64,000 bases of DNA, taken from assembly GCF_017357245.1 (NCBI RefSeq), contig NZ_CP071612.1, positions 1,367,001 to 1,431,000 on the forward strand, written 5' to 3'. Each line of letters opens with the position of its first letter. The first letter of the stretch is position 1. Below are positions 1 through 64,000 of the stretch, piece by piece. Source of the DNA: Rhizobium bangladeshense (GTDB lineage: Bacteria; Pseudomonadota; Alphaproteobacteria; Rhizobiales; Rhizobiaceae). The position numbers and the translations under genes were made by a program. The notes under the pieces are model-generated. The model did not search any database. It was given only the letters and a program-made list of their open reading frames with translations, and was not told the DNA's origin.

Positions 1-45
1 ACCAATCTGCCGGTCGACCAGATCGAGCGGCATCTTGCCGCGTGA
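1..45 (+). CDS. 3' end of an unidentified protein
   Basis: Frame 1 is open from the window edge to a TGA at 43-45, giving a 14-residue tail that ends HLAA. It points toward the leftward LysR gene, so the two would be convergent. The piece is too short to assign a family, and a chance open frame of this length is quite possible. Confidence 0.25.
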   Translation, partial: TNLPVDQIERHLAA

Positions 46-99
46 TGACGACGGAGCACTGAGCTGACGCGGGCCCCGTGGCCTGCGTTTCTTGTTGCT

Positions 100-966
100 T
101 CAGACCGACGGTCTCTCCCCGGCGAACAGATCTTCATGATCGGCAAATAGCGCCGACAGGCGGTCGATGACCGTCCTGACTTCAGGCCTTTGCCGCTCGT
201 CGTCATGCGCGACGATCCACATCTCGTAGGTCAGTTCGTCGATGACAGGCCCGGCGCGCACGAGCCTGCGTTCCTGGTCGCCGATGAAACAGGGCAACAG
301 GCCGCGGCCGGCGCCGCCGCGGATCAAATAAAAGAGCATATGGGGCGTATTCGTCCAGCTGGTGATCCAGTAATCCGGCTGTTCGAAAGTCCATTTGTCA
401 GCCGGCGTGATGGCGGAGTCGGTGCCGAGCGAAATCCAGTTGCAATTGGCCTCGTCATAGCTCGCCGCCTGATAAACGGCATGCGCCACCTTGACTGAGC
501 GGCGGATTGCGACGTTGCCGCTGTCCGGCCGGCTGTGGCGAATGGCGATATGCGCCTCGCGATAGGTGAAATCGACGCTCGCGTCACAGGTCTTGTAACA
601 CATGCGGAAACTGTCCTTCGGGGTCCAGACGCTGGCCAGGTGGTCTGCGATGAAGCGCGACGTCCAGCTGTCGACGACCGTCGAGACGATCGGCAGCGTC
701 AGCACTTCGCCCCGCCAGTCGGAAATTGCCCGTGCCGCATCCTGCATCAGCCGGACGCGATCAAGCAGCTCCTGCCCGTCCTTGGCCAGGAGGTAGCCGG
801 TGGGGCCGCGGGTGAACAGCGAACGGCCGGTCACCCGTTCGAGCGCCAGCATGCGCCGTCCGATCGTCGGGGCGCTGAGCCCCGTACGCGCCGCCGCCGC
901 CGAAAGCCCACCGCCGGTCGCGACATGGAAGAATAGTTGCAGATCGTCCCAGCTCGCGTCTTTCAT
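100..966 (-). CDS. LysR-family transcriptional regulator
   Basis: The protein has 288 residues from the ATG at 964-966, which is preceded by a purine-rich GGAGGAAAGGGGG stretch. An upstream in-frame ATG at 1011 would add 15 residues unlike the family, so I reject it. Residues about 5-65 form the winged helix-turn-helix (LQLFFHVATGGGLSAAAA, then TGLSAPTIGRRM). The rest is a LysR substrate-binding domain, somewhat short and divergent. Family members bind DNA as tetramers and respond to a small ligand, often controlling a neighbouring divergent gene. The ligand and target cannot be read here. No divergent enzyme gene is obvious: the next rightward candidate is a tiny doubtful ORF. Confidence 0.85.
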   Translation of the reverse strand: MKDASWDDLQLFFHVATGGGLSAAAARTGLSAPTIGRRMLALERVTGRSLFTRGPTGYLLAKDGQELLDRVRLMQDAARAISDWRGEVLTLPIVSTVVDSWTSRFIADHLASVWTPKDSFRMCYKTCDASVDFTYREAHIAIRHSRPDSGNVAIRRSVKVAHAVYQAASYDEANCNWISLGTDSAITPADKWTFEQPDYWITSWTNTPHMLFYLIRGGAGRGLLPCFIGDQERRLVRAGPVIDELTYEMWIVAHDDERQRPEVRTVIDRLSALFADHEDLFAGERPSV

Positions 967-1055
967 GGATGAAAACCCCCTTTCCTCCGCGCCTCTACAT
1001 AGCGACGGCATTAAGGCCTAGCTCAAGTACTCCAGCAATAGATGGAGGATAGGCA

Positions 1056-1304
1056 ATGCTTCTCAACTGGGTAGTACTCTACAAGGAAGTCGCGTCCCGC
1101 AATTGGCGGATGCGCCGCGATCCCATGGCCGATCCGCTCGACGGCCCGGAATGGCGCGGACTTCTGTGGATCATTCCGATCATCGCGCATCTTACCTCAG
1201 TAAGAGGCGAGACGAGGAGGCCGCGCCGCGATAGGGCAGCGATTGGAGATGGCCTCAGGTTTCGAAGCTCAGTCTTAGCACGTGGTGCAGGAATTCCGGA
1301 TTGA
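1056..1304 (+). CDS. Possible small protein, unknown
   Basis: This 82-codon frame starts at an ATG preceded by GGAGG at good spacing (gatggaggataggca). The N-terminal half, with MLLNWVVLYKEVASRNW and LLWIIPIIAHL, could be a short amphipathic or membrane segment. The C-terminal third runs into the convergent PilZ-like gene and is arginine-rich, as expected of a shadow frame. I recognise no family. It may be a real small gene with a degraded end, or chance. Confidence 0.22.
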   Translation: MLLNWVVLYKEVASRNWRMRRDPMADPLDGPEWRGLLWIIPIIAHLTSVRGETRRPRRDRAAIGDGLRFRSSVLARGAGIPD

Positions 1305-1587
1305 GCAGCATGTTGAAGCTGATCGTCACCAACTCATCTTCACGCTTGACGACGGTGGCACCGATCTCGTCATGGATGCCGAGTATTTCGAGAAAGAAAT
1401 GGCTCGGCATCTCCAGGCTGGGACTGACTTCGAGCACTGCGCCGGCAAGCGTGATCGTACGGATCAGACAGCGTACCTGGGTACCGGTGCTGAGGTGATG
1501 GCCAACGAAGATGATGTTGCCGGGCCTGTCGAGGTTGAATTCCCTGTAGGCACGTTCCGGCTTGGGGTGTTCTGTATCGAGGTGCAT
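1255..1587 (-). CDS. PilZ-like domain protein
   Basis: The 110-residue protein starts at an ATG (1585-1587). Its length and its pattern of beta strands fit a single-domain PilZ protein, with YREFNLDRPGNIIFVG near the N-terminus followed by CLIRTITLAGAVLEV and FFLEILG. PilZ domains bind cyclic di-GMP through an RxxxR motif and a D/NxSxxG motif. Here the second motif appears as RTITLAGA, which lacks the usual Asp/Asn and Ser, so nucleotide binding is uncertain. The fold assignment is moderately secure; a c-di-GMP role is inference. It is monocistronic, and its start faces the glyoxalase-related gene. Confidence 0.6.
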   Translation of the reverse strand: MHLDTEHPKPERAYREFNLDRPGNIIFVGHHLSTGTQVRCLIRTITLAGAVLEVSPSLEMPSHFFLEILGIHDEIGATVVKREDELVTISFNMLLNPEFLHHVLRLSFET

Positions 1588-1664
1588 CTGAAAGGCCCTT
1601 TTAGCCTCCGCTCATCGTAGGTAGAGAATAACGCAGGAGTGCTGACAATTGCTGAAGATCATCG

Positions 1665-1835
1665 TTAGGATTGCAGGCTTTTGCTGAGATCGGCCGGAAA
1701 ATGCACAGATTTCCGGCAGACTTGCTCCAAATTCGTGCATTCTTCGGGGATTTGCACTGTTCTTGACATGCCGATGGCGATCGCGCATACAAAGCCCCGG
1801 TTCGAGGCACCAGCCGCTCGCGGATGAAGATCCAT
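1665..1835 (-). CDS. Possible small ORF, unknown
   Basis: This 56-codon frame begins at an ATG (1833-1835) preceded by ACGAGGACTTCACC, a usable ribosome binding site. It contains two cysteines (EECTN, VCRKS) and no recognised domain. It lies in the gap of about 350 bp between the PilZ-like and glyoxalase-related genes, which otherwise shows nothing I can name. Treat it as a candidate only. Confidence 0.2.
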   Translation of the reverse strand: MDLHPRAAGASNRGFVCAIAIGMSRTVQIPEECTNLEQVCRKSVHFPADLSKSLQS

Positions 1836-1939
1836 GGTGAAGTCCTCGTGATCATGGTCACGGCCCCTGTGCATGCTGACTGACGGCAATGCGAGCTCCC
1901 ATCTGCAGTCGAAGAGCATGCCTTGCGAAGGCTCACTCC

Positions 1940-2374
1940 ATGACGACCTATCCCGGCATTGAAGAACTGAAGGCCCAGGCCAAGCGCTTGCGCCAGGCGA
2001 TGAACGATCGCGGCACCGCGCTGACCCACAGTGCGGCCTTGGAAATGATTGCCCGCCAGCACGGCGCGCGTGACTGGAACACGCTGGCGGCTCTTGCGGC
2101 AAGACCCAACGCGGCTCCGAAGACGCCGCTCTTCGTCGGCGCCCATATCCGCGGCCGCTATCTCAATCAGCCGTTTGCTGGCGAAATCCTCTCGCTCTCG
2201 GCTCTGCCGGGCGGTCTCCACCGGATCACCATCCACTTTGACGAAGCGGTTGACGTGGTCACCTTCGAGAGCTTTTCAGCCTTTCGTCGGCGCGTGAGTG
2301 CACAGATTGATGCCGACGGCGTCTCCCCAAGGAAGACTTCGAACGGCGTGCCTCATCTGGTGCTCGATCTCTGA
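1940..2374 (+). CDS. Glyoxalase superfamily-related protein
   Basis: The protein has 144 residues from the ATG at 1940; an upstream ATG at 1889 would add a 17-residue basic leader that looks like noncoding sequence. Residues 1-50 (MTTYPGIEELKAQAK, LRQAMNDRG, ARQHGARDWNTLAA) match a small helical module I know from proteins annotated as glyoxalase superfamily or antibiotic-resistance-related. The remainder is a beta-rich domain (LFVGAHIRGRYLNQPFAGEI, RITIHFDEAVDVV, FRRRV). No catalytic metal ligands are evident, so enzymatic activity is not established. The MATE exporter starts 80 bp downstream in the same direction, so the two may be cotranscribed. Confidence 0.6.
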   Translation: MTTYPGIEELKAQAKRLRQAMNDRGTALTHSAALEMIARQHGARDWNTLAALAARPNAAPKTPLFVGAHIRGRYLNQPFAGEILSLSALPGGLHRITIHFDEAVDVVTFESFSAFRRRVSAQIDADGVSPRKTSNGVPHLVLDL

Positions 2375-2453
2375 TTGCTCTTTCATTTGAGGCCCTCCGC
2401 ACAAGCGTGTTCAAGCCGGGTCGGATGTCGCCTGATACCGCACGGATTTCTCC

Positions 2454-3821
2454 ATGACCAATTTTTCTCAAGACAACGCCTTTCTTTCCGGCCCGCTGCC
2501 GGGCGTTTTTCTCAAGACGGCAGCGCCGATCGTCACGATCACCACACTCAACGGCCTGTTTGCCGTTGTCGACGCTTATTTCCTCGGCGCCTATGTCGGC
2601 CCGGATGCGCTGTCTGCCGTCAGCCTTATCTTCCCGGGGTTGATGCTGTTGGTGGCTCTGCAGGCGCTGGTCTCGAACGGCATGGCGAGCGTTCTCGCAC
2701 GCCGGCTGGGCGCCGGCGACCGCCGAGGAGCACGCCTTGTATTCGCAGGCGCCCATACGCTGGCGCTAGCCGTCGTTCTCAGCCTCAACACAGTCTACTG
2801 GACCCTCGGCAGGTCGATCATCAACGCTGGCGCCGTCGGCAATTTCGCGGTGGCAGACGGCGCCATGCTCTTTATGGGGGCGATGATCGCCTCGGCGCCA
2901 GTGAGTTTCTTCTTGTCGCTGCATCTCGATGGGCTGCGCTGCGAAGGCAGGATCGGCTTCATGACGCTGGTGACGCTATCGGCCTCGCTGCTCAACATCC
3001 TCGCAAACTGGCTGTTCATGGCCGTGCTGCATTGGGGCGTGCTGGGCTCGGCCGTCGGCTCCATCGCGTCGCAATTGATCTGTCTTGCGGCCGTTATCGT
3101 CTATCGGTGGCGCCGGCCGGCGACGCTCAGGCCTTCTCCCGCATTCGCCTTTCTGGAATGGCGCGGCATCGTCGCCTTGGGTGCGCCCATGAGCCTCGGC
3201 TTCATCGGCATATCGCTGTCCTCGGCGGCGATTCTGGTCAACGTCTCGCTCTGGAACACGGGTGATCATAGCGCCACCGTCGCCGCCTACGGCATCATCA
3301 CCCGCATCCTGACATTCACCTATCTGCCACTGCTTGGCCTCAGCATCGCCCTGCAGACGATTGCGGGCAACAATCACGGCGCCGGACTCAGGCTGCGCGT
3401 CGGCCACAGTCTGAAGATCGCCATGCTTTCGGCACTCGCCTACTGCAGCCTGGTGGAGATCACCTTGGAGTTGCTGGCCGGTCGCCTCGGCGCCGTTTTC
3501 GTGGGCGATCCAGCCATTGTAGCCGAGGTCGGGCGAATTCTGCCCTGGACGATCGGGGCCTATTTCCTATTTGGGCAAACGCTGATCCTGTCGTCTTATT
3601 TCCAGTCGATCGGCGATGCGCCGCGCGCGGCTATCTTCGGTCTGTCGCGGCCTTATCTTTTCGCCCTGCCGCTGACTTTCCTTATGCCCTTGGTTGTCGG
3701 CGAGCAGGGAATTTGGATGGTGCCGGTCTTCGCCGAGGCATGCATGGGCGTCCTTGCCGTGCTGGTCCTGTCCGAGAACGCCAGGCGCCACGGCTGGCGC
3801 TACGGGCTTCTGCCCGCCTGA
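2454..3821 (+). CDS. MATE-family multidrug/metabolite efflux transporter
   Basis: This is a 455-residue integral inner-membrane protein with about twelve hydrophobic segments in two pseudo-symmetric halves, the normal MATE size. Typical features are LKTAAPIVTITTLNGLFAV in the first helix, FLGAYVGPDALSAVSL, the loop ARRLGAGDRRGAR, and the second-half counterpart LGAPMSLGFIGIS with ALQTIAGNNHGA. MATE proteins export cationic or hydroxylated aromatic compounds in exchange for Na+ or H+. The substrate here is unknown. The start is the ATG at 2454, and only a weak purine stretch precedes it. A strong hairpin follows the stop. Confidence 0.88.
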   Translation: MTNFSQDNAFLSGPLPGVFLKTAAPIVTITTLNGLFAVVDAYFLGAYVGPDALSAVSLIFPGLMLLVALQALVSNGMASVLARRLGAGDRRGARLVFAGAHTLALAVVLSLNTVYWTLGRSIINAGAVGNFAVADGAMLFMGAMIASAPVSFFLSLHLDGLRCEGRIGFMTLVTLSASLLNILANWLFMAVLHWGVLGSAVGSIASQLICLAAVIVYRWRRPATLRPSPAFAFLEWRGIVALGAPMSLGFIGISLSSAAILVNVSLWNTGDHSATVAAYGIITRILTFTYLPLLGLSIALQTIAGNNHGAGLRLRVGHSLKIAMLSALAYCSLVEITLELLAGRLGAVFVGDPAIVAEVGRILPWTIGAYFLFGQTLILSSYFQSIGDAPRAAIFGLSRPYLFALPLTFLMPLVVGEQGIWMVPVFAEACMGVLAVLVLSENARRHGWRYGLLPA

Positions 3822-3828
3822 GATGAGA

Positions 3829-3853
3829 AAGCCGCGCCTCGCCGGCGCGGCTT
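3829..3853. terminator. Hairpin after the MATE gene
   Basis: A perfect 10-bp stem (aagccgcgcc / ggcgcggctt) with a 5-nt loop lies 8 bp after the MATE stop. No long T-tract follows on either strand. It sits between convergent genes and may serve both. Confidence 0.6.
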
Positions 3854-3856
3854 CTG

Positions 3857-3997
3857 TCATCGCCATCTAGTCCCTGCGGCTCTGCGCCGTAGATGTCGTG
3901 GCTTCGGGCTCATTAGCACCCCGACGCTCTTGCCGCCGAGCGTGATGGTGACGATCTCCGCGCTGAGATAGTCGCAGGCGGCGCATGTGGTCTTCAT
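3857..3997 (-). CDS. Small cysteine-containing hypothetical protein
   Basis: This is a 46-residue product from the ATG at 3995-3997, chosen because GGAG lies 8-11 nt upstream. ATGs at 4012 and 4084 are in frame too, the latter overlapping iolB. The sequence begins MKTTCAACDY with a CxxC pair, continues LSAEIVTITLGGKSVGVLM with a strand pattern, and ends in a basic tail. I do not recognise a family. The CxxC could bind a metal. It lies just beyond iolB on the same strand and could be the last cistron of the iol transcript. Confidence 0.35.
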   Translation of the reverse strand: MKTTCAACDYLSAEIVTITLGGKSVGVLMSPKPRHLRRRAAGTRWR

Positions 3998-4065
3998 CTG
4001 GTAACACTCCATCGACGGCCTTGATCGGGACGCCGTCATAACAGCATCGAAGACGGCATTCGCCT

Positions 4066-4863
4066 TTACGCCTTCAGCAGCCATTCGTGCTCAGCGGCAT
4101 TGTGGAATTTCCAGATCCGCTTCGGTCCGGCCATGACATTGAGATAGTAGAGATCGTAGCCATGCGTTGCCGCGCAGGGATGATAACCCTTCGGCACCAG
4201 CGTCACGTCGCCGTCCTCGATCGCCATCGCTTCGTCGAGCGAGCGGTCGTCTGTATAGACGCGCTGGAAACCGAAGCCCTGCGGCGGATTGAGACGATGA
4301 TAGTAGGTCTCTTCCAGCAAGCTTTCGTTCGGCAAGTCGTCCTGGTCGTGCTTGTGCGGCGGATAGGAGGAGGTATGGCCGCCCGGCGTAATCACCTCGA
4401 CGACCAGCAGCGAATGCGCCGAGTTGTCGTCTTCAGGCATGATGTTGTTGACGTAGCGCACATTCGTGCCTTTGCCGCGCGTCAACTGCGGATGGGTGCC
4501 CGGCGGGATCGCCTTCGCCTCATAGGTGCCGCCGCCAGGGGCCGAGCAGACGGCGAGCTCCAGATCGGTCTCCGCCGTTACCGACCACTCCGAGCCCATC
4601 GGGATATAAAGCGCATGCGGAGCCCCGTCGAAGGGATTCATCCGCTCGCCGAGCGTCCCGAAATCCTTTGTACCGGCCGACGCCTTGCCCTTGCCGGTCA
4701 CCCAGACAAGGCAGACTTCCCGATCGTCGGTCTCTCCCGAAACCGTCTCGCCGGGCTTCATCCGGTGCAGATCGAAACCGACATAGGTCCAGCCGGCGCT
4801 TTCAGGGGTGATATGCGTGACGCGGCCATGCGTGCCTGATGGTTTCACCTTGAGGTTTGGCAT
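4066..4863 (-). CDS. iolB: 5-deoxy-glucuronate isomerase IolB
   Basis: The 265-residue protein is a normal IolB length. IolB converts 5-deoxy-glucuronate into 5-dehydro-2-deoxy-D-gluconate in cytoplasmic myo-inositol catabolism. Supporting sequence includes the bicupin pattern WTYVGFDLHRM, HSLLVVEVITPGGHTSSYPPHKHD (the likely metal-binding cupin His cluster), EETYYHRLNPPQGFGFQRVYTDD, and VPKGYHPCAATHGYDLYYLNVMAGP near the C-terminus. The ATG at 4861-4863 has CGAGGAGAAACACCA before it. It is the promoter-distal gene of the leftward iolC-iolD-iolE-iolB set and is separated from iolE by a 195-bp gap holding a repeat element. Confidence 0.95.
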   Translation of the reverse strand: MPNLKVKPSGTHGRVTHITPESAGWTYVGFDLHRMKPGETVSGETDDREVCLVWVTGKGKASAGTKDFGTLGERMNPFDGAPHALYIPMGSEWSVTAETDLELAVCSAPGGGTYEAKAIPPGTHPQLTRGKGTNVRYVNNIMPEDDNSAHSLLVVEVITPGGHTSSYPPHKHDQDDLPNESLLEETYYHRLNPPQGFGFQRVYTDDRSLDEAMAIEDGDVTLVPKGYHPCAATHGYDLYYLNVMAGPKRIWKFHNAAEHEWLLKA

Positions 4864-4892
4864 TGGTGTTTCTCCTCGTATTTATGACTGCG

Positions 4893-4997
4893 GCCCCTCA
4901 TCCGGCTGCCGCCACCTTTTCCCCGAGGGGGTCCGTAGGACGGGTCGAGACACGTGGCTCGACCCCGGTAAGGTGCCCGAAAGGCGGATGAGGGGGC
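4893..4997. repeat. RIME-like rhizobial intergenic palindrome
   Basis: The gap between iolE and iolB contains outer inverted arms gcccctcatccg (4893-4904) and cggatgagggggc (4984-4996), with an inner GC-rich partly palindromic core (ttttccccgaggggg). This matches my memory of Rhizobium-specific intergenic mosaic elements (RIME), which begin CCCTCATCCG. In RNA it would form a long hairpin between iolE and iolB. Confidence 0.65.
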
Positions 4998-5058
4998 GCC
5001 TTGCTCCGGCAGTTCGTTCAGCCTATCCCCGCGGTGTGGGGAGGGGTCTTTCGTTCCG

Positions 5059-5976
5059 TTATCCCTTTGGAAAGCCTTCCGTTTCCACAGTGTAACCAGC
5101 CGCCGTCATGACGCGCATCAGCTCGGCATGGCCGATCTCTGCCATCTTCTGCGGCGGCGCCTTGCGCGGATCCTGTTCGGCCTCGACGACGAACCAGCCT
5201 TCATAGCCGTGGTCGGCGAAGCGCTGGACGATTGCGCCGAAATCAAGCGAGCCGTCGCCCGGCACGGTGAAGGCGCCAAGCGCCACCGCGTCGAGGAAGG
5301 ATTGGCGGCTGCGGTCGAGCCCATCCACCACGGATTGGCGAATGTCCTTGACGTGGACGTGGTTGATGCGGGCGTGGTGATTGTCTATGGCGCGCAGCAC
5401 ATCGCCGCCGGCAAAGGCCAGATGCCCGGCGTCGAGCAGCAGCGGAATACCTTCGCCCGAATTGCGCATGAAGGCGTCAAGTTCCGGTTCGGTTTCGACG
5501 ACGGCCGCCATGTGGTGGTGATAAGAGAGCGGCATGCCCTGCTCGGCGCACCATTCGCCGAATTCGGTAACGCGGCGCGCATAGGCCTTCATCTCGTCTT
5601 CGGAGAGGCGCGGCTTGGTCGCGAGCGGCTTTGTGCGGTCGCCCTGGATGGAGCGGCCGACTTCGCCATAAACGATGCAGGGTGCATTGACCGCTTTGAA
5701 AAGCTCGATCATCGGCGCAATGCGGTCCTTGTTGGCGGCAAGCTCCTCATCGACGAGCGTGCCGGAGAACCAGCCGCCGCACAGCGTGACGTCGGCGGCG
5801 CGCAGGATCGGCAGCATCTCCTCCGGGTTGCTGGGGAAACGGCGGCCTTGCTCCATGCCGGTGAAACCGGCGCTGCGCGATTGCCGCAGGCATTCTTCGA
5901 GGGACACATCGTCGCTGAGCTCAGGAAGGTCGTCGTTCCACCAAGCGATAGGCGACATGCCGAGTTTGGCCTTCAT
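5059..5976 (-). CDS. iolE: Inosose dehydratase IolE
   Basis: The protein has 305 residues from the ATG at 5974-5976, which is preceded by AAGGAGAATATTG; the frame stays open upstream, but that part overlaps iolD. IolE dehydrates 2-keto-myo-inositol (inosose) to a 3D-trihydroxycyclohexane-1,2-dione, using a divalent metal in a xylose-isomerase-like TIM barrel. Visible signatures are MSPIAWWNDDLPELSDDVSL at the start, GFTGMEQGRRFP, LSYHHHMAAVVE, LLLDAGHLAFAGG, INHVHVKDIR and FVVEAEQDP, which carry the Glu/His/Asp ligands expected of the family. It lies 62 bp downstream of iolD on the same strand. Confidence 0.95.
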   Translation of the reverse strand: MKAKLGMSPIAWWNDDLPELSDDVSLEECLRQSRSAGFTGMEQGRRFPSNPEEMLPILRAADVTLCGGWFSGTLVDEELAANKDRIAPMIELFKAVNAPCIVYGEVGRSIQGDRTKPLATKPRLSEDEMKAYARRVTEFGEWCAEQGMPLSYHHHMAAVVETEPELDAFMRNSGEGIPLLLDAGHLAFAGGDVLRAIDNHHARINHVHVKDIRQSVVDGLDRSRQSFLDAVALGAFTVPGDGSLDFGAIVQRFADHGYEGWFVVEAEQDPRKAPPQKMAEIGHAELMRVMTAAGYTVETEGFPKG

Positions 5977-6001
5977 CAATATTCTCCTTAAAGACACGGC
6001 G

Positions 6002-6021
6002 GAGGAGCGGACCCGCTCCTC
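6002..6021. other. Small hairpin in the iolD-iolE gap
   Basis: An 8-bp perfect stem (gaggagcg / cgctcctc) with a 4-nt loop lies in the 62-bp intercistronic gap. It could affect mRNA processing or stability, but no function is shown. Confidence 0.35.
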
Positions 6022-6038
6022 GAGAAAAATGGCGGTGT

Positions 6039-7889
6039 TCAGCCGATGCGCTGGGAGGCACGGGCTTCGACATAACCCTTGCGCGCCTTGTTGACCTCTT
6101 CGCGCGGGCTGACTTCCGGTACCGCGACGTCCCACCAATGGCCGCCGGCCTCAGTGGTGATCAAGGGATCGGTGTCGATGACGAAGACGGATGTACGATC
6201 ATTCTTCTTCGAATCGACGATCGCCTGCTCAAGTTCCGCGATGGAGCTGACCTTGACGGCGATGGCGCCCATGCTTTCGGCATGCGCGCGGAAATCGATC
6301 TCCGGCATCACCTCGTAATAGGAGTCCTTGAGCAGATTATTGAAGTTGGCCCCGCCGGTTCCCATCTGCAGCCGGTTAATGCAGCCATAGCCGCGATTGT
6401 CGAGTACGACGATGTTGAGCTTGAGGCCGAGCATGACCGAAGTGGCGAGCTCGGAATTCATCATCATGTAGGAACCGTCGCCGACCATGACGACGACGTC
6501 CCGCTCAGGACGCGCCATCTTTGCGCCGAGCCCGCCGGCGATTTCGTAGCCCATGCAGGAAAAGCCGTATTCCATGTGATAGCTGCCAGGCGTCGTTGCG
6601 GGCCAGAGCTTGTGCAGTTCACCGGGCAGACCGCCTGCAGCGCACAACAGCGTTGTGTTCTCGCCGCCGATCGTGCGCGCCACCGCGCCGATCACCTGCG
6701 CATCGGAGGGCAGAGCGGCATTGGTCGTCGCCATTGCCTTAGCCGCAGCCTCCGTCCACACCCTCTTCTCGGCCGCCGCCTTCTCGGCAAGCGCTGCCGG
6801 CGCCTTCCATCCAGAAAGCCCTGCGGAAAGCGCCTTCAGCCCTTCGCGGGCGTCGGCGACGACCGGATGGCTGTCGTGTTTCACCGCATCATAGGCGGCG
6901 ATATTGAGCCCGATCTTCTTCAGGCTGTCGTTCTTGAACAGCGCCCAAGAGCCGGTGGTGAAATCCTGGCAGCGCGTACCGACGGCGATGACGAGATCCG
7001 TCTCCTCGGCGATCGCATTCGCCGCCGATGTGCCGGTGACGCCGACCGAACCGAGAGCCAGCGGATGGGTTTCGTTGATCGACGACTTGCCGGCCTGAGT
7101 GACGACGACCGGAATGGCGTGGGCCTCGGCAAAGGCCGCGAGTTCCCTTGTTGCCTGCGAATAAAGCACGCCGCCGCCGGCAACGATCACCGGCTTCTCA
7201 GATGCCTTGATCAGCGCGATGGCATTCGCCAGCTCGTCGGCATCCGGCTGCGGACGACGGGTCGCCCAGATCTTTTCCTCGAACAGGCTTTCTGGATAAT
7301 CGAATGCTTCGGCCTGAACGTCTTGGCAGAGCGACAATGTCACCGGGCCGCAATCCAGCGGATCGGTCAGCACCTGCATGGCGCGCTTCAGCGCCGTGAT
7401 GATCTGCTCCGGCCGAGTGATCCGGTCGAAATAGCGCGAAACCGGTCGGAAGGCATCGTTGGCGGACACCGTGCCGTCGCCGAAATCCTCGATCTGCTGC
7501 AGCACCGGATCCGGCGCGCGGTTGGCGAAGACGTCGCCGGGCAGGAAGAGTACGGGAATGCGGTTGACATGCGCGACACCCGCGGCCGTCACCATATTCA
7601 GCGCGCCGGGGCCGATCGAAGTCGTGCAGGCCATGAAGCGCGTGCGGAAATTTGCCTTAGCATAGGCGATCGCGGCATGCGCCATACCCTGTTCGTTATG
7701 AGCGCGATAGGTCGTCAATTCGCCACGCACCTGATAGAGCGCTTCGCCGATCCCGGCGACGTTGCCGTGGCCGAAGATCGCCCAGACCCCGCCGAAGATC
7801 GGCACCATTTTGCCGTCGACAACTGTCATCTGCTTTTTGAGGAAATGCGCGACGGCCTGCGCCATCGTCAACCGTATCGTCTTGCCCAT
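6039..7889 (-). CDS. iolD: 3D-(3,5/4)-trihydroxycyclohexane-1,2-dione acylhydrolase IolD
   Basis: The protein has 616 residues from the ATG at 7887-7889. IolD is a thiamine-diphosphate enzyme that hydrolytically opens the six-membered ring of the dione, giving 5-deoxy-glucuronate. The ThDP-activating glutamate is E66 in YRAHNEQGMAH. The ThDP/Mg motif runs from GDGSYMMMNSE (about 470) to VVLDNRGYGC (about 497). A central Rossmann-like domain is visible around VIVAGGGVLYSQA and DLVIAVGTRCQD. Size and domain order (PYR, central, PP) are those of the family. It is cotranscribed with iolC, though a 153-bp gap containing a large palindrome lies between them. Confidence 0.95.
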   Translation of the reverse strand: MGKTIRLTMAQAVAHFLKKQMTVVDGKMVPIFGGVWAIFGHGNVAGIGEALYQVRGELTTYRAHNEQGMAHAAIAYAKANFRTRFMACTTSIGPGALNMVTAAGVAHVNRIPVLFLPGDVFANRAPDPVLQQIEDFGDGTVSANDAFRPVSRYFDRITRPEQIITALKRAMQVLTDPLDCGPVTLSLCQDVQAEAFDYPESLFEEKIWATRRPQPDADELANAIALIKASEKPVIVAGGGVLYSQATRELAAFAEAHAIPVVVTQAGKSSINETHPLALGSVGVTGTSAANAIAEETDLVIAVGTRCQDFTTGSWALFKNDSLKKIGLNIAAYDAVKHDSHPVVADAREGLKALSAGLSGWKAPAALAEKAAAEKRVWTEAAAKAMATTNAALPSDAQVIGAVARTIGGENTTLLCAAGGLPGELHKLWPATTPGSYHMEYGFSCMGYEIAGGLGAKMARPERDVVVMVGDGSYMMMNSELATSVMLGLKLNIVVLDNRGYGCINRLQMGTGGANFNNLLKDSYYEVMPEIDFRAHAESMGAIAVKVSSIAELEQAIVDSKKNDRTSVFVIDTDPLITTEAGGHWWDVAVPEVSPREEVNKARKGYVEARASQRIG

Positions 7890-7923
7890 CGGGGTCTCCC
7901 GCAATTCTTTCTCTTGACGTTTT

Positions 7924-8028
7924 CCCCTCCCCAACCTCTCCCCACAAGGGGGAGGGCCAACCTGCCGTGCCGTTCCACGCCTGGTGCAGCGATGTGCCTC
8001 CCCCTTGTGGGGAGGGTTGGGGAGGGGT
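7924..8028. repeat. Long inverted repeat between iolC and iolD
   Basis: The left arm (7924-7955, cccctccccaacctctcccc and onward to agggggagg) and right arm (about 7998-8027) are reverse complements over about 31 bp with a single-base indel, around a spacer of about 42 bp. The C-rich arms resemble short palindromic repeats scattered in rhizobial genomes. It would fold into a very stable intercistronic hairpin. Confidence 0.7.
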
Positions 8029-8042
8029 TTGAATTCTATATC

Positions 8043-9977
8043 CTACTGAAGCCCGCGCGTCTTAAGCCAGGCTTCCGTCAATTGCCGGAAGCGGCCGGCC
8101 ATGTCGGCGATCGCCTCCTCGTCGTTCATTCCGCCCGAAAGCCAGGCGCGCGCCGCATCGGCAAAGATCGTCCGGCCGACGGCAAAACCCTTCACGGAAG
8201 GGGCAGCCAGCGTCGCCTCGAAGCAGGAGATCAGTTCTTCGGCGGGCGCCTCGAGCCCCAGGAGCACGATACCGCGGCACCATGGATCGTTTTTGGCAAT
8301 GACCGCGTCGATTTTCTTCCAGGCCTCGCCGGAGGCCTGCGGCTCGAGCTTCCACCAGTCCGGCTTGATGCCGAGCGCGTAAAGCTCCTCCAGCGCGGTT
8401 GCAATCGTATCGTCGGTGAGCGGTCCGTTCTTGCCGGCGATGATCTCCACGAGGAGTTCGCGGCCAACCTTGCGCGCGGCTTCGAAGAGCGTGCGCAGCT
8501 TATCCTGCTGCTCCGTCTTCAAGTCGGCCGGATCGTCGGGATGATAGAAGCACAGGCATTTGATGCAATGGCCGAGCGGCCATTCCACAAGCTGCGAGCC
8601 GATATCCTGGCTGAATTCGAAACGCAGCGGCTTAGAGCCCGGCAGTTCCACCGGCCGGCCGATCCAGGAAAAATTCTTCGTTGCCGCATCGAAGAAGGCG
8701 TCACGCCCGAATCGTTCGTCGATCAGCATGCCATAGCCGTCGCGACCGTTCGAAACCCGGGCCGCCGCTTCGACGGCCAGCCGCTTGAAAGCGACGATCT
8801 TCTCGTGGCCGACACCAACTTCATCGGCAACGCTGACGAGCTGCGAGCGATGGTCGATCGCCAGCGCCATCAACAGCGGGATCTCTCCGCGCCGGGTCGA
8901 CGCCCAGTGAATATGATTGATCGCCTCATCCTTGCGCAGCGCACGATGCTTGCTGCCAGTCTTCAGAAAGAAGTCGAGTTCCGCCCAGGTCGGATATTCC
9001 GGCGAGCAGAGCAGGCGCGAGACGGCGAAGGCGCCGCAGGCATTGGCCCAGGTGGCGCAGGTCTTGAGCGGCTCGTCACGCAGGAAGCCGCGCAGGAAGC
9101 CGGACATGAAAGCATCGCCGGCGCCAAGTACATTGAAGACTTCGATCGGGAAGCCCTGGCCGACGATGCCGGCTTCGAGATCGTCGGCGATCGGCCCGTC
9201 ATAGACGATGCAGCCCATCGCGCCGCGCTTGAGCACGATCGTCGCCGGCGTAAGGCGGCGGATTTCCTTCAGCGCGCCGAGCACGTCGTCGGCGCCGGAG
9301 GCGATGAGGATTTCCTCTTCGGTGCCGACGATAAGGTCACAGTCCGGCAGCGTCTCCTTCATCTTCGAAGAGACGCGATCGGATTTCACGTAGCGCTCGA
9401 AGCCTTCCGCATGGCCGGCAAGCCCCCAGAGGTTTGGCCGGTAGTCGATGTCGAAGATCACCTTGCGGCCGTTCTCCTTGGCGATGCGGATCGCCTTGCG
9501 CTGAGCAGCCTCGGTGTTGGGTCTCGAGAAATGTGTGCCGGAGACGAGAACGGCGCGCGACGATTTGATGAAATTTTCGTCGATGTCGCCTTCCTCGAGC
9601 GCCATGTCGGCGCAGTCGGAGCGATAGAAGATCATCGGCGACACGCCCTCGGCCTCGACCGCAAGCAGCACCAGCGCCGTCAGCCGCTCCTTGTCCGTGA
9701 CGATGCCCTCCGTCGCCACACCTTCGCGCGCCGCCTGCTCGCGGATGAAGCGTCCCATCTGCTCGTCACCGACGCGGGTGATGAGGCCGGACTTGAGGCC
9801 AAGCCGCGCCGTGCCGATGGCGATATTCGACGGGCAGCCGCCGACGGATTTGGCGAAGGAGGCGATATCCTCCAGCCGCGAACCGATCTGCTGACCGTAA
9901 AGATCGACCGAGGAGCGGCCGATGGTGATTACATCAAGCGCCGGCTCCGGCTGTGAACCCGGATTCGATTGTACCAT
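8043..9977 (-). CDS. iolC: IolC kinase fused to DUF2090 aldolase-like domain
   Basis: The 644-residue protein is about twice the size of a simple IolC. Residues about 13-335 form a PfkB-family sugar kinase (GRSSVDLYG, KSVGGCPSNIAIG, FDIDYRPNLWG, and NVLGAGDAFMSGF near 287 with the catalytic Asp). This part phosphorylates 5-dehydro-2-deoxy-D-gluconate with ATP. From about 355 (INHIHWAST, LMALAIDHRSQ, ERFGRDAF, WWKLEPQ, FAVGRTIF) it is a DUF2090 domain with a class-I aldolase-like TIM barrel. DUF2090 is plausibly the following aldolase step (IolJ function), which is inference. The ATG at 9975-9977 has GCGGGAGGACATC. It is the first gene of the leftward operon. Confidence 0.93.
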   Translation of the reverse strand: MVQSNPGSQPEPALDVITIGRSSVDLYGQQIGSRLEDIASFAKSVGGCPSNIAIGTARLGLKSGLITRVGDEQMGRFIREQAAREGVATEGIVTDKERLTALVLLAVEAEGVSPMIFYRSDCADMALEEGDIDENFIKSSRAVLVSGTHFSRPNTEAAQRKAIRIAKENGRKVIFDIDYRPNLWGLAGHAEGFERYVKSDRVSSKMKETLPDCDLIVGTEEEILIASGADDVLGALKEIRRLTPATIVLKRGAMGCIVYDGPIADDLEAGIVGQGFPIEVFNVLGAGDAFMSGFLRGFLRDEPLKTCATWANACGAFAVSRLLCSPEYPTWAELDFFLKTGSKHRALRKDEAINHIHWASTRRGEIPLLMALAIDHRSQLVSVADEVGVGHEKIVAFKRLAVEAAARVSNGRDGYGMLIDERFGRDAFFDAATKNFSWIGRPVELPGSKPLRFEFSQDIGSQLVEWPLGHCIKCLCFYHPDDPADLKTEQQDKLRTLFEAARKVGRELLVEIIAGKNGPLTDDTIATALEELYALGIKPDWWKLEPQASGEAWKKIDAVIAKNDPWCRGIVLLGLEAPAEELISCFEATLAAPSVKGFAVGRTIFADAARAWLSGGMNDEEAIADMAGRFRQLTEAWLKTRGLQ

Positions 9978-10029
9978 GATGTCCTCCCGCTAGATTTTGC
10001 GCGGCTTCCAGTGCCTGCGAATTTCAATA

Positions 10030-10058
10030 ATGAAACATTGGTTCCGATATTTTGTCAA
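10030..10058 (-). promoter_or_regulatory. Putative iolC promoter
   Basis: Read on the minus strand, TTGACA (10053-10058) is followed after 17 nt by TTTCAT (10030-10035, four of six matches to TATAAT). It lies 53-81 nt upstream of the iolC start. The -10 region overlaps one of the two GGAA-N6-type sites. Confidence 0.5.
10032..10045. promoter_or_regulatory. Putative IolR operator, site 2 (one mismatch)
   Basis: The sequence gaaacattggttcc is GGAA-N6-TTTC on the opposite strand, one base from the GGAA-N6-TTCC motif I recall for rhizobial IolR. It overlaps the -10 and spacer of the putative iolC promoter. Confidence 0.45.
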
Positions 10059-10061
10059 TTC

Positions 10062-10075
10062 GGAATGTTTATTCC
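10062..10075. promoter_or_regulatory. Putative IolR operator, site 1 (perfect)
   Basis: The sequence ggaatgtttattcc is a perfect GGAA-N6-TTCC dyad. It lies just upstream of the putative iolC -35 and overlaps the last codons of iolR. Its centre is 30 bp, about three helical turns, from site 2. Confidence 0.6.
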
Positions 10076-10944
10076 ATTTTCGCTTTTCCAGCTTTTGGAT
10101 GTTGATGCTTGCGGCGCCGTTCTGCGATTGCGACCGGCAGCGCCATGGTTAGCGCCATCGAGGCCGAAAGCGAGCGGAAACCGGCGAAGTCGGCTTCAGC
10201 CACCTCGAACCAGTGCGTGGCGCAGGCGGCAAGCGGCGAGAAGGCCGAATCGGTGATAGCGATGACGGGGACGCCGCGATCGGCAAGCTCCTGACTCTGG
10301 CTGAGGCTGTCGGCCGCGTAAGGCGAGAAGCTCGCCGCAATCGCCGCATCCCTATGGGTTGCGAACTGCACCATCTCAGGATCGACTCCGTTCGGCGAGG
10401 CGACGATCTGGTGTCGGATGTTGAGCTTGGAAAATGCGTATGTCATATGCGCCGTCAGCGGATAGGAGCGCCGCTTGGCGATCAGATAGATCGTCTCGGC
10501 GGCAGCAAGGACATCCACGGCCTTCGTGAACGTCTCGCTCTGTACCGTCGCGGCCAGCCGGTTGACCGACTGGTTCGCCGCGGCAATGAATCCGGAAAGC
10601 AGATTGGCGTCTTCATCGTCGCCGCTCGATTGCTCCAGTGTGACGAGCCGCTCTTCATAGCTCAGCGTCCGGTCGCGCAGCCTTTCGCGGAAGATGCTCT
10701 GCAGGTCGGAAAAGCCTTCGTAACCCAGATGATGCGCCAGGCGCACCAGCGTCGAGGGCTGGACGTCGGAGGCGGCCGCGATGCTCGCCGTCGTGCCGAA
10801 TGCGATTTCATCGGGATTGCCGAGCGCGAAAGCGGCGACCTGTGCCAGCCGCTTCGGCATGCTCGCCTTGCGTTCGATGATGGTGCTGCGCAGGCTTTCG
10901 AAATCGCGCGGCACGCGCGCGTGCCTTTGGGGGTCGTTATCCAT
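10069..10944 (-). CDS. iolR: RpiR-family regulator of inositol catabolism
   Basis: The 291-residue protein has an N-terminal HTH_6 domain (residues about 15-90: FESLRSTIIERKASMPKRLAQ, ASDVQPSTLVRLAHHLGYEGFSD) and a C-terminal SIS sugar-phosphate-binding domain (about 125-260: ADVLAAAETIYLIAKRRSYPLTAH-like segment, RDAAIAASFSPYAADSL, VPVIAITDS). RpiR proteins usually repress catabolic genes until a phosphorylated intermediate binds the SIS domain. Its place directly upstream of iolC, together with the operators nearby, argues that it is IolR. The near-operator GAAA-N6-TTCC upstream of its own start suggests autoregulation. The ATG is at 10942-10944. Confidence 0.9.
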   Translation of the reverse strand: MDNDPQRHARVPRDFESLRSTIIERKASMPKRLAQVAAFALGNPDEIAFGTTASIAAASDVQPSTLVRLAHHLGYEGFSDLQSIFRERLRDRTLSYEERLVTLEQSSGDDEDANLLSGFIAAANQSVNRLAATVQSETFTKAVDVLAAAETIYLIAKRRSYPLTAHMTYAFSKLNIRHQIVASPNGVDPEMVQFATHRDAAIAASFSPYAADSLSQSQELADRGVPVIAITDSAFSPLAACATHWFEVAEADFAGFRSLSASMALTMALPVAIAERRRKHQHPKAGKAKME

Positions 10945-10962
10945 GCTTGCGGCTCGCCGGAT

Positions 10963-10976
10963 GAAACAAATATTCC
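10963..10976. promoter_or_regulatory. Putative IolR site upstream of iolR
   Basis: The sequence gaaacaaatattcc is one mismatch from GGAA-N6-TTCC and lies 19 bp upstream of the iolR start codon. The half site caaatattcca recurs at 11110-11120 before the divergent dehydrogenase gene. Confidence 0.4.
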
Positions 10977-11153
10977 ATATTGTCGAGCATAGACGATTTC
11001 AGATGGAGCGCCTAATTGTTTTTAATCGCCTGTAATCGAAGCAACTTGGAGCGGAATTCGCTGGAAAGACGCGAAAATGCGTCACCTGTCGTCCCTTGTC
11101 AAAATGATCCAAATATTCCAAAAATCCCTGCGCAGCCTTGGAGGAGACGAAAA

Positions 11154-12269
11154 ATGAAGCCACTTGGTATCGGTTTGATCGGCACAGGCTATATGGGCAA
11201 ATGCCATGCGCTGGCGTGGAATGCGGTGAAGACCGTGTTCGGCGATGTCGAGCGTCCGCGTCTCGTGCATCTGGCGGAAGCCAATGCCGCGCTTGCCGAG
11301 GCCCGTGCCGGGGAATTCGGTTTCGAGAAGGCGACCGCCGACTGGCGGGCGCTAATAGCCGATCCTGAAGTCGACGTCGTTTCAGTCACCACGCCCAATC
11401 AGTTCCACGCCGAAATGGTGATCGCAGCCCTGGAAGCCGGCAAGCATGTTTGGTGTGAAAAACCAATGGCGCCGGCCTATGCCGATGCCGAGCGCATGCT
11501 GGCGACGGCGGAGCGTTCCGGCAAGGTCGCCGCTCTTGGCTATAATTACATTCAGAATCCCGTCATGCGGCACATCAGGAAGCTCGTCGGCGGCGGTGCG
11601 ATCGGTACGGTCAATCATGTCCGCGTCGAAATGGACGAGGATTTCATGGCTGATCCCGAGGCCTTTTTTTATTGGAAGAGTGAGCTTTCCGCCGGCTATG
11701 GCGCGCTTGACGATTTCGCCGTGCACCCGCTGTCGTTGCTCTGGTATCTTTTCGGCCATGTCGAGGCCGTCATAACAGACATGGTAAAGCCCTATGCCGA
11801 TCGTCCGCTAAGCGAGGGTGGCCGCCGTGCCGTCGAAAATCACGACGCCGCCAACGTGCTGATGCGACTTGGCGGCGGCATCTCCGCCGTGTTGATGGCG
11901 AATCGCGCCGCCTGGGGTCGCAAGGGGCGCATCGCCCTGCAGGTTTACGGCTCGAAAGGCTCGATCCTCTACGACCAGGAGCGCATGAACGAGTTTGAAC
12001 TCTATCAGGCAGAAGGGCAGGGCTCGGAACAGGGCTTCCGCAAGATACTGGCGGCGCCTGCCCATCCGCCCTATGATCGCTTCATTCCGGCCCCCGGTCA
12101 TGGTCTCGGTTTCAACGATCTTAAGATCATCGAGTGCCGCGAGCTGATCCGGGCAATATTAGGCGAGCCGTCGTCGATCGTGACATTTAAAGACGGTCTC
12201 AGGATAGAGAAGTCGGTGCATGCCATGGCACAGTCCTTCCACGAGCGTCGCTGGATCGAGATCGGCTGA
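11154..12269 (+). CDS. iolY: Gfo/Idh/MocA oxidoreductase, likely scyllo-inositol dehydrogenase
   Basis: The protein has 371 residues from the ATG at 11154, which is preceded by CTTGGAGGAGACGAAAA. The Rossmann motif GLIGTGYMGKCHA lies at residues 7-19, and the family EKP motif with the catalytic lysine is E102-K103-P104. A C-terminal beta-sheet domain (GYGALDDFAVHPLSLLWY, NHDAANVLMRLGGG) follows. Family members oxidise sugars or cyclitols with NAD(P). A Gfo/Idh gene divergent from iolR is the arrangement I recall for iolY of Sinorhizobium meliloti, reported as a scyllo-inositol dehydrogenase. The symbol rests on that synteny. Expression is probably controlled by IolR, given the half site at 11110-11120. 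Confidence 0.8.
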   Translation: MKPLGIGLIGTGYMGKCHALAWNAVKTVFGDVERPRLVHLAEANAALAEARAGEFGFEKATADWRALIADPEVDVVSVTTPNQFHAEMVIAALEAGKHVWCEKPMAPAYADAERMLATAERSGKVAALGYNYIQNPVMRHIRKLVGGGAIGTVNHVRVEMDEDFMADPEAFFYWKSELSAGYGALDDFAVHPLSLLWYLFGHVEAVITDMVKPYADRPLSEGGRRAVENHDAANVLMRLGGGISAVLMANRAAWGRKGRIALQVYGSKGSILYDQERMNEFELYQAEGQGSEQGFRKILAAPAHPPYDRFIPAPGHGLGFNDLKIIECRELIRAILGEPSSIVTFKDGLRIEKSVHAMAQSFHERRWIEIG

Positions 12270-12358
12270 ATGTAAGAAGCCGCTTTCCGTTGAGACGGCG
12301 CATAGGGCAGGGGATAGGCCTTGGCGTAAGTGTCGAGCCTAGTTTCAGGAGTGAGATC

Positions 12359-13576
12359 GTGACGGATAGAGTGGTAATCATCGGCGCGGGGCAGGCGGGT
12401 TTCGCGTTGGCAGCTAAACTGCGTGCTTTGAAGGATACCCGTCCGATCACCCTCATCGGCGCCGAGGATGTGGCACCCTATCAGCGTCCGCCGCTTTCGA
12501 AGAAATATCTGCTCGGCGAAATGAGCTTCGACCGCCTGCTGTTCCGCCCGGAACACTGGTATGCCGACAACGACGTCGAGCTTCGCCTCTCGACCTGGGC
12601 CGAGCAGATCAAACGGGACAGCAAAGAGGTTCTGCTGCAGGACGGCTCCGTTCTCAACTACGGCACCTTAGTGCTGGCGACCGGCTCGACGCCGCGCCGG
12701 CTGCCGGCGGCCATCGGCGGCGATCTTGAAGGCGTCTATGTCGCCCGCGACAAGCGCGATGCCGATCTGCTGGCCGACGAAATGCGTCCCGGCCGTCGTG
12801 TCCTTATCATCGGCGGCGGTTACATCGGCCTCGAGGCTGCGGCCGTCGCCCGCCATCGCGGCCTCGAGGTCACTGTCATCGAGATGGCCGATCGCATCCT
12901 GCAGCGTGTTGCAGCAAAGGAAACGGCTGACCTCATGCGCGCCGTCCACGAGAGCCACGACGTGGTGATCCGCGAGAAGACCGGCCTGAAGCATCTGGTC
13001 GGCAAGAATGGCCGCGTTTCCGGTGCCGCCCTTTCCGACGGCTCCGTCATCGACGTCGATTTTGTCGTCGTCGGCATCGGCGTCGTGCCTAACGACCAGC
13101 TTGCGAAGGAAGCTGACCTCGAAGTCGCCAACGGCATCGTCGTCGACGAATTCGCCTGCACCTCCGATCCGGCGATTTTTGCGGCCGGGGATTGCGCCGC
13201 GCTTCCATGGCAGGGTGGGCGCATCAGACTCGAATCGGTGCAGAACGCCGTCGACCAGGCCGAAGCTGCGGCAGCCGTCATCACCGGCGGCAACGAACCC
13301 TATGAGCCGAAACCCTGGTTCTGGTCCGACCAGTACGACGTCAAGCTGCAGATCGCCGGCTTCAATCTTGGTTATGACGACACGCTGCTGCGTCCCGGTG
13401 CCCGCGAAGGGGCGCATTCGGTCTGGTACTTCAGGGAAGGTCTGCTGATCGCTGTCGATGCGATCAATGACGCAAAAGCCTATGTGACCGGCAAGAAACT
13501 GCTGGAAGCCGGAACCAATCCCGATCGATCGATTCTCGCCGACCCCTCGGCTGATCTCAAGAGCCTGTTGAGCTGA
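12359..13576 (+). CDS. NAD(P)/FAD-dependent ferredoxin (rubredoxin-type) reductase
   Basis: The protein has 405 residues from the GTG at 12359, which is preceded by CAGGAGTGAGATC; no in-frame ATG fits better. FAD binding: VVIIGAGQAGFALA (5-18) and IFAAGDCAA (about 275). NAD(P) binding: VLIIGGGYIGLEAAAV (about 147-162). The YQRPPLSKKYL motif is typical of putidaredoxin- and rhodocoxin-reductase-like enzymes that feed electrons to a [2Fe-2S] ferredoxin. A C-terminal reductase domain with WFWSDQYDVKLQIAG closes the protein. No ferredoxin or P450 gene is adjacent, so its partner is unknown. It starts 90 bp after iolY and may be separately expressed. Confidence 0.88.
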   Translation: MTDRVVIIGAGQAGFALAAKLRALKDTRPITLIGAEDVAPYQRPPLSKKYLLGEMSFDRLLFRPEHWYADNDVELRLSTWAEQIKRDSKEVLLQDGSVLNYGTLVLATGSTPRRLPAAIGGDLEGVYVARDKRDADLLADEMRPGRRVLIIGGGYIGLEAAAVARHRGLEVTVIEMADRILQRVAAKETADLMRAVHESHDVVIREKTGLKHLVGKNGRVSGAALSDGSVIDVDFVVVGIGVVPNDQLAKEADLEVANGIVVDEFACTSDPAIFAAGDCAALPWQGGRIRLESVQNAVDQAEAAAAVITGGNEPYEPKPWFWSDQYDVKLQIAGFNLGYDDTLLRPGAREGAHSVWYFREGLLIAVDAINDAKAYVTGKKLLEAGTNPDRSILADPSADLKSLLS

Positions 13577-13768
13577 CTCCGGGAGCCAGATCACTGTAAG
13601 ACGTGTTCCCTGAAAGAAGATCGACCGAACATTGCGCGGGGCGGGCGCAGGCTAGCGTTTGTTCGCATCTGTCTGTCAAAAGCCGAAAGGCCGGCGGCTG
13701 CATTTCTTCTGGTGAAAACTCAAAAAACCCTTGCATTCACAGATCGCTCACCCTAGTTAGGCCGCACC

Positions 13769-13859
13769 GGAGAGGTGGCCGAGTGGTCGAAGGCGCTCCC
13801 CTGCTAAGGGAGTATACGTCAAAAGCGTATCGTGGGTTCGAATCCCATCTTCTCCGCCA
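13769..13859 (+). tRNA. tRNA-Ser (anticodon GCU)
   Basis: This is a class II tRNA with a long variable arm. The acceptor ggagagg pairs with cttctcc, followed by discriminator G and an encoded CCA (13857-13859). The D-arm contains gccgagtggtcgaaggc, the anticodon stem-loop is ctcccctGCTaagggag, and the T-loop is ggttcgaatcc. It reads AGC/AGU codons. An insertion sequence begins about 22 bp downstream. Confidence 0.97.
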
Positions 13860-13881
13860 CTTCGATTTCTGTCCAGCCCGG

Positions 13882-15157
13882 AGACATAGGTAACAAAACG
13901 TACCTAACACATGGGTGACAACCTCGTGCCGAACGGGTTATCGATGGTTTGCAAAGTCCTCTGCTCCAGGTCGATATATCCCAGATCATAATGCATGAAG
14001 CTGACGAGCCAAATACCGTCGTCGACTTCCTTGAGCCCCAGTTTCTGGCCGGCCAGCACCGTCGATATGTTGATCTTCTTGCGATAGATGCAGATGCGGC
14101 CGCAATTGGTGACCAGCGCCTCCCGATCATGGAAGGGGTAGTCGATCTCCGGCAGGCCCTGATAGAGGCGTGACGACGCGGCGTAGAGATCTGCCGGCAC
14201 CTTCATGTTGAGCGCCTCGTGCGGCCGTTCCTGATTGAATTCGCTGACGAAAGCATCGAAGCGGGCCTGCTGCTGGAGGATGTTTTTGCCGGATGGTCTG
14301 GTCGCCTCTTTCTTCAGCGTCAGGTGCATGCGCTCATGCCGGCCGTTTTGTTGGGGACGGCCCGGCCTGATGCGCTCCAGCGTGATCCCGAGCCTCAGCC
14401 ACCACACCGACAGTTTAGACAGATTGTAGAGCCCGTTTGGGCTGGCGAAAGGCAAGCCGTTGTCGCTTCTGATGGCGGCTGGCAAGCCGCGCTCGACAAA
14501 CAGCCGACGGAAGGCGTCGAAGACAGCCGGTTCTCGCGTCGACTCAAAGGCTTCGCAGGCGAGAAGATAACGTGACGCCTGGTCGGTGACCGTCAATGGG
14601 TAACAGTATTGACCATTGCCAAGTTTGAACTCGCCCTTGAAGTCGGCACACCAAAGATCGTTCGGCAGTAATGCCAGTGACAAGGCTGTCCCTTCGGCTC
14701 GATGTCGCTGCCGCTTGCGGGCATGGGCGACCAGCCCGTGCCGGTCAAGAACGGCATGCACCGTACTCTTCGACGGCACGCGCACATCGCCGGCTAGGCG
14801 CTTCACCAAAAGCTCCCTGATCTTCCTGGCACCCCAATGCGGCTTGCTCTTCTTGCACGAGACAATCATCGCCTCGACCGGCTCAGGTAGCTGGTTGGCA
14901 TAACGCACCGGCCGTCGAGACCGATCCGTCAGCGCCTCCAGGCCGTCGTCCTTATAGCGATTGAAGATTTTGTAGCCGGTCTTGCGCGAGATGCCGAATG
15001 CACGGCACACATCGCTCATCCCTTCGCCCTCTAGTAGCCGGGCGACAAATCGTAGACGTTCCTCCATCACCGAAGTCTCTTTCCACGGCATCAACACCTC
15101 CCGCCAAAAAGCGAAAAGTGTTACCCATGTCTCCGGTACGAAACGTCACCTATCTCT
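13882..15157. mobile_element. IS481-family insertion sequence
   Basis: One transposase gene is bracketed by imperfect inverted ends of about 40 bp. The left end (13882-13920) reads agacataggtaac...acatgggtgac and the right end (15119-15157, read inward) agagataggtgac...acatgggtaac. I could not find a convincing target duplication, so the outer borders are approximate. The element lies just downstream of tRNA-Ser. Confidence 0.8.
13904..15091 (-). CDS. IS481-family DDE transposase
   Basis: The protein has 395 residues from the ATG at 15089-15091, chosen because GGGAGGTGTTG precedes it. The N-terminal helix-turn-helix is FVARLLEGEGMSDVCRAFGI and SRKTGYKIFNRY. The integrase core includes the DDE residues in LWCADFKGEFKL, IRSDNGLPFAS and RPGRPQQNGRHERMH. 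A C-terminal beta extension follows. The gene fills the element and is uninterrupted, so the copy may be active. Confidence 0.9.
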   Translation of the reverse strand: MPWKETSVMEERLRFVARLLEGEGMSDVCRAFGISRKTGYKIFNRYKDDGLEALTDRSRRPVRYANQLPEPVEAMIVSCKKSKPHWGARKIRELLVKRLAGDVRVPSKSTVHAVLDRHGLVAHARKRQRHRAEGTALSLALLPNDLWCADFKGEFKLGNGQYCYPLTVTDQASRYLLACEAFESTREPAVFDAFRRLFVERGLPAAIRSDNGLPFASPNGLYNLSKLSVWWLRLGITLERIRPGRPQQNGRHERMHLTLKKEATRPSGKNILQQQARFDAFVSEFNQERPHEALNMKVPADLYAASSRLYQGLPEIDYPFHDREALVTNCGRICIYRKKINISTVLAGQKLGLKEVDDGIWLVSFMHYDLGYIDLEQRTLQTIDNPFGTRLSPMC

Positions 15158-15727
15158 CAAGTCGGGCATTTCCCCAACGCATGTCGCCGCTTGTCATCAG
15201 GCGGGAATCGCTGTCGCTCAGTCGGCTATCTCTGCCACATGCGTGATCGGGGATGGTTTCACCCGAAGAGAGAATCGCCGGCGGGAATCACTTACGCGCT
15301 TCTGCTCTTCAAGCGGCAGCGAGAGCGGATCGGTGAATGTCCGGTTGCGCTTTCGGGAACCGCCTTCTCTTCCCGCAGCAGCCAATTCTTGTCCAAAAAG
15401 TGCCTTGAATATGTCGAGAGACGCGTGTCCAGCTGTTTGTCGAGTTGGCTTAAACGGCGGCAGAATCAGGATTTTCTTAACAAAGCATAAAGGAAATCGA
15501 GGCGGGTTGCCCGACTTGTGTCCTTTCAGCAACAGACTGACGGGAAGGCTCGGTGAAACCCCTCCTTCGAGTAAGTTGGTGATTGCGTGACGGCTGCCGT
15601 CTTGTATTTTCACCATCGGAAGCAAGGGCGACGGATCGTCCACTTCTTGAAACACGGGAATGGGGCAGGGAACGCTGCTCAGCGAAAGATCCCAGGCCCG
15701 ATCGAAACTTTGAATTGGAGGTCATTT
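15158..15727. other. Gap between IS and porin gene; no gene seen
   Basis: These 570 bp hold several overlapping open frames on both strands, none with a convincing start, codon pattern or domain. The stretch presumably contains the ropA promoter and leader, plus sequence displaced by the insertion sequence. Confidence 0.5.
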
Positions 15728-16750
15728 ATGAACATCAAGAGCCTTCTTCTCGGCTCCGCTGCTGCTCTCGCAGTAGTTTCCGGTGCTCAGGCTGCTGACG
15801 CTATTGTTGCTGCTGAGCCGGAACCGGTTGAATATGTTCGCGTCTGCGACGCTTACGGCACCGGCTACTTCTACATCCCCGGCACCGAAACCTGCCTCAA
15901 GATCGAAGGCTACATCCGTTTCCAGGTTGACGTTGGTGATCAGCCGCTCAACCTCTCGGCTGACAACGACTCCGACTGGGATGCCCGTACTCGCGGCCAG
16001 GTTCAGTTCACGGCCAAGAGCGACACCGAGTATGGTCCGCTGACCGGCGTCATCGTCATGCAGTTCAATGCTGACAATGCCTCCGAACAGGAAGCTATCC
16101 TCGACTCCGCTTACCTCGACGTCGCGGGCTTCCGCGCTGGTCTGTTCTACAGCTGGTGGGACGATGGCCTCTCGGGTGAAACCGACGACATCGGCTCGAT
16201 CGTAACGCTGCACAACTCCATCCGCTATCAGTATGAAAGCGGCGACTTCTACGCTGGTCTCAGCGTCGACGAACTGGAAGACGGCTTCTACAAGTCCGGC
16301 GAAGGCCCGAACAACGTAGGCGTTGCCTTCGGCGTTGGCGGCACTGCAGGCGCCTTCAGCTACCAGGTCACCGGCGGCTGGGACTTCGACAACGAAGACG
16401 GCGCTATCCGTGCAATGGGTACGGTTGAAATTGGTCCCGGTGCGCTCGGCCTCGCTGCCGTATACTCTTCCGGCCCGAACTCCTACTACTCCGCGGCTGA
16501 ATGGGTTATCGCTGCCGAATACGCAATCAAGGCAACCGACAAGCTCAAGATCACTCCTGGCGTCCAGTACTACAGCGACGTCTACGAGGCTGGCGACGAC
16601 TTCAGCGACAACGAGGCTTGGAAGGTTGGTCTGACGGTTGATTACCAGATCGTCGACAACTTCTACGCCAAGGCTTCGGTCCAGTACTTCGATCCGGAAG
16701 ATGGCGACGACTCCACCTCGGGCTACTTCCGCCTGCAGCGTTCGTTCTAA
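15728..16750 (+). CDS. ropA: RopA-type outer-membrane porin
   Basis: The protein has 340 residues from the ATG at 15728, preceded by TTGGAGGTCATTT. The signal peptide is residues 1-22 (MNIKSLLLGSAAALAVV, cut after AQA). The mature protein starts with the alphaproteobacterial porin_2 pattern EPVEYVRVCDAYGTGYFYIPG and TCLKIEGYIRFQVDVG. It continues as alternating beta strands and ends in a C-terminal phenylalanine (RLQRSF), the assembly signal for outer-membrane barrels. It should form trimeric general diffusion pores. Codon use is strongly biased toward the C/T-ending codons of highly expressed genes, and a strong terminator follows. Several ropA paralogues are usual in Rhizobium, so the exact paralogue is not determined. 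Confidence 0.93.
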   Translation: MNIKSLLLGSAAALAVVSGAQAADAIVAAEPEPVEYVRVCDAYGTGYFYIPGTETCLKIEGYIRFQVDVGDQPLNLSADNDSDWDARTRGQVQFTAKSDTEYGPLTGVIVMQFNADNASEQEAILDSAYLDVAGFRAGLFYSWWDDGLSGETDDIGSIVTLHNSIRYQYESGDFYAGLSVDELEDGFYKSGEGPNNVGVAFGVGGTAGAFSYQVTGGWDFDNEDGAIRAMGTVEIGPGALGLAAVYSSGPNSYYSAAEWVIAAEYAIKATDKLKITPGVQYYSDVYEAGDDFSDNEAWKVGLTVDYQIVDNFYAKASVQYFDPEDGDDSTSGYFRLQRSF

Positions 16751-16775
16751 TCTGGTCTGACTTCGGTCGATCAGG

Positions 16776-16803
16776 AAAGCCCGGCTCTCGAGCCGGGCTT
16801 TTT
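16776..16803 (+). terminator. Rho-independent terminator of ropA
   Basis: A perfect 11-bp stem (aaagcccggct / agccgggcttt) with a 4-nt loop is followed by a T-run and lies 26 bp after the ropA stop. The remaining sequence up to 17070 shows no gene. Confidence 0.9.
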
Positions 16804-17070
16804 GCATTTGCGCGACATCGTGTTCGGGTAGCTGAAGGGGCTCAAAACACGTAATGCGGGAGCGTGCAGCGGCTTTGCGATTACGGCGTGCGCAAAGCTA
16901 ACCATCTCTCAGCCGTGGAAAGCTGCTCCCATGCTTCAGGTCAGCCGACGCGGTCGAACGTCATATGGCCTACGCCGGACTTATGGCAGCAATTATCGTC
17001 CGAATGTGTTGAGCATAGGCGGCGCAGCGCCGAAGTCTTGGCTTCTGAAAGCTGATGCCGCTCCGAGCGA

Positions 17071-18048
17071 TCACGTCGCAGACACCGCCTTGTGGCTGCG
17101 TTCGAGGTAATGCCCATCAAGGAAGGACCGGTAGGCGTCTGCGATACCCTCTTTCAGACCTATCTTCGGAGACCAGCCGAGAGTGCGAAGCTTCTCCACA
17201 CTCAAGAGTTTGCGTGGTGTACCATCTGGTTTGGTGAGGTCGTGAGTGATCTTGCCTTTGAAACCAACGACCTCGGAAACGAGATATGCCAATTCGAGGA
17301 TGGTGATGTCTTCGCCGGAACCTACGTTCACATGGCTGTCGGCGGAATAGGTCTTCATGAGATGGAGGCAGGCGTCGGCGCAATCATCAACATGCAAGAA
17401 TTCGCGCCGCGGCCTGCCTGTACCCCAGATGCATATCTCTTGTTGTCGGCTGATCTTGGCCTCATGCGCCTTGCGTATGAGGGCCGGCATGACATGGCTT
17501 GATTCGAGGTCGAAATTGTCATCCGGCCCATACAGATTGGTCGGCATGGCCGAGATGAAATCTCTACCATGCTGTTTGCGGTAGGCGTGGCAGAGTTTCA
17601 ATCCGGCAATCTTGGCGATGGCATACCACTCATTCGTAGGCTCAAGCGGTCCAGTCAGAAGTGAGTCCTCGACGATCGGTTGATCGGCGAATTTCGGATA
17701 GATGCAAGACGACCCCAGGAACATTAGTTTATCGACGTGAGCTCTATGAGCCGCGTGGATGACGTTCGTCTGTAGGATCAGGTTGTCGTAAAGAAAATCG
17801 GCCGGATAGGCAGCGTTCGCCAGAATACCGCCGACCCTTGCTGCAGCCAGGAAGACAACGTCGGGACGATTCCTGCCCATCCAGGTCTCCACCTGGTCCT
17901 GCCGTCTCAAATCGACCTCGGCGCGGCTGGTTGTGAAAATCTCGCAGTCCTCGGAAGCGAGACGCCGCACGATCGCGGAGCCCACCATGCCGCGGTGGCC
18001 CGCGACATAAACCTTTTTTCCGGCAAGGCTGTAGATCACCTCAGGCAT
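17071..18048 (-). CDS. fcl: GDP-L-fucose synthase
   Basis: The protein has 325 residues from the ATG at 18046-18048, overlapping the end of gmd by 8 bp. This extended-SDR epimerase/reductase turns GDP-4-keto-6-deoxymannose into GDP-L-fucose with NADPH. Evidence is [18 protein letters not shown] near the N-terminus, [15 protein letters not shown] NADP segment ([15 protein letters not shown]), the catalytic Ser in [15 protein letters not shown], the YAIAK Tyr/Lys pair in [17 protein letters not shown], and [11 protein letters not shown]. Gene order gmd-fcl is classical. The product supplies L-fucose to the polysaccharide made by this region. Confidence 0.93.
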
Positions 18049-19132
18049 AGGCAAAACCTTTGGTTACACCTACCGCTGGAACATTTCGCGCCATGACTTT
18101 CAGATCCTCGCGAACCATCTCCGCAACCAACTGATCAAGACTGGTCTCATGTTTCCAGCCAAGTTTCGTATGTGCCTTCGTCGGATCACCAATCAGAAGA
18201 TCAACTTCAGTCGGACGGAAATAAGCTGGATCGATCTCCACCACACACCGGCCGGATGTCTTGTCGTAGCCCTTTTCCTCAACTCCGTTTCCGCGCCAAT
18301 CAATGGGCATGCCCACCTTGGCAAAGGCTTTGTCGACGAAGGAGCGAACCGAGTGTGTTTCGCCGGTCGCAAGGACATAGTCCTCCGGTTCGTCCTGCTG
18401 CAGCATCAGCCACATTCCGCGGACATATTCGCGTGCATGTCCCCAGTCGCGCTTGGCATCCAGATTGCCCAGATAGAGCCTGTCCTGCAATCCGAGATGG
18501 ATTGCGGCCGCCGCCCGGGTGATTTTACGGGTCACGAACGTTTCGCCGCGGATCGGGCTTTCATGATTGAACAAGATGCCGTTCGAGGCGTGCATGCCAT
18601 ATGCCTCGCGGTAATTGACTACTATCCAGTAGGCGTAGAGTTTGGCCGCCGCGTAGGGTGATCGAGGGTAGAAGGGCGTCGTTTCGCTCTGCGGGACTTC
18701 CTGAACCTTGCCGTAAAGCTCGGAGGTGGATGCTTGATAGAAGCGGGTCTTCTTCGTCAGTCCCAGGAGGCGAATTGCTTCGAGCAGCCGCAAGGTGCCG
18801 GTCCCATCCGCGTTGGCCGTATATTCCGGGGTCTCGAAAGAGACTTGAACGTGGCTCTGCGCTGCGAGGTTGTAGATTTCGTCCGGCTGCGTTTCCTGAA
18901 CCACGCGAATGAGATTCGTGGAGTCAGTCATGTCCCCGAAATGCAGGATGAACCGAGGGTTCTCGATATGCGGGTCCTCGTACAGATGCTCGATGCGGCT
19001 TGTGTTGAAGGACGAAGAGCGTCGCTTGAGGCCGTGAACGATATAGCCCTTCTCCAGGAGAAACTCGGCCAGGTAAGCACCGTCCTGGCCTGTAATGCCC
19101 GTAATCAGCGCAACCTTATCTTTGTTTTTCAC
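18041..19132 (-). CDS. gmd: GDP-mannose 4,6-dehydratase
   Basis: The 363-residue protein starts at a GTG (19130-19132) with an excellent AAGGAGACCGTA site; there is no ATG nearby. It converts GDP-D-mannose to GDP-4-keto-6-deoxy-D-mannose. Signatures are [19 protein letters not shown] (NADP binding), [29 protein letters not shown], the catalytic triad region [11 protein letters not shown] with [10 protein letters not shown], and [16 protein letters not shown]. Its stop overlaps fcl, so the two are translationally coupled. Confidence 0.96.
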
Positions 19133-19181
19133 TACGGTCTCCTTAATCTATTTTAACGGGAGCGGGCGTGTTCTGTTTTGC

Positions 19182-21389
19182 TTATATGAATTCGTGGTAT
19201 TTCCTCAACGATTTCACAAATAATTCCGAGTCGCTGAAGTTGTACTTGGCGTGTTTTTTGGGATCGACGTTGTTTATGGCAACGGAAAGTTCTGCGTTGC
19301 GCGCGATTTTCAGTTGATGTAAGCAAAATTCGACAGCGCGTCGGCTCGTTTTCCCCCATTTTACTACCAGCAACGTTCGTTCTGCTAATGCTGTCAGATG
19401 CATTGTATCAGCCGAGGCGAGCACAGGTGCGCTGTCGAAGATGACGATTTGACCCATCGAGGCGGCCATTCCGATGATGTCAGCCGCATCGGTCAAACGA
19501 GCGCGCCGATGGAGACTCGCATTGCCGGCCGGGATGAAGTCGATGCCGCTTGGATGGTGGTGGACGATGTCCCGGATTCCGGCCTGTCCACACAGAAATT
19601 CGTTCAATCCCTGCTTTAGATCCGACTTGAAAAACGAGTCGAGATTTCCGTGTCTGAGGTCGGCATCAACAAGCAGCACCGGAATTCCGTTGGCAGCGAG
19701 ATCAATTGCCAGTGATCTGGCGACAAGCGACTTGCCCTCTCCGCTGTGCGCCGATGTCACGACGATACTGTTGGGTAACTTTCCGCCGTTCGATTGTTTG
19801 AATGAAGTCAAAACGGAGCGAATTGCTTCGTCAAACATCCCGACTTGGATCCATCCGAAGAGCATCGACGGATCTTTCTGGTCTTTCCGTTTCAAGTGCG
19901 GGATGAAGCCGGCGGATACTGTCCGCCCCATTCCGGCAATCTGGTCGAAGCTGCGCACCGAGTTGTCCAACATCTCGACCACGAAAGCGGCCGTCACCGC
20001 GATCGATATCGAAGCCAGGAGGGCGCCGACCAGGTAAAAGAGCCGTCCGCGTCCGTGCGGCGCCAGCGGTACTGCGGCCGGCGACAAAACTTCCAGTTCC
20101 GCTCCCGGCAGCATGGCTTGTGCAACCAGGCCGCGGCGCTGCTCCTCGAGCTTTTCCACCGCCGTTTGCTCTTTGTCAGCCATGCGCTGAAGCCGCGCCA
20201 ACTCCGTTTGCGCCAGGGCAGACCGCGTGCGTTTCTCATGAGCAGCCGCCAAGGCCGACCGGACTGCGTCGTCCTCGCGATCGAGCCCCGCAAGCTTGGC
20301 GCGTATCGATTGGAGATATCGATCGGCCGCAAGATTAAGATCGGTGCGCGACTTACGGATCTTCGCGCGCATGTCGACCACGGCCTGGGCCGTATCGCCA
20401 TACGTCTCCAGAAGCCGTTCAAGATCTTGCTCCTGCGCGCGAAGCTCCCGTTGCATTGCGCCAATGCTGTCCGGAATGACCATATTCTGCAGCGCGAGCG
20501 AGAGGTCGTCAGCCGCCTCCAGCGCAGATATCGTTGCTCGCGCTTCAGCGCGGCCTTGTTCGATTTTTGTTTGCCGCTCGCCCAGCTCCATTATCGACTT
20601 GATCTGTTCAACCTGATCGTCGTCATTTGAGACGACATCCATGGTTTTTTGATACGCATCGGCTGCATCGCGTGCTGTCATGGCGCGAACCTTCTGTTCG
20701 GCAATGCGCCGCAGAAGCCATTCTTCCGCTGCGTCCAGCCGGGCCCGCAGACTATCCTTCCGCTCTTCGAGGTAGATGCTGATGAGCCGGTTGGGGACTG
20801 CGGCGGCCAGTTCGGGATCGCTCGCATCGAAGCCGATCTGAATGACGTCACCCTGACCATCGCGCCACACGCGCAGAGCCTTGTAATAATTCGGGATGAT
20901 CGGCTCGATGCTGTTTCGTCTCGACGAGGAGGGTTTTTCGCTGTCGACCAAACCGCGCAGCATTGCTCGGAGCTTGTCGATAAGCGAGACTTCCTGCAGC
21001 GCCGGATTGAATTCAGGCCAATCATCGAGCCGCAGCTCGCGGATTACCCGCTCTGCGATGCTTCTGGAAAGAAGCCGCTCGGTCTCCGATGTGGCATCCA
21101 GCGGATCGTTGCGGCCGGACTCTTCCGCGCCGAGCTTCGTCGCCAATGGCGTGTGGATGATCAGCCGGGACTCGGCATGAAAAGTCGGCTTCAATCCCGA
21201 AATCGCGGTCGCGGCAGCCGCCATAAGCAGTATGATGATGGCCACTATCATAACCATCCTTCGCCGGATGAGGCGCAGGCCCGATGTCAGATCAAGGTCG
21301 TCCGACCGAGACTCTGCCTGAAACCGGGGGTCGTAGCGCATCGACGAGAGCGAGGTGTTGCGGTCTGGCGGCACAGTTGAAATGGTCAT
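19182..21389 (-). CDS. Wzc/ExoP-like polysaccharide co-polymerase with BY-kinase domain
   Basis: The 735-residue inner-membrane protein has a Wzz domain between two membrane segments (about 45-66, MVMIVAIIILLMAAAATA, and about 460-485, LFYLVGALLASISIAV). Long periplasmic coiled coils fill 200-440. The cytoplasmic tyrosine-kinase-like domain carries Walker A SAHSGEGKSLVARS (about 545-557), Walker A' VLLVDADLRHG (about 568) and Walker B IVIFDSAP (about 645). Such proteins set chain length and couple Wzy polymerisation to export. The C-terminus has only two or three tyrosines, fewer than the usual cluster. Its start overlaps the next glycosyltransferase (ATGA), so it belongs to the leftward operon 17-24.6 kb. 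Confidence 0.9.
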   Translation of the reverse strand: MTISTVPPDRNTSLSSMRYDPRFQAESRSDDLDLTSGLRLIRRRMVMIVAIIILLMAAAATAISGLKPTFHAESRLIIHTPLATKLGAEESGRNDPLDATSETERLLSRSIAERVIRELRLDDWPEFNPALQEVSLIDKLRAMLRGLVDSEKPSSSRRNSIEPIIPNYYKALRVWRDGQGDVIQIGFDASDPELAAAVPNRLISIYLEERKDSLRARLDAAEEWLLRRIAEQKVRAMTARDAADAYQKTMDVVSNDDDQVEQIKSIMELGERQTKIEQGRAEARATISALEAADDLSLALQNMVIPDSIGAMQRELRAQEQDLERLLETYGDTAQAVVDMRAKIRKSRTDLNLAADRYLQSIRAKLAGLDREDDAVRSALAAAHEKRTRSALAQTELARLQRMADKEQTAVEKLEEQRRGLVAQAMLPGAELEVLSPAAVPLAPHGRGRLFYLVGALLASISIAVTAAFVVEMLDNSVRSFDQIAGMGRTVSAGFIPHLKRKDQKDPSMLFGWIQVGMFDEAIRSVLTSFKQSNGGKLPNSIVVTSAHSGEGKSLVARSLAIDLAANGIPVLLVDADLRHGNLDSFFKSDLKQGLNEFLCGQAGIRDIVHHHPSGIDFIPAGNASLHRRARLTDAADIIGMAASMGQIVIFDSAPVLASADTMHLTALAERTLLVVKWGKTSRRAVEFCLHQLKIARNAELSVAINNVDPKKHAKYNFSDSELFVKSLRKYHEFI

Positions 21390-22531
21390 CTTTCACCAAC
21401 CGTCGTTTGAGGTTGCGCGGAGACGGCGTCGTAGAGTTTTTCCAGCGATCGCATGTAAGCCTTCATACTGAAATGGCTGAGATAATGAGCGCGGGCCTTG
21501 GCCGAGAGACGGCTGCGGATTTCGGGATCAGTGACGAGCTTCGCCAGCGCCGCAGCCAGGGCATCCTTGTCTCCGACTGGTACGAAGACGCCGTTTTCAC
21601 CGTCGGAGATGACTTCGCTATGCGCGCCGACCCGCGTGGTGACCACTGCAAGCCCATGGGCGAGCCCTTCGACGACAGCCATTGCCAAGCCCTCTGCGTG
21701 CGAAGGCAGGACCAGGATATCTGCCCGTGCACACAAGGCTTGCGCTTCGTCGGCATCAAGCCAGCCCGGCATTTTCACAAGATCCGAAAGTCCCATGGCG
21801 GCAGCCTGGCGCCGGTAGTCCTCCACAGGTCCGTCGCCTGCCAGCACGGCACGCCACCGGAGTTCCTTCATGACCGGATGACTTAAGGCTTGCAGAAGCT
21901 CCCGAACACCTTTGCGTTCGCTCAGCCGGCCGAGGAATACGATCAACGGCATCTCGCCAACATGAACACTGCGCGCCCCGGGGTCGGGAACACAGTTGCG
22001 GATCACGACTACGCGGCGCTCGTCCACGCCCAGAAGCGTCGTCAGAGTGATGCGGTCGCGCTGGCCCAGTGCCACAACCTGGTCAGCCTTTTGGAACATC
22101 CGACATATCAGCATTTGTTGCCGTGGCGAGCGCGCCGCAAAGTCGCTCGCATAGTCGTAGTCGTGCAGGTGCAATATGTGAGGGCACCCAAGAAGACGGG
22201 CAGCCTCGGTGAGGATCAGTTTTCTTGCGGTGCTGCCGCGACCCGCGACGTGAATATGGTGGATGCGTGCCGGAGCAATTATCCGATCCTTCGCCATCAT
22301 CAAGATCGCGCCGAGCAGGCGTAACGGCGACGTCGCTACAGACCATCGAGGCCCTCTGGTGTCGGTGACCAGGTGTGTTTCGCCGGCCTTCTTCGCCGTG
22401 TTCGATATATATCCGACCAGCCTGCCGATTCCGCCACCGTTTTCGCAACCGCCCGGGACGTAGTGGCGGACGGTTGCCGCCGCGTTCCGCGCCGCTACCC
22501 GATTGCCATTCGTGAGCGCCGTCATTCGCAT
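21386..22531 (-). CDS. GT4-type glycosyltransferase
   Basis: The 381-residue protein has the GT-B two-domain fold. Evidence includes GGCENGGGIGRLVGYISNTAK in the N-terminal glycine-rich loop region, LHLHDYDYASDFAA, the domain linker FLGRLSERKGVRELLQAL, LAGDGPVEDYRR, and the nucleotide-sugar-binding EX7E motif as HAEGLAMAVVEGLAHG. It is a retaining transferase working on the cytoplasmic face of the inner membrane. Donor and acceptor cannot be told. It overlaps its neighbours on both sides. Confidence 0.88.
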   Translation of the reverse strand: MRMTALTNGNRVAARNAAATVRHYVPGGCENGGGIGRLVGYISNTAKKAGETHLVTDTRGPRWSVATSPLRLLGAILMMAKDRIIAPARIHHIHVAGRGSTARKLILTEAARLLGCPHILHLHDYDYASDFAARSPRQQMLICRMFQKADQVVALGQRDRITLTTLLGVDERRVVVIRNCVPDPGARSVHVGEMPLIVFLGRLSERKGVRELLQALSHPVMKELRWRAVLAGDGPVEDYRRQAAAMGLSDLVKMPGWLDADEAQALCARADILVLPSHAEGLAMAVVEGLAHGLAVVTTRVGAHSEVISDGENGVFVPVGDKDALAAALAKLVTDPEIRSRLSAKARAHYLSHFSMKAYMRSLEKLYDAVSAQPQTTVGER

Positions 22532-23625
22532 GCCCCGACCACCTCACGGTAAACGGCCGCAGCCTGTGCTCCGACCTGTTCAGGCGAATTCGGACCTGTG
22601 GCCCATGCGAGCGCGCTGGTCCCGAAGCTGTCTCTGAGCTCGCTGTTTTCAGCCAGTGTCCGGATGGCTCTCGCTAGCTGTTCCACATTCCCCGGCGGAA
22701 CTACCATTCCCAGTCCGTTCGGCAGAACGGTGGCTCGCAATTCGCCGACGTCAGTCACGATAACTGGTTTGCCGAATGCCGCGGCAAGGTTGAGTACACC
22801 GCTTTGAGAGGCTTCCGTATAGGGAAGGACAACGATATCGGTATCCAGAAAGAGCTGGGCGACCTCCATATCCTCGATAAAGCGGTTGCGAACATCATAG
22901 TGTCCGGCTTCCCCCATAAGAGGCCGGAAGATCCACGGATCATCGCCGCGGCCTGCGACCGTGATACGCAGATTGGGCAGCAGGTCCTTGAGCATTGCCT
23001 CGGCACGGACCAGGTGCTCCAATCCCTTGTAAGCAAAAATCCGTCCGAAAAGCAGGACGCGCAAAGTTCCATCTGCCTGGCGTCGCGCCATCTTGTGCCG
23101 CCGCGCAAGTTCCGCGTAGCGATGAATGGCCGGATGCGACAGGACATGGACGCGATCAGGCGATTTTGAATATCGCTCGAGGACCATTCGCTTCAGTCCT
23201 TCGCCATGGACGACGACATGACCCGATTGCCGCACCATCAATTGGGGAGCCCAGGCGGGCAGCGTGCGGGTGTCGGAATCGCCAGGATGCACTTCCACGT
23301 CATGGACGGTCGTCACGAGCGGGATCGGGCGCCAGAACGGCGCGGCAAAGTTCAACCAGAGCGTAGAGTTGCTCAGGAGGTGAATGACGTTCGGGCGCTC
23401 GTGCCGGATGAGGCGTGTGAGTTGGTGCAGGAACCAGGGATTCGAGAGCGAGCGGTGCCGCGGCCAGTCCAATAGGTGCAGATCGACTGCCGGATCGAAA
23501 GAGGAGGCAAGGTGGGCATAGCGCCGACGCGGAACTCCGAGGACGACCTGCAGATGTTGCGCAACGCCGCTTGCGAAGGAGATGGTGTAGTCTTCGAGTT
23601 CGGAAACCAGCAACAGGGCCTTCAT
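22522..23625 (-). CDS. GT4-type glycosyltransferase
   Basis: The 367-residue GT-B glycosyltransferase overlaps the next gene by 10 bp. Visible features are VTTVHDVEVHPGD and HVVVHGEGLKRMVL in the acceptor domain. The donor domain shows LLFGRIFAYKGLEHLVRA, ITVAGRGDDPW, VVLPYTEASQSGVLNLAAAFG in the EX7E region (T-E-A-S-Q-S-G in place of a strict E-x7-E), and VVPPGNVEQLARAI. The sugar is unknown. It forms part of the five-protein leftward transcript with the co-polymerase and the GDP-fucose genes. Confidence 0.87.
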   Translation of the reverse strand: MKALLLVSELEDYTISFASGVAQHLQVVLGVPRRRYAHLASSFDPAVDLHLLDWPRHRSLSNPWFLHQLTRLIRHERPNVIHLLSNSTLWLNFAAPFWRPIPLVTTVHDVEVHPGDSDTRTLPAWAPQLMVRQSGHVVVHGEGLKRMVLERYSKSPDRVHVLSHPAIHRYAELARRHKMARRQADGTLRVLLFGRIFAYKGLEHLVRAEAMLKDLLPNLRITVAGRGDDPWIFRPLMGEAGHYDVRNRFIEDMEVAQLFLDTDIVVLPYTEASQSGVLNLAAAFGKPVIVTDVGELRATVLPNGLGMVVPPGNVEQLARAIRTLAENSELRDSFGTSALAWATGPNSPEQVGAQAAAVYREVVGACE

Positions 23626-24572
23626 CGGGCTGACTCCGACAAGCCAACTTTCTGACCAAGTCGAGGAAGGTCGCAGGCGGTGCGCAATGCATCGCGCGTC
23701 CGCCTCAGCAAGTTTGGTTCGCCGGCGAAAAGGAGCCCTTCCATGGCAAGCCTGAATCGGGTGCGTATATCGGCGCCCTCCAGTCTGGCTGAGGCGACCT
23801 GGTACGGATAGTGATCGCTCAGACGCAGTCTTCCCGCCAGATCGTGCGCGGAAAGAAACTGGTTCGTCGCTTCAACGACAGCCTTCCAATGGGCTATCCG
23901 CTTTCTCAGCATGGCGGCGTCATCGAATGGCCGATACCAGTTGTTGTTGTGAATCCGGTAGAAGCCGAGTGGACATGGCAAGGCGACAACACCTCCCAGA
24001 AATGGATAAATGCCGGTGAGCCAGGCGTCGGCGGACATGCGGAACTGCTCTGGAATATCCCCTGCAACATCCCACCCGCTGCGCCTTACAGCAACGGCGG
24101 ATGTCATTGGAAAGGGCCACCAGCCTGCTGATCTAGCGAGCCGTGACGACAAGTTTCCCGAGCAGAGGGTCCGAGGGATCGGCTTTGAACTTGGCGAGCC
24201 GTCGCTCCGCGTTGGCTGAAGCCGGTGATAAACAAGCGATGCCTGAGGATTAGCTTGGAAGGCAGCGGCTGTCGCCGACAGCTTTCCTGGCGCCCACCAG
24301 TCATCAGCATCGAGAAAACAGAGGATGTCGCCACTGCTTGCTTTCACAGCAGCATTTATCGCGACGGCCTGCCCCTGGTTCTCCTGGAAAAGCACCTTCA
24401 CCCGCTGGTCATAGCCTTCCAGAACAGAGCGCGACTGGTCGCTCGAGCCGTCGTCGACAACGATAATCTCGACATTGGACGCCTGTTGGCTCAGGGCGCT
24501 GTCAATCGCCCGAGCCACGTAGCGCCCGTAGTTGTAGTTGTTAATAAGGACGCTGATTGTCGGCCGCTCCAT
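23622..24572 (-). CDS. GT2-type glycosyltransferase
   Basis: The 316-residue protein has a GT-A fold: ISVLINNYNYGRYVARAIDS at the N-terminus, VEIIVVDDGSSDQS, and the DxD metal/nucleotide motif as CFLDADDWW (about 86-94). The acceptor-side loop includes MSADAWLTGIYPFLG. Inverting family 2 transferases of this shape add single sugars to lipid-linked repeat units. Its ATG at 24570-24572 is the first start of the leftward operon (ATGA overlap with the next gene), so the operon promoter should lie in 24573-25196. Confidence 0.88.
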   Translation of the reverse strand: MERPTISVLINNYNYGRYVARAIDSALSQQASNVEIIVVDDGSSDQSRSVLEGYDQRVKVLFQENQGQAVAINAAVKASSGDILCFLDADDWWAPGKLSATAAAFQANPQASLVYHRLQPTRSDGSPSSKPIPRTLCSGNLSSRLARSAGWWPFPMTSAVAVRRSGWDVAGDIPEQFRMSADAWLTGIYPFLGGVVALPCPLGFYRIHNNNWYRPFDDAAMLRKRIAHWKAVVEATNQFLSAHDLAGRLRLSDHYPYQVASARLEGADIRTRFRLAMEGLLFAGEPNLLRRTRDALRTACDLPRLGQKVGLSESAR

Positions 24573-25196
24573 GACACCCCCTCAAGCGCGTCGCTGCGCG
24601 ACAGGTCGGCGCGCCAGAGTTGCGAAGGCTCGCGCGTTCGGCAGCGCAAATGGATGGAATGAGGTGAAATGCGGACTGGCATCGTCCTGCTCGCTCAGTT
24701 CGCCTCGAGCTAGTATGACTGCCGTCGGCAACACCACAACGTGTGTCGCTCCCGTTACATAGTGTACGAAACCAGGACCATGACGCAGAACCATAGCAAT
24801 CCCAACCCTTCTAAGCGTCAGCTGCCAATAACCAGCTGCGCCAGAATTACTGCCCCACTTCACCGGCAAACGGCGGCCCAGCGTGACGTGCTTCGCGGTA
24901 TGTTTTCATCGCCAAGCTACCGGTGATTGATCGCGGGTGACATCTGCTCTTATGGGCAATGTCCTTGGCCCCAGCACCAACTTTTGGGGGAGGGGTAGAC
25001 AGTCAGCTTAAACCAAACAACGTCCTTGGATGGTGGGTATGGGCGTTAGGCTTAGCTCCGCCTTCGTTTGCGTTAGTTGACTGGGGAGGTGGCGGGATGT
25101 TCGTTGGAAGCAGCGCAGCTATGAGAGGGGACCCATGTCTTTCCAAATTGCCGCGAGCACAAGCCTCTCATCTGTCCAAGCAAGTCGGGACCGGTA
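24573..25196. other. Divergent promoter region, no gene seen
   Basis: These 624 bp separate two divergent polysaccharide operons. Minus-strand frames (for example 24582-24869) lack a ribosome site or recognisable domain. The lower-GC part around 24930-25130 is the likeliest place for promoters of both operons, but I could not pick a convincing -35/-10 pair. Confidence 0.45.
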
Positions 25197-26519
25197 ATGA
25201 GAGCGTATACGCTTAGAATGGCGAATGGGCCGACTGTCAGTTGGCGAGCGATTGAGTGCTGGGGCTCCGGCCTGTGCCTCTTCCTGCAGACTGGCGCGTT
25301 TTTCCCGCTCATCTTGGCGGATCCCGACGGAGCCCTTAGCGGTCATGCCAGGTCCATATTGCGTCTGCTTTACCTGCCCGTATACGGTTTTACATTGTTG
25401 ATGCTGGTACGATATTTTTCGCAATTTCTGACAGCCCTCAAGCGAAACTGGTTTGTCCCCTTGATGGTAGCCATGCCGTTTGTGTCTGTCTTCTGGTCGG
25501 TGGGCCCATCGACGACATTCAGGCGTGCCATTGGCCTGCTGTTTACAGTCCTCCTGGCTTATGTGTTGGCGATACGCTTCACACCGAGGCAATTGCTTCT
25601 CATTGCATTTGCGACCTTCGGAGCATGTATCAGCCTAAGCCTGCTGATTTTCGTCGTGTCACCGGGTCTCGCTCGCATGCCCATGGACGGCGCGGTGCGC
25701 GGCATATTCATCCACAAGAACAGCCTCGGATGGTACGCCAGCATGATGATACTGGTATCGACGGCCGTTATAATGGACGGTCACCAGGGTCTGCGGCGAA
25801 CTGCTTTGATCTCGTTGATCGCGGGTGGGGCTTGTCTCGTCGCTTCCGGATCGATGACCGCGATCATTGCGACGGTATCGGCCTATTGCCTGATCGGCTT
25901 CTACTCCGTGCTGCAGCGAATCCGTGGCATTGGTCGCATCGTCTTCATCCTGTTTTTTGTTCAAATGTCCTTTGGACTCCTCCTTTTGCTTCACGAGTAC
26001 CTCGTTCCATTCCTTGAAGCACTTGGTAAGGATGCCACTTTGACGGGCCGAGTGCCTTTGTGGGAACTGGTCGATGGTCAGATTGCCGATCATCTGCTGC
26101 TCGGCTTCGGATACCAGGCGTTTTGGACGGAGGCGAACCCCGAAGCCTGGATTATCTGGTCGAAGATCCAATGGATGGCTCCCCACGCCCATAGCGGATT
26201 CCGCGATACGCTGCTGAACTTCGGAATAAGCGGAATGATTTTGTTCGCTCTGATGCTTTTGCAGGCATTACGTCAGGGTGCGGTTCTCCAATGCCGGGAC
26301 CCGCATTATGGCTGGCTGTGGTTGAATGTCTTCACCGTCGTGATTTTGGTGATGAACCTGACCGAGACCATCTTCCTGATCCAGAATGACGCGATTTTCA
26401 TTCTGTTTATTTCGGGCATCATTATGTTTTCGCTGTACGAGCCTGTTGTTTCAACGGCGCCTGGCCTGTCACTGTCGGCATCGGCACGCAGCAAAACGGC
26501 CGAGCTGCAAATCTCATGA
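25197..26519 (+). CDS. Wzy/ExoQ-like O-antigen polymerase family protein
   Basis: The 440-residue polytopic protein has about eleven membrane segments. The Wzy_C/O-antigen ligase pattern is clear in the central part: MDGAVRGIFIHKNSLGWYASMM, ACLVASGSMTAIIAT, the large periplasmic loop with LTGRVPLWELV, LLGFGYQAFW and APHAHSGFRDTLLNFGI. Such proteins join undecaprenyl-linked repeat units into chains at the periplasmic side. Its stop overlaps the start of the next gene by 4 bp, so the two are tightly coupled. Confidence 0.85.
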   Translation: MRAYTLRMANGPTVSWRAIECWGSGLCLFLQTGAFFPLILADPDGALSGHARSILRLLYLPVYGFTLLMLVRYFSQFLTALKRNWFVPLMVAMPFVSVFWSVGPSTTFRRAIGLLFTVLLAYVLAIRFTPRQLLLIAFATFGACISLSLLIFVVSPGLARMPMDGAVRGIFIHKNSLGWYASMMILVSTAVIMDGHQGLRRTALISLIAGGACLVASGSMTAIIATVSAYCLIGFYSVLQRIRGIGRIVFILFFVQMSFGLLLLLHEYLVPFLEALGKDATLTGRVPLWELVDGQIADHLLLGFGYQAFWTEANPEAWIIWSKIQWMAPHAHSGFRDTLLNFGISGMILFALMLLQALRQGAVLQCRDPHYGWLWLNVFTVVILVMNLTETIFLIQNDAIFILFISGIIMFSLYEPVVSTAPGLSLSASARSKTAELQIS

Positions 26520-28648
26520 GGCTGCGCATCGCACCGATCTTGAGCATTTTACCTGCGACGCTCTTTCCGCAGCCGAGCAACCTGGCCTCGATGAGCCCCG
26601 ATCCAGATGCGCCCGACAGGCTGCATACGGCCGTCAGGGAGGCGACTTGCGCGGAAGCCTCGCCTGCGACCTTTTCGAACAGGCTGAAGGGATCTTCACT
26701 GAGCAAAGTACTGACGGGCATATCCGCGGCCCGGACAGTCTTCTATGTTTCTCCCGATGGCAAAGACAACTGGAGTGGGCATCTTGCCAAACCAAATTCT
26801 CAGCGTACCGACGGTCCTTTTGCCACCATAGAAAAAGCTCGGGATGCAGCGCGTGAGAAGGGTGGCCAAAACACGATCGCGATGGGCAATGGGGACTACT
26901 ATCTCACTGAACCGATAGTTTTCGATGCTCGCGATGCGGGCCTGGTCATCGCAGCGAGATGTAACGAGGCGCCGGTTCTGCACGGTGGCCCTCTTGTGCG
27001 CAATTGGGCGGCGCGGGCCGATGGCCGCTGGACGGCGTCACTGAAGTTACCTCCGGGCCGGGATGTGGGCGACCTTTTCGTCAGCGGCGCGCGCCAGACG
27101 CAGGCTCGCTTTCCCAACGCTCCACTCGACGGAGATCCGCGCAAAGGATGGCTTTTTGCGGCCAAGTGCACTGAGGATAACGACATATGGCATGGTAACA
27201 CGCGCTTTTGCTTCCGTGCCGGCGATCTTCCGATCTCAAAAAATGCAGCAGGGCTTGTCGCCCACATTGTGGGCGGGTTTCACCCCGGCAGCCAATGGGG
27301 CAGTGACACGCTCCCAGTGGTTTCAATCGACACGGCGAAGCGGGCCGTTAACACCAAAGGCACCGCCTATTTCTTTACCGCAGAAGGCAGCCGCTATTTC
27401 CTGACTGGGGCGGTGGCCCTGCTCGACGCCGCTGGGGAGTGGTGGTACGACCGCGCTGGGGGGAAACTCACCTATATCCCGGCCGATGGAGTGACAACCA
27501 GTTCTACGGCTGTCGTCGGTATCCTGCCGACATTCTTCAGACTGCATGGAGCCGACGGAATGGTTGTGTCGGGGCTCCGGTTCCGGGATGGGAATCCGCA
27601 GGGTAGCGGCAAGTTCGGTACCGACACCAGAAGCTTTGGCGCCATACGGCTCGAGCGTGCGGACGGCGTCCGGCTGATCGGCAACTCCATTGATAATGTG
27701 GGCGTCGGCATCCATGTTTCCGAGAGCAAGGATGTCTTGATTGCCGGAAACGTGATTGGAGATGTGGCTGGCAACGGGATTTACCTCGGCACGACCTATG
27801 GCACCTTCGGCAAATCCCACGGTGCGACAATCTTGTCGAACCACATCCACGACATCGGCAGGGTCTATTTCGAAACGGCCGGGATATGGTTCCAAGCTGC
27901 CGACAATGTCAGGATCGCTCATAATCTCATCGAAAATGCAGCGCAGTTCGGTATCGCCGGTGGCTCGCTGTGGGGACCTCAGGACGCAGTTCACGACGCG
28001 ATCATCGAACACAACGTGGTTCGCAACGCCAATCAGCAGACGGCGGACGGCGGTGCCATCAAGATGATGGGCGAGCAGGCCGACCCTTTGAACAGCAGCA
28101 TTCGCTACAATCTCGTCACCGGCACAGGTCAGCTCATGAACAGGGCCGACGGGACGTTCTGGCCTTCTGGATATGAAAATACCAACGAATGGCCGTCTCC
28201 TATCAGTTGGGCGATCTATACGGACGGCAAGGCCAGTGGAGTGCGCATTGAAGGAAACACTCTTTCGGGCAACATATCGGCGATCGGTATAAACGGCGGC
28301 TGGAGCAATCTGGTGACCGGAAACGTCATTACCGGCGGTTCCGGAGCTGCCTTCCGCGTTGATGACGGCACGGGCAGGGGGTGGCGTCCGCCTTGGGCCC
28401 AGCCCAATCGTATCGAGGACAATATCGTGACGGTCGATAGCGGTAATGGGCTTGCAGCATATATTTACGTGCCTGACCACAAGCTCGAATCGGTGCAATT
28501 TGCGCGCAACCGCTATAGCGGCAATCTGAACGACAAGAGCTTCAGGATACACCCGGAGATCATGCCTTCAGGGGAGTTCGGCAGTCTAAGCGATCTTCAG
28601 CAGGCTGGGATCGACAGAGGCAGCGTGGCGTCGCACCCCAAACAATAA
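26516..28648 (+). CDS. Right-handed parallel beta-helix protein, probable polysaccharide-acting enzyme
   Basis: The protein has 710 residues. The N-terminus has a weak signal-like stretch (MRLRIAPILSILPATLF), so export is likely but unproven. From about 75 comes the typical entry TVFYVSPDGKDNWSG with DGPFATIEKARDAAR, known from beta-helix glycosidases and lyases (for example GH120 and GH141). Beta-helix rungs dominate about 340-640, with recurring pieces such as GVRLIGNSIDNVGVGIHVSE, VLIAGNVIGDVAGNGIYLG and VRIEGNTLSGN. Coupling to the polymerase suggests it trims, modifies or cuts the polymer. A fucosidase-like role is only a guess from the nearby fucose genes. Confidence 0.72.
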   Translation: MRLRIAPILSILPATLFPQPSNLASMSPDPDAPDRLHTAVREATCAEASPATFSNRLKGSSLSKVLTGISAARTVFYVSPDGKDNWSGHLAKPNSQRTDGPFATIEKARDAAREKGGQNTIAMGNGDYYLTEPIVFDARDAGLVIAARCNEAPVLHGGPLVRNWAARADGRWTASLKLPPGRDVGDLFVSGARQTQARFPNAPLDGDPRKGWLFAAKCTEDNDIWHGNTRFCFRAGDLPISKNAAGLVAHIVGGFHPGSQWGSDTLPVVSIDTAKRAVNTKGTAYFFTAEGSRYFLTGAVALLDAAGEWWYDRAGGKLTYIPADGVTTSSTAVVGILPTFFRLHGADGMVVSGLRFRDGNPQGSGKFGTDTRSFGAIRLERADGVRLIGNSIDNVGVGIHVSESKDVLIAGNVIGDVAGNGIYLGTTYGTFGKSHGATILSNHIHDIGRVYFETAGIWFQAADNVRIAHNLIENAAQFGIAGGSLWGPQDAVHDAIIEHNVVRNANQQTADGGAIKMMGEQADPLNSSIRYNLVTGTGQLMNRADGTFWPSGYENTNEWPSPISWAIYTDGKASGVRIEGNTLSGNISAIGINGGWSNLVTGNVITGGSGAAFRVDDGTGRGWRPPWAQPNRIEDNIVTVDSGNGLAAYIYVPDHKLESVQFARNRYSGNLNDKSFRIHPEIMPSGEFGSLSDLQQAGIDRGSVASHPKQ

Positions 28649-29323
28649 GACCGGCGACGCGACGGAATATAATGCGTTCTGCCATGGCAGCTTGAAACTG
28701 CTCGACCAACTCGTGCGCGCGCTGCAGGTCAATCTCCCCAGCCTAGAGCCTCCCGGATTAGATTGAATCATTCTGTAGGCTCAAACGGAGTCGGATGGTC
28801 GACCGGCCGGCCGCAATCTCTACGGCCAGGTCGGCGGATCGATCAGCCGGCTCGTTTCAGCCAACCCTCCCGCAGATGTGCCTGGCAAATCTGCAAAACT
28901 TCAGAATCGCCGGACCCACTTATCGCTTCGCAATCGCGAAGCGGCCGAGCCGGGCATCTATAGCCAGGATCAAAGGCGATCGGCTCGGACTTACCTTGAA
29001 GTATACCCATCGCCAATCGCCTTTGCCCTGACGAAAACCGGCCTCGGCAGAATGCGCTGACCGGCAAGGGCTCTCAGGCGCGACAGTGACCATCTCCGCG
29101 GCTTTGTGAAGATCAAACCGCTCTTTCGGGATCGCACTCATCAAAAAGAGCGACGTGGCAAGCCGTGGGGGTACGCCGCCTTACTTCGAACATTGTAACT
29201 TATCTTGGCCGAAGGCGTAGGAGTATCAAGTGTCTCCTACGTCCAATAGTTGGAACTGCAAGTATGGAGGCAATCGCGCTGTCGGCATATTCTGATGACA
29301 GTTTAAATCGCGGAAGCGTAGTC
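28649..29323. other. Structured intergenic region
   Basis: No gene is convincing in these 675 bp. Inverted repeats are frequent: a perfect 8-bp hairpin cgcttcgc-aatc-gcgaagcg (28924-28943), a 9-bp pair aaaggcgat (28972-28980) / atcgccttt (29016-29024), and an 8-bp pair cgtaggag / ctcctacg (29216-29241). An in-frame extension of the next gene back to 29165 exists but lacks a good start. Confidence 0.45.
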
Positions 29324-30190
29324 ATGGGAAAGAAAACGGCAGACAGAAACCCGGCTTCAGTTCTTAAACAAAAGGACTCCCTGGAATGGACTAATGTCCT
29401 TGGTGTTCGAATTTCAGCTGTTAATCTTAAAAGCGCGACCGGTTTTATTCAAAAAGCGATGGAAGAGGGCAGGAGGGAATATGTGTGTGTTCGCGACGCA
29501 CACGGTGTTGTCCGATGCCAAGACGATCCAGAGCTCCGGTCGATACATAACCGCGCGTTCCTCGTGACGCCCGATGGCATGCCGTTGGTCTGGGCATTGA
29601 AACACGCCGGCCATTCGGAGAGCGACAGGGTGTACGGACCTGACCTGATGTTGTCTGTTTTCGAGGCTGGCACATCGAAGGGTATACGCCACTTCCTTTA
29701 TGGCGCAACGCCCGAGACGCTGCAGCACTTGCAGGCGCGGCTTCTCGCGAAATTCCCGGAAGCTGAGATAGCCGGCTCCTATGCGCCGCCTTTTCATAAA
29801 CTGTCACCGCAAGAGGAAGCCGATATTGCAGACCGGCTCAATCGATCCGGCGCCGATATCATCTGGGTGGGGCTGAGCAGTCCCAAGCAGGAACTCTGGA
29901 TGGCGCGCATGCGTGACCGTCTGGATGCATCGATGCTTATCGGCGTCGGAGCTGCATTCGATTTCCACGCCGGCCTGAAGCGGCAAGCTCCAAGGTTCAT
30001 CCAAAGAAGCGGCTTCGAATGGGCATTTCGCCTTCTGTGCGAGCCGCGACGGCTGTGGCGGCGCTATGCGCTTGTCGTGCCGGCCTTCATCTCACTGACA
30101 GCATTCCAGAGACTGGGGCTTCGCAAGTTTCCGATCGAAGACGAGGTTTTTGGATCGAGTTCGCCAAAATCAACAGCCGTAAAGGTGTGA
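29324..30190 (+). CDS. WecG/TagA/CpsF-family glycosyltransferase
   Basis: The protein has 288 residues from the ATG at 29324 (GGAAG about 9 nt upstream); a start at 29165 would add 53 residues not typical of the family. Family GT26 signs are VLGVRISAVNLKSA, TPDGMPLVWALKHAG, the RVYGPDLMLSVFE motif, FLYGATPETLQHL, ADIIWVGLSSPKQELWM and IGVGAAFDFHAGLKRQAP, followed by a basic, membrane-associating C-terminus (RRLWRRY). GT26 enzymes add UDP-linked amino sugars or uronates to lipid-linked acceptors. The gene lies 7 bp before the initiating transferase. Confidence 0.9.
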   Translation: MGKKTADRNPASVLKQKDSLEWTNVLGVRISAVNLKSATGFIQKAMEEGRREYVCVRDAHGVVRCQDDPELRSIHNRAFLVTPDGMPLVWALKHAGHSESDRVYGPDLMLSVFEAGTSKGIRHFLYGATPETLQHLQARLLAKFPEAEIAGSYAPPFHKLSPQEEADIADRLNRSGADIIWVGLSSPKQELWMARMRDRLDASMLIGVGAAFDFHAGLKRQAPRFIQRSGFEWAFRLLCEPRRLWRRYALVVPAFISLTAFQRLGLRKFPIEDEVFGSSSPKSTAVKV

Positions 30191-30197
30191 AGCGATC

Positions 30198-31652
30198 ATG
30201 TCACTATTTGCGCCGTCAGCAATCACGTCCGACCTACGGAAGGCGGCCCCTTTCGTGGCAAACCCCACGCCGACCGTCGAATTCAGCAAGCGGGCAGGGC
30301 TGAAGATACCCGCTCCACTCGGGCGCAGGTTGCCTCGGCTCGCTACGTCGTCATTTCTGATTGCCGGCGACATCGCAAGCTATCTGATAGCCTATATTCT
30401 TCTTCTGCCGTTCCTTTCGAACGCTTCGGAGAATATGGTGCTGGAGCGCGCTTTCGCCGTCGCGGCACTGGCAGCGATCCTTCTTTATGCGTCGAACGGG
30501 CTTTATCCCGGATATCGGCTTCACGACCACGAACATCTGCGCCGCCGCACGACAGCGTCCTTCAAGGTGGCCGTCATTGCAGCGCTTGCGGCGATCCTTC
30601 TGCCGGAAGGGCTAGGACTGCTGCTTCCGACCATCGGCTTCCTTGGCCTCGGACTGGCTGTTCAGCCTCTTATGCGTTGGACCGCACGAGGACTGTCCTG
30701 GAGGCTTGGTATCTGGGGTGAGCGAGCAGTGATCATCGGTGCCCGCAATCGTATCCCTGCGCTCACGGCGTATTTCTCAGAGCACTGGCGTTACGGCATC
30801 CTGCCGGAATCCTCTTCTCCCGATACGTCGGAAGTATTACCCGACGGCGGACCGTCAATCGCCTTGATCGCTGACGATACGGGCTCAATTATCGGCGAGC
30901 TGGCAACGATGCGTCGCCAGTTCGCCGAAGTCATCCTCCTCTCCGACACGCCAAACCTCAAGATAACCGGCTTGCGTCCGGCGGATGTCGGCGGAGAGAT
31001 TGGTATTCGCTTGGCCATCGGCGGGAGATCGGCAGGCTGGAACCTGGTTCGCCGAGTCCTCGATCTTGCGATCGCTATCCCTGCGACGCTGGTGCTTATG
31101 CCCTGCGTTCTGGTTGCTGCCGCCGCCATCTATGCCATCGATCCGGGCCCAGTCTTCTTCAGGCACGCCAGGGAAGGCTTGTCCGGCAAGCCGGTGCGCG
31201 TCCTGAAACTGAGAACGATGTACAGAGATGCGGAACAGCGCCTCGAAGCATTGTTCCGGGACAATCCGGCCGCACAAGCCGAGTGGTCGAGCCACTTCAA
31301 GCTTCGGGAGGATCCTCGCATTCTGCCGGTGATCGGGCATGTGCTTCGCTCGTCGAGCTTCGACGAACTCCCGCAGTTGGTAAACATCATTGCAGGAGAG
31401 ATGTCGTTCGTGGGGCCGCGCCCGTTCCCGGAGTATCACCTTTCGGCGATGGATGGGGAGTTTCGTGACAAGCGGCGTTCGGTAACGCCGGGGCTGACGG
31501 GGCTTTGGCAGATATCAGAACGAAGCAACGCGGATATCAAACTGCAGCAGCAACTCGACGAATTCTACATCGACAACCGATCCTTGTGGTTCGATTGGCA
31601 CATCCTTCTCAGCACCATTCCTGCAGTTCTGAAAGGCAAGGGAGCCTGCTGA
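30198..31652 (+). CDS. Polyprenyl glycosylphosphotransferase (initiating sugar-phosphate transferase)
   Basis: The 484-residue protein has the WbaP/ExoY/WcaJ shape: four N-terminal membrane segments (about 50-170), a CoA-binding-like middle region (ERAVIIGARNRIPALTAYF), one further membrane helix (LDLAIAIPATLVLMPCVLVAA) and the catalytic C-terminal domain. The latter shows DPGPVFFRHAREGLSGKPVRVLKLRTM (with RTM), SSFDELPQLVNI, MSFVGPRPFPEYH and TPGLTGLWQISER. It should move a hexose-1-phosphate from UDP-sugar to undecaprenyl phosphate and so start each repeat unit. Whether it uses glucose or galactose is not visible. Confidence 0.92.
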   Translation: MSLFAPSAITSDLRKAAPFVANPTPTVEFSKRAGLKIPAPLGRRLPRLATSSFLIAGDIASYLIAYILLLPFLSNASENMVLERAFAVAALAAILLYASNGLYPGYRLHDHEHLRRRTTASFKVAVIAALAAILLPEGLGLLLPTIGFLGLGLAVQPLMRWTARGLSWRLGIWGERAVIIGARNRIPALTAYFSEHWRYGILPESSSPDTSEVLPDGGPSIALIADDTGSIIGELATMRRQFAEVILLSDTPNLKITGLRPADVGGEIGIRLAIGGRSAGWNLVRRVLDLAIAIPATLVLMPCVLVAAAAIYAIDPGPVFFRHAREGLSGKPVRVLKLRTMYRDAEQRLEALFRDNPAAQAEWSSHFKLREDPRILPVIGHVLRSSSFDELPQLVNIIAGEMSFVGPRPFPEYHLSAMDGEFRDKRRSVTPGLTGLWQISERSNADIKLQQQLDEFYIDNRSLWFDWHILLSTIPAVLKGKGAC

Positions 31653-31698
31653 CATGTTCTCCATCCCTGTGGGCAAACATTAACAACGGAGCAGATCA

Positions 31699-32742
31699 AT
31701 GCACGGTCAGAAGCGAATTATGGTTACCGGCGGCACCGGATTCCTGGGGTCATTCCTGTGCGAAAGGCTTTTGCGAGAGGGCAATGACGTCCTCTGCGTG
31801 GACAATTTCTACACCGGTTCACGCGACAACGTGCTGCACCTTCTTGACGATCCTCGTTTTGAGATACTCCGCCACGACATCACCTTCCCGCTTTATGTGG
31901 AGGTCGACGAGATCTACAATCTCGCCTGCCCAGCATCTCCGGTCCACTACCAGCACGATCCGGTGCAGACCGTGAAGACCAATGTGCACGGGGCGATCAA
32001 TATGCTCGGTCTGGCCAAACGCACCAAGGCGAAGATTTTCCAGGCATCCACGAGCGAGGTCTATGGCGATCCGGCAGTTCACCCGCAGCCCGAGGAGTAT
32101 CGCGGCAGCGTCAGTCCCATAGGCCCGCGGGCATGCTATGACGAAGGCAAGCGGTGCGCCGAGACGCTGTTCTTCGACTATCATCGTCAATATGGGGTGG
32201 AAATCCGGGTGGCGCGGATCTTCAATACCTACGGTCCGCGAATGCAGACAAATGACGGCCGCGTCGTCTCCAATTTCATCGTTCAGGCGCTTCGCAATGA
32301 GCCGATCACCATCTTCGGCGACGGCAGGCAAACACGGTCGTTCTGCTATGTGGACGATCTGATCGACGGCTTCATCCGTTTGATGGCTGCGCCCGCTGGG
32401 GTTACTGGCCCGATCAATCTCGGCAATCCCGGAGAATTCCAGGTCCGTGAATTGGCAGAAATGGTGATCGAAATGACCGGATCGAAGTCCGGCATCGTCT
32501 TCAAGACTCTACCGATTGACGATCCGACACAGCGCAAACCCGACATCAGCCGCGCAACCCAACAACTGGGCTGGCAGCCGAAGGTGAACCTTCGTGAGGG
32601 GCTTGAGAGAACGATTGCTTATTTTGAGTGGAAGCTTTCCGGCGGAGTAAACAACAGGTTCAACGTCAAGTCACGGCAAATGCCCTATCCGCATCTGGCC
32701 TCTCCGAGCGTCGAACTCAATGCCCCTGAAGCCATTCGATAG
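31699..32742 (+). CDS. UDP-glucuronate decarboxylase (UDP-xylose synthase)
   Basis: The 347-residue extended SDR protein has [20 protein letters not shown] for NAD binding, [25 protein letters not shown], the motif [16 protein letters not shown] that marks UDP-xylose synthases (YxxxK pair within YDEGK), [10 protein letters not shown] and [12 protein letters not shown]. It forms UDP-xylose from UDP-glucuronate through a 4-keto intermediate. A C-terminal extension of about 30 residues is less typical. The start has CGGAGCAGATCA before it. It implies xylose, or a sugar derived from it, in the polymer. Confidence 0.9.
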
Positions 32743-32746
32743 GGAC

Positions 32747-34585
32747 ATGAATAGCAACGTCGATCATCGAAAGCCGCGGCTCGTTTTTTTTCAATGGGAC
32801 CATCAGCCCAATGCGAACGCCGCCGGTTACCTGCTGCTGCACATGCAGCAGCAGGTCAGATGCCTCGCAACCCACTTCGATGTCTTCGTCATTAACCGCG
32901 ATTGCGATTATTCAGAGATATGCGACAGATATGAACCGGATCTGACGCTGTTCGAAAGCGGTTATCGGTCGCATGGCTCACGTCGGATAAAAATCACCAA
33001 CACTAATACCAACATCGCAGTTCCGAAGCTTGGCCTTCATAACGCCGATCCATGGTGCGATCGACGCGCCGGCTTTCTCTCCGACATGGAGCAGTGGGGC
33101 ATTGAGACGTATTTCGCGATCGCTACGATGACGCCGGAATATATGCCGGCCGTGAAGGAGAACCTGTTCGTCTGGCCGAACTTTATCGATCCTGAAGTCT
33201 ACCATGACTATGGGCAGCATAAGGTCATCCCGGTCACGCTCACGGGTCAGGCCTATGGTCTTTATCCCTGGCGACAGGCGGTCTTTCCGATGATCCGCGA
33301 CCGTTACCCCTGCCTGGTCTCGCCGCAACACGCCTATGAGAGCAAGCTGGCCGCCCAGCTCCTGTCTGGAGAGGCCTATGCGCGGGCGCTCAACGCGAGC
33401 TTCGTCGTCCCCACATGCGGTACCATGGGCGGCGAGGTCGTGCGCAAGCATTTTGAGATCCCCGGGGCAAAGGCCTGTCTCGTGACGGAACGCACGGCAG
33501 CAGTGGAGGCAGCCGGCTTTGTCGACATGGAGAACTGTGTCTTTGTTGACGGCGGCAACGTGGTCGAACGGCTGGATTATCTTTTTGCCCATCCCGACGA
33601 AACAAGGCGCATCACGGCAGCCGGTTACAGCTTGATCCACTCGCGTCATACGTTGAGCCACAGGCCCCAAATATATCAGTGGTTCATGCTGAACAAAGGC
33701 CTGCAGTTCGGCGAAAAGATCATCCAGTCCGGCCCTTTCGGCGATCTTGCGAAGGTCAGGCGCATCTCAAAGCAAGAGAGCGTTCACATCGTCTGGGAAG
33801 CGAGCGATCGCGCCTTGCTAAAGCAGGGAGACCTGCTTCTCCAGCAGGGCAGGGTGGAGGAGGCCAAGCACTGCTACCTCAGCTGTCTCAACTATGTGTC
33901 CTATCTGCCCGAAGCGAAATTTCGCCTTGCCGTATGCGCATTGCGGGAGGGTGACGCCGATCGCGCCTATGACCTTCTGGTGGACCTGATCAAGGTCACC
34001 ATCGTCGACTATGGGGCGCTTGATCCAGATCCCGTCGAGTGGGCCTACTTCCTTCTTGCTTTGATCTGCAGAGGCCAGTTTGAGCGGGCGCGGAGGCTGC
34101 AAGACTTCTATCCATCTCTGTCCCATGACGAATTCAGGCGCGCGCGCCTCGTCATCGCGCAACTCGCTCGCTCAGCCGATGGGGTGGTCTCGGGACGGCA
34201 TGACAGCGAGCGAAAAAGCATTCATCAGCCCTTCGATCGAAACGATTTTGAGTGGCTTGAATGGTTCGCCGAGACTCTTGAACAGTGCCGACAGCCAAAT
34301 CTTGCAAATGTTCTTCGTCGTGCTTCGCTTGGCGCATCCGATGACGAGAAAGTATCACCCCCACGGTTCACACCTGATGCTGGCTGGCGCCTGCGAGCCT
34401 ATTCGGGCATCGATGGCCTGATGATCAAACTGCGCCTGAATGGCTTGAGGCCGAATGTGCCGCCCCTGCCGGAGTTCCGATATCTCTGGCATCTTGCGCG
34501 AGGTCTGGTCCCTCGTTCGCAGCGAGGCCCGTTGCGCAGGATTCGGATGGCGCTTTCCAAGCCTCCTGTGGGCAGCGGCAATTAG
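32747..34585 (+). CDS. CgeB-like glycosyltransferase with TPR-like region
   Basis: The protein has 612 residues from the ATG at 32747; an alternative ATG at 32720 overlaps the previous gene, and neither has a strong ribosome site. The N-terminal about 350 residues look like the CgeB/DUF3880 class: RLVFFQWDHQPNANAAGYLL, FDVFVINRDCDY, NLFVWPNFIDPEVYHDYG, VTLTGQAYGLYPWRQAVF, and EVVRKHFEIPGAKACLVTE with RITAAGYSLIHSRHT. Residues about 360-450 show tetratricopeptide-like helices (ALLKQGDLLLQQGRVEEAKH, EAKFRLAVCALREGDADRAY). The combination suggests a transferase with a docking module. Substrate is unknown, and the C-terminal 130 residues match nothing I know. Confidence 0.68.
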   Translation: MNSNVDHRKPRLVFFQWDHQPNANAAGYLLLHMQQQVRCLATHFDVFVINRDCDYSEICDRYEPDLTLFESGYRSHGSRRIKITNTNTNIAVPKLGLHNADPWCDRRAGFLSDMEQWGIETYFAIATMTPEYMPAVKENLFVWPNFIDPEVYHDYGQHKVIPVTLTGQAYGLYPWRQAVFPMIRDRYPCLVSPQHAYESKLAAQLLSGEAYARALNASFVVPTCGTMGGEVVRKHFEIPGAKACLVTERTAAVEAAGFVDMENCVFVDGGNVVERLDYLFAHPDETRRITAAGYSLIHSRHTLSHRPQIYQWFMLNKGLQFGEKIIQSGPFGDLAKVRRISKQESVHIVWEASDRALLKQGDLLLQQGRVEEAKHCYLSCLNYVSYLPEAKFRLAVCALREGDADRAYDLLVDLIKVTIVDYGALDPDPVEWAYFLLALICRGQFERARRLQDFYPSLSHDEFRRARLVIAQLARSADGVVSGRHDSERKSIHQPFDRNDFEWLEWFAETLEQCRQPNLANVLRRASLGASDDEKVSPPRFTPDAGWRLRAYSGIDGLMIKLRLNGLRPNVPPLPEFRYLWHLARGLVPRSQRGPLRRIRMALSKPPVGSGN

Positions 34586-34608
34586 CTGCGGGGAAAGGCA
34601 CGAGTGGA

Positions 34609-34654
34609 CAGCCTCACCTGGAGAGGCACGCATGACAAATTCCAGGTGAGGCTG
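34609..34654. terminator. Hairpin in convergent gap
   Basis: A perfect 14-bp stem (cagcctcacctgga / tccaggtgaggctg) encloses an 18-nt loop, 24 bp after the CgeB-like gene stop. No T-tract follows. It probably limits transcription between the convergent genes. Confidence 0.45.
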
Positions 34655-34696
34655 AACATACGCCACTGACACACGTCTATGACGTCAGATCATCGA

Positions 34697-34724
34697 CTCG
34701 GTGGCGTATCGTGCAGCCACCGAG
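34697..34724. terminator. Second hairpin in convergent gap
   Basis: A perfect 9-bp stem (ctcggtggc / gccaccgag) has a 10-nt loop. Part of its left arm can pair instead with tacgccac at 34659-34666, so alternative folds are possible. The direct repeat gacgtcagatc (34681 and 34755) flanks it. Confidence 0.4.
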
Positions 34725-34789
34725 ATGTTCAGGGAGAGAATGTGCTCGTGTTGCGACGTCAGATCTGACCGGCTAGCGCATCGGCATCG

Positions 34790-35569
34790 TCAGTTCGCCA
34801 ACCCGCCCGAAAGATTGTTCTGAAAAAGATCGTTGAGCTTGAACACGACTTCCGTCCTGTTCGTCGCTTTGACCTTTTTCATAATATTGCGAACGTGCAC
34901 TTTCACAGTGCTTTCTCTAAGATTGAGCTCATAAGCGATAATCTTGTTCGCCTTTCCGCGTCGGAGCGCCTCCACCACTTCTGCCTGACGGTCAGTGAAT
35001 ATACCGGCGAGCGGGCGAGCGGTCGCGTTGCTCGAATCCAGCAAGTGACGCATGGCGAATAGGGCGCTTGCAGGCACAAAAATTCCTCCTGCCACTGAGA
35101 GCGCGATCAGCTCCATGCAGACGCTGACGCTGACTGAGGCGGGTATGAACCCCTTGGCTCCGTACTCGAGGGCCCTAACGATTTGGCCGAAATCGTCGCT
35201 ATCAGCCAATACAATGAGGGGGGTGGACGCGAATTCCGAGGAAAGCTTCCGGATTTGCTCCGAAACGGCCGGTTCATCGACCTTTTTTCCGCCGACGTTC
35301 AAGAGAATTGCCGAAAGCGGAGCGTATTCGTCGCGCCTCTGCTTCCACTCCTCAATTGATCCGAATGCCAGAATCTGCAAATCCGCCTTTTGGGCAGCCA
35401 TGCATTGCGCCAGGCATTGCCGATCGAGCTCACGATTATCGAGAATGACAAGCGAATGCGTTTGCCTTGCCGACATCGCAATTGTGTGCGCGGCGCCATT
35501 TTCTATCTTAAGGGGAACAGCTACGTTTTCCTGCCTGAGATCCAAATTCGGTATAAGCGCTGAATTCAC
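34790..35569 (-). CDS. LuxR/NarL-family regulator with degenerate receiver domain
   Basis: The protein has 259 residues from the GTG at 35567-35569 (GGAGGGTGAAGCT upstream). The C-terminal LuxR DNA-binding domain (about 190-250) is canonical: FTDRQAEVVEALRRGKANKIIAYEL then NLRESTVKVHVRNIMKKV. The N-terminal half has the receiver-domain layout, but key residues are missing. The phospho-acceptor position reads LLNVGG (Asn, not Asp), the acidic pair is LDN, and the invariant Lys after GAKGF is replaced (IPAS). It therefore probably does not work by phosphorylation. Sitting alone between polysaccharide operons and upstream of a long AT-rich region, it is a good candidate regulator of this locus. 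Confidence 0.85.
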   Translation of the reverse strand: MNSALIPNLDLRQENVAVPLKIENGAAHTIAMSARQTHSLVILDNRELDRQCLAQCMAAQKADLQILAFGSIEEWKQRRDEYAPLSAILLNVGGKKVDEPAVSEQIRKLSSEFASTPLIVLADSDDFGQIVRALEYGAKGFIPASVSVSVCMELIALSVAGGIFVPASALFAMRHLLDSSNATARPLAGIFTDRQAEVVEALRRGKANKIIAYELNLRESTVKVHVRNIMKKVKATNRTEVVFKLNDLFQNNLSGGLAN

Positions 35570-36112
35570 AGCTTCACCCTCCCTCTACACGTTACGCCTC
35601 CGAGTACCGACCCCTCTCAATACGGGGGTTTAGGAAACTCTAAAGTAGGAATCGAATACCACAATTCGCGGAACGTTACAGTAGCTAATATAGGTTAAGT
35701 ACTAACAGAGTTCCGTAACTGGCGTGCAGATGTGAATATAAACCTGGGTAGGACTTAGGTCTTACTATATGGATTGTCGGATATTCTCAGTTGTTACGCA
35801 GCCGTTTTGCGATGATCCACTAAATGCATGGAAACGATCACTGTCTCCGGCGTAGGTCCCGGCCACTGGTGCGGGGGGTGATCGCGCCATCAAATTGGGC
35901 CGAATGCATGAACCCGGGTGTAAGTCGTCATAAGTAGATACGTCTTTAGGTGAATAAACTTAAACGTTTTGTTTCTTTACTCAGATGAAGAAAACAATTC
36001 TCTTTGGAATGGAGAGAAATATTTGTCCAGGGTGGTGAGAAACCTTGGACGCAATCGCCAGATTGTTTGTTTCGACTGAAAACCGGGCCAGTTAGGAGTA
36101 GGGGTTTGCAGG
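35570..36112. promoter_or_regulatory. AT-rich divergent regulatory region
   Basis: These 543 bp between the LuxR gene and the amino-sugar operon are clearly lower in GC than their surroundings and have no gene. Dyads include tttag-N6-ctaaa (35629-35644) and gtaggac-N4-gtcttac (35748-35765, one mismatch). They are plausible targets of the divergent regulator, but this is not shown. Confidence 0.4.
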
Positions 36113-36619
36113 ATGATTGCATCAAACGTCAAGCTGGGTAACGGCACCGTCATCCACCATCGAGATCTCGTGAATCTGTATGGCTGCACGATCGGCGCAA
36201 GAACGCGTATCGGCACCTTTGTCGAAATTCAGAAGAACGTCGTGGTCGGGAAAGACTGCAAGATCTCCAGCCATTCCTTTCTCTGTGAGGGCGTGACGCT
36301 GGAAGACGGCGTGTTCATCGGCCACGGGGTAATGTTTACGAATGACACCTACCCGCGCGCCATTAATCCGGATGGAAGCCTCCAGACGGAGGAGGACTGG
36401 ATCCTCATCCCCACACTTGTCAAGCGCCACGCGTCGATCGGCAGCAACGCCACCATTTTGCCTGGCGTGACGATAGGAGAGGCTGCTCAGGTCGGCGCCG
36501 GAGCGGTTGTGACAAAGGACGTGCCGGATGGCGCCATCGTCGCGGGCGTTCCGGCCAGGGTGATTGGCCGCGTCAATGACGGGCCGGTCGATATGTTTGC
36601 GTTGGGAGAAATGGAATGA
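36113..36619 (+). CDS. Hexapeptide-repeat acyltransferase, WlbB-like
   Basis: The 168-residue left-handed beta-helix acyltransferase has repeats such as NVKLGNGTVIHHRDLVNLYG, CTIGARTRIGTFVEIQKN, VVVGKDCKISSHSFL and HASIGSNATILPGVTIGEAA, and an acetyl-CoA/product loop GAGAVVTKDVPDGAIVAGVPARVIG. WlbB-type enzymes N-acetylate the 3-amino group of UDP-2-acetamido-3-amino-uronic acids. The gene directly precedes, with an ATGA overlap, a dehydrogenase and an aminotransferase, the set expected for a 3-acylamido sugar. It is first in a six-gene operon. Confidence 0.85.
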   Translation: MIASNVKLGNGTVIHHRDLVNLYGCTIGARTRIGTFVEIQKNVVVGKDCKISSHSFLCEGVTLEDGVFIGHGVMFTNDTYPRAINPDGSLQTEEDWILIPTLVKRHASIGSNATILPGVTIGEAAQVGAGAVVTKDVPDGAIVAGVPARVIGRVNDGPVDMFALGEME

Positions 36620-37653
36620 TCGGTATCGCTGTCGTCGGATATGGTTATTGGGGTCCGAATCTGGTTCGCAACATCTCGGAGGCGGCCGGCGCGCACCTCG
36701 TTTCAGTTTGTGATCTCAATGTCGAGCGGTTGGCAGCTGTTAAGAGCCGGTATCCCGCAATAACGATCACCGATAAATTCGAGGAAGTTCTGGCCGATCC
36801 GAGAGTGGATGCGATCGCTATCGCAACGCCGGTTTCGACCCACTTCAAGCTCGCAATGCAGGCCATGATGGCTGGAAAGCATGTCTTCGTCGAAAAGCCG
36901 ATGGCATCGACGACGGACGAAGCCGCACGGATGGTCGAGGAAGCCACGCGCCGCCGCCTCGTGCTGGCCGTGGATCATACCTTCGTCCACACCGGCGCCG
37001 TCCGCAAGATGCGAGAACTGGTCGAGGGCGGCTTGGGCGATATGTATTACTATGACTCTGTTCGGGTCAACCTGGGGCTCTTCCAGCATGATGTCAGCGT
37101 CATCTGGGACCTAGCGGTGCATGATCTCTCCATCCTGGACCATGTCGTGCAGGAAAGGCCGGTGGCTGTTTCGGCCACGGGCATGAGCCATGTGCTCGGC
37201 GAGCCGGAGAACATCGCCTATCTGACGCTCTTCTTCGATAGCAAGCTTATCGCCCACGTTCACGTCAATTGGCTGGCCCCGGTCAAGGTCCGCCGCACGC
37301 TCATCGGCTGCAGCAACAAGATGATCGTCTATGACGATCTGGAGCCCAGCGAAAAAATCAAGGTCTATGACAAGGGCATCACCATGTGCCCCAATTCTGA
37401 TGCGTATGGCGAGAAAGTGCATCAGATGATGGTCGGCTACCGCAGCGGCGACATGTGGGCGCCCAAGCTCGATATGACCGAGGCATTGAAACGCGAACTG
37501 GATCAGTTCGTCGAATGCGTCGAGCAGAACTCGCGCCCCATTGCAGACGGCCAGGCCGGGCTGCGTGTCGTTCGCATCCTTGACGCAGCCAGCCGGTCGC
37601 TCGCCCAGCGCGGCCGTATCATCGAGCTTGAAGAGGCGAGGCGCATCGCATGA
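36616..37653 (+). CDS. Gfo/Idh/MocA oxidoreductase, WlbA-like
   Basis: The 345-residue protein has IAVVGYGYWGPNLVRNISE (Rossmann) at the N-terminus, the EKP motif in HVFVEKPMASTTDEA (about 95), and HTFVHTGAVRKMRELV with WDLAVHDLSILDHV in the C-terminal domain. WlbA enzymes oxidise C3 of UDP-N-acetyl-glucosaminuronate to set up amination. The substrate here is inferred from the flanking acyltransferase and aminotransferase, both overlapping by ATGA. It could instead act on another nucleotide sugar. Confidence 0.85.
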   Translation: MIGIAVVGYGYWGPNLVRNISEAAGAHLVSVCDLNVERLAAVKSRYPAITITDKFEEVLADPRVDAIAIATPVSTHFKLAMQAMMAGKHVFVEKPMASTTDEAARMVEEATRRRLVLAVDHTFVHTGAVRKMRELVEGGLGDMYYYDSVRVNLGLFQHDVSVIWDLAVHDLSILDHVVQERPVAVSATGMSHVLGEPENIAYLTLFFDSKLIAHVHVNWLAPVKVRRTLIGCSNKMIVYDDLEPSEKIKVYDKGITMCPNSDAYGEKVHQMMVGYRSGDMWAPKLDMTEALKRELDQFVECVEQNSRPIADGQAGLRVVRILDAASRSLAQRGRIIELEEARRIA

Positions 37654-38753
37654 TCCCCTTTCTGGACCTCAGAGCACAATATCAATCGATCAAGAGCGAA
37701 ATCGACGCCGCCGTGCTCGGCGTCCTGGCCTCGGGACAATACATACTAGGGGAGGAAGTCCTCCGTCTCGAGCAGGAATTCGCGGATTATTGCAACGTCA
37801 AGCATGCGATCGCCGTCAATACCGGAACGAGCGCCCTGCATCTCTCCCTGCTTGCTGCGGGCGTCGGCCCCGGCGATGAAGTCATCACCGTGCCATTCAC
37901 ATTCGTCGCTACGGTTTCGGCGATCTGCTACACGGGCGCAACACCCGTATTCGTCGACGTGGAGCCTGTGACGCTCACAATGGATCCGGCTCAGCTCGAG
38001 GCGAAGATTACCTCCCGGACCAAGGCGATCATTCCCGTCCATCTCTACGGCCAGATGGCCGATATGGATGGCATCATGGCAGTCGCTGATCACCATGGGA
38101 TCCCGGTGATCGAGGACGCCTGCCAGGCACATGGCGCGCGGTATAAAGGCGCGAGCGCCGGCAGCATTGGCGCATCCGGCTGCTTCAGCTTCTATCCGGG
38201 CAAGAATCTCGGCGCCTGCGGCGAGGGCGGTATCGCCGTCACGAACAGCGACGAGCAGGCCAAGACCATGCGCATGCTGCGCGACTGGGGTCAGGAACAG
38301 CGCTATCACCATCTGCTGAAGGGCTTCAACTACCGCATGGACGCCATTCAGGGAGCCATACTGCGCGTCAAGCTCCGGCATCTCGAAGCCTGGACCGAAG
38401 CCCGTCGTTCGCATGGTCGCCGCTACTCCTCTCTGCTTGCGGGAGCGTCGCATTTGCGGACGCCTGCCGAAGCGGCCGAGCGGCGGCATGTCTACCATGT
38501 CTATGCCATCAGAAGTCACGATCGCGACGGCCTGCAGCGTGTGCTCGCAGCAGAGGGCATTCCGTCCGGTTTGCACTATCCGATCCCTGTTCATTTGCAG
38601 AAGGCCCACGCCGACCTCGGCTACCAGGTCGGCGAATTCCCGGTCTCGGAAGCCGCCGCGCGCGAGGTTCTCTCGCTGCCGATCTATCCTGAAATGCCCG
38701 TCCAGCACGTCGATCAGGTCGCTGCTGCGCTGGAGTATGCCTATGTCAGCTAA
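37650..38753 (+). CDS. DegT/DnrJ/EryC1 sugar aminotransferase, WlbC/E-like
   Basis: The 367-residue PLP enzyme of fold type I has IPFLDLRAQYQSIKSEIDAAV at the start, YILGEEVLRLEQEFADYC, VNTGTSALHLSLLAAGVG for phosphate binding, EDACQAHGARYKG (PLP-ring Asp region), and the Schiff-base lysine in FSFYPGKNLGACGEGG. It should transfer an amino group from glutamate to the 3-keto sugar made by the preceding dehydrogenase. The end GLHYPIPVHLQKA is typical of this subfamily. Confidence 0.9.
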   Translation: MIPFLDLRAQYQSIKSEIDAAVLGVLASGQYILGEEVLRLEQEFADYCNVKHAIAVNTGTSALHLSLLAAGVGPGDEVITVPFTFVATVSAICYTGATPVFVDVEPVTLTMDPAQLEAKITSRTKAIIPVHLYGQMADMDGIMAVADHHGIPVIEDACQAHGARYKGASAGSIGASGCFSFYPGKNLGACGEGGIAVTNSDEQAKTMRMLRDWGQEQRYHHLLKGFNYRMDAIQGAILRVKLRHLEAWTEARRSHGRRYSSLLAGASHLRTPAEAAERRHVYHVYAIRSHDRDGLQRVLAAEGIPSGLHYPIPVHLQKAHADLGYQVGEFPVSEAAAREVLSLPIYPEMPVQHVDQVAAALEYAYVS

Positions 38754-39459
38754 TCCAGGCGAGGCTCGCGTCGTGCGGGCCGTTCACGGCCGCAGCGAGA
38801 AACCGGCAGATCCTGCCTACCAGGCGGGGCTCGCCGAAGAGCTCAGGCAGTCATACGGGCGCGCTGGCCTCATCGAACTCTACGGTCGCTTCTCTACAGG
38901 GGATGGCGTCGTTGACACGATGATGCGGAAAGCCATCTGGCAAGCGATTACCCGGCGTTGTGGCGCGGGGCTGCAGGTCGCAGGCGGTGCCGGTTTCAAA
39001 CACCCGGAAACTTTCGAAATCGGCGATGGCGTGTTCATCGGCGCTCAGGCCTATATTCAGGGGCGCTATGACGGCACCTGCGTGATCGGCGACAATGTCT
39101 GGATCGGCCCGATGGCCTATTTCGACGCTCGCCACCTGGTGATCGAGGATTCTGTCGGGTGGGGGCCCGGCGCCAAGGTGCTTGGCTCTACCCACACGGC
39201 ACTGCCGATAGATGTTCCGATCATTCGCACGGATCTTGAAATCAAACCGGTGCGCATCTGTGCAGAGGCCGATATCGGAACGAATGCGACCATTCTTCCC
39301 GGCGTGACCATCGGGAAGGGGGCCATCGTCGGAGCGGGGGCAGTCGTCGTTTCCGACGTCGAGCCGTTCTCGGTTGCCGCGGGTGTACCGGCGAAATTCA
39401 TACGTTGGCGTTCGGAGAATGATCCGATGACGAACATGTCGCGTGAGGGAAGATCATGA
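38743..39459 (+). CDS. Second hexapeptide-repeat acyltransferase
   Basis: The protein has 238 residues from the ATG at 38743 (GGAG seven bases upstream), overlapping the aminotransferase by 11 bp. After an N-terminal helical part (AYQAGLAEELRQSYGRAGL, MMRKAIWQAI) come left-handed helix coils: FEIGDGVFIGAQAYIQG, CVIGDNVWIGPMAYFDA and ADIGTNATILPGVTIGKGA, then VGAGAVVVSDVEPFSVAAGVPAKFI. It resembles WbbJ or maltose-type O-acetyltransferases and probably acetylates a sugar of the repeat unit or its nucleotide precursor. Confidence 0.82.
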   Translation: MSANPGEARVVRAVHGRSEKPADPAYQAGLAEELRQSYGRAGLIELYGRFSTGDGVVDTMMRKAIWQAITRRCGAGLQVAGGAGFKHPETFEIGDGVFIGAQAYIQGRYDGTCVIGDNVWIGPMAYFDARHLVIEDSVGWGPGAKVLGSTHTALPIDVPIIRTDLEIKPVRICAEADIGTNATILPGVTIGKGAIVGAGAVVVSDVEPFSVAAGVPAKFIRWRSENDPMTNMSREGRS

Positions 39460-40427
39460 GAAACAAACGAGTGCTCATTACCGGCGGTGCCGGTCTGATC
39501 GGTTCGCATATTGCCGATCTTGTCGCATTGGAAAAACCTCGCGAAATCATCATTCTCGACAATTTCGTGCGTGGGCGCCGGGACAACCTCAGCACGGCAA
39601 TATCAAGCGGGTCCGTCAACATCATCGAGGGCGATATCCGCGACAGAGCGCTTCTGGCGAAAACCTTCGAAGGCGTCGACATCGTCTTCCACCAGGCGGC
39701 GATCCGCATCACGCAATGCGCGGAAGACCCGCGGCTCGCCTTTGATGTGCTGGCCGAGGGCACGTTCAACGTCCTCGAAGCTGCCGTGCGGGCAGGCGTG
39801 GCGAAGGTCGTGGCTGCTTCCTCGGCATCAGTGCTGGGGCTCGCCGAAAGCTTCCCGACGACCGAAGCGCATCATCCCTACAATAACCGGACGATCTATG
39901 GTGCGGCCAAGACCTTCAACGAAGGGCTGCTGCGCAGCTTCGCGGAAATGTATGGCCTGCGCTATGTGGCGCTGCGCTATTTCAACGTCTACGGACCGCG
40001 AATGGACGTTTACGGTGCCTATACCGAAGTGCTCATCCGCTGGATGGAGCGCCTTGCGGCTGGAATGCCGCCGCTCGTCTACGGAGACGGCAGCCAGACG
40101 ATGGACTTCGTGGATGCACGCGATATCGCGCGGGCCAACATCCTTGCCGCGAAGAGCGACGTTACGGACGAAGTCTTCAATGTCGCGAGCGGCCAGGAAA
40201 TAAGCCTCTTGGAACTCGCGCAGTTGCTAAGCAGCATCATGGGCGTTTCACTCGAGCCGCAGCACAAAGAGGCCCGGACAGTCAACGGCGTAACTCGTCG
40301 TCTGGCCGACACCAGCAAGGCCGAACGGCTCCTCGGATTCAAGGCGGAGATCTCCATGGAGCAGGGGCTTCGTGATCTCGTTGCCTGGTGGCAGCAGCAG
40401 ACCGCTGCGGGGGGAGCTGCAGCATGA
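39456..40427 (+). CDS. NAD-dependent sugar epimerase/dehydratase
   Basis: The 323-residue extended SDR protein has RVLITGGAGLIGSHIADLV, the catalytic region ASSASVLGLAE with the YGAAK Tyr/Lys pair (NRTIYGAAKTFNEGL), LRYFNVYGPRMDVYG and TMDFVDARDIARA. It resembles UDP-glucose 4-epimerases and WbpP-like enzymes, but the exact nucleotide sugar cannot be read. ATGA overlaps on both sides place it in the amino-sugar operon. Confidence 0.87.
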   Translation: MRNKRVLITGGAGLIGSHIADLVALEKPREIIILDNFVRGRRDNLSTAISSGSVNIIEGDIRDRALLAKTFEGVDIVFHQAAIRITQCAEDPRLAFDVLAEGTFNVLEAAVRAGVAKVVAASSASVLGLAESFPTTEAHHPYNNRTIYGAAKTFNEGLLRSFAEMYGLRYVALRYFNVYGPRMDVYGAYTEVLIRWMERLAAGMPPLVYGDGSQTMDFVDARDIARANILAAKSDVTDEVFNVASGQEISLLELAQLLSSIMGVSLEPQHKEARTVNGVTRRLADTSKAERLLGFKAEISMEQGLRDLVAWWQQQTAAGGAAA

Positions 40428-41641
40428 GCTCCCCTCAATCTTCAATTCCGGTCGCCAAGCCCGTTCTCGGGGAGGAAGAGGCCGAGGCTGTGCGCCGCGT
40501 TATTCTGACGGGATGGGTGACGCAGGGGCCCGAAGTCGCGGCTTTCGAGAGCGAATTTGCAGCCTTTGTCGGCGCCCCGCACGCCTGTGCCATTTCCAAC
40601 TGCACGACCGCGCTTCATCTGGCCCTGAAGGCGGTCGGCGTCGGCGCCGGTGATGAAGTCATCACGGTCAGCCATTCGTTCATCGCAACGGCGAACGCTA
40701 TTCGATACTGCGATGCGGTGCCGGTCTTCGTCGATATTGAAGCGGACGGTTACAACATCGATCCCAGCCTGATCGAAACAGCAATCACGCCCCGCACCAA
40801 GGCAATCCTGTGCGTGCATCAGCTCGGCATGCCTTGCGATCTCCGTTCGATTGTGGAGATCGGCAAGCGCCACTCGATACCGGTTATCGAGGATGCGGCC
40901 TGTGCGACGGGAAGCGAAATCCTGTGGGACGGGCGTTGGGAAAAAATCGGCAAGCCGCATGGCGACATTGCCTGTTTCTCCTTCCACCCCCGCAAGGTCG
41001 TCACCACGGGTGATGGCGGCATGCTGACCACGGCGGATCCCAAATATGACCGAAGATTCCGGCTGTGGCGCCAGCATGGCATGAGCGTCACCGACGCAGT
41101 CCGCCACGGCTCGAAGCAGGTGATCTTCGAGGACTATGACGAATTAGGCTACAACTACCGCATGACAGACCTCCAGGCCGCGGTCGGACGGGTGCAGTTG
41201 CGGCGGCTGCCGGAGCTGATCGCGCAGCGGAGGCGGCTCGCCGATCAATATTGCGAGCGCCTCTCCACGGTCCCTGGGATGGCGCCGCCGATCGAGCCCG
41301 GTTGGGCTCGCAGCAACTGGCAAAGTTTCTGCGTGGGATTACCTGATGCCGTCGACCAGCGGGCAGTAATGCAAGCACTGCTCGATCAGGGCATCTCGAC
41401 CAGGCGCGGCGTGATGAACATTCATCTGGAGGGAGCCTATTCCAGCCGGAGCTTCCATCGCGTCGCCACTAATCTCGCGCGAAGCGTGTCAGCGCAGCAG
41501 CAAACGATAATCCTGCCGCTTTTTGCTCAGATGACGGACCTCGACATCGCCAGTGTTGTCGAGGCGCTTCGCGGATCGATTGCCGGAGCCGCCATTCCAC
41601 ACGCAAACTTGCGGCGCGATCGAGATATCGTTCCTGCGTGA
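40424..41641 (+). CDS. DegT/DnrJ/EryC1 sugar aminotransferase
   Basis: The protein has 405 residues from the ATG at 40424, overlapping the epimerase by ATGA. Signatures: PVLGEEEAEAVRRVILTGW, NCTTALHLALKAVGVG, VPVFVDIEADGYNIDPSLI, PVIEDAACATGS and the lysine in CFSFHPRKVVTTGDGGML. Compared with the first aminotransferase the PLP-lysine region is HPRK, a variant common in PglE/GDP-perosamine-synthase-like enzymes. It probably aminates the 4-keto sugar of a second amino-sugar branch. Confidence 0.88.
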   Translation: MSSPQSSIPVAKPVLGEEEAEAVRRVILTGWVTQGPEVAAFESEFAAFVGAPHACAISNCTTALHLALKAVGVGAGDEVITVSHSFIATANAIRYCDAVPVFVDIEADGYNIDPSLIETAITPRTKAILCVHQLGMPCDLRSIVEIGKRHSIPVIEDAACATGSEILWDGRWEKIGKPHGDIACFSFHPRKVVTTGDGGMLTTADPKYDRRFRLWRQHGMSVTDAVRHGSKQVIFEDYDELGYNYRMTDLQAAVGRVQLRRLPELIAQRRRLADQYCERLSTVPGMAPPIEPGWARSNWQSFCVGLPDAVDQRAVMQALLDQGISTRRGVMNIHLEGAYSSRSFHRVATNLARSVSAQQQTIILPLFAQMTDLDIASVVEALRGSIAGAAIPHANLRRDRDIVPA

Positions 41642-41653
41642 TGCAGGATCAGC

Positions 41654-41679
41654 ATGCGATCGGGTCACCCCGATCGCAT
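41654..41679. terminator. Bidirectional hairpin between convergent genes
   Basis: A perfect 11-bp stem (atgcgatcggg / cccgatcgcat) with a 4-nt loop lies between the aminotransferase and the convergent flippase gene. There is no strong T-tract. Confidence 0.6.
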
Positions 41680-41685
41680 CGCCTC

Positions 41686-43194
41686 TCACGCCGGCTTCGC
41701 GATCCATTTCTTAATGATTGCGGGCATTGACTCAGGCGGCAGCAGCTTGACCAACATGCGCAACGAGTAGAGCCCGCTCACAACCACCGCGACAGAGCCG
41801 ATCGTCATCGCCGGCCATATTGGCAAGGCCAGAAAGGCCGTGAATACCAATCCCGATGCGGGCAGGAAAAGCAGGGCGTGCCTGAGGTTGGCAGGCGACC
41901 ACCGGAATCCGGTGAGCCGCCGCGCGACCAGGTAAATCAGGATGCTATGCCAGACATAAAGGCCAAAAAACGCCATGCCGGCCCCTGGCGCACCGAGCTT
42001 CGCGACGAAGAGCCAGGCTAGCCCGACATGCACCAGCGTCGCAGCGACCTCAGTCCAGAAGAAGATAGTTTGCGCACCCTTCGCCAGGACGATGAAACCC
42101 ATGGGCCAAGCGACGATCCGGAGCATCATGCCAAGACAGATCCAACGCAGAAGATCGACAGCCCCGTGAAACTCAGCGGAATAGAACAAGCTCATCACGA
42201 GCGGCGCCAGGGTCAAGGTGACGATCAGACCGGGGCCGGCCAAAAGCATGCTGATTTCTGCCTGCTCGTTAACGAGCCGGTTGCACTCGGCATTGTCGGC
42301 CGCGATTGCGGTCAAGCGCGGATAGAAGTCGGTCCCCATCGCCTGCAGAATGAAACCGGAGTAAAGGCCGCCAAGCGCCCAGGCTGCCTGGTACAATCCC
42401 GCCGCCACGACGCCCCCTTCATTCAGTACAATAATGCGGATCGCGTAGGCCGCGCCGAAGGTCAGAAGTCCGCTTGCCATGAAGGCGACGCCGAGCCTCA
42501 GCAGAGCTGTAGCCTCCCGGCCAAACTGGGGTGGCGACATTGGCGTTGGGTGCCTGCATATCTTTCTGCTGTACCACCAGGTGGGCAGGATCGACACGGC
42601 CGCAATCGCCACGAGAGATGGTGCGATCGCCGGCGCGCCGAACAGATAGATCAGCGGAATGCTGACCATCGTGCCGAAGAGCCCCGAGAGCACGTTGATG
42701 CGGGCGAGATTTGCAATACCCCGCAAGCCCTGGATCAACGCACTCTGCCCGGCGGCCACCAGACGAAAGAATACGGCCAGGGACAACAGCATAACGCCGC
42801 CGACGTGCTGATAATCGCCGAAGGTGAAACTCGAGACCGGAAAAGCCAGCGCCATGAGCAAGAGCGCGCCAAGCACGCCCAGCACCACCGAGATGCGTCT
42901 TAGCGCTATCGCCGACCGCGCGATCCTCTCTGTATCGCCCGTGCCCGCCGCCTCGGCGACCCGGCGCACCCCGCTGCTGCTCACGCCGAGACCAGCTATC
43001 GCCTGCGCGATATCGATGATCGATCCGTAAAGGCCGATAAGCCCCACGCCTTCCGGCCCAAGCAGAACGGCGAAAGCCTTGTTGCGAATGATGCTGAGAG
43101 CGACATTCACCAGCGAGGAACCGCCCATCAGCATCGTCGACTTGAGGATTTGGGTATAAGTCTGACCGCTGGGTGGGATCATGCGCAAAGTCAT
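41686..43194 (-). CDS. Wzx-type polysaccharide flippase
   Basis: The protein has 502 residues from the ATG at 43192-43194 (a TTG one codon earlier is also possible). It has about twelve to fourteen hydrophobic segments and belongs to the MOP superfamily. Features are QILKSTMLMGGSSLVNVALSI, NKAFAVLLGPEGVGLIGLYG, LGVSSSGVRRVAEAAG, ALGGLYSGFILQAMGTDFYP and LRWICLGMMLRIVAWPMGF, the O-antigen translocase (WzxE-like) pattern. It would flip undecaprenyl-linked repeat units to the periplasm for the polymerase at 25-26.5 kb. Confidence 0.87.
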   Translation of the reverse strand: MTLRMIPPSGQTYTQILKSTMLMGGSSLVNVALSIIRNKAFAVLLGPEGVGLIGLYGSIIDIAQAIAGLGVSSSGVRRVAEAAGTGDTERIARSAIALRRISVVLGVLGALLLMALAFPVSSFTFGDYQHVGGVMLLSLAVFFRLVAAGQSALIQGLRGIANLARINVLSGLFGTMVSIPLIYLFGAPAIAPSLVAIAAVSILPTWWYSRKICRHPTPMSPPQFGREATALLRLGVAFMASGLLTFGAAYAIRIIVLNEGGVVAAGLYQAAWALGGLYSGFILQAMGTDFYPRLTAIAADNAECNRLVNEQAEISMLLAGPGLIVTLTLAPLVMSLFYSAEFHGAVDLLRWICLGMMLRIVAWPMGFIVLAKGAQTIFFWTEVAATLVHVGLAWLFVAKLGAPGAGMAFFGLYVWHSILIYLVARRLTGFRWSPANLRHALLFLPASGLVFTAFLALPIWPAMTIGSVAVVVSGLYSLRMLVKLLPPESMPAIIKKWIAKPA

Positions 43195-43342
43195 CAAAGG
43201 TCCCTAGCCGTTTATCCCAAGACACAGGATCTCCGGCGCGTTATGCCGGAGATGTTCCTCAACGCAGCTTCGGAGATACGCGACCGCCTGTATCGGCTTA
43301 CCCATGACCGCTTCCACCATTGCGACACAGGCTTTTCGTGGG

Positions 43343-44659
43343 TCACTGGCTTGTCCGATTTGCGAGTGTTTCGGTCTCCGCAGATGTGTCGGAGGCAGAC
43401 CCGGACGGCTCGTCCGGAATGCGGGGGCGAACAACCCTCACTACGTCACCCGGCGCCAGTGTCGTCGTTTCGGAGGCCTGGAACTGATCGATTCGTCCTC
43501 CATTCCGCCGGCTCACCGTAAAGGTGATGGGGAGTTCCTCGCTGCGGTCTTTCAATCCATTGTCGGCCGCGAGTTCATCGAGGAGCAGCCTCTGCGTCAT
43601 CTCGCGCTTCATTTTGAGCTGATCGAGCTTTGCTCGTTCCGACTGCGCTTCGACAGCGACTTCGCTCCGGCGCGTGTCGGACAGCCCCTCGAGATTCCGC
43701 GTGGTCTCGCTGATTGCCTGGCGGCCTCGCATGATGGCGGTGACCAGGTCGAGCTTGTCGGAGCGGTAAGTCGTCAGCAACCGTTCCAGGTCCAACTGCC
43801 TCGACGAGATCGTGAGGCCTTTCTGCACCAGAGACTTAACGCTGGTCAGCTGGTCCTCTACCGATTTGATATTATCGTCTGCGCCCACCAGTTTCTCTTC
43901 CAACGTCGAAATTTCGGTGGTCAAAAGTTCGCGCAATTCCGTGAGCGCCTTTGACTGTCTCTCCAGCGCACTTGCACGAGCTTGAAAAATAACCCTCTCC
44001 TCACTGTATATCCCGGCGGAAAATTGCTGATCGGCGCCGCTCGTCTGACTGAAGGTAATTTCCTTCGCACCGGCCATCTCGGCCTGGAGCCGCGACAGTT
44101 TCGCGGTGCTACGCAGGATCGAGTGATCGATTTCCCGCAATTCGCCGGCGAGCTTGATCGACTGCGTTTGCAGTAGATTTTTTGCGCGAAGCGGACCGCC
44201 GCTCATTGCCAGGGATTGCAGGACGGTAAGGCCGGGGCGGAATTTATACTCTCCGGGCGTGGTTACGTCTCCCACAACATAGATTGGCGGATATTCGAGA
44301 ATTTCGATCGTAACCGCGGGGGGCTGAACCAAGCCGATTTTTTCCTGCAGACGTTTGGCAATCTCGTTTGTGAGATCGGCGTTTCCGCGATTGCCGACCG
44401 AAAGGGATCCAAGAAAGGGCAGGAAGACTGTGCCCTCATCCGAGACCCTGTATTCGCCGCCAAGAGCGTCCCATCGTTCATATTGGCCTTTTGACTGCAT
44501 CCATTGGACGATCGTCAGACGGATTTTCGTCTGCGGAGCCAAGGGCGCACTATCGGCGAGAGCCGGCGACACGGCTCCGGCAAGAAAGGCAAGTGCACCG
44601 ATGACAAACACCGTGCGAAAGAACAGGTGGGGGGTGCGGTGCGATGAAATCATATACAT
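43343..44659 (-). CDS. ExoF-like polysaccharide export protein
   Basis: The protein has 438 residues from the ATG at 44657-44659 (AGGCGAG just upstream; other ATGs at 44677 and 44653). An N-terminal signal-type hydrophobic stretch (FFRTVFVIGALAFLAGAV, cleavage near ALA) is followed by a Poly_export domain (WDALGGEYRVSDEGTVFLPFLG, ANDLTNEIAKRL-like segment, PAVTIEILEYPPIYVVGDV), an SLBB-like part (PGEYKFRPGLTVLQSLAMSGG) and a long coiled coil (about 190-370). This is the layout of S. meliloti ExoF, a periplasmic export component rather than a classical Wza lipoprotein, since no lipobox cysteine is seen. A 148-bp gap separates it from wzx on the same strand. Confidence 0.85.
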   Translation of the reverse strand: MYMISSHRTPHLFFRTVFVIGALAFLAGAVSPALADSAPLAPQTKIRLTIVQWMQSKGQYERWDALGGEYRVSDEGTVFLPFLGSLSVGNRGNADLTNEIAKRLQEKIGLVQPPAVTIEILEYPPIYVVGDVTTPGEYKFRPGLTVLQSLAMSGGPLRAKNLLQTQSIKLAGELREIDHSILRSTAKLSRLQAEMAGAKEITFSQTSGADQQFSAGIYSEERVIFQARASALERQSKALTELRELLTTEISTLEEKLVGADDNIKSVEDQLTSVKSLVQKGLTISSRQLDLERLLTTYRSDKLDLVTAIMRGRQAISETTRNLEGLSDTRRSEVAVEAQSERAKLDQLKMKREMTQRLLLDELAADNGLKDRSEELPITFTVSRRNGGRIDQFQASETTTLAPGDVVRVVRPRIPDEPSGSASDTSAETETLANRTSQ

Positions 44660-45201
44660 ATCTCGCCTGCAAAACATCCTTGAACGGATGCCGGTTCAAT
44701 GCCTTGACGCTGTTCGACCGACGGACGAGGTCCGAAGCCGCATCGTTAGTGTGCAGTCTGGCGAAGCCTTGAGGAAGGTGAAGGTCGTTTGCTTTGCCTC
44801 ATCACTATTGATGAGGTGGTGGCGGGTACTTCAGTCAAATTCGAGCGGGAACCTATATCTCACCGAGGTAGCGCTCCAAAAAATAAGGAGTCGAGCCCAC
44901 AGGAATAGGCCCGCCAGCCGCGAAGGACAGTGACCGCGCGCTCGTGCCAGATCTTCGGCGCTACCATCCCTGCAGCCTTTGCCATCGCTCGAACGATCCG
45001 GCGGATTGCTTCCTGCCCGGGCGTTTCCAGCGTTGGCGCCGCCACACCAGGTTCACGGGACGTGGCCGTTTGCCCAAAGGATGCAGTCTGTAGAGCGAAA
45101 GGTGTAGGATATACTCGCTTATTTTTCGACTATACTTCGGAACTCGTGTGAAGCGACCCTTATAGATTTGACCCCGATAAATTTTGCGAGAGGTACCTGC
45201 C
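44660..45201. other. Divergent promoter region
   Basis: These 542 bp between the export gene and the giant repeat-protein gene hold no convincing gene. A 7-bp hairpin (cctcatc / gatgagg, 44797-44816) and an AT-richer stretch at 45105-45185 stand out. The latter is the likely promoter/leader of the giant gene. Confidence 0.4.
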
Positions 45202-48200
45202 ATGTATCGCAACGCTCGCCGGTGGACCTCGCGCTCACTTCTGCTGGATTCGTTGATGCCCCGGTGGTTGAGCGTCGGCGGAAAGGGAAAACCGCGCAAG
45301 CCTGCCGAAAGGCGTAAGGATAGTGCTCAACTTGCGGCATCCGCGCAGAGCGCGGAAGCAAACAAGCACGGTAATCTCGTCGCCAATCCCGATCATGATG
45401 CGGCGCTCGGCGAGCATGATGCTGGACAGAGAGCGGGGGTGATCGGCGGCGCGGACGCTCCGGCCGACATTGACCGCGCAGCACCGTCCTTGCCCTATGC
45501 TTTCAAAACGATTGGCGAAAAGGGAGTTCGAGGCGGTGATGTCGCCGCGTCTGTGCTATCAGCTCATATGCCGGATTTTGCGCGGTTCCAGGGGCGCGCG
45601 GATGGAGTTGCTTTCGGGGCTGAGTCGTCCCTTCAGCGCACCTACCCTGGAATGAGCGCCATCGGTGATGATCCGCTGGCTCCCTATCTGCCGCAAAGCC
45701 CTGCACCGACAGCCTCCGGGCAAGATTCTGCAGCGGCGATCGGGGCGCTTGCGCACTCGGGCAAGGTCGTCATTCTCGAATCGACACCGTCAACGCAGGC
45801 GACTGCGCATGAAGCCGGCGCCAGTTCACTGGCGTTTGGCATGCCCTTTGGTGTCTGCGGATGCGGCTATTTTACCTCGCCCGTGCGGATGCTCGATTGG
45901 GCTCACGGCGGCGCCATGCTTCAGCCGGACGGCCAACTGCCGGGAACCAGGCTGACCGAGGGGCCGGACTTTGTATCGACGATCAAGCGTGCCATCGGTG
46001 CCTCGATCAGCGACCCGCTTCTCGATCGTGATTTATCCCCTCTCTCGGGCTGGCGCGGAACCGCAAGCTGGCGGGAATCAACGGTCCTCACCGGATCGTT
46101 GCCAGGCGGCGGAGAGACCGGAACGGGCTCCGCCAAATCGAAGGGCATCGGCATCCTTTCCGGCTCAGTGACGATGCCGCCTTCCCCACAGCAGCGGTCG
46201 CTGACAACGCAAAATCTGGCGGCCGCGGCGGCGGCCAACAACATAATCGTGCTGGAAAACCAGAAGCAGGGCAACCCGGAGAGCGAGTGGGGCATCGACG
46301 GTGCTGGCAGCTCCAACATCGAGGGTTTTGCGACCGACATCAGCGTCGATAACGGCAAGACGATCAGCTTCAAGATCAATACGAATTCCACCAATTATCG
46401 GATCGATATCTATAGGCTCGGCTATTACGGCGGCATGGGCGCCCGCAAGGTCCACACCATTCAGCACACCGGATTGCAGACGCAGCCCACTCCGCTGCGC
46501 AACGCCTCGACCGGCACGGTGGATGCCGGCAATTGGGCAGTCTCGGCGTCGTGGACTGTACCAGAGGACGCGGTCTCAGGCGTCTATATCGCCAAGCTGG
46601 TGCGTCAGGATGGCACCTCCGGCCAAAATCATATCCCGTTCATCGTGCGTGACGACGACAGCCGCAGCGACATCGTCTTCCAGACCGCAGATCAGACCTG
46701 GCAAGCTTATAACGGCTGGGGTGGCGCAAACTTCTATGGCGGCAACGGACCGGCGACGGGGCAGGGAGCTGGCCGTGCCTATGCAGTCAGCTACAACAGA
46801 CCGATCGCGACCCGCGGTGGCGTGGGAACCGTTGCTGGCCCGCAGGACTATCTCTTCGGCGCCGAATACGCAGGCATCTATTGGCTGGAGCAGAACGGCT
46901 ACGATGTCTCGTATCTATCGGGTGTGGACGTCGACCGCTACGGCAGCCTGTTGCTCAATCACAAAGCCTATATCGATGCCGGGCATGACGAATACTGGTC
47001 GGGCCAGCAACGCGCCAATGTCGAAGCCGCCCGTGACGCGGGGGTTAACCTGCAGTTCTGGAGCGGCAACGAGGTCTATTGGCGCACCCGCTGGGGCAAT
47101 GCCTATAGCGCCGATGCCACGCCTTACCGCACGCTGATCTCCTATAAGGAGACCTGGTCGCCGGGCGCCAGCATCGACCCTTCCAACGAATGGACAGGTA
47201 CTTTCCGTGATCCGCGCCTCAGCCCACCCGCTGTCGGCGGCGGTAATCCGGAAAACTCACTGACTGGGCAGCTGTTCCAGGTTGACGACGTCGGCAGCAA
47301 TCTCCAGGCGATCACTATTCCCTATGACGATGCCAATTTGCGTTTCTGGCGCAATACGAGCGTCGCCAATCTTCAGCCCGGCCAGACGGCGACGCTCACC
47401 AAGAACTATCTTGGTTACGAGTGGGACGAAGCCCCCGACAACGGCTTCGATCCGGCCGGCCTAGTCAAGCTGTCTTCGACGACGGTTCCTGTAAGCACCT
47501 ACCTGCTCGACTATGGCAACACCACCGGCAATGGCGTCTCGACCCATAATTTGACGCTCTATCGCGCTCCGAGCGGAGCGCTGGTGTTCGGTGCCGGTAC
47601 CGTCTACTGGACATGGGGCCTGAGCGACAATCACGACCTCACGGCGACTCCGACGGACCCGCGCGTGCAGCAGGCAATGGTCAACTTGCTTGCCGATATG
47701 GGCATTCAGCCCGGGACGCTGCAATCCGGGCTGGTCGCCGCGACGGCTTCGTCGGACCAGGTTGCGCCGACCTCCGTCATAACGGTGCCAGCAACGGCGA
47801 CCGTCGGATCCACCGTTACGATTACAGGCACCGCTGCCGACACGGGCGGCGGGGTGGTCGCCGGCGTCGAGGTTTCCACCGACAATGGCGCAAGCTGGCA
47901 TCCAGCGACAGGCGATGAGAACTGGACCTATCGCTGGTCGCCGCAGGCCGTCGGTAGCTATACGATCCTGTCCCGTGCCGTAGACGACAGCATCAATCTC
48001 GAAGCACCCTCGGCTGGTCGCACGGTTACCGTCAGTGGGCCAAGCTACACGTCTCTCTTCGGCGCGGCGACTCCGGCCGTCGTCAATACAAACGATACGT
48101 CAGCCGTCGAACTCGGGGTCCGCTTCCAAACCTCTGTGGCTGGGACTGTCAGCGGCATTCGCTTTTACAAGGGAAGTCAGGACACCGGTACGCATACAGG

Positions 48201-51200
48201 TTCACTCTGGTCTAGCACCGGCACGCGGATCGCGACTCTCACCTTTGCCAACGAGACCGCCAGCGGCTGGCAGACCGCGTATTTTTCCAGTCCTGTGGCT
48301 TTGACGCCCGGACAGACCTACACGGCGTCGTACCACACGAATGTCGGTCGTTACTCGACAACCACCAACTATTTCGTCTCGAACGTAACGAGTGGGCCGC
48401 TGACGGCACCGGCGAGCGGTAATGGCGTATATAGATACGGTAACAACAGCCTGTATCCTACTGCCAGCTTCAGCGCGACGAATTACTGGGTCGACGTGAT
48501 GTTCAATCCCTCGTCCTCGAACACGACGCCGACGGCAGTTGCCGATGCCGGGGATGCGACGGAGAAGGGCGGCGTTGCCAACGGCTCGGGCGGCGTGTTG
48601 GCCAGCGGCAACGTCTTGACCAACGACACCGATCCGGATGCCGGCGACACCAAGACGGTGACGGCGGTCCGCTTCGGCACGACATCAGGCACGCTCGGCG
48701 CAGCGCTGAACGGCACCTATGGCAGTCTGGTGCTCAATGCATCGGGCGCCTATAGCTATGCCGTCAACGAGTCCAATGCCGCCGTGCAGGCGCTGCGCCA
48801 GTCGACCAACACGCTGAGCGACGTCTTCAGCTATACGATGCGCGATACTGCCGGCGCCACCGCCACGGCAAACCTCACCATCACCATCCACGGCGCCAAC
48901 GACGCGCCGGTGCTCGCCGTCCAGACGGCTGGCCAGAACGCCACCGTCGGCTCCGCCTTCTCCTTCACGCTGCCGACGACCACCTTCAGCGATGTCGACA
49001 GCGGCGACACGCTGACCTATGCGGCAACCGCTGCCGATGGCACGGCGCTGCCCTCTTGGCTCACCTTCAATGCCTCGACGCGCACCTTCAGCGGCACGCC
49101 GACGGCAACCGGCACCTATGGCGTCCGGGTGACGGCGACCGATCTCGGCGGCCTCGCCGCCAACGAGACCTTCAATATCGCCGTGTCGACATCAGGCAAC
49201 ACGGCGCCGACGGCGGTTGCCGATGCCGGGGATGCGACCGAGAAGGGCGGCGTTGCCAACGGCTCCGGCGGTGTTGCGGCCAGCGGCAACGTCTTGACCA
49301 ACGACACCGATCCGGATGCCGGCGACACCAAGACGGTGACGGCGGTCAGCTTCGGGGCGACGTCAGGCACGCTCGGCGCAGCGCTCAGCGGCGCCTATGG
49401 CAGTCTCGTGCTCAACGCATCAGGCGCCTATAGCTATGCCGTCAACGAGTCCAATGCCGCCGTGCAGGCGCTGCGCCAGTCGACCAACACTCTGAGTGAT
49501 GTCTTCAGCTACACGATGCGCGACGCTGCCGGCGCCATCGCCACGGCAAACCTCACCATCACCATCCATGGCGCCAATGACGCGCCGGTGCTCGCCGTCC
49601 AGACGGCGACCCAGAACGCCACCGTCGGCTCTGCCTTCTCCTTCACGCTGCCGACGACCACCTTCACCGATGTCGACAGCGGCGACACGCTGGCCTATGC
49701 GGCAACCGCCGCCGACGGCACGGCGCTGCCCTCTTGGCTGAGCTTCAACGCCTCGACGCGCACCTTCAGCGGCACGCCGACGGCAGCCGGAACCTACGGC
49801 GTCAGGGTCACGGCGACCGATCTCGGCGGCCTCGCCGCCAACGAGACCTTCAATATCACTGCGACAGTGGCGCCGGCGACCTACAGCCTGTTCAACGCTT
49901 CCAGCACACCGGCCCAGACGAACCTCAACGACGGGCAGCAGCTCGAGCTCGGCGTCAAGTTCCAGTCGAACGTCGCCGGTGATGTCACCGCCATTAAGTT
50001 CTACCGCAGCGCCAACGACAACGGTCAAAACGTCGTCGACCTGTGGACTTCCACCGGCACCAGGCTCGCCACCGCCACCTTCAGCAACACCACGGCGAGC
50101 GGCTGGCAGACGGTGAACTTTGCAACACCCGTCACCATCGCCGCCAACACAACCTATGTCGCCTCCTACCACACAACAGGCGCCTACGTGGCGACCAACA
50201 ATTTTTATACGGCCGCAGTCACCAACGGTCCGTTGACGGCTCCGTCGAGTGCCGCCGCCGGCGGCAACGGCGTCTACCGTTATGGCGGATCCGCCACCAC
50301 AGGCATTTTCCCGAATGCCACCTATAATGCTGCCAACTATTTTGCTGATGTGGTTTTCCGTCCCTCGTCCCCGAACACGACGCCGACGGCAGTTGCCGAT
50401 GCCGGGGATGCGACGGAGAAGGGCGGCGTTGCCAACGGCTCGGGCGGCGTGGTGGCCAGCGGCAACGTCTTGACCAACGACACCGATCCGGATGCCGGCG
50501 ACACCAAGACGGTGACGGCGGTCCGCTTCGGCACGACATCGGGCACGCTCGGCGCAGCGCTGAACGGCACCTATGGCAGTCTGGTGCTCAATGCATCGGG
50601 CGCCTATAGCTATGCCGTCAACGAGTCCAATGCCGCCGTGCAGGCGCTGCGCCAGTCGACCAACACGCTGAGCGATGTCTTCAGCTACACGATGCGTGAC
50701 ACTTCAGGCGCTACCGCCACGGCAAACCTCACCATCACCATCCACGGCGCCAACGACGCGCCGGTGCTCGCCGTCCAGACGGCTGGCCAGAACGCCACCG
50801 TCGGCTCCGCCTTCTCCTTCACGCTGCCGACGACCACCTTCAGCGATGTCGACAGCGGCGACACGCTGACCTATGCGGCAACCGCTGCCGATGGCACGGC
50901 GCTGCCCTCTTGGCTCACCTTCAATGCCTCGACGCGCACCTTCAGCGGCACGCCGACGGCAACCGGCACCTATGGCGTCCGGGTGACGGCGACCGATCTC
51001 GGCGGCCTCGCCGCCAACGAGACCTTCAATATCGCCGTGTCGACATCAGGCAACACGGCGCCGACGGCGGTTGCCGATGCCGGGGATGCGACCGAGAAGG
51101 GCGGCGTTGCCAACGGCTCCGGCGGTGTTGCGGCCAGCGGCAACGTCTTGACCAACGACACCGATCCGGATGCCGGCGACACCAAGACGGTGACGGCGGT

Positions 51201-52233
51201 CAGCTTCGGGGCGACGTCAGGCACGCTCGGCGCAGCGCTCAGCGGCGCCTATGGCAGTCTCGTGCTCAACGCATCAGGCGCCTATAGCTATGCCGTCAAC
51301 GAGTCCAATGCCGCCGTGCAGGCGCTGCGCCAGTCGACCAACACTCTGAGTGATGTCTTCAGCTACACGATGCGCGACGCTGCCGGCGCCATCGCCACGG
51401 CAAACCTCACCATCACCATCCATGGCGCCAATGACGCGCCGGTGCTCGCCGTCCAGACGGCGACCCAGAACGCCACCGTCGGCTCTGCCTTCTCCTTCAC
51501 GCTGCCGACGACCACCTTCACCGATGTCGACAGCGGCGACACGCTGGCCTATGCGGCAACCGCCGCCGACGGCACGGCGCTGCCCTCTTGGCTGAGCTTC
51601 AACGCCTCGACGCGCACCTTCAGCGGCACGCCGACGGCAGCCGGAACCTACGGCGTCAGGGTCACGGCGACCGATCTCGGCGGCCTCGCCGCCAACGAGA
51701 CCTTCAATATCACTGCGACAGTGGCGCCGGCGACCTACAGCCTGTTCAACGCTTCCAGCACACCGGCCCAGACGAACCTCAACGACGGGCAGCAGCTCGA
51801 GCTCGGCGTCAAGTTCCAGTCGAACGTCGCCGGTGATGTCACCGCCATTAAGTTCTACCGCAGCGCCAACGACAACGGTCAAAACGTCGTCGACCTGTGG
51901 ACTTCCACCGGCACCAGGCTCGCCACCGCCACCTTCAGCAACACCACGGCGAGCGGCTGGCAGACGGTGAACTTTGCAACACCCGTCACCATCGCCGCCA
52001 ACACAACCTATGTCGCCTCCTACCACACAACAGGCGCCTACGTGGCGACCAACAGATTCTTCACGAATGGTGTCTCGAACGGCCCGTTGACGGCTCCGTC
52101 GAGTGCGGCTGCCGGCGGCAATGGCGTCTACGCCTATGGCGGATCCGCAACAACGGGCCTCTTCCCGACCAGCACCTACGATTCGGCAAATTACTATGCC
52201 GATGTGGTCTTCCGACCGCAGCTTGCTTCGTGA
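45202..52233 (+). CDS. Giant secreted repeat protein with dimethylformamidase-beta-like domain
   Basis: The protein has 2,343 residues from the ATG at 45202 (GAGAGGT upstream). Order: an N-terminal low-complexity region (1-340) without a Sec signal; a domain like the N,N-dimethylformamidase beta subunit (about 343-850; GHDEYWS at 594-600, FWSGNEVYW at 619-627); an Ig-like domain (852-945); DUF4082 (946-1103); two 226-residue VCBS plus Ig-like units (1108-1559); a second DUF4082; two more VCBS/Ig units (1726-2177); and a third DUF4082. VCBS and DUF4082 domains are known from large exported adhesins. The downstream type I transporter is the likely exporter, though no RTX nonapeptides are present. 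The enzymatic substrate is unknown. Confidence 0.85.
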   Translation: MYRNARRWTSRSLLLDSLMPRWLSVGGKGKPRKPAERRKDSAQLAASAQSAEANKHGNLVANPDHDAALGEHDAGQRAGVIGGADAPADIDRAAPSLPYAFKTIGEKGVRGGDVAASVLSAHMPDFARFQGRADGVAFGAESSLQRTYPGMSAIGDDPLAPYLPQSPAPTASGQDSAAAIGALAHSGKVVILESTPSTQATAHEAGASSLAFGMPFGVCGCGYFTSPVRMLDWAHGGAMLQPDGQLPGTRLTEGPDFVSTIKRAIGASISDPLLDRDLSPLSGWRGTASWRESTVLTGSLPGGGETGTGSAKSKGIGILSGSVTMPPSPQQRSLTTQNLAAAAAANNIIVLENQKQGNPESEWGIDGAGSSNIEGFATDISVDNGKTISFKINTNSTNYRIDIYRLGYYGGMGARKVHTIQHTGLQTQPTPLRNASTGTVDAGNWAVSASWTVPEDAVSGVYIAKLVRQDGTSGQNHIPFIVRDDDSRSDIVFQTADQTWQAYNGWGGANFYGGNGPATGQGAGRAYAVSYNRPIATRGGVGTVAGPQDYLFGAEYAGIYWLEQNGYDVSYLSGVDVDRYGSLLLNHKAYIDAGHDEYWSGQQRANVEAARDAGVNLQFWSGNEVYWRTRWGNAYSADATPYRTLISYKETWSPGASIDPSNEWTGTFRDPRLSPPAVGGGNPENSLTGQLFQVDDVGSNLQAITIPYDDANLRFWRNTSVANLQPGQTATLTKNYLGYEWDEAPDNGFDPAGLVKLSSTTVPVSTYLLDYGNTTGNGVSTHNLTLYRAPSGALVFGAGTVYWTWGLSDNHDLTATPTDPRVQQAMVNLLADMGIQPGTLQSGLVAATASSDQVAPTSVITVPATATVGSTVTITGTAADTGGGVVAGVEVSTDNGASWHPATGDENWTYRWSPQAVGSYTILSRAVDDSINLEAPSAGRTVTVSGPSYTSLFGAATPAVVNTNDTSAVELGVRFQTSVAGTVSGIRFYKGSQDTGTHTGSLWSSTGTRIATLTFANETASGWQTAYFSSPVALTPGQTYTASYHTNVGRYSTTTNYFVSNVTSGPLTAPASGNGVYRYGNNSLYPTASFSATNYWVDVMFNPSSSNTTPTAVADAGDATEKGGVANGSGGVLASGNVLTNDTDPDAGDTKTVTAVRFGTTSGTLGAALNGTYGSLVLNASGAYSYAVNESNAAVQALRQSTNTLSDVFSYTMRDTAGATATANLTITIHGANDAPVLAVQTAGQNATVGSAFSFTLPTTTFSDVDSGDTLTYAATAADGTALPSWLTFNASTRTFSGTPTATGTYGVRVTATDLGGLAANETFNIAVSTSGNTAPTAVADAGDATEKGGVANGSGGVAASGNVLTNDTDPDAGDTKTVTAVSFGATSGTLGAALSGAYGSLVLNASGAYSYAVNESNAAVQALRQSTNTLSDVFSYTMRDAAGAIATANLTITIHGANDAPVLAVQTATQNATVGSAFSFTLPTTTFTDVDSGDTLAYAATAADGTALPSWLSFNASTRTFSGTPTAAGTYGVRVTATDLGGLAANETFNITATVAPATYSLFNASSTPAQTNLNDGQQLELGVKFQSNVAGDVTAIKFYRSANDNGQNVVDLWTSTGTRLATATFSNTTASGWQTVNFATPVTIAANTTYVASYHTTGAYVATNNFYTAAVTNGPLTAPSSAAAGGNGVYRYGGSATTGIFPNATYNAANYFADVVFRPSSPNTTPTAVADAGDATEKGGVANGSGGVVASGNVLTNDTDPDAGDTKTVTAVRFGTTSGTLGAALNGTYGSLVLNASGAYSYAVNESNAAVQALRQSTNTLSDVFSYTMRDTSGATATANLTITIHGANDAPVLAVQTAGQNATVGSAFSFTLPTTTFSDVDSGDTLTYAATAADGTALPSWLTFNASTRTFSGTPTATGTYGVRVTATDLGGLAANETFNIAVSTSGNTAPTAVADAGDATEKGGVANGSGGVAASGNVLTNDTDPDAGDTKTVTAVSFGATSGTLGAALSGAYGSLVLNASGAYSYAVNESNAAVQALRQSTNTLSDVFSYTMRDAAGAIATANLTITIHGANDAPVLAVQTATQNATVGSAFSFTLPTTTFTDVDSGDTLAYAATAADGTALPSWLSFNASTRTFSGTPTAAGTYGVRVTATDLGGLAANETFNITATVAPATYSLFNASSTPAQTNLNDGQQLELGVKFQSNVAGDVTAIKFYRSANDNGQNVVDLWTSTGTRLATATFSNTTASGWQTVNFATPVTIAANTTYVASYHTTGAYVATNRFFTNGVSNGPLTAPSSAAAGGNGVYAYGGSATTGLFPTSTYDSANYYADVVFRPQLAS
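48523..50376 (+). repeat. 1,854-bp tandem unit, copy 1
   Basis: It encodes VCBS-Ig, VCBS-Ig and DUF4082. Copy 2 follows directly with an exact offset of 1,854 bp. Identity is nearly complete until about 50197, after which the DUF4082 end diverges. Inside the unit the two VCBS-Ig parts repeat with a 678-bp period (48523 and 49201). Confidence 0.92.
50377..52230 (+). repeat. 1,854-bp tandem unit, copy 2
   Basis: This is the second copy of the unit starting at 48523. From about 52052 it differs from copy 1 (AACAGATTCTTCACGAAT in place of AACAATTTTTATACGGCC), and the last part is the C-terminus of the protein. Confidence 0.92.
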
Positions 52234-52272
52234 TGCATTGATAAGACCAGGTACGGGCTGAATGAGGGTGAA

Positions 52273-53520
52273 ATGCTCCCCGCTGCGACGGTCGCTCCGA
52301 ATGCCCACTTTCAAGGGATGCTGATGAACAGGGTGATGAACAGGAAGGGCCGGCTCCCGGTGACAGTGCTTGCCGGTTTTCTCGGCGCCGGCAAGACGAC
52401 GCTTCTCCGCCACGTGTTGACCAACCGTCAGGGCCTCAGGGTCGCCGTCATCGTCAATGATATGAGCGAGGTGAACATAGACGCGAGTCTCATTCGAGAC
52501 GGTGGCTGCAACCTGTCGCATACGACGGAGACATTGGTCGAACTCAGCAATGGCTGCATATGCTGTACCCTGCGCGACGACCTCCTGACGGAAGTGCGGC
52601 GACTGGCCGAAGAGGGGCGATATGATTATCTGCTGATAGAAGGGACCGGCATTGCCGAGCCATGTCCGATCGCGGCAACCTTTTCATTCCGCGACGAGAA
52701 TGGTGTTTCGCTCTCCGATTTTGCGAAACTTGATACGATGGTGACCGTTGTCGATGCTGCAAGCCTCCTGGCCGACTACAGCAGCGCCGACCTGCTTCGC
52801 GATCGCGGCCTGCAGCGGGACGGCGAGGACCGGCGAACACTCATCGATCTGTTGGTGGACCAGATCGAGTTTGCCGATGTTGTCGTGATCAACAAGATCT
52901 CGAACGCCACCGAGGAGATCCGCGCGGAAGTCCGCAAGACCGTGGCTGCACTCAACCCGGATGCGCGCCAGGTGGAGACGGACTTCGGCAAGGTTTCTCT
53001 CGCGTCCATCCTCAATACGGGCCTCTTCGACGAAGCGAAAGCCGCCGCTCACCCGTTGTGGCACAAGGAACTGTACAGCCCGGGCGACCATGTTTCGGAG
53101 ACGGAGGAATACGGGGTATCGAGCTTTGTCTATCGAACGAGGCGCCCCTTCGATCCCACGCGGTTTCGAGCATTCCTGGACGAGCCCTGGCCGGGGGTCA
53201 TCCGTGCCAAAGGCCATTTCTGGCTTGCGACGCGACCGCGTCACGTGGGTCTGATGTCGGCTGCCGGGGCGCAACGGCGCTGCGAACCCATGGGACTTTG
53301 GTGGGCGGCCGTTCCCCGACAGGACTGGCCAAGCCATCAGCAGTTTCGTCAGCAGATCGAGCGCCGGTGGGACAGCGCCTGGGGCGACCGTCGGCAGGAG
53401 CTCGTTTTCATCGGTGTTGATATGGACGAGACAGGCGTCCGGACCGCGTTGGACGACTGCCTGGCCAGCGCGGATCCGCGGGACTGGTCGGCTCTCGAAG
53501 ATCCATTTCCGGCCTGGTAG
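52273..53520 (+). CDS. COG0523 (CobW/G3E) GTPase, copy 1
   Basis: The protein has 415 residues from the ATG at 52273 (GAGGGTGAA upstream; ATGs at 52318, 52324 and 52336 are alternatives). The Walker A motif is [17 protein letters not shown], the family metal-binding CxCC is [16 protein letters not shown], and Walker B-like [11 protein letters not shown] follows. The C-terminal CobW_C domain contains [22 protein letters not shown] and [13 protein letters not shown]3E GTPases hand metals such as zinc, cobalt or iron to target proteins. The guanine-specificity motif reads NKIS instead of NKxD. It follows the giant protein by 39 bp, so it should be cotranscribed. Confidence 0.9.
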
Positions 53521-53737
53521 CGCGGCGCAGCGCGGGAGACTACAGGCTCGACTGGCCGAACCGGCAAAACAAGACCGACGAGCTTCCTTTTCACCCAGCG
53601 CCCGCGGCTTAGCGGGAGCATCAGGCAGCTTGAGGCCTGTCGATCGGAGGCGCGGCGAGATCATCATATGGGCGTATGGAGGTACCACCCACATACCCAA
53701 GATTGCTGTCGTACGTTCCGTTTCGAAAGCTGGCAGG

Positions 53738-56700
53738 ATGAAGTCATTCAATGCTGGTCGACGGGAAACGGGGACGCCGCTCTTGCTGAGATTTCATGTC
53801 AGGAATCGCAAATATCTCACTATGGCCGGCGGCACGCCGTGCATCAGTCACGCAACCTCGGCCTGGACTGCACTGCTTGGAACACCGGCCGTAGTGTCTT
53901 CGAGCACTCAGGCTCCATTCGGCCTCGCCAACCAGGGCAGTGCAACCGTCCAATCCTCCTTCACCGGCATGACCGAAACGCCCCTGATATTTTCCGGCGA
54001 AATGCAAGCGTCCCTGTCGCCGACGGCGATGCCGGCGCCCGGGGGAGATGGCGGCGCGCAAGACAGTTTGATCCAGACGGCGACGGTTGCAACGGTGTTC
54101 CAGACGCCTACCTCGATATCGGAGCGCACCGTGCTTGGCCCGGATCCGTACGAGGAGGCTGCGACACTGCCTGCCGCTCCTGTGCTCACGGGTGTTACCA
54201 GCGATGCCGACACTGGAAGCGCCGAGACGGCTGCGCCTGTCAGTTCCGACAGCACCCTCGGCACGACCTCCCTGCGTCTTCAGGCCTCGATAGCATCCCT
54301 CTCGGTGGAGCCGAGTGAGGAGGTTTCTACTGAGACGACCGCGGCTTCGCCGGCACCGGTGGCGGCCGCTCCGGCCGTGCCGACGCTCAACAAGATCGCG
54401 CTCGAAAACCTGAAGCAGGGCAACCCGATCAGCGAATGGGGGCTAGAGGGCGATGGCAAGGGCACCATCCAGGGTTTCGCCACCGAAATCAGCACGAATA
54501 TCGGCCAGACGGTCGATTTCAAAATCGCCACGGATTCTACCCATTACCGCATCGATATCTACCGCATGGGCTACTACGGCGGTGCCGGCGCGCGCAAGGT
54601 CGATTCGATCGAACAGCAGCTGACCACGGCGCAGATCCAGCCGCATCCGATCGTCGACATGTCGCTCGGCCTCATCGATTGCGGCAACTGGTCGGTTTCC
54701 GCCAGCTGGCAGATCCCTGCCGACGCCGTCTCCGGCGTCTATTTCGCCAAGCTGGTGCGAGAGGACGGCACCGAGGATGCGAGCATCATTCCCTTCGTCG
54801 TGCGCGACGATGCCTCGACCAGCGATATCGTCTTCCAGACGTCGGATACGACCTGGCAGGCCTACAATGCCTGGGGCGGCGCCAGTCTCTATTACGGCGA
54901 AGTGCCCGTCGACCCGGCGGACATGATCGGCTACCTGCCGCCGAACTGCAGTTGCGGCCTGACGGCGATCGGCCGGGCGTCGGCGGTGAGCTACAACAGG
55001 CCGATCATCACCAATACGAGCCCGATCGGCGGCTCGCACGATTATATCTTCGGCGTCGAATCCTCTGCAATCTCCTGGCTGGAGCAGAACGGCTACGACG
55101 TGTCCTATATCTCGGGCGTCGATGCCACGCGCAGCGGCGCGCTGCTGCTCAACCATGATGCCTATCTCTCCGTCGGCCATGACGAATACTGGTCGGCCGA
55201 GCAACGCGCCAATGTCGAGGCGGCTCGCGACGCCGGTGTGAACCTCGCCTTCTGGAGCGGCAACGAATGCTACTGGAAGGTCCGCTGGGAAAGCAGCATC
55301 GACGGCAGCGGCCAAGCTTACCGCACCATGGTCTGCTATAAGGAGACCTGGGGCACGAGCACGGACCCGAGCAATGTCGGCACCGGCACCTGGCGCGACC
55401 CGCGTTATGCCGATCCGGGGCAGGAGCCGGAGAATTCGCTGACCGGCACCATGTTCCAGGTGGACAGCTACCGCCAGGATACGATCTCGATCCCCTACGA
55501 CTATTCGAACCTGCGCTTCTGGCGCAATACCGATGTCTCCCAGCTGAATGAAGGCGACACCTACAATCTGGTGCAGAACCTGCTTGGCTACGAGTGGGAT
55601 TCCGATGTCGAGAACGGCTTCCGGCCGGACGGTCTCATCAACCTGTCGCTCTCCTCCATCGCGGTCAGCACCTATCTGCGCGACTACGGCACTACGGTTG
55701 GCGACGCGGTGGCGACCCACAGCCTCACCATGTATCGGGCCGAGAGCGGCGCGCTGGTCTTCGGCGCCGGCACCGTTTTCTGGTCCTGGGGCCTGAGCGA
55801 CAACCACCAGGGCCCGGCAACATCGACCGATCGCAACGTGCAGCAGGCGATGGTCAACATGTTCGCGGACATGGGCATCCAGCCGACCACGCTCGATGCA
55901 AGCCTGATCCTGGCGACCCAGTCGACCGACACTCTAAAGCCGACTTCGTCGATCAGCTCGCCCATCGTGGGCGCAAGCTTCGTCGAAGGACAGCGCGTGA
56001 CGATCACGGGCACGGCGCAAGACTTTGGCGGAGGCATCATCGCCGGCGTCGAGGTCTCCACCGACGGGGGCCAGCACTGGTTCAAGGCGTCAGGCCGCGA
56101 GAGCTGGAGCTATAACTGGGTCGTCCAGGCAAGCGGTACTTATACGATCCTGTCGCGCGCCGTTGACGACAGCGTCAATCTGGAGGCGCCGTCGGCCGGC
56201 AAGCAGGTCACGGTCACTCTGCCGGGAACGACGACCAGCCTGTGGACGCTTGCCGAAAAGCCTACGGTCGAAACGGCGATCGATCGCGATCCGGTCGAGC
56301 TCGGCCTGCGTTTCCAGGCGACGACGGCAGGTTCGGTGCAGGGCATCCGCTTCTACAAGGGCTTCTACAATACCGGCGAACACGTCGTCAGCCTGTGGAC
56401 CGGTGACGGAACGCTGCTGGCGACCGGCGTGTCGGTGGGCGAACCGCTTTCCGGCTGGCAGACCGTGATGTTCTCCAGCCCGATCCAGATCGCGGCCGGT
56501 ACGACCTATGTAGCGTCCTATCACAGCAAGGGATTTTTCTCCCTCACCGAGAACTATTTCAACGGGTCCTATGCCAGCGGCGCACTGAAGGCCGTCGATG
56601 GCGGCGGCGTCTTCGCCTACAGCACCAATGCCGGCACATTCCCCGGCCAGAGCCCCGGCGGCTCCAACTATTGGGTGGACGTGGTCTTCGACGCCGGCCC

Positions 56701-58255
56701 GAACAGCCAGCCGGTGGCAACCGACGACAGCGGGCTGGTCATCGGCCACAACGGAACGCTTGTCATCTCGATTGCTGCACTCGTGGCAAATGATGTCGAC
56801 GCCAACGGCGATGCGCTGACCATCACCGCCGTCGGCAATGCCCTCAACGGCACGGTCGCTCTCAACAAGCAGGCCGGAACCATCACCTTCACGCCGGCCA
56901 ACAATTATTCAGGCCCGGCAAGCTTCACTTACACGCTGTCGGACGGGCGCGGCGGCGCGGACCAGGGCAGTGTCAGCCTGACCGTTCAGGCCGCTCCCGC
57001 CGGCGAGACCCTGTTTACCGGCAGCGAAGGACCGACGGGCGGCAGCTTCAACGACAATACGGCGATGGAACTCGGAATGAAGTTCGTCGCTTCCGCAAAC
57101 GGTGCGATCTCCGGCATTCGCTACTACAAGGCTGCCGGCGATACCAGTGTGCATACCGGCTCCCTTTGGAAGGCCGACGGCACACTCCTTGCGACGGTCA
57201 CTTTCACCAGCGAGTCGCTCTCCGGTTGGCAAACCGCGACCTTCTCGACACCGCTACAGATCACGGCGGGCGCGACCTATGTCGCCTCCTACCACACGAC
57301 CGGCACCTATGTCGCGACGACAGGCTATTTCAACACGGCGCATACCAACGGCTCGCTGACGGCGCTTGCAGGCAGCAATGGCGTCTACGCGGTCGGATCG
57401 GGCTCGACCTTCCCGACCTCCAGTTACCAGTCGACGAATTACTGGGTCGATGTCGTCTACAATCAGTCGACGGGCAATACGGTGCCGGTGGCTGCCAATG
57501 ACAACGGCTATACGACCTACACCAATACGGCTCTGTCGATCGCCGCTGCGAACCTGCTTGCAAACGACAGCGACGCGGATGGCGACCTGCTTGTCATCAC
57601 CGGCGCAGGCGGCGCGGTCAACGGTTCGGTGTCCTACGACAGCCAGACGCAGACCGTCACCTTCACGCCAACGGCAGGATATTCTGGGCCGGCGAGCTTC
57701 AGCTATTCCATCGCCGACGGTCAGGGCGGCACGGCATCCGCCCAGGTTTCGCTTACCGTCAACGCCCAGGGAAGCGAGCAGAACCTCTTCAGCGCCAATG
57801 AAACGCCTGCAATCGTCTCGGTGAACGATAACCAGCAGGTCAACCTGGGCATGAAATTTCAGGCCGACACGGCAGGCTGGATAACGGGCATCCGCTTCTA
57901 CAAGGGCGCCGAAAATACAGGCCCGCATAACGGCTATCTCTGGACCGCCTCGGGCACGTTGCTTGCAAGCGTCACCTTCAGCAACGAAACGGCAAGCGGC
58001 TGGCAGACCGCCACTCTCGCCCAGCAGATCGCGGTCGAAGCGGATACGACCTACGTCGTTTCCTACAGCACGAACGGCAATTACTCGGCGACCAGCAATT
58101 ACTTCAGCACCGGGAAGACGAGTGGCGACCTCAGGGCGCTCAGCGGCGACAATGGCCTTTATGCCTACGGATCGAGCGGGTTGTTCCCGACCAGCAGTTA
58201 CAACAGCACAAACTATTATGTGGACGTGGCGTTCAAACCGCAGCTCGCGGCGTAA
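53738..58255 (+). CDS. Second giant protein with dimethylformamidase-beta-like domain
   Basis: The protein has 1,505 residues from the ATG at 53738; the frame is open back to 53414, but that part overlaps the GTPase gene. Order: a Ser/Thr/Ala-rich N-terminal region (1-215) without a clear Sec signal; a dimethylformamidase-beta-like domain (about 217-730; GHDEYWS at 480-486, FWSGNECYWK about 505); an Ig-like domain (732-825); then DUF4082, cadherin-like (VATDDSGLVIGHNGTLVIS), DUF4082, cadherin-like (VAANDNGYTTYTN), DUF4082. It parallels the larger protein but has cadherin-like modules where that has VCBS units. Both end almost alike (VVFRPQLAS and VAFKPQLAA), which may be a shared export signal. 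Confidence 0.85.
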   Translation: MKSFNAGRRETGTPLLLRFHVRNRKYLTMAGGTPCISHATSAWTALLGTPAVVSSSTQAPFGLANQGSATVQSSFTGMTETPLIFSGEMQASLSPTAMPAPGGDGGAQDSLIQTATVATVFQTPTSISERTVLGPDPYEEAATLPAAPVLTGVTSDADTGSAETAAPVSSDSTLGTTSLRLQASIASLSVEPSEEVSTETTAASPAPVAAAPAVPTLNKIALENLKQGNPISEWGLEGDGKGTIQGFATEISTNIGQTVDFKIATDSTHYRIDIYRMGYYGGAGARKVDSIEQQLTTAQIQPHPIVDMSLGLIDCGNWSVSASWQIPADAVSGVYFAKLVREDGTEDASIIPFVVRDDASTSDIVFQTSDTTWQAYNAWGGASLYYGEVPVDPADMIGYLPPNCSCGLTAIGRASAVSYNRPIITNTSPIGGSHDYIFGVESSAISWLEQNGYDVSYISGVDATRSGALLLNHDAYLSVGHDEYWSAEQRANVEAARDAGVNLAFWSGNECYWKVRWESSIDGSGQAYRTMVCYKETWGTSTDPSNVGTGTWRDPRYADPGQEPENSLTGTMFQVDSYRQDTISIPYDYSNLRFWRNTDVSQLNEGDTYNLVQNLLGYEWDSDVENGFRPDGLINLSLSSIAVSTYLRDYGTTVGDAVATHSLTMYRAESGALVFGAGTVFWSWGLSDNHQGPATSTDRNVQQAMVNMFADMGIQPTTLDASLILATQSTDTLKPTSSISSPIVGASFVEGQRVTITGTAQDFGGGIIAGVEVSTDGGQHWFKASGRESWSYNWVVQASGTYTILSRAVDDSVNLEAPSAGKQVTVTLPGTTTSLWTLAEKPTVETAIDRDPVELGLRFQATTAGSVQGIRFYKGFYNTGEHVVSLWTGDGTLLATGVSVGEPLSGWQTVMFSSPIQIAAGTTYVASYHSKGFFSLTENYFNGSYASGALKAVDGGGVFAYSTNAGTFPGQSPGGSNYWVDVVFDAGPNSQPVATDDSGLVIGHNGTLVISIAALVANDVDANGDALTITAVGNALNGTVALNKQAGTITFTPANNYSGPASFTYTLSDGRGGADQGSVSLTVQAAPAGETLFTGSEGPTGGSFNDNTAMELGMKFVASANGAISGIRYYKAAGDTSVHTGSLWKADGTLLATVTFTSESLSGWQTATFSTPLQITAGATYVASYHTTGTYVATTGYFNTAHTNGSLTALAGSNGVYAVGSGSTFPTSSYQSTNYWVDVVYNQSTGNTVPVAANDNGYTTYTNTALSIAAANLLANDSDADGDLLVITGAGGAVNGSVSYDSQTQTVTFTPTAGYSGPASFSYSIADGQGGTASAQVSLTVNAQGSEQNLFSANETPAIVSVNDNQQVNLGMKFQADTAGWITGIRFYKGAENTGPHNGYLWTASGTLLASVTFSNETASGWQTATLAQQIAVEADTTYVVSYSTNGNYSATSNYFSTGKTSGDLRALSGDNGLYAYGSSGLFPTSSYNSTNYYVDVAFKPQLAA

Positions 58256-58273
58256 AGGCGAGCGGGGGTATCG

Positions 58274-59506
58274 ATGACAGGTGCAGACAATCGACTTCCG
58301 GTGACGGTCCTGGCGGGGTTTCTCGGCGCCGGCAAGACGACGGTGCTCAATCATGTTCTGCACAATTGTGAGGGATACCGGATCGCCGTGATCGTCAACG
58401 ACATGAGCGAGATCAACATCGATGCCGATCTCGTCCGTGACGACGGAGCCAACCTCTCGAGAACGGATGAAACCCTCGTCGAGCTTACCAATGGATGCAT
58501 CTGCTGCACCTTGCGTGACGATCTCCTGACCGAAATCCGGCGTCTCGCCGCCACGGGTCGTTTCGACTACCTTTTGATCGAGGGCACGGGGATTGCCGAG
58601 CCGCTGCCGATAGCGGCGACCTTCTCCTTCCGGGACGAGAGCGGAGCGGCGCTCTGCGATGTCGCGCGGCTCGATACCATGGTTTCCGTCATCGATGCGG
58701 TCAATCTTCTCGCCGATTATGCCAGCGCCGAGTTCCTCGCGGATCGCGGCGAAAGCCGGGACGGAGACGACAAGCGCAAGCTTGTGGAACTGCTCGTCGA
58801 GCAGATTGAATTTTCCGATGTCGTCATCATCAACAAGGCAGGTGATGTGTCGTGCGCGATTCTTGCCGAGGTCCGCCGGATCGTCGCGGCACTTAATCCG
58901 GATGCGCGTGTCATCGAGGCGGTGTTCGGTCAGGTGCCGCTTGGCGCGATCATGGATACCGCCCTCTTCAGTGAAGCCAAGGCCGCCCGCCACCCGCTCT
59001 GGCACAAGGAGCTTTACGGCTGGGGCGATCATGTGCCGGAGACCGAGGAGTACGGCATAACAAGCTTCGTCTATCGCAGGCGCCGGCCATTCGATCCCGC
59101 GCGGCTGAGCCGCATCCTCGAGCGGCCATTGCCCGGTCTCATCAGGGCGAAAGGCCATTTCTGGCTGGCCACCCGGCCGGACGAGATCGGCCTCCTGTCG
59201 ATTGCCGGCACGCAATGCCGCATTGACACCAGGGGGTTCTGGTGGGCCTCGGTGCCGCGGGCGCATTGGCCGCGTCATCCGCAATTCCGTAAGTTGCTCG
59301 ATCGCCATTGGGACGATGTCTGGGGCGACCGCCGCCAGGAGCTGGTCTTCATTGGCTCCGGCGTCGACGAGGAAGCCATCCGCACCGCGCTCGACGATTG
59401 CCTGATCGGAGAGGAGACGGGTTTTGATCCCCAGACAGCCGTCGGCCTTCGCGATCCGTTTCCGCCATGGCGGCACGATACGCACGCATCGGACCGGAAA
59501 GTGTGA
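58274..59506 (+). CDS. COG0523 (CobW/G3E) GTPase, copy 2
   Basis: This 410-residue paralogue of the GTPase at 52273 is alike along its whole length. Walker A is [17 protein letters not shown], CxCC is [16 protein letters not shown], then [40 protein letters not shown] and [18 protein letters not shown]. The NKxD position reads NKAG. It begins 18 bp after the second giant protein, repeating the giant-then-GTPase order exactly. The likely role is metal delivery or sensing; the metal is unknown and no Zur-like site was found. Confidence 0.9.
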
Positions 59507-59575
59507 AGCGGCTTTCGGTCCGATGCGTCGACTCAAAGGTGAACAGGTTTTGATTATCAACCAGAGGAGAGAACA

Positions 59576-59884
59576 ATGAGCAGCGAACTTTATGCGGACG
59601 GTATCGGCGAAATCACCGTCACGGGAACGATCGTGCGCATCGACCTGATGTCACTCTCGGCCACCGAGCGTGACGCCAACAACAATCCGAAGCCGGTTTT
59701 CCGCCAGCGCATCATCATGCCTATCGATGCCTTCGCCAATGCGGTCGATCTCATGCAGAAGGCGCTTGGCGGGTTGGTGGAGGCGGGTGCGGTTCGTCGC
59801 ATCGGTGACATGTCGGCCGCAGCAGCAGCTGATATCCAGGCGGTGCAGGGCAGCGCGTCGAACGCTTCGCCGAACTTCAACTGA
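59576..59884 (+). CDS. Small conserved-looking protein of unknown function
   Basis: The 102-residue protein has a strong AGAGGAGAGAACA ribosome site. The first 45 residues look like beta strands (YADGIGEITVTGTIVRIDLM), then VFRQRIIMPIDAFANAVDLMQKALGGLVEAG and an alanine-rich tail. No signal peptide is present. The RIIMPIDAFANAVDLM segment recalls DUF3467-type proteins (a strand, then a helix, VMSPEHAK-like), but I am not confident. Lying between the second GTPase and the ABC exporter, it may be an accessory or chaperone of the secretion system. Confidence 0.75.
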   Translation: MSSELYADGIGEITVTGTIVRIDLMSLSATERDANNNPKPVFRQRIIMPIDAFANAVDLMQKALGGLVEAGAVRRIGDMSAAAAADIQAVQGSASNASPNFN

Positions 59885-59972
59885 CAAACGGGTCTAGAGC
59901 GCAGCGCGTCGGTTCGGACGCGCTCCAACCTTTTGAAGCTAAGCCTCGGTCTCGTATCGTTTCGGGTGGGCC

Positions 59973-62117
59973 ATGAGTGATTTTCTGCATACCAATCTGC
60001 ACTGTCTTGCGTTCGTCGCGCGTCATCATGGCGTCGACCTATCCCCTGAGCGATTGCAGCACGATTACGCGGTCGGCAACGATCCCGTCGCCGTGCGGCG
60101 GTTGTTGCGGATGGCGAGGGATGCCGGCCTTCGGGCGAGGCACCTCAGCCTCGACTGGCAGTCACTGTTCCGGCTGGGCGAAGCATTTCCCGTGCTTGCC
60201 GAACTTACCAACGGCAATTGGGTGGTCGTCGCCGGGGCGGGGGGGAGCGGGGAGGACGAAAGAATACAAGTTCTCGACCCGCTTGCCACGCGCCCCGAGG
60301 TCATTCTCCTGAGCGAGGAGCAATTCGCCAAGGCCTGGTCCGGATCGGTGGTTCTCCTCAAGCGCAACTATCGCATGTCGGACGAGGATCGGCCGTTCGG
60401 GTTCCGTTGGTTCATACCGGAAATCATCAAGCAGCGAAGCTTCTTCCGCGACGTGGCGCTCGCGGCCTTCGTTCTTTACGGCCTCGGGCTGACGACGCCG
60501 ATGTTCTTTCAGCTCGTGATCGACAAGGTGCTCGTGCATCAGAGCTATGCGACGCTGACGGTTCTGACGGTAGGTATCGCGGTTGCGCTCGTCTTCGACG
60601 CTACATTCACTTTCCTGCGCCGGTATCTCCTGCTCTACGCGACCAACAGGATCGACATCAGGGTTGCGACACGCACATTCGGGCATTTGCTCAACCTGCC
60701 GATCGCGCTCTTCGAGCACGCCTCGGCCGGTGTTCTCGTCAAGCACATGCAGCAGACGGGGCGCATCCGCGAATTCCTGACCGGCCGGTTGTTCCTGACG
60801 CTTCTCGACGGCGTATCGCTCTTCGTCTTCGTGCCGATCCTGCTTCTCTACAGCGTCAAGCTGACGCTCGTGGTGCTCGGCTTCGCAGCACTCGTCGGGC
60901 TCGTCGTGATGATGCTCGTCGGACCGTTCCAGCGCCGTCTCCAGGCGCTCTACCAGGCGGAAGGCGACCGGCAGGCACTGCTGGTGGAAACCGTGCACGG
61001 CATGCGCACCGTCAAATCGCTGGCCCTGGAGCCGCGCCAGCGCAAGGTGTGGGACGACTATTCGGCGCAATCGATCTCGGTGCGCTTCCGGGTCGAGAAG
61101 ATATCTACAATCGCACAGGCGATGACAGGGCTTCTGGAGAAGCTGATGAGCGTTGCAATCATCGGGCTTGGCGCACTCGACGTGTTCTCCGGCGCTATGA
61201 CGATCGGCGCGCTAGTCGCCTTCAACATGCTCGCTGGCCGTGTCTCGGGACCGCTGGTGCAGATCGTCACCATGGTGCACGAATATCAGGAAGTGGCTCT
61301 GTCCGTACGCATGCTCGGCGAGATCATGAACCAGCGGCCGGAGCAGGCCGGACGCGGGCGCGGTGTGCGGCCGCATCTGCATGGCCGCATCGAATTCGAC
61401 CGGGTCACCTTCCGCTATGCTCCCGATACGGCGCCCGCGCTCGACAATGTCTCCTTCGCCATTCCGGCAGGCTCGGTCTTCGGCGTGGTCGGCAAGAGCG
61501 GCTCCGGCAAGACGACGATCACCCGGCTGATCCAGGGGCTTTACCAGAGCCAGGAGGGGCTGGTGCGCATGGATGGTTACGACAGCCGCGAGATCGACCT
61601 CGTGCACCTGAGAACCAGCATCGGAGTCGTGCTGCAGGACAATTTCCTGTTTCGCGGCACGGTGCGCGACAATATCGCCGCCGCAAAACCCGATGCCAGC
61701 ATCGAGGAAATCATGCAGGTGGCCCGCGTCGCCGGTGCGGAAGAGTTCATCGAGCGGCTGCCGCGCGGCTTCGACACGATGCTGGAAGAAAATGCCGCCA
61801 ATCTCTCCGGCGGCCAGAAGCAGCGGTTGGCAATCGCGCGCGCACTGATCACCGATCCGAAGCTTCTGATCTTCGACGAGGCGACAAGCGCGCTCGACCC
61901 CGACAGCGAGGCGATCATCCGCGAGAATCTGAGCCGGATCGCGGCCGGGCGCACCGTCGTCATCGTCTCGCACCGGCTTTCGACGCTTGTGGATGCCGAT
62001 GCCATTCTCGTCATCGATCGCGGCAAAGTCGCCGATATCGGCCGGCATGACCAGCTTGTGTCGCGCTGCATGACCTATCGCCACCTGTGGGCACAGCAAA
62101 TGAGGCAGGTCGCATGA
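59973..62117 (+). CDS. Type I secretion ABC transporter (HlyB-like)
   Basis: The 714-residue protein has a peptidase-C39-like domain (1-130), an ABC membrane domain (about 150-440) and an ATPase domain (470-714). Walker A is GKSGSGKTT (about 506), the signature is LSGGQKQRLAIARAL (about 611), Walker B is LLIFDEATSALD (about 632) and the H-loop is VIVSHRLS. In the C39-like domain the catalytic Cys position appears as His (NLHCLAFVARHHG) and the catalytic His region reads GNWVVVAGA. It should therefore be non-proteolytic, like HlyB, and recognise an uncleaved substrate. It is the presumed exporter of the two giant proteins. Confidence 0.92.
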   Translation: MSDFLHTNLHCLAFVARHHGVDLSPERLQHDYAVGNDPVAVRRLLRMARDAGLRARHLSLDWQSLFRLGEAFPVLAELTNGNWVVVAGAGGSGEDERIQVLDPLATRPEVILLSEEQFAKAWSGSVVLLKRNYRMSDEDRPFGFRWFIPEIIKQRSFFRDVALAAFVLYGLGLTTPMFFQLVIDKVLVHQSYATLTVLTVGIAVALVFDATFTFLRRYLLLYATNRIDIRVATRTFGHLLNLPIALFEHASAGVLVKHMQQTGRIREFLTGRLFLTLLDGVSLFVFVPILLLYSVKLTLVVLGFAALVGLVVMMLVGPFQRRLQALYQAEGDRQALLVETVHGMRTVKSLALEPRQRKVWDDYSAQSISVRFRVEKISTIAQAMTGLLEKLMSVAIIGLGALDVFSGAMTIGALVAFNMLAGRVSGPLVQIVTMVHEYQEVALSVRMLGEIMNQRPEQAGRGRGVRPHLHGRIEFDRVTFRYAPDTAPALDNVSFAIPAGSVFGVVGKSGSGKTTITRLIQGLYQSQEGLVRMDGYDSREIDLVHLRTSIGVVLQDNFLFRGTVRDNIAAAKPDASIEEIMQVARVAGAEEFIERLPRGFDTMLEENAANLSGGQKQRLAIARALITDPKLLIFDEATSALDPDSEAIIRENLSRIAAGRTVVIVSHRLSTLVDADAILVIDRGKVADIGRHDQLVSRCMTYRHLWAQQMRQVA

Positions 62118-63562
62118 ACGCGCGCGTCAGAAAATCCGGCGAAAACCTGCCCGTAGCCTCGGACCATAGCCCATCAGGCAAGGGGCCGCCAGGCAGGGGC
62201 GGGCAGCTCACCGCCCGCCTGCCGCTGCCGCCGGCAATCGCGGAATTCCAGTCCGACGCCGTCGAACTCGAGGAACGTGCTCCGCCGCGCGTTGCGCGCA
62301 TGACGCTCTATTGCGTGACGGCGCTGATTGCTGCGACCATCATCTGGGCCTCCGTCTCCGATATCGACGAGGTGGTGATCGCGCCCGGCAAGCTCGTCAC
62401 CACCCAGCCGACCATCGTCGTCCAGCCGCTCGAAACCTCGATCATCCGCACGCTCGATGTGAAGGCCGGCGAGGTGGTGCATGCCGGCCAGACGCTCGCA
62501 ACCCTCGACGCCACCTTCAGTCAGGCCGATGTCGACCAGCAGCAGGCGAAGTTCTCGGCTCTCGACGCCCAGGTGAAGCGCATCGAGGCGGAACTTGCCG
62601 GAGACGACTACACGATGATGGCGGGAACGACGCCCGACGAGATGCTGCAGGTGCAGCTCTTCGGCCAGCGGCGGGCCTTCTACACGGCGCAGCTGCAGAA
62701 TTTCGAGCAGCAGATCGCCGGCCAGTCGGCAGCGCTTGCCGCGGCCAAGAACCAGGAGGCCGTGCTCATCGACAGGCGCGACACGCTCTCGCAGATCGAA
62801 GGCGCGCGCACACGGCTCTACGACAAGCAGAGCGGCTCGCTGATCACCATGCTCGGATCGCGCGACGCCCGCCTCGACGTCGAGTCCGATCTGACGGCCG
62901 TTCGCGGCAAGGCCGACGAGGCGGCGCATGCCTATGCCAAGCTGAAAGCCGACCGGCAGGCCTTCATCGAGGATTTCCGCCGGGCAGCGATGGAGCAGCT
63001 GGTGGAGCTGCGCGGCCAGCGCGACATGGCGGATGAAGAGCTGAAGAAGATGGAGTTGCGCCGCAACATGGTGTCGCTGACAGCACCTGCCGATGCCGTC
63101 GTGCTCGATCTCGCCCAGCGCTCTATCGGCTCCGTCGTGCGCGAAGCCGAACCGATCGTCACGCTGGTGCCGATCAACGTGCCGCTCGAAGCGGAGGTGT
63201 CGATCAACACCCGCGACATCGGCCGCATTGCCGTGGGTAAGGAGGCTCGCATCAAGCTGGACGCCTATCCTTTCCAGAAATACGGCACCGCGTCGGGCGA
63301 AGTTCGCACCATCAGCCAGGACACGTTTATGACCGGCCAGCAGCAGGAACAGGCTGCCACCCCAAGCCAGCCGGCAGCGCCTTTCTTCAAGGCTCGCATC
63401 CTGCTTGCGGATACGAGGCTGAACGCCTCGGATGTGCCGGTCAGACTGCTGCCGGGCATGACCGTCTCCACAGAGATCAAGGTGGGCAACAGGACCGTGA
63501 TCTCCTATTTCCTTTACCCGCTGCTGCGTGGCCTTGATGATGCCATCCGGGAACCGAACTGA
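62114..63562 (+). CDS. HlyD-family membrane fusion protein of type I secretion
   Basis: The protein has 482 residues from the ATG at 62114, overlapping the ABC gene by ATGA. It has a cytoplasmic proline-rich N-terminus, one membrane helix (about 62-81, MTLYCVTALIAATIIW), a lipoyl-like start (VIAPGKLVTTQPTIVVQPLE), long coiled coils (about 140-315) and a barrel domain with LTAPADAVVLDLAQRSIGSVV, then PGMTVSTEIKVGNRTVISYF near the C-terminus. It links the transporter to an outer-membrane TolC, which is not encoded here. Confidence 0.93.
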   Translation: MNARVRKSGENLPVASDHSPSGKGPPGRGGQLTARLPLPPAIAEFQSDAVELEERAPPRVARMTLYCVTALIAATIIWASVSDIDEVVIAPGKLVTTQPTIVVQPLETSIIRTLDVKAGEVVHAGQTLATLDATFSQADVDQQQAKFSALDAQVKRIEAELAGDDYTMMAGTTPDEMLQVQLFGQRRAFYTAQLQNFEQQIAGQSAALAAAKNQEAVLIDRRDTLSQIEGARTRLYDKQSGSLITMLGSRDARLDVESDLTAVRGKADEAAHAYAKLKADRQAFIEDFRRAAMEQLVELRGQRDMADEELKKMELRRNMVSLTAPADAVVLDLAQRSIGSVVREAEPIVTLVPINVPLEAEVSINTRDIGRIAVGKEARIKLDAYPFQKYGTASGEVRTISQDTFMTGQQQEQAATPSQPAAPFFKARILLADTRLNASDVPVRLLPGMTVSTEIKVGNRTVISYFLYPLLRGLDDAIREPN

Positions 63563-63689
63563 GGGAGCCGCAGACGAGGTGTGGGCGCCTAAGCTCGCTT
63601 GGGGGCGCCGGGTGGCGCAAGGATTCCAGGCCGCCGCCCGAAAAACTGGTTGCGTATCAGCGGGAGCCGCATTCGATCCGATATCCGCC

Positions 63690-64000
63690 TTACCGGCAAG
63701 TGGCGAGAAAGGCGCGAATTGCTGCAGGGATATCGCCGAGATGGAGGAGGGGCGCATGGCCTTGCCCCTCGGCGGTATGAAGGACCAATCCGGAATGCAG
63801 CCGGGCCATTTCGATCGCGATCTCCTTCGAAAGCAGCGGTGAATTTTCGCCGCGGATCAACATCAGCGGAATGCGGCTCAGGCTTTCGAATTGTGCCCAG
63901 AGATCGGGCAGCGGCTGATTGAAGTCGACCGATCTCAGCACCTCGGCGATCGCCGGATCGAAGTCGGCGACCGGCCCTCCGCCGACGTCGCGATAAATGG
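63690..64000 (-). CDS. Alpha/beta-hydrolase, C-terminal part (cut by window edge)
   Basis: The frame is open from 64000 to the stop at 63690, and the start lies outside the window. The C-terminal part shows the family pattern: DLWAQFESLSRIPLMLIRGENSPLLS (strand with the acid-residue loop), and the catalytic histidine in AEGQGHAPLLHLGD. The substrate is unknown. It is convergent with the secretion operon, with a 127-bp gap. Confidence 0.8.
   Translation of the reverse strand, partial: IYRDVGGGPVADFDPAIAEVLRSVDFNQPLPDLWAQFESLSRIPLMLIRGENSPLLSKEIAIEMARLHSGLVLHTAEGQGHAPLLHLGDIPAAIRAFLATCR

Follow-up and report, generated by a model that had tools for sequence, protein, structure and literature searches.

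What do two giant proteins, each followed by a COG0523 GTPase and together by an ABC/HlyD pair, do for Rhizobium bangladeshense? We addressed this question in a 64,000-nucleotide stretch of contig NZ_CP071612.1, hereafter the window. Open reading frames and domain searches confirm the order giant 1, GTPase 1, giant 2, GTPase 2, small protein, ABC protein and HlyD protein, all on the forward strand. A first-pass annotation had noticed that the giant–GTPase order occurs twice, with each GTPase starting 18–39 bp after its giant; the gaps are 39 bp and 18 bp. Gene order is identical on pRL9 of Rhizobium johnstonii 3841. Hence, the arrangement is not due to chance. The first-pass term 'duplicated' is misleading, since a recent tandem duplication of the giant/GTPase module was rejected.

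Giant 1 (clade A; 45202..52233) comprises an N-terminal extension, a dimethylformamidase (DMFase)-like core, three DUF4082 stretches, VCBS/cadherin/He_PIG repeats and a C-terminus ending in FRPQLAS. Its ATG at 45202 lies in an open reading frame that starts with TTG at 45184 (2349 amino acids counted from the TTG). Giant 2 (clade B; 53738..58255) has its core at 54359-55933, again three DUF4082 stretches, Big_9/Cadherin_5 repeats and a C-terminus ending in FKPQLAA. The start of giant 2 is uncertain; the frame opens at 53414, within the GTPase 1 gene, and 53738 is the first ATG. All of these DUF4082 stretches were strong in the domain search. DUF4082 is rare in the class: at E 1e-20, two of 240 genomes have it, our own included. 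No solved relative was found by sequence, and sugar binding by DUF4082 is a guess. In alphaproteobacteria, most giants finish with a conserved C-terminal tail (DVxFrPQLxA). A promoter-like 42-bp block upstream of giant 1 (45075..45116, forward strand) recurs in similar form in 10 of the 11 rhizobial upstream regions that were aligned. Sought as a box common to polysaccharide operons, it occurs in a single copy in the window. Hence, it does not indicate co-regulation with such operons.

The two giants match the DMFA2_C model at 324.6 and 345 bits (cut-off 27). We modelled the core of giant 1 (46204..47763, forward strand). The model has the same fold as the large subunit of DMFase, minus domain II. 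In DMFase, the pentraxin-like domain II comprises 264 residues (PMC7686228). This exceeds the room in a 520-residue core; hence, the domain is taken as absent from the giants. DMFase residues were mapped onto the cores by hand: the ligands Tyr399, Tyr440 and Glu521, and the catalytic His519 and Asn547. A variable insert meant that the Tyr440 equivalent had to be assigned by eye. In giant 1, the putative iron-binding and catalytic codons are Tyr 46708-46710, Tyr 46735-46737, His 46984-46986, Glu 46990-46992 and Asn 47068-47070 (forward strand). All five residues are invariant across 74 aligned cores, which supports the DMFase-type iron site implied by the first-pass annotation. Fold (over 412-425 residues), two-tyrosine-one-glutamate ligands and catalytic histidine and asparagine are shared with the large subunit of Paracoccus N,N-dimethylformamidase (6lvb) and with N-acetyl-(R)-beta-phenylalanine acylase (8huy, 8i5a). 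Identity to these solved enzymes is only about 20%, so the substrate of the core cannot be read off. Judged by sequence and model, the core looks like an iron-dependent amide-cutting enzyme, with both iron and hydrolysis predicted. Unlike DMFase, the giants have this core fused to repeats and are probably exported.

Alphaproteobacterial giants would mostly leave the cell via a cassette of the small protein, a HlyB-like ABC exporter and a HlyD-type adaptor. In other phyla, many giants appear to leave by the Sec route. The small protein (102 amino acids; 59576..59884) matches nothing in Pfam or NCBIfam at E 0.001. It travels with the exporter genes. The ABC protein (59973..62117) scores 684.9 bits with the HlyB model, under the cut-off of 725.55, yet this is its best model; hence, we call it HlyB-like. 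The adaptor (62087..63562) scores 312.4 bits against a cut-off of 208.65. By eye, the C39-like domain of the ABC protein lacks the catalytic cysteine; at the position that we take, from the C39 motif, to be that of the cysteine, the 14 listed of 23 rows have threonine. This is not the pattern of a GG-leader bacteriocin exporter. A C39-like domain without the cysteine and a HlyD adaptor are common to HlyB/HlyD type I secretion and the window cassette. The latter differs in its extra conserved 102-amino-acid protein, and the window's giants have no RTX family match at E 0.001.

A different role has been suggested for such proteins. In R. leguminosarum 3841, two giants with repeats of ~140 amino acids, pRL90159 and pRL90161, are encoded upstream of the BltDE ABC/HlyD pair, and a bacteriocin-like or adhesive function was proposed in 2008 (PMC2275737). 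By size, order and replicon this locus is orthologous to ours; the available part of that account does not mention the enzyme core, the GTPases or an amino-sugar link. On a bacteriocin-like or adhesive reading, the exporter would be a dedicated peptide exporter and the core a relic or structural only. Long VCBS/cadherin/Ig repeats fit this reading, as does a partial hit on a large-adhesin model. The invariance of all five catalytic residues, the HlyB-like character of the exporter, the missing cysteine and the link to the amino-sugar pathway described below all argue against it. We consider it unlikely, and a bacteriocin reading of the BltDE-type locus is not supported.

How closely is the GTPase tied to the giant? 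Across the 37 genomes of the genus, our own included, giant-type frames of at least 1000 amino acids account for 35 rows. A ZigA-type GTPase is encoded on the same strand, at most 5 kb downstream of the core, in 29 of the 35; five frames run off the contig end and one (G001) has no GTPase in the 14 kb covered. A wider survey covered 79 loci (49 alphaproteobacterial and 30 other, with 10-kb flanks) from the best 80 of 568 matches. Loci cut less than 1.5 kb from the 3' end of the giant were set aside (7/49 and 5/30, respectively). Among these best 80 of 568 matches, the GTPase gene is beside the giant at 24 of 42 testable alphaproteobacterial loci, the exporter occurs without the GTPase at 13/42 and the GTPase without this exporter at 8/42. 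Outside alphaproteobacteria, each was found beside 0 of 25 testable giants. The first-pass check, whether a COG0523 gene comes next after such proteins in other genomes, gives a positive answer for Rhizobiaceae and for several further families of alphaproteobacteria, and a negative one elsewhere. A fixed module of enzyme, GTPase and exporter is not supported on these counts. Action of the GTPase on the exporter, also suggested there, is disfavoured because each occurs without the other, though five of the eight loci with only the GTPase are too short to reach the position where the exporter normally lies. Bradyrhizobium accounts for the remaining three; at one of these (L055), a distantly related ABC/HlyD pair (141 and 66 bits) is nearby. 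A further caveat is that the small cassette protein lies elsewhere in the genomes of loci L056 and L057 and in genomes G309, G465 and G443.

GTPase 1 (52273..53520; true start possibly an ATG at 52318-52336) and GTPase 2 (58274..59506) have cobW and CobW_C domains and the CxCC motif of COG0523, as CICC. Both match the ZigA model NF038288 over its full length (566.6 and 556.1 bits), below the cut-off of 600. They share this match and the CICC motif with ZigA/YciC. They differ in falling below the cut-off, adjoining a giant, lacking a Zur-like box and forming, with other giant-linked GTPases, a clade apart from canonical ZigA. Distances between giants correlate with those between GTPases (Mantel r 0.79, 0/2000 permutations, n=39), which partly reflects shared species history. 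On sequence grounds, the GTPase is co-inherited with the giant.

Such co-inheritance, and the clade itself, would suit an obligatory chaperone that, in the cytosol, loads the hydrolase directly with iron or some other metal. So would retention of the GTPase beside clade A giants whose flanks lack an exporter of this kind. However, the iron-site residues are invariant whether or not a GTPase adjoins the giant, and type I substrates are exported unfolded. Obligatory insertion is thus improbable. The first-pass idea of a GTPase dedicated to metal supply survives in the separate COG0523 clade tied to the giant; it fails as a general need of the enzyme because none of the 25 testable giants outside alphaproteobacteria adjoins a GTPase. 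Overall, that interpretation is partly supported.

The GTPases could instead serve general zinc homeostasis, as ZigA/YciC do, and be neighbours by operon convenience only. Their close relationship to ZigA and intact CICC are in keeping with this. Against it, a canonical, box-bearing ZigA paralogue (604.9 bits) is kept elsewhere in the genome. A zinc box consensus gave no site upstream of the GTPases in the window. A matrix built from canonical ZigA genes, whose box is presumably that of Zur, gave no site scoring at least 6 in the window, compared with 19-32 at 24 of 30 canonical genes. Furthermore, of the 34 ZigA-model matches of 556-573 bits in 61 genomes, 29 adjoin a giant and the remaining five are no more than ~1.1 kb from where a contig starts. 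We therefore judge this distinctly improbable.

Upstream of the giants lies an amino-sugar block, missed by the first-pass annotation. On the forward strand, it encodes a hexapeptide acyltransferase (36113..36619; solved relatives include a WxcM-like protein and sugar N-acetyltransferases), a Gfo/Idh dehydrogenase (36616..37653; best NCBIfam model UDP-GlcNAc 3-dehydrogenase, under cut-off), a DegT aminotransferase (37650..38753; WbpE and QdtB among solved relatives), a second hexapeptide acyltransferase (38740..39459), an NAD-dependent sugar epimerase/dehydratase (39456..40427) and a second DegT aminotransferase (40388..41641; best model PseC, under cut-off). A Wzx-type flippase of the polysaccharide cluster (41686..43197) and a polysaccharide export protein (43343..44677) follow on the reverse strand. 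The dehydrogenase co-occurs with giants, in a hand-picked, non-random sample of 21 giant-bearing and 32 giant-less genomes. Here, a genome counts as giant-less if no frame of at least 950 amino acids matches DMFA2_C; G318, G338, G350 and G389 count as such because they are missing from the 82 genomes for which a match is listed. Control regions (n=20) had arbitrary coordinates and came only from alphaproteobacterial giant-bearing genomes. Flank-protein set A5 contained 125 of 133 listed proteins and set A6 127 of 127. Six of 20 giant-bearing genomes carry the dehydrogenase on another contig or more than 700 kb from a giant, and the giant-bearing genome G037 lacks an orthologue. A Gfo/Idh plus DegT pair was not found in the 10-kb flank at 43 of 49 alphaproteobacterial loci (best 80 of 568 matches). 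Within the genus, giant and amino-sugar cluster could travel as one segment. Breakdown of environmental formamides or N-acyl compounds for carbon or nitrogen is very unlikely, even with a catabolic DMFase among the nearest characterised relatives, since the dehydrogenase goes with giants and not with short DMFA2_C genes (0/10 genomes having only short ones).

We propose that the giants are modular, exported amidohydrolases with a DMFase-type Fe(III) site, functionally part of the upstream amino-sugar surface-polysaccharide pathway, with the GTPase handling their metal. As a whole, this has an even chance of being right. Outside the cell, the giants would probably strip N-acyl (formyl or acetyl) groups, or cut other amide bonds, in the polymer. 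The DUF4082/VCBS/cadherin repeats would retain the enzyme in the matrix. Before export, the GTPase would most likely act in the cytosol to keep the site free of metal or to ensure that it carries the correct one. The giants tend to co-occur with genes for an unusual amino sugar, which suggests a possible role in trimming the sugar coat of the producing bacterium itself. AlgE epimerases are type I-exported enzymes that modify polysaccharide. So are the glycanases PlyA and PlyB, according to the available part of PMC2275737. These act on the producer's own polymer, as proposed for the giants, by different reactions. Our literature search found no paper that connects dimethylformamidase to exopolysaccharide, 'dimethylformamidase beta' to polysaccharide, or COG0523 to type I secretion; 'dimethylformamidase' is absent from the main text of the COG0523 paper PMC2770081.

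More tentatively, the giants may constitute a new enzyme class: polysaccharide de-N-acylases that act outside the cell through a two-tyrosine-one-carboxylate iron site, occur in several phyla and are served by a dedicated amino-sugar pathway. In alphaproteobacteria, they would have their own exporter and their own metal GTPase controlling metallation of a protein exported unfolded. The proposal assigns a concrete, testable role to giants hitherto classed as DUF4082 or bacteriocin-like proteins. If true, the unusual iron-tyrosinate amidase fold would serve not just in the breakdown of solvents but also at the cell surface. The locus would also be a natural test case for the role of a COG0523 GTPase whose genetic partner is exported.

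Giant 1, a very large protein with a DMFase-like (DMFA2_C) core and DUF4082 repeats, was located by open reading frame and domain searches at 45202–52233 on the + strand. COG0523 GTPase 1 (52273–53520, +), giant 2 (first ATG at 53738, end at 58255, +) and COG0523 GTPase 2 (58274–59506, +) follow. An exporter cassette lies 3′ of GTPase 2 on the + strand and encodes a 102-aa protein, then a HlyB-like ABC protein and a HlyD adaptor. The first-pass annotation had claimed this repeated order, small protein and ABC/HlyD pair. All were present where it placed them and recur on pRL9 of Rhizobium johnstonii 3841, where gene order is identical and a similar row of polysaccharide genes adjoins. The 6.35-Mb source genome has two DMFA2_C matches, both in the window, and six DUF4082 matches, all within giants 1 and 2; its third ZigA-like gene lies outside the window.

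We surveyed 37 genomes of the genus, the source genome included, for giant-type rows (frames of 1000 aa or more). A ZigA-type GTPase was found at most 5 kb downstream of the core in 29 of 35 rows. In five others the frame runs past the contig end, and in the last (genome G001) none occurred within the 14 kb examined. In a 61-genome set, DMFA2_C genes in frames of 577–826 aa (for example, G010:C12:60047 and G018:C4:163610) were not followed on their own strand and contig by a ZigA-type gene. Giant 1 contains four near-identical 300-nt units (48520–51351; 93–100% alike; spacing 678, 1176 and 678 nt), a pattern pointing to recent internal repeat exchange; homologues vary in frame length. Upstream of giant 1 is a 42-bp block (45075–45116) that occurs once in the window and shows strong conservation in 10 of the 11 rhizobial upstream sequences aligned.

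The module had been described as duplicated. The same order does occur twice, but recent duplication was rejected. In an 88-row tree, the cores of giants 1 and 2 fell in separate, strongly supported sets: clade A, with giants of Bradyrhizobium, Methylobacterium and others, and clade B, with giants of other Rhizobiaceae, Lutibaculum and relatives. In 23-row trees, topologies constrained to group the Rhizobium copies were rejected, with p-AU values of 4e-50 for the giants and 7e-5 for the GTPases. Within the stretches seen, Sinorhizobium sp. B11 has a single giant and GTPase pair of clade A and Mesorhizobium albiziae one of clade B.

The linked GTPases were set apart from 30 canonical ZigA genes in a 74-row tree and split largely into A and B halves matching the giants. 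One exception, L187, pairs a clade B giant with a GTPase on the A side. In the 23-row GTPase tree, a branch with 99.7 support separated the 17 linked GTPases from the rest. A linked-GTPase profile, run against 297 genomes of the order, gave 15 best matches of at least 737 bits, 14 of them beside a giant and the other at the start of a contig. Two further matches, next in rank, scored 724 bits and were not by a giant; a profile built from the linked genes favours this gap. The GTPase beside the giant of genome G516 scored only 530 bits. At this locus (L197, 7696–13664), the giant is divergent, the GTPase is directly upstream and groups with canonical genes on a long branch, and an amino-sugar block is about 8 kb away. 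This may be a second, independent recruitment, seen on long branches. Of the 30 canonical genes, which come mostly from this genus, 24 are preceded by a palindromic Zur-like box; scanning with this box found none in the window. Among the other scanned loci of more than 10 kb, the highest-scoring site not near a canonical gene (18.5) was in L115 (Akkermansiaceae), about 1 kb 5′ of its giant, where no GTPase is present. The box by the canonical ZigA gene of the source genome (L199 9523; G000:C1 near 2792.5 kb) equals the genus consensus exactly, and a second strong box lies 1.3 kb upstream.

We then compared 79 named loci, the best of a longer list (80 of 568). Testable loci, which extend 1.5 kb or more beyond the giant, numbered 42 in alphaproteobacteria and 25 elsewhere. 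Among these best loci, the expectation that COG0523 genes adjoin giants in other genomes held for 24 of 42 alphaproteobacterial loci but for 0 of 25 others. Likewise, a HlyB-like protein lay within 6.5 kb at 29 of 42 versus 0 of 25 loci, and the small protein by the giant at 27 of 42 versus 0 of 25. The alphaproteobacterial loci comprised 16 with GTPase and exporter, 8 with GTPase only, 13 with exporter only and 5 with neither. Five GTPase-only loci end before the usual place of the exporter, and another, L055, has a distant ABC/HlyD pair (141 and 66 bits). The proposed alternative, that the GTPase acts on the exporter, fits these counts poorly; it is the giant that the GTPase seems to follow. 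The small protein was present in 11 of 16 genomes or records searched, several with no flank copy, and was not found in G516, G414, G523, G370 and one plasmid record. A 175-aa metagenome protein, P0096, aligns with it from end to end and also contains a CobW_C domain; this may be a GTPase end and small protein fused or mis-called.

Where their end is complete, alphaproteobacterial giants mostly terminate in DVxFrPQLxA or a close variant. By a simple look at hydrophobicity, rather than a signal-peptide predictor, most of these lack a strong hydrophobic N-terminus (exceptions include L074 and L186); many actinobacterial giants have one, and others have no ATG in reach. We equate the giants of strain 3841 with pRL90159 and pRL90161, and its exporter with BltDE, published in 2008 (PMC2275737), because size, order and replicon agree, with no shared locus tag behind the match. 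That report describes pRL90159 and pRL90161 as very large, with a repeated motif of about 140 aa of unknown function, and proposes that they are bacteriocin-like. It also states that mutation of bltD caused no observed change in supernatant proteins.

Upstream of giant 1 are genes for two hexapeptide acyltransferases, a Gfo/Idh dehydrogenase, two DegT aminotransferases, an epimerase, a Wzx-type flippase and a polysaccharide export protein. The best NCBIfam model for the dehydrogenase is UDP-GlcNAc 3-dehydrogenase (167 bits, below the cut-off of 450), and solved relatives of DegT 1 include WbpE and QdtB. Among the 79 best loci, a Gfo/Idh and DegT block lies at most 10 kb from the giant at 13 of 30 outside alphaproteobacteria and 6 of 49 within them; none of the 20 control regions had one. 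The 13 are from Acidobacteriota (L092, L096, L101), Steroidobacteraceae (L103), Planctomycetales (L105) and Actinomycetota (L108, L109, L111, L119, L120, L122, L123, L125). Pfam scans of the flank proteins were in agreement: families topping the list outside alphaproteobacteria were glycosyltransferase 2, hexapeptide, DegT and sugar-transferase. Inside, sugar-nucleotide and glycosyltransferase families were on top, each with at most 4 members among 125 proteins.

The giant-linked dehydrogenase has a single match in the source genome at E 1e-20. In 20 further giant-bearing genomes, 19 had a single match at E 1e-25, scoring at least 349 bits in every case, and G037 had none at that threshold. 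Hence, with the source genome, 20 of 21 giant-bearing genomes have the orthologue. At the same level none of the 32 genomes that lack a giant-type frame had it; four of them have a paralogue (100–140 bits). The orthologue lies at most 45 kb from the giant in 14 of 20 genomes. Co-occurrence is more than physical linkage, because in the other 6 it is far off or on another contig. The associated p value of 1e-13 overstates the evidence because the genomes are hand-picked and related.

The analysis shows the active-site residues, fold, clades and linkage; the first-pass observation was right, and its interpretation of the locus was half right. We propose that in most alphaproteobacteria the giant would exit the cell through the type I cassette, and in many other bacteria via Sec. 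It would take up iron outside the cell or during export. The repeats may anchor the enzyme, which would trim N-acyl groups of a polymer holding the sugar made by the upstream amino-sugar block. For the GTPase, the simplest role would be to handle metal for the giant in the cytosol, ahead of export; this is the weakest step of the proposal. The principal new result links a DMFase-type enzyme, probably exported, with an amino-sugar pathway across several phyla.
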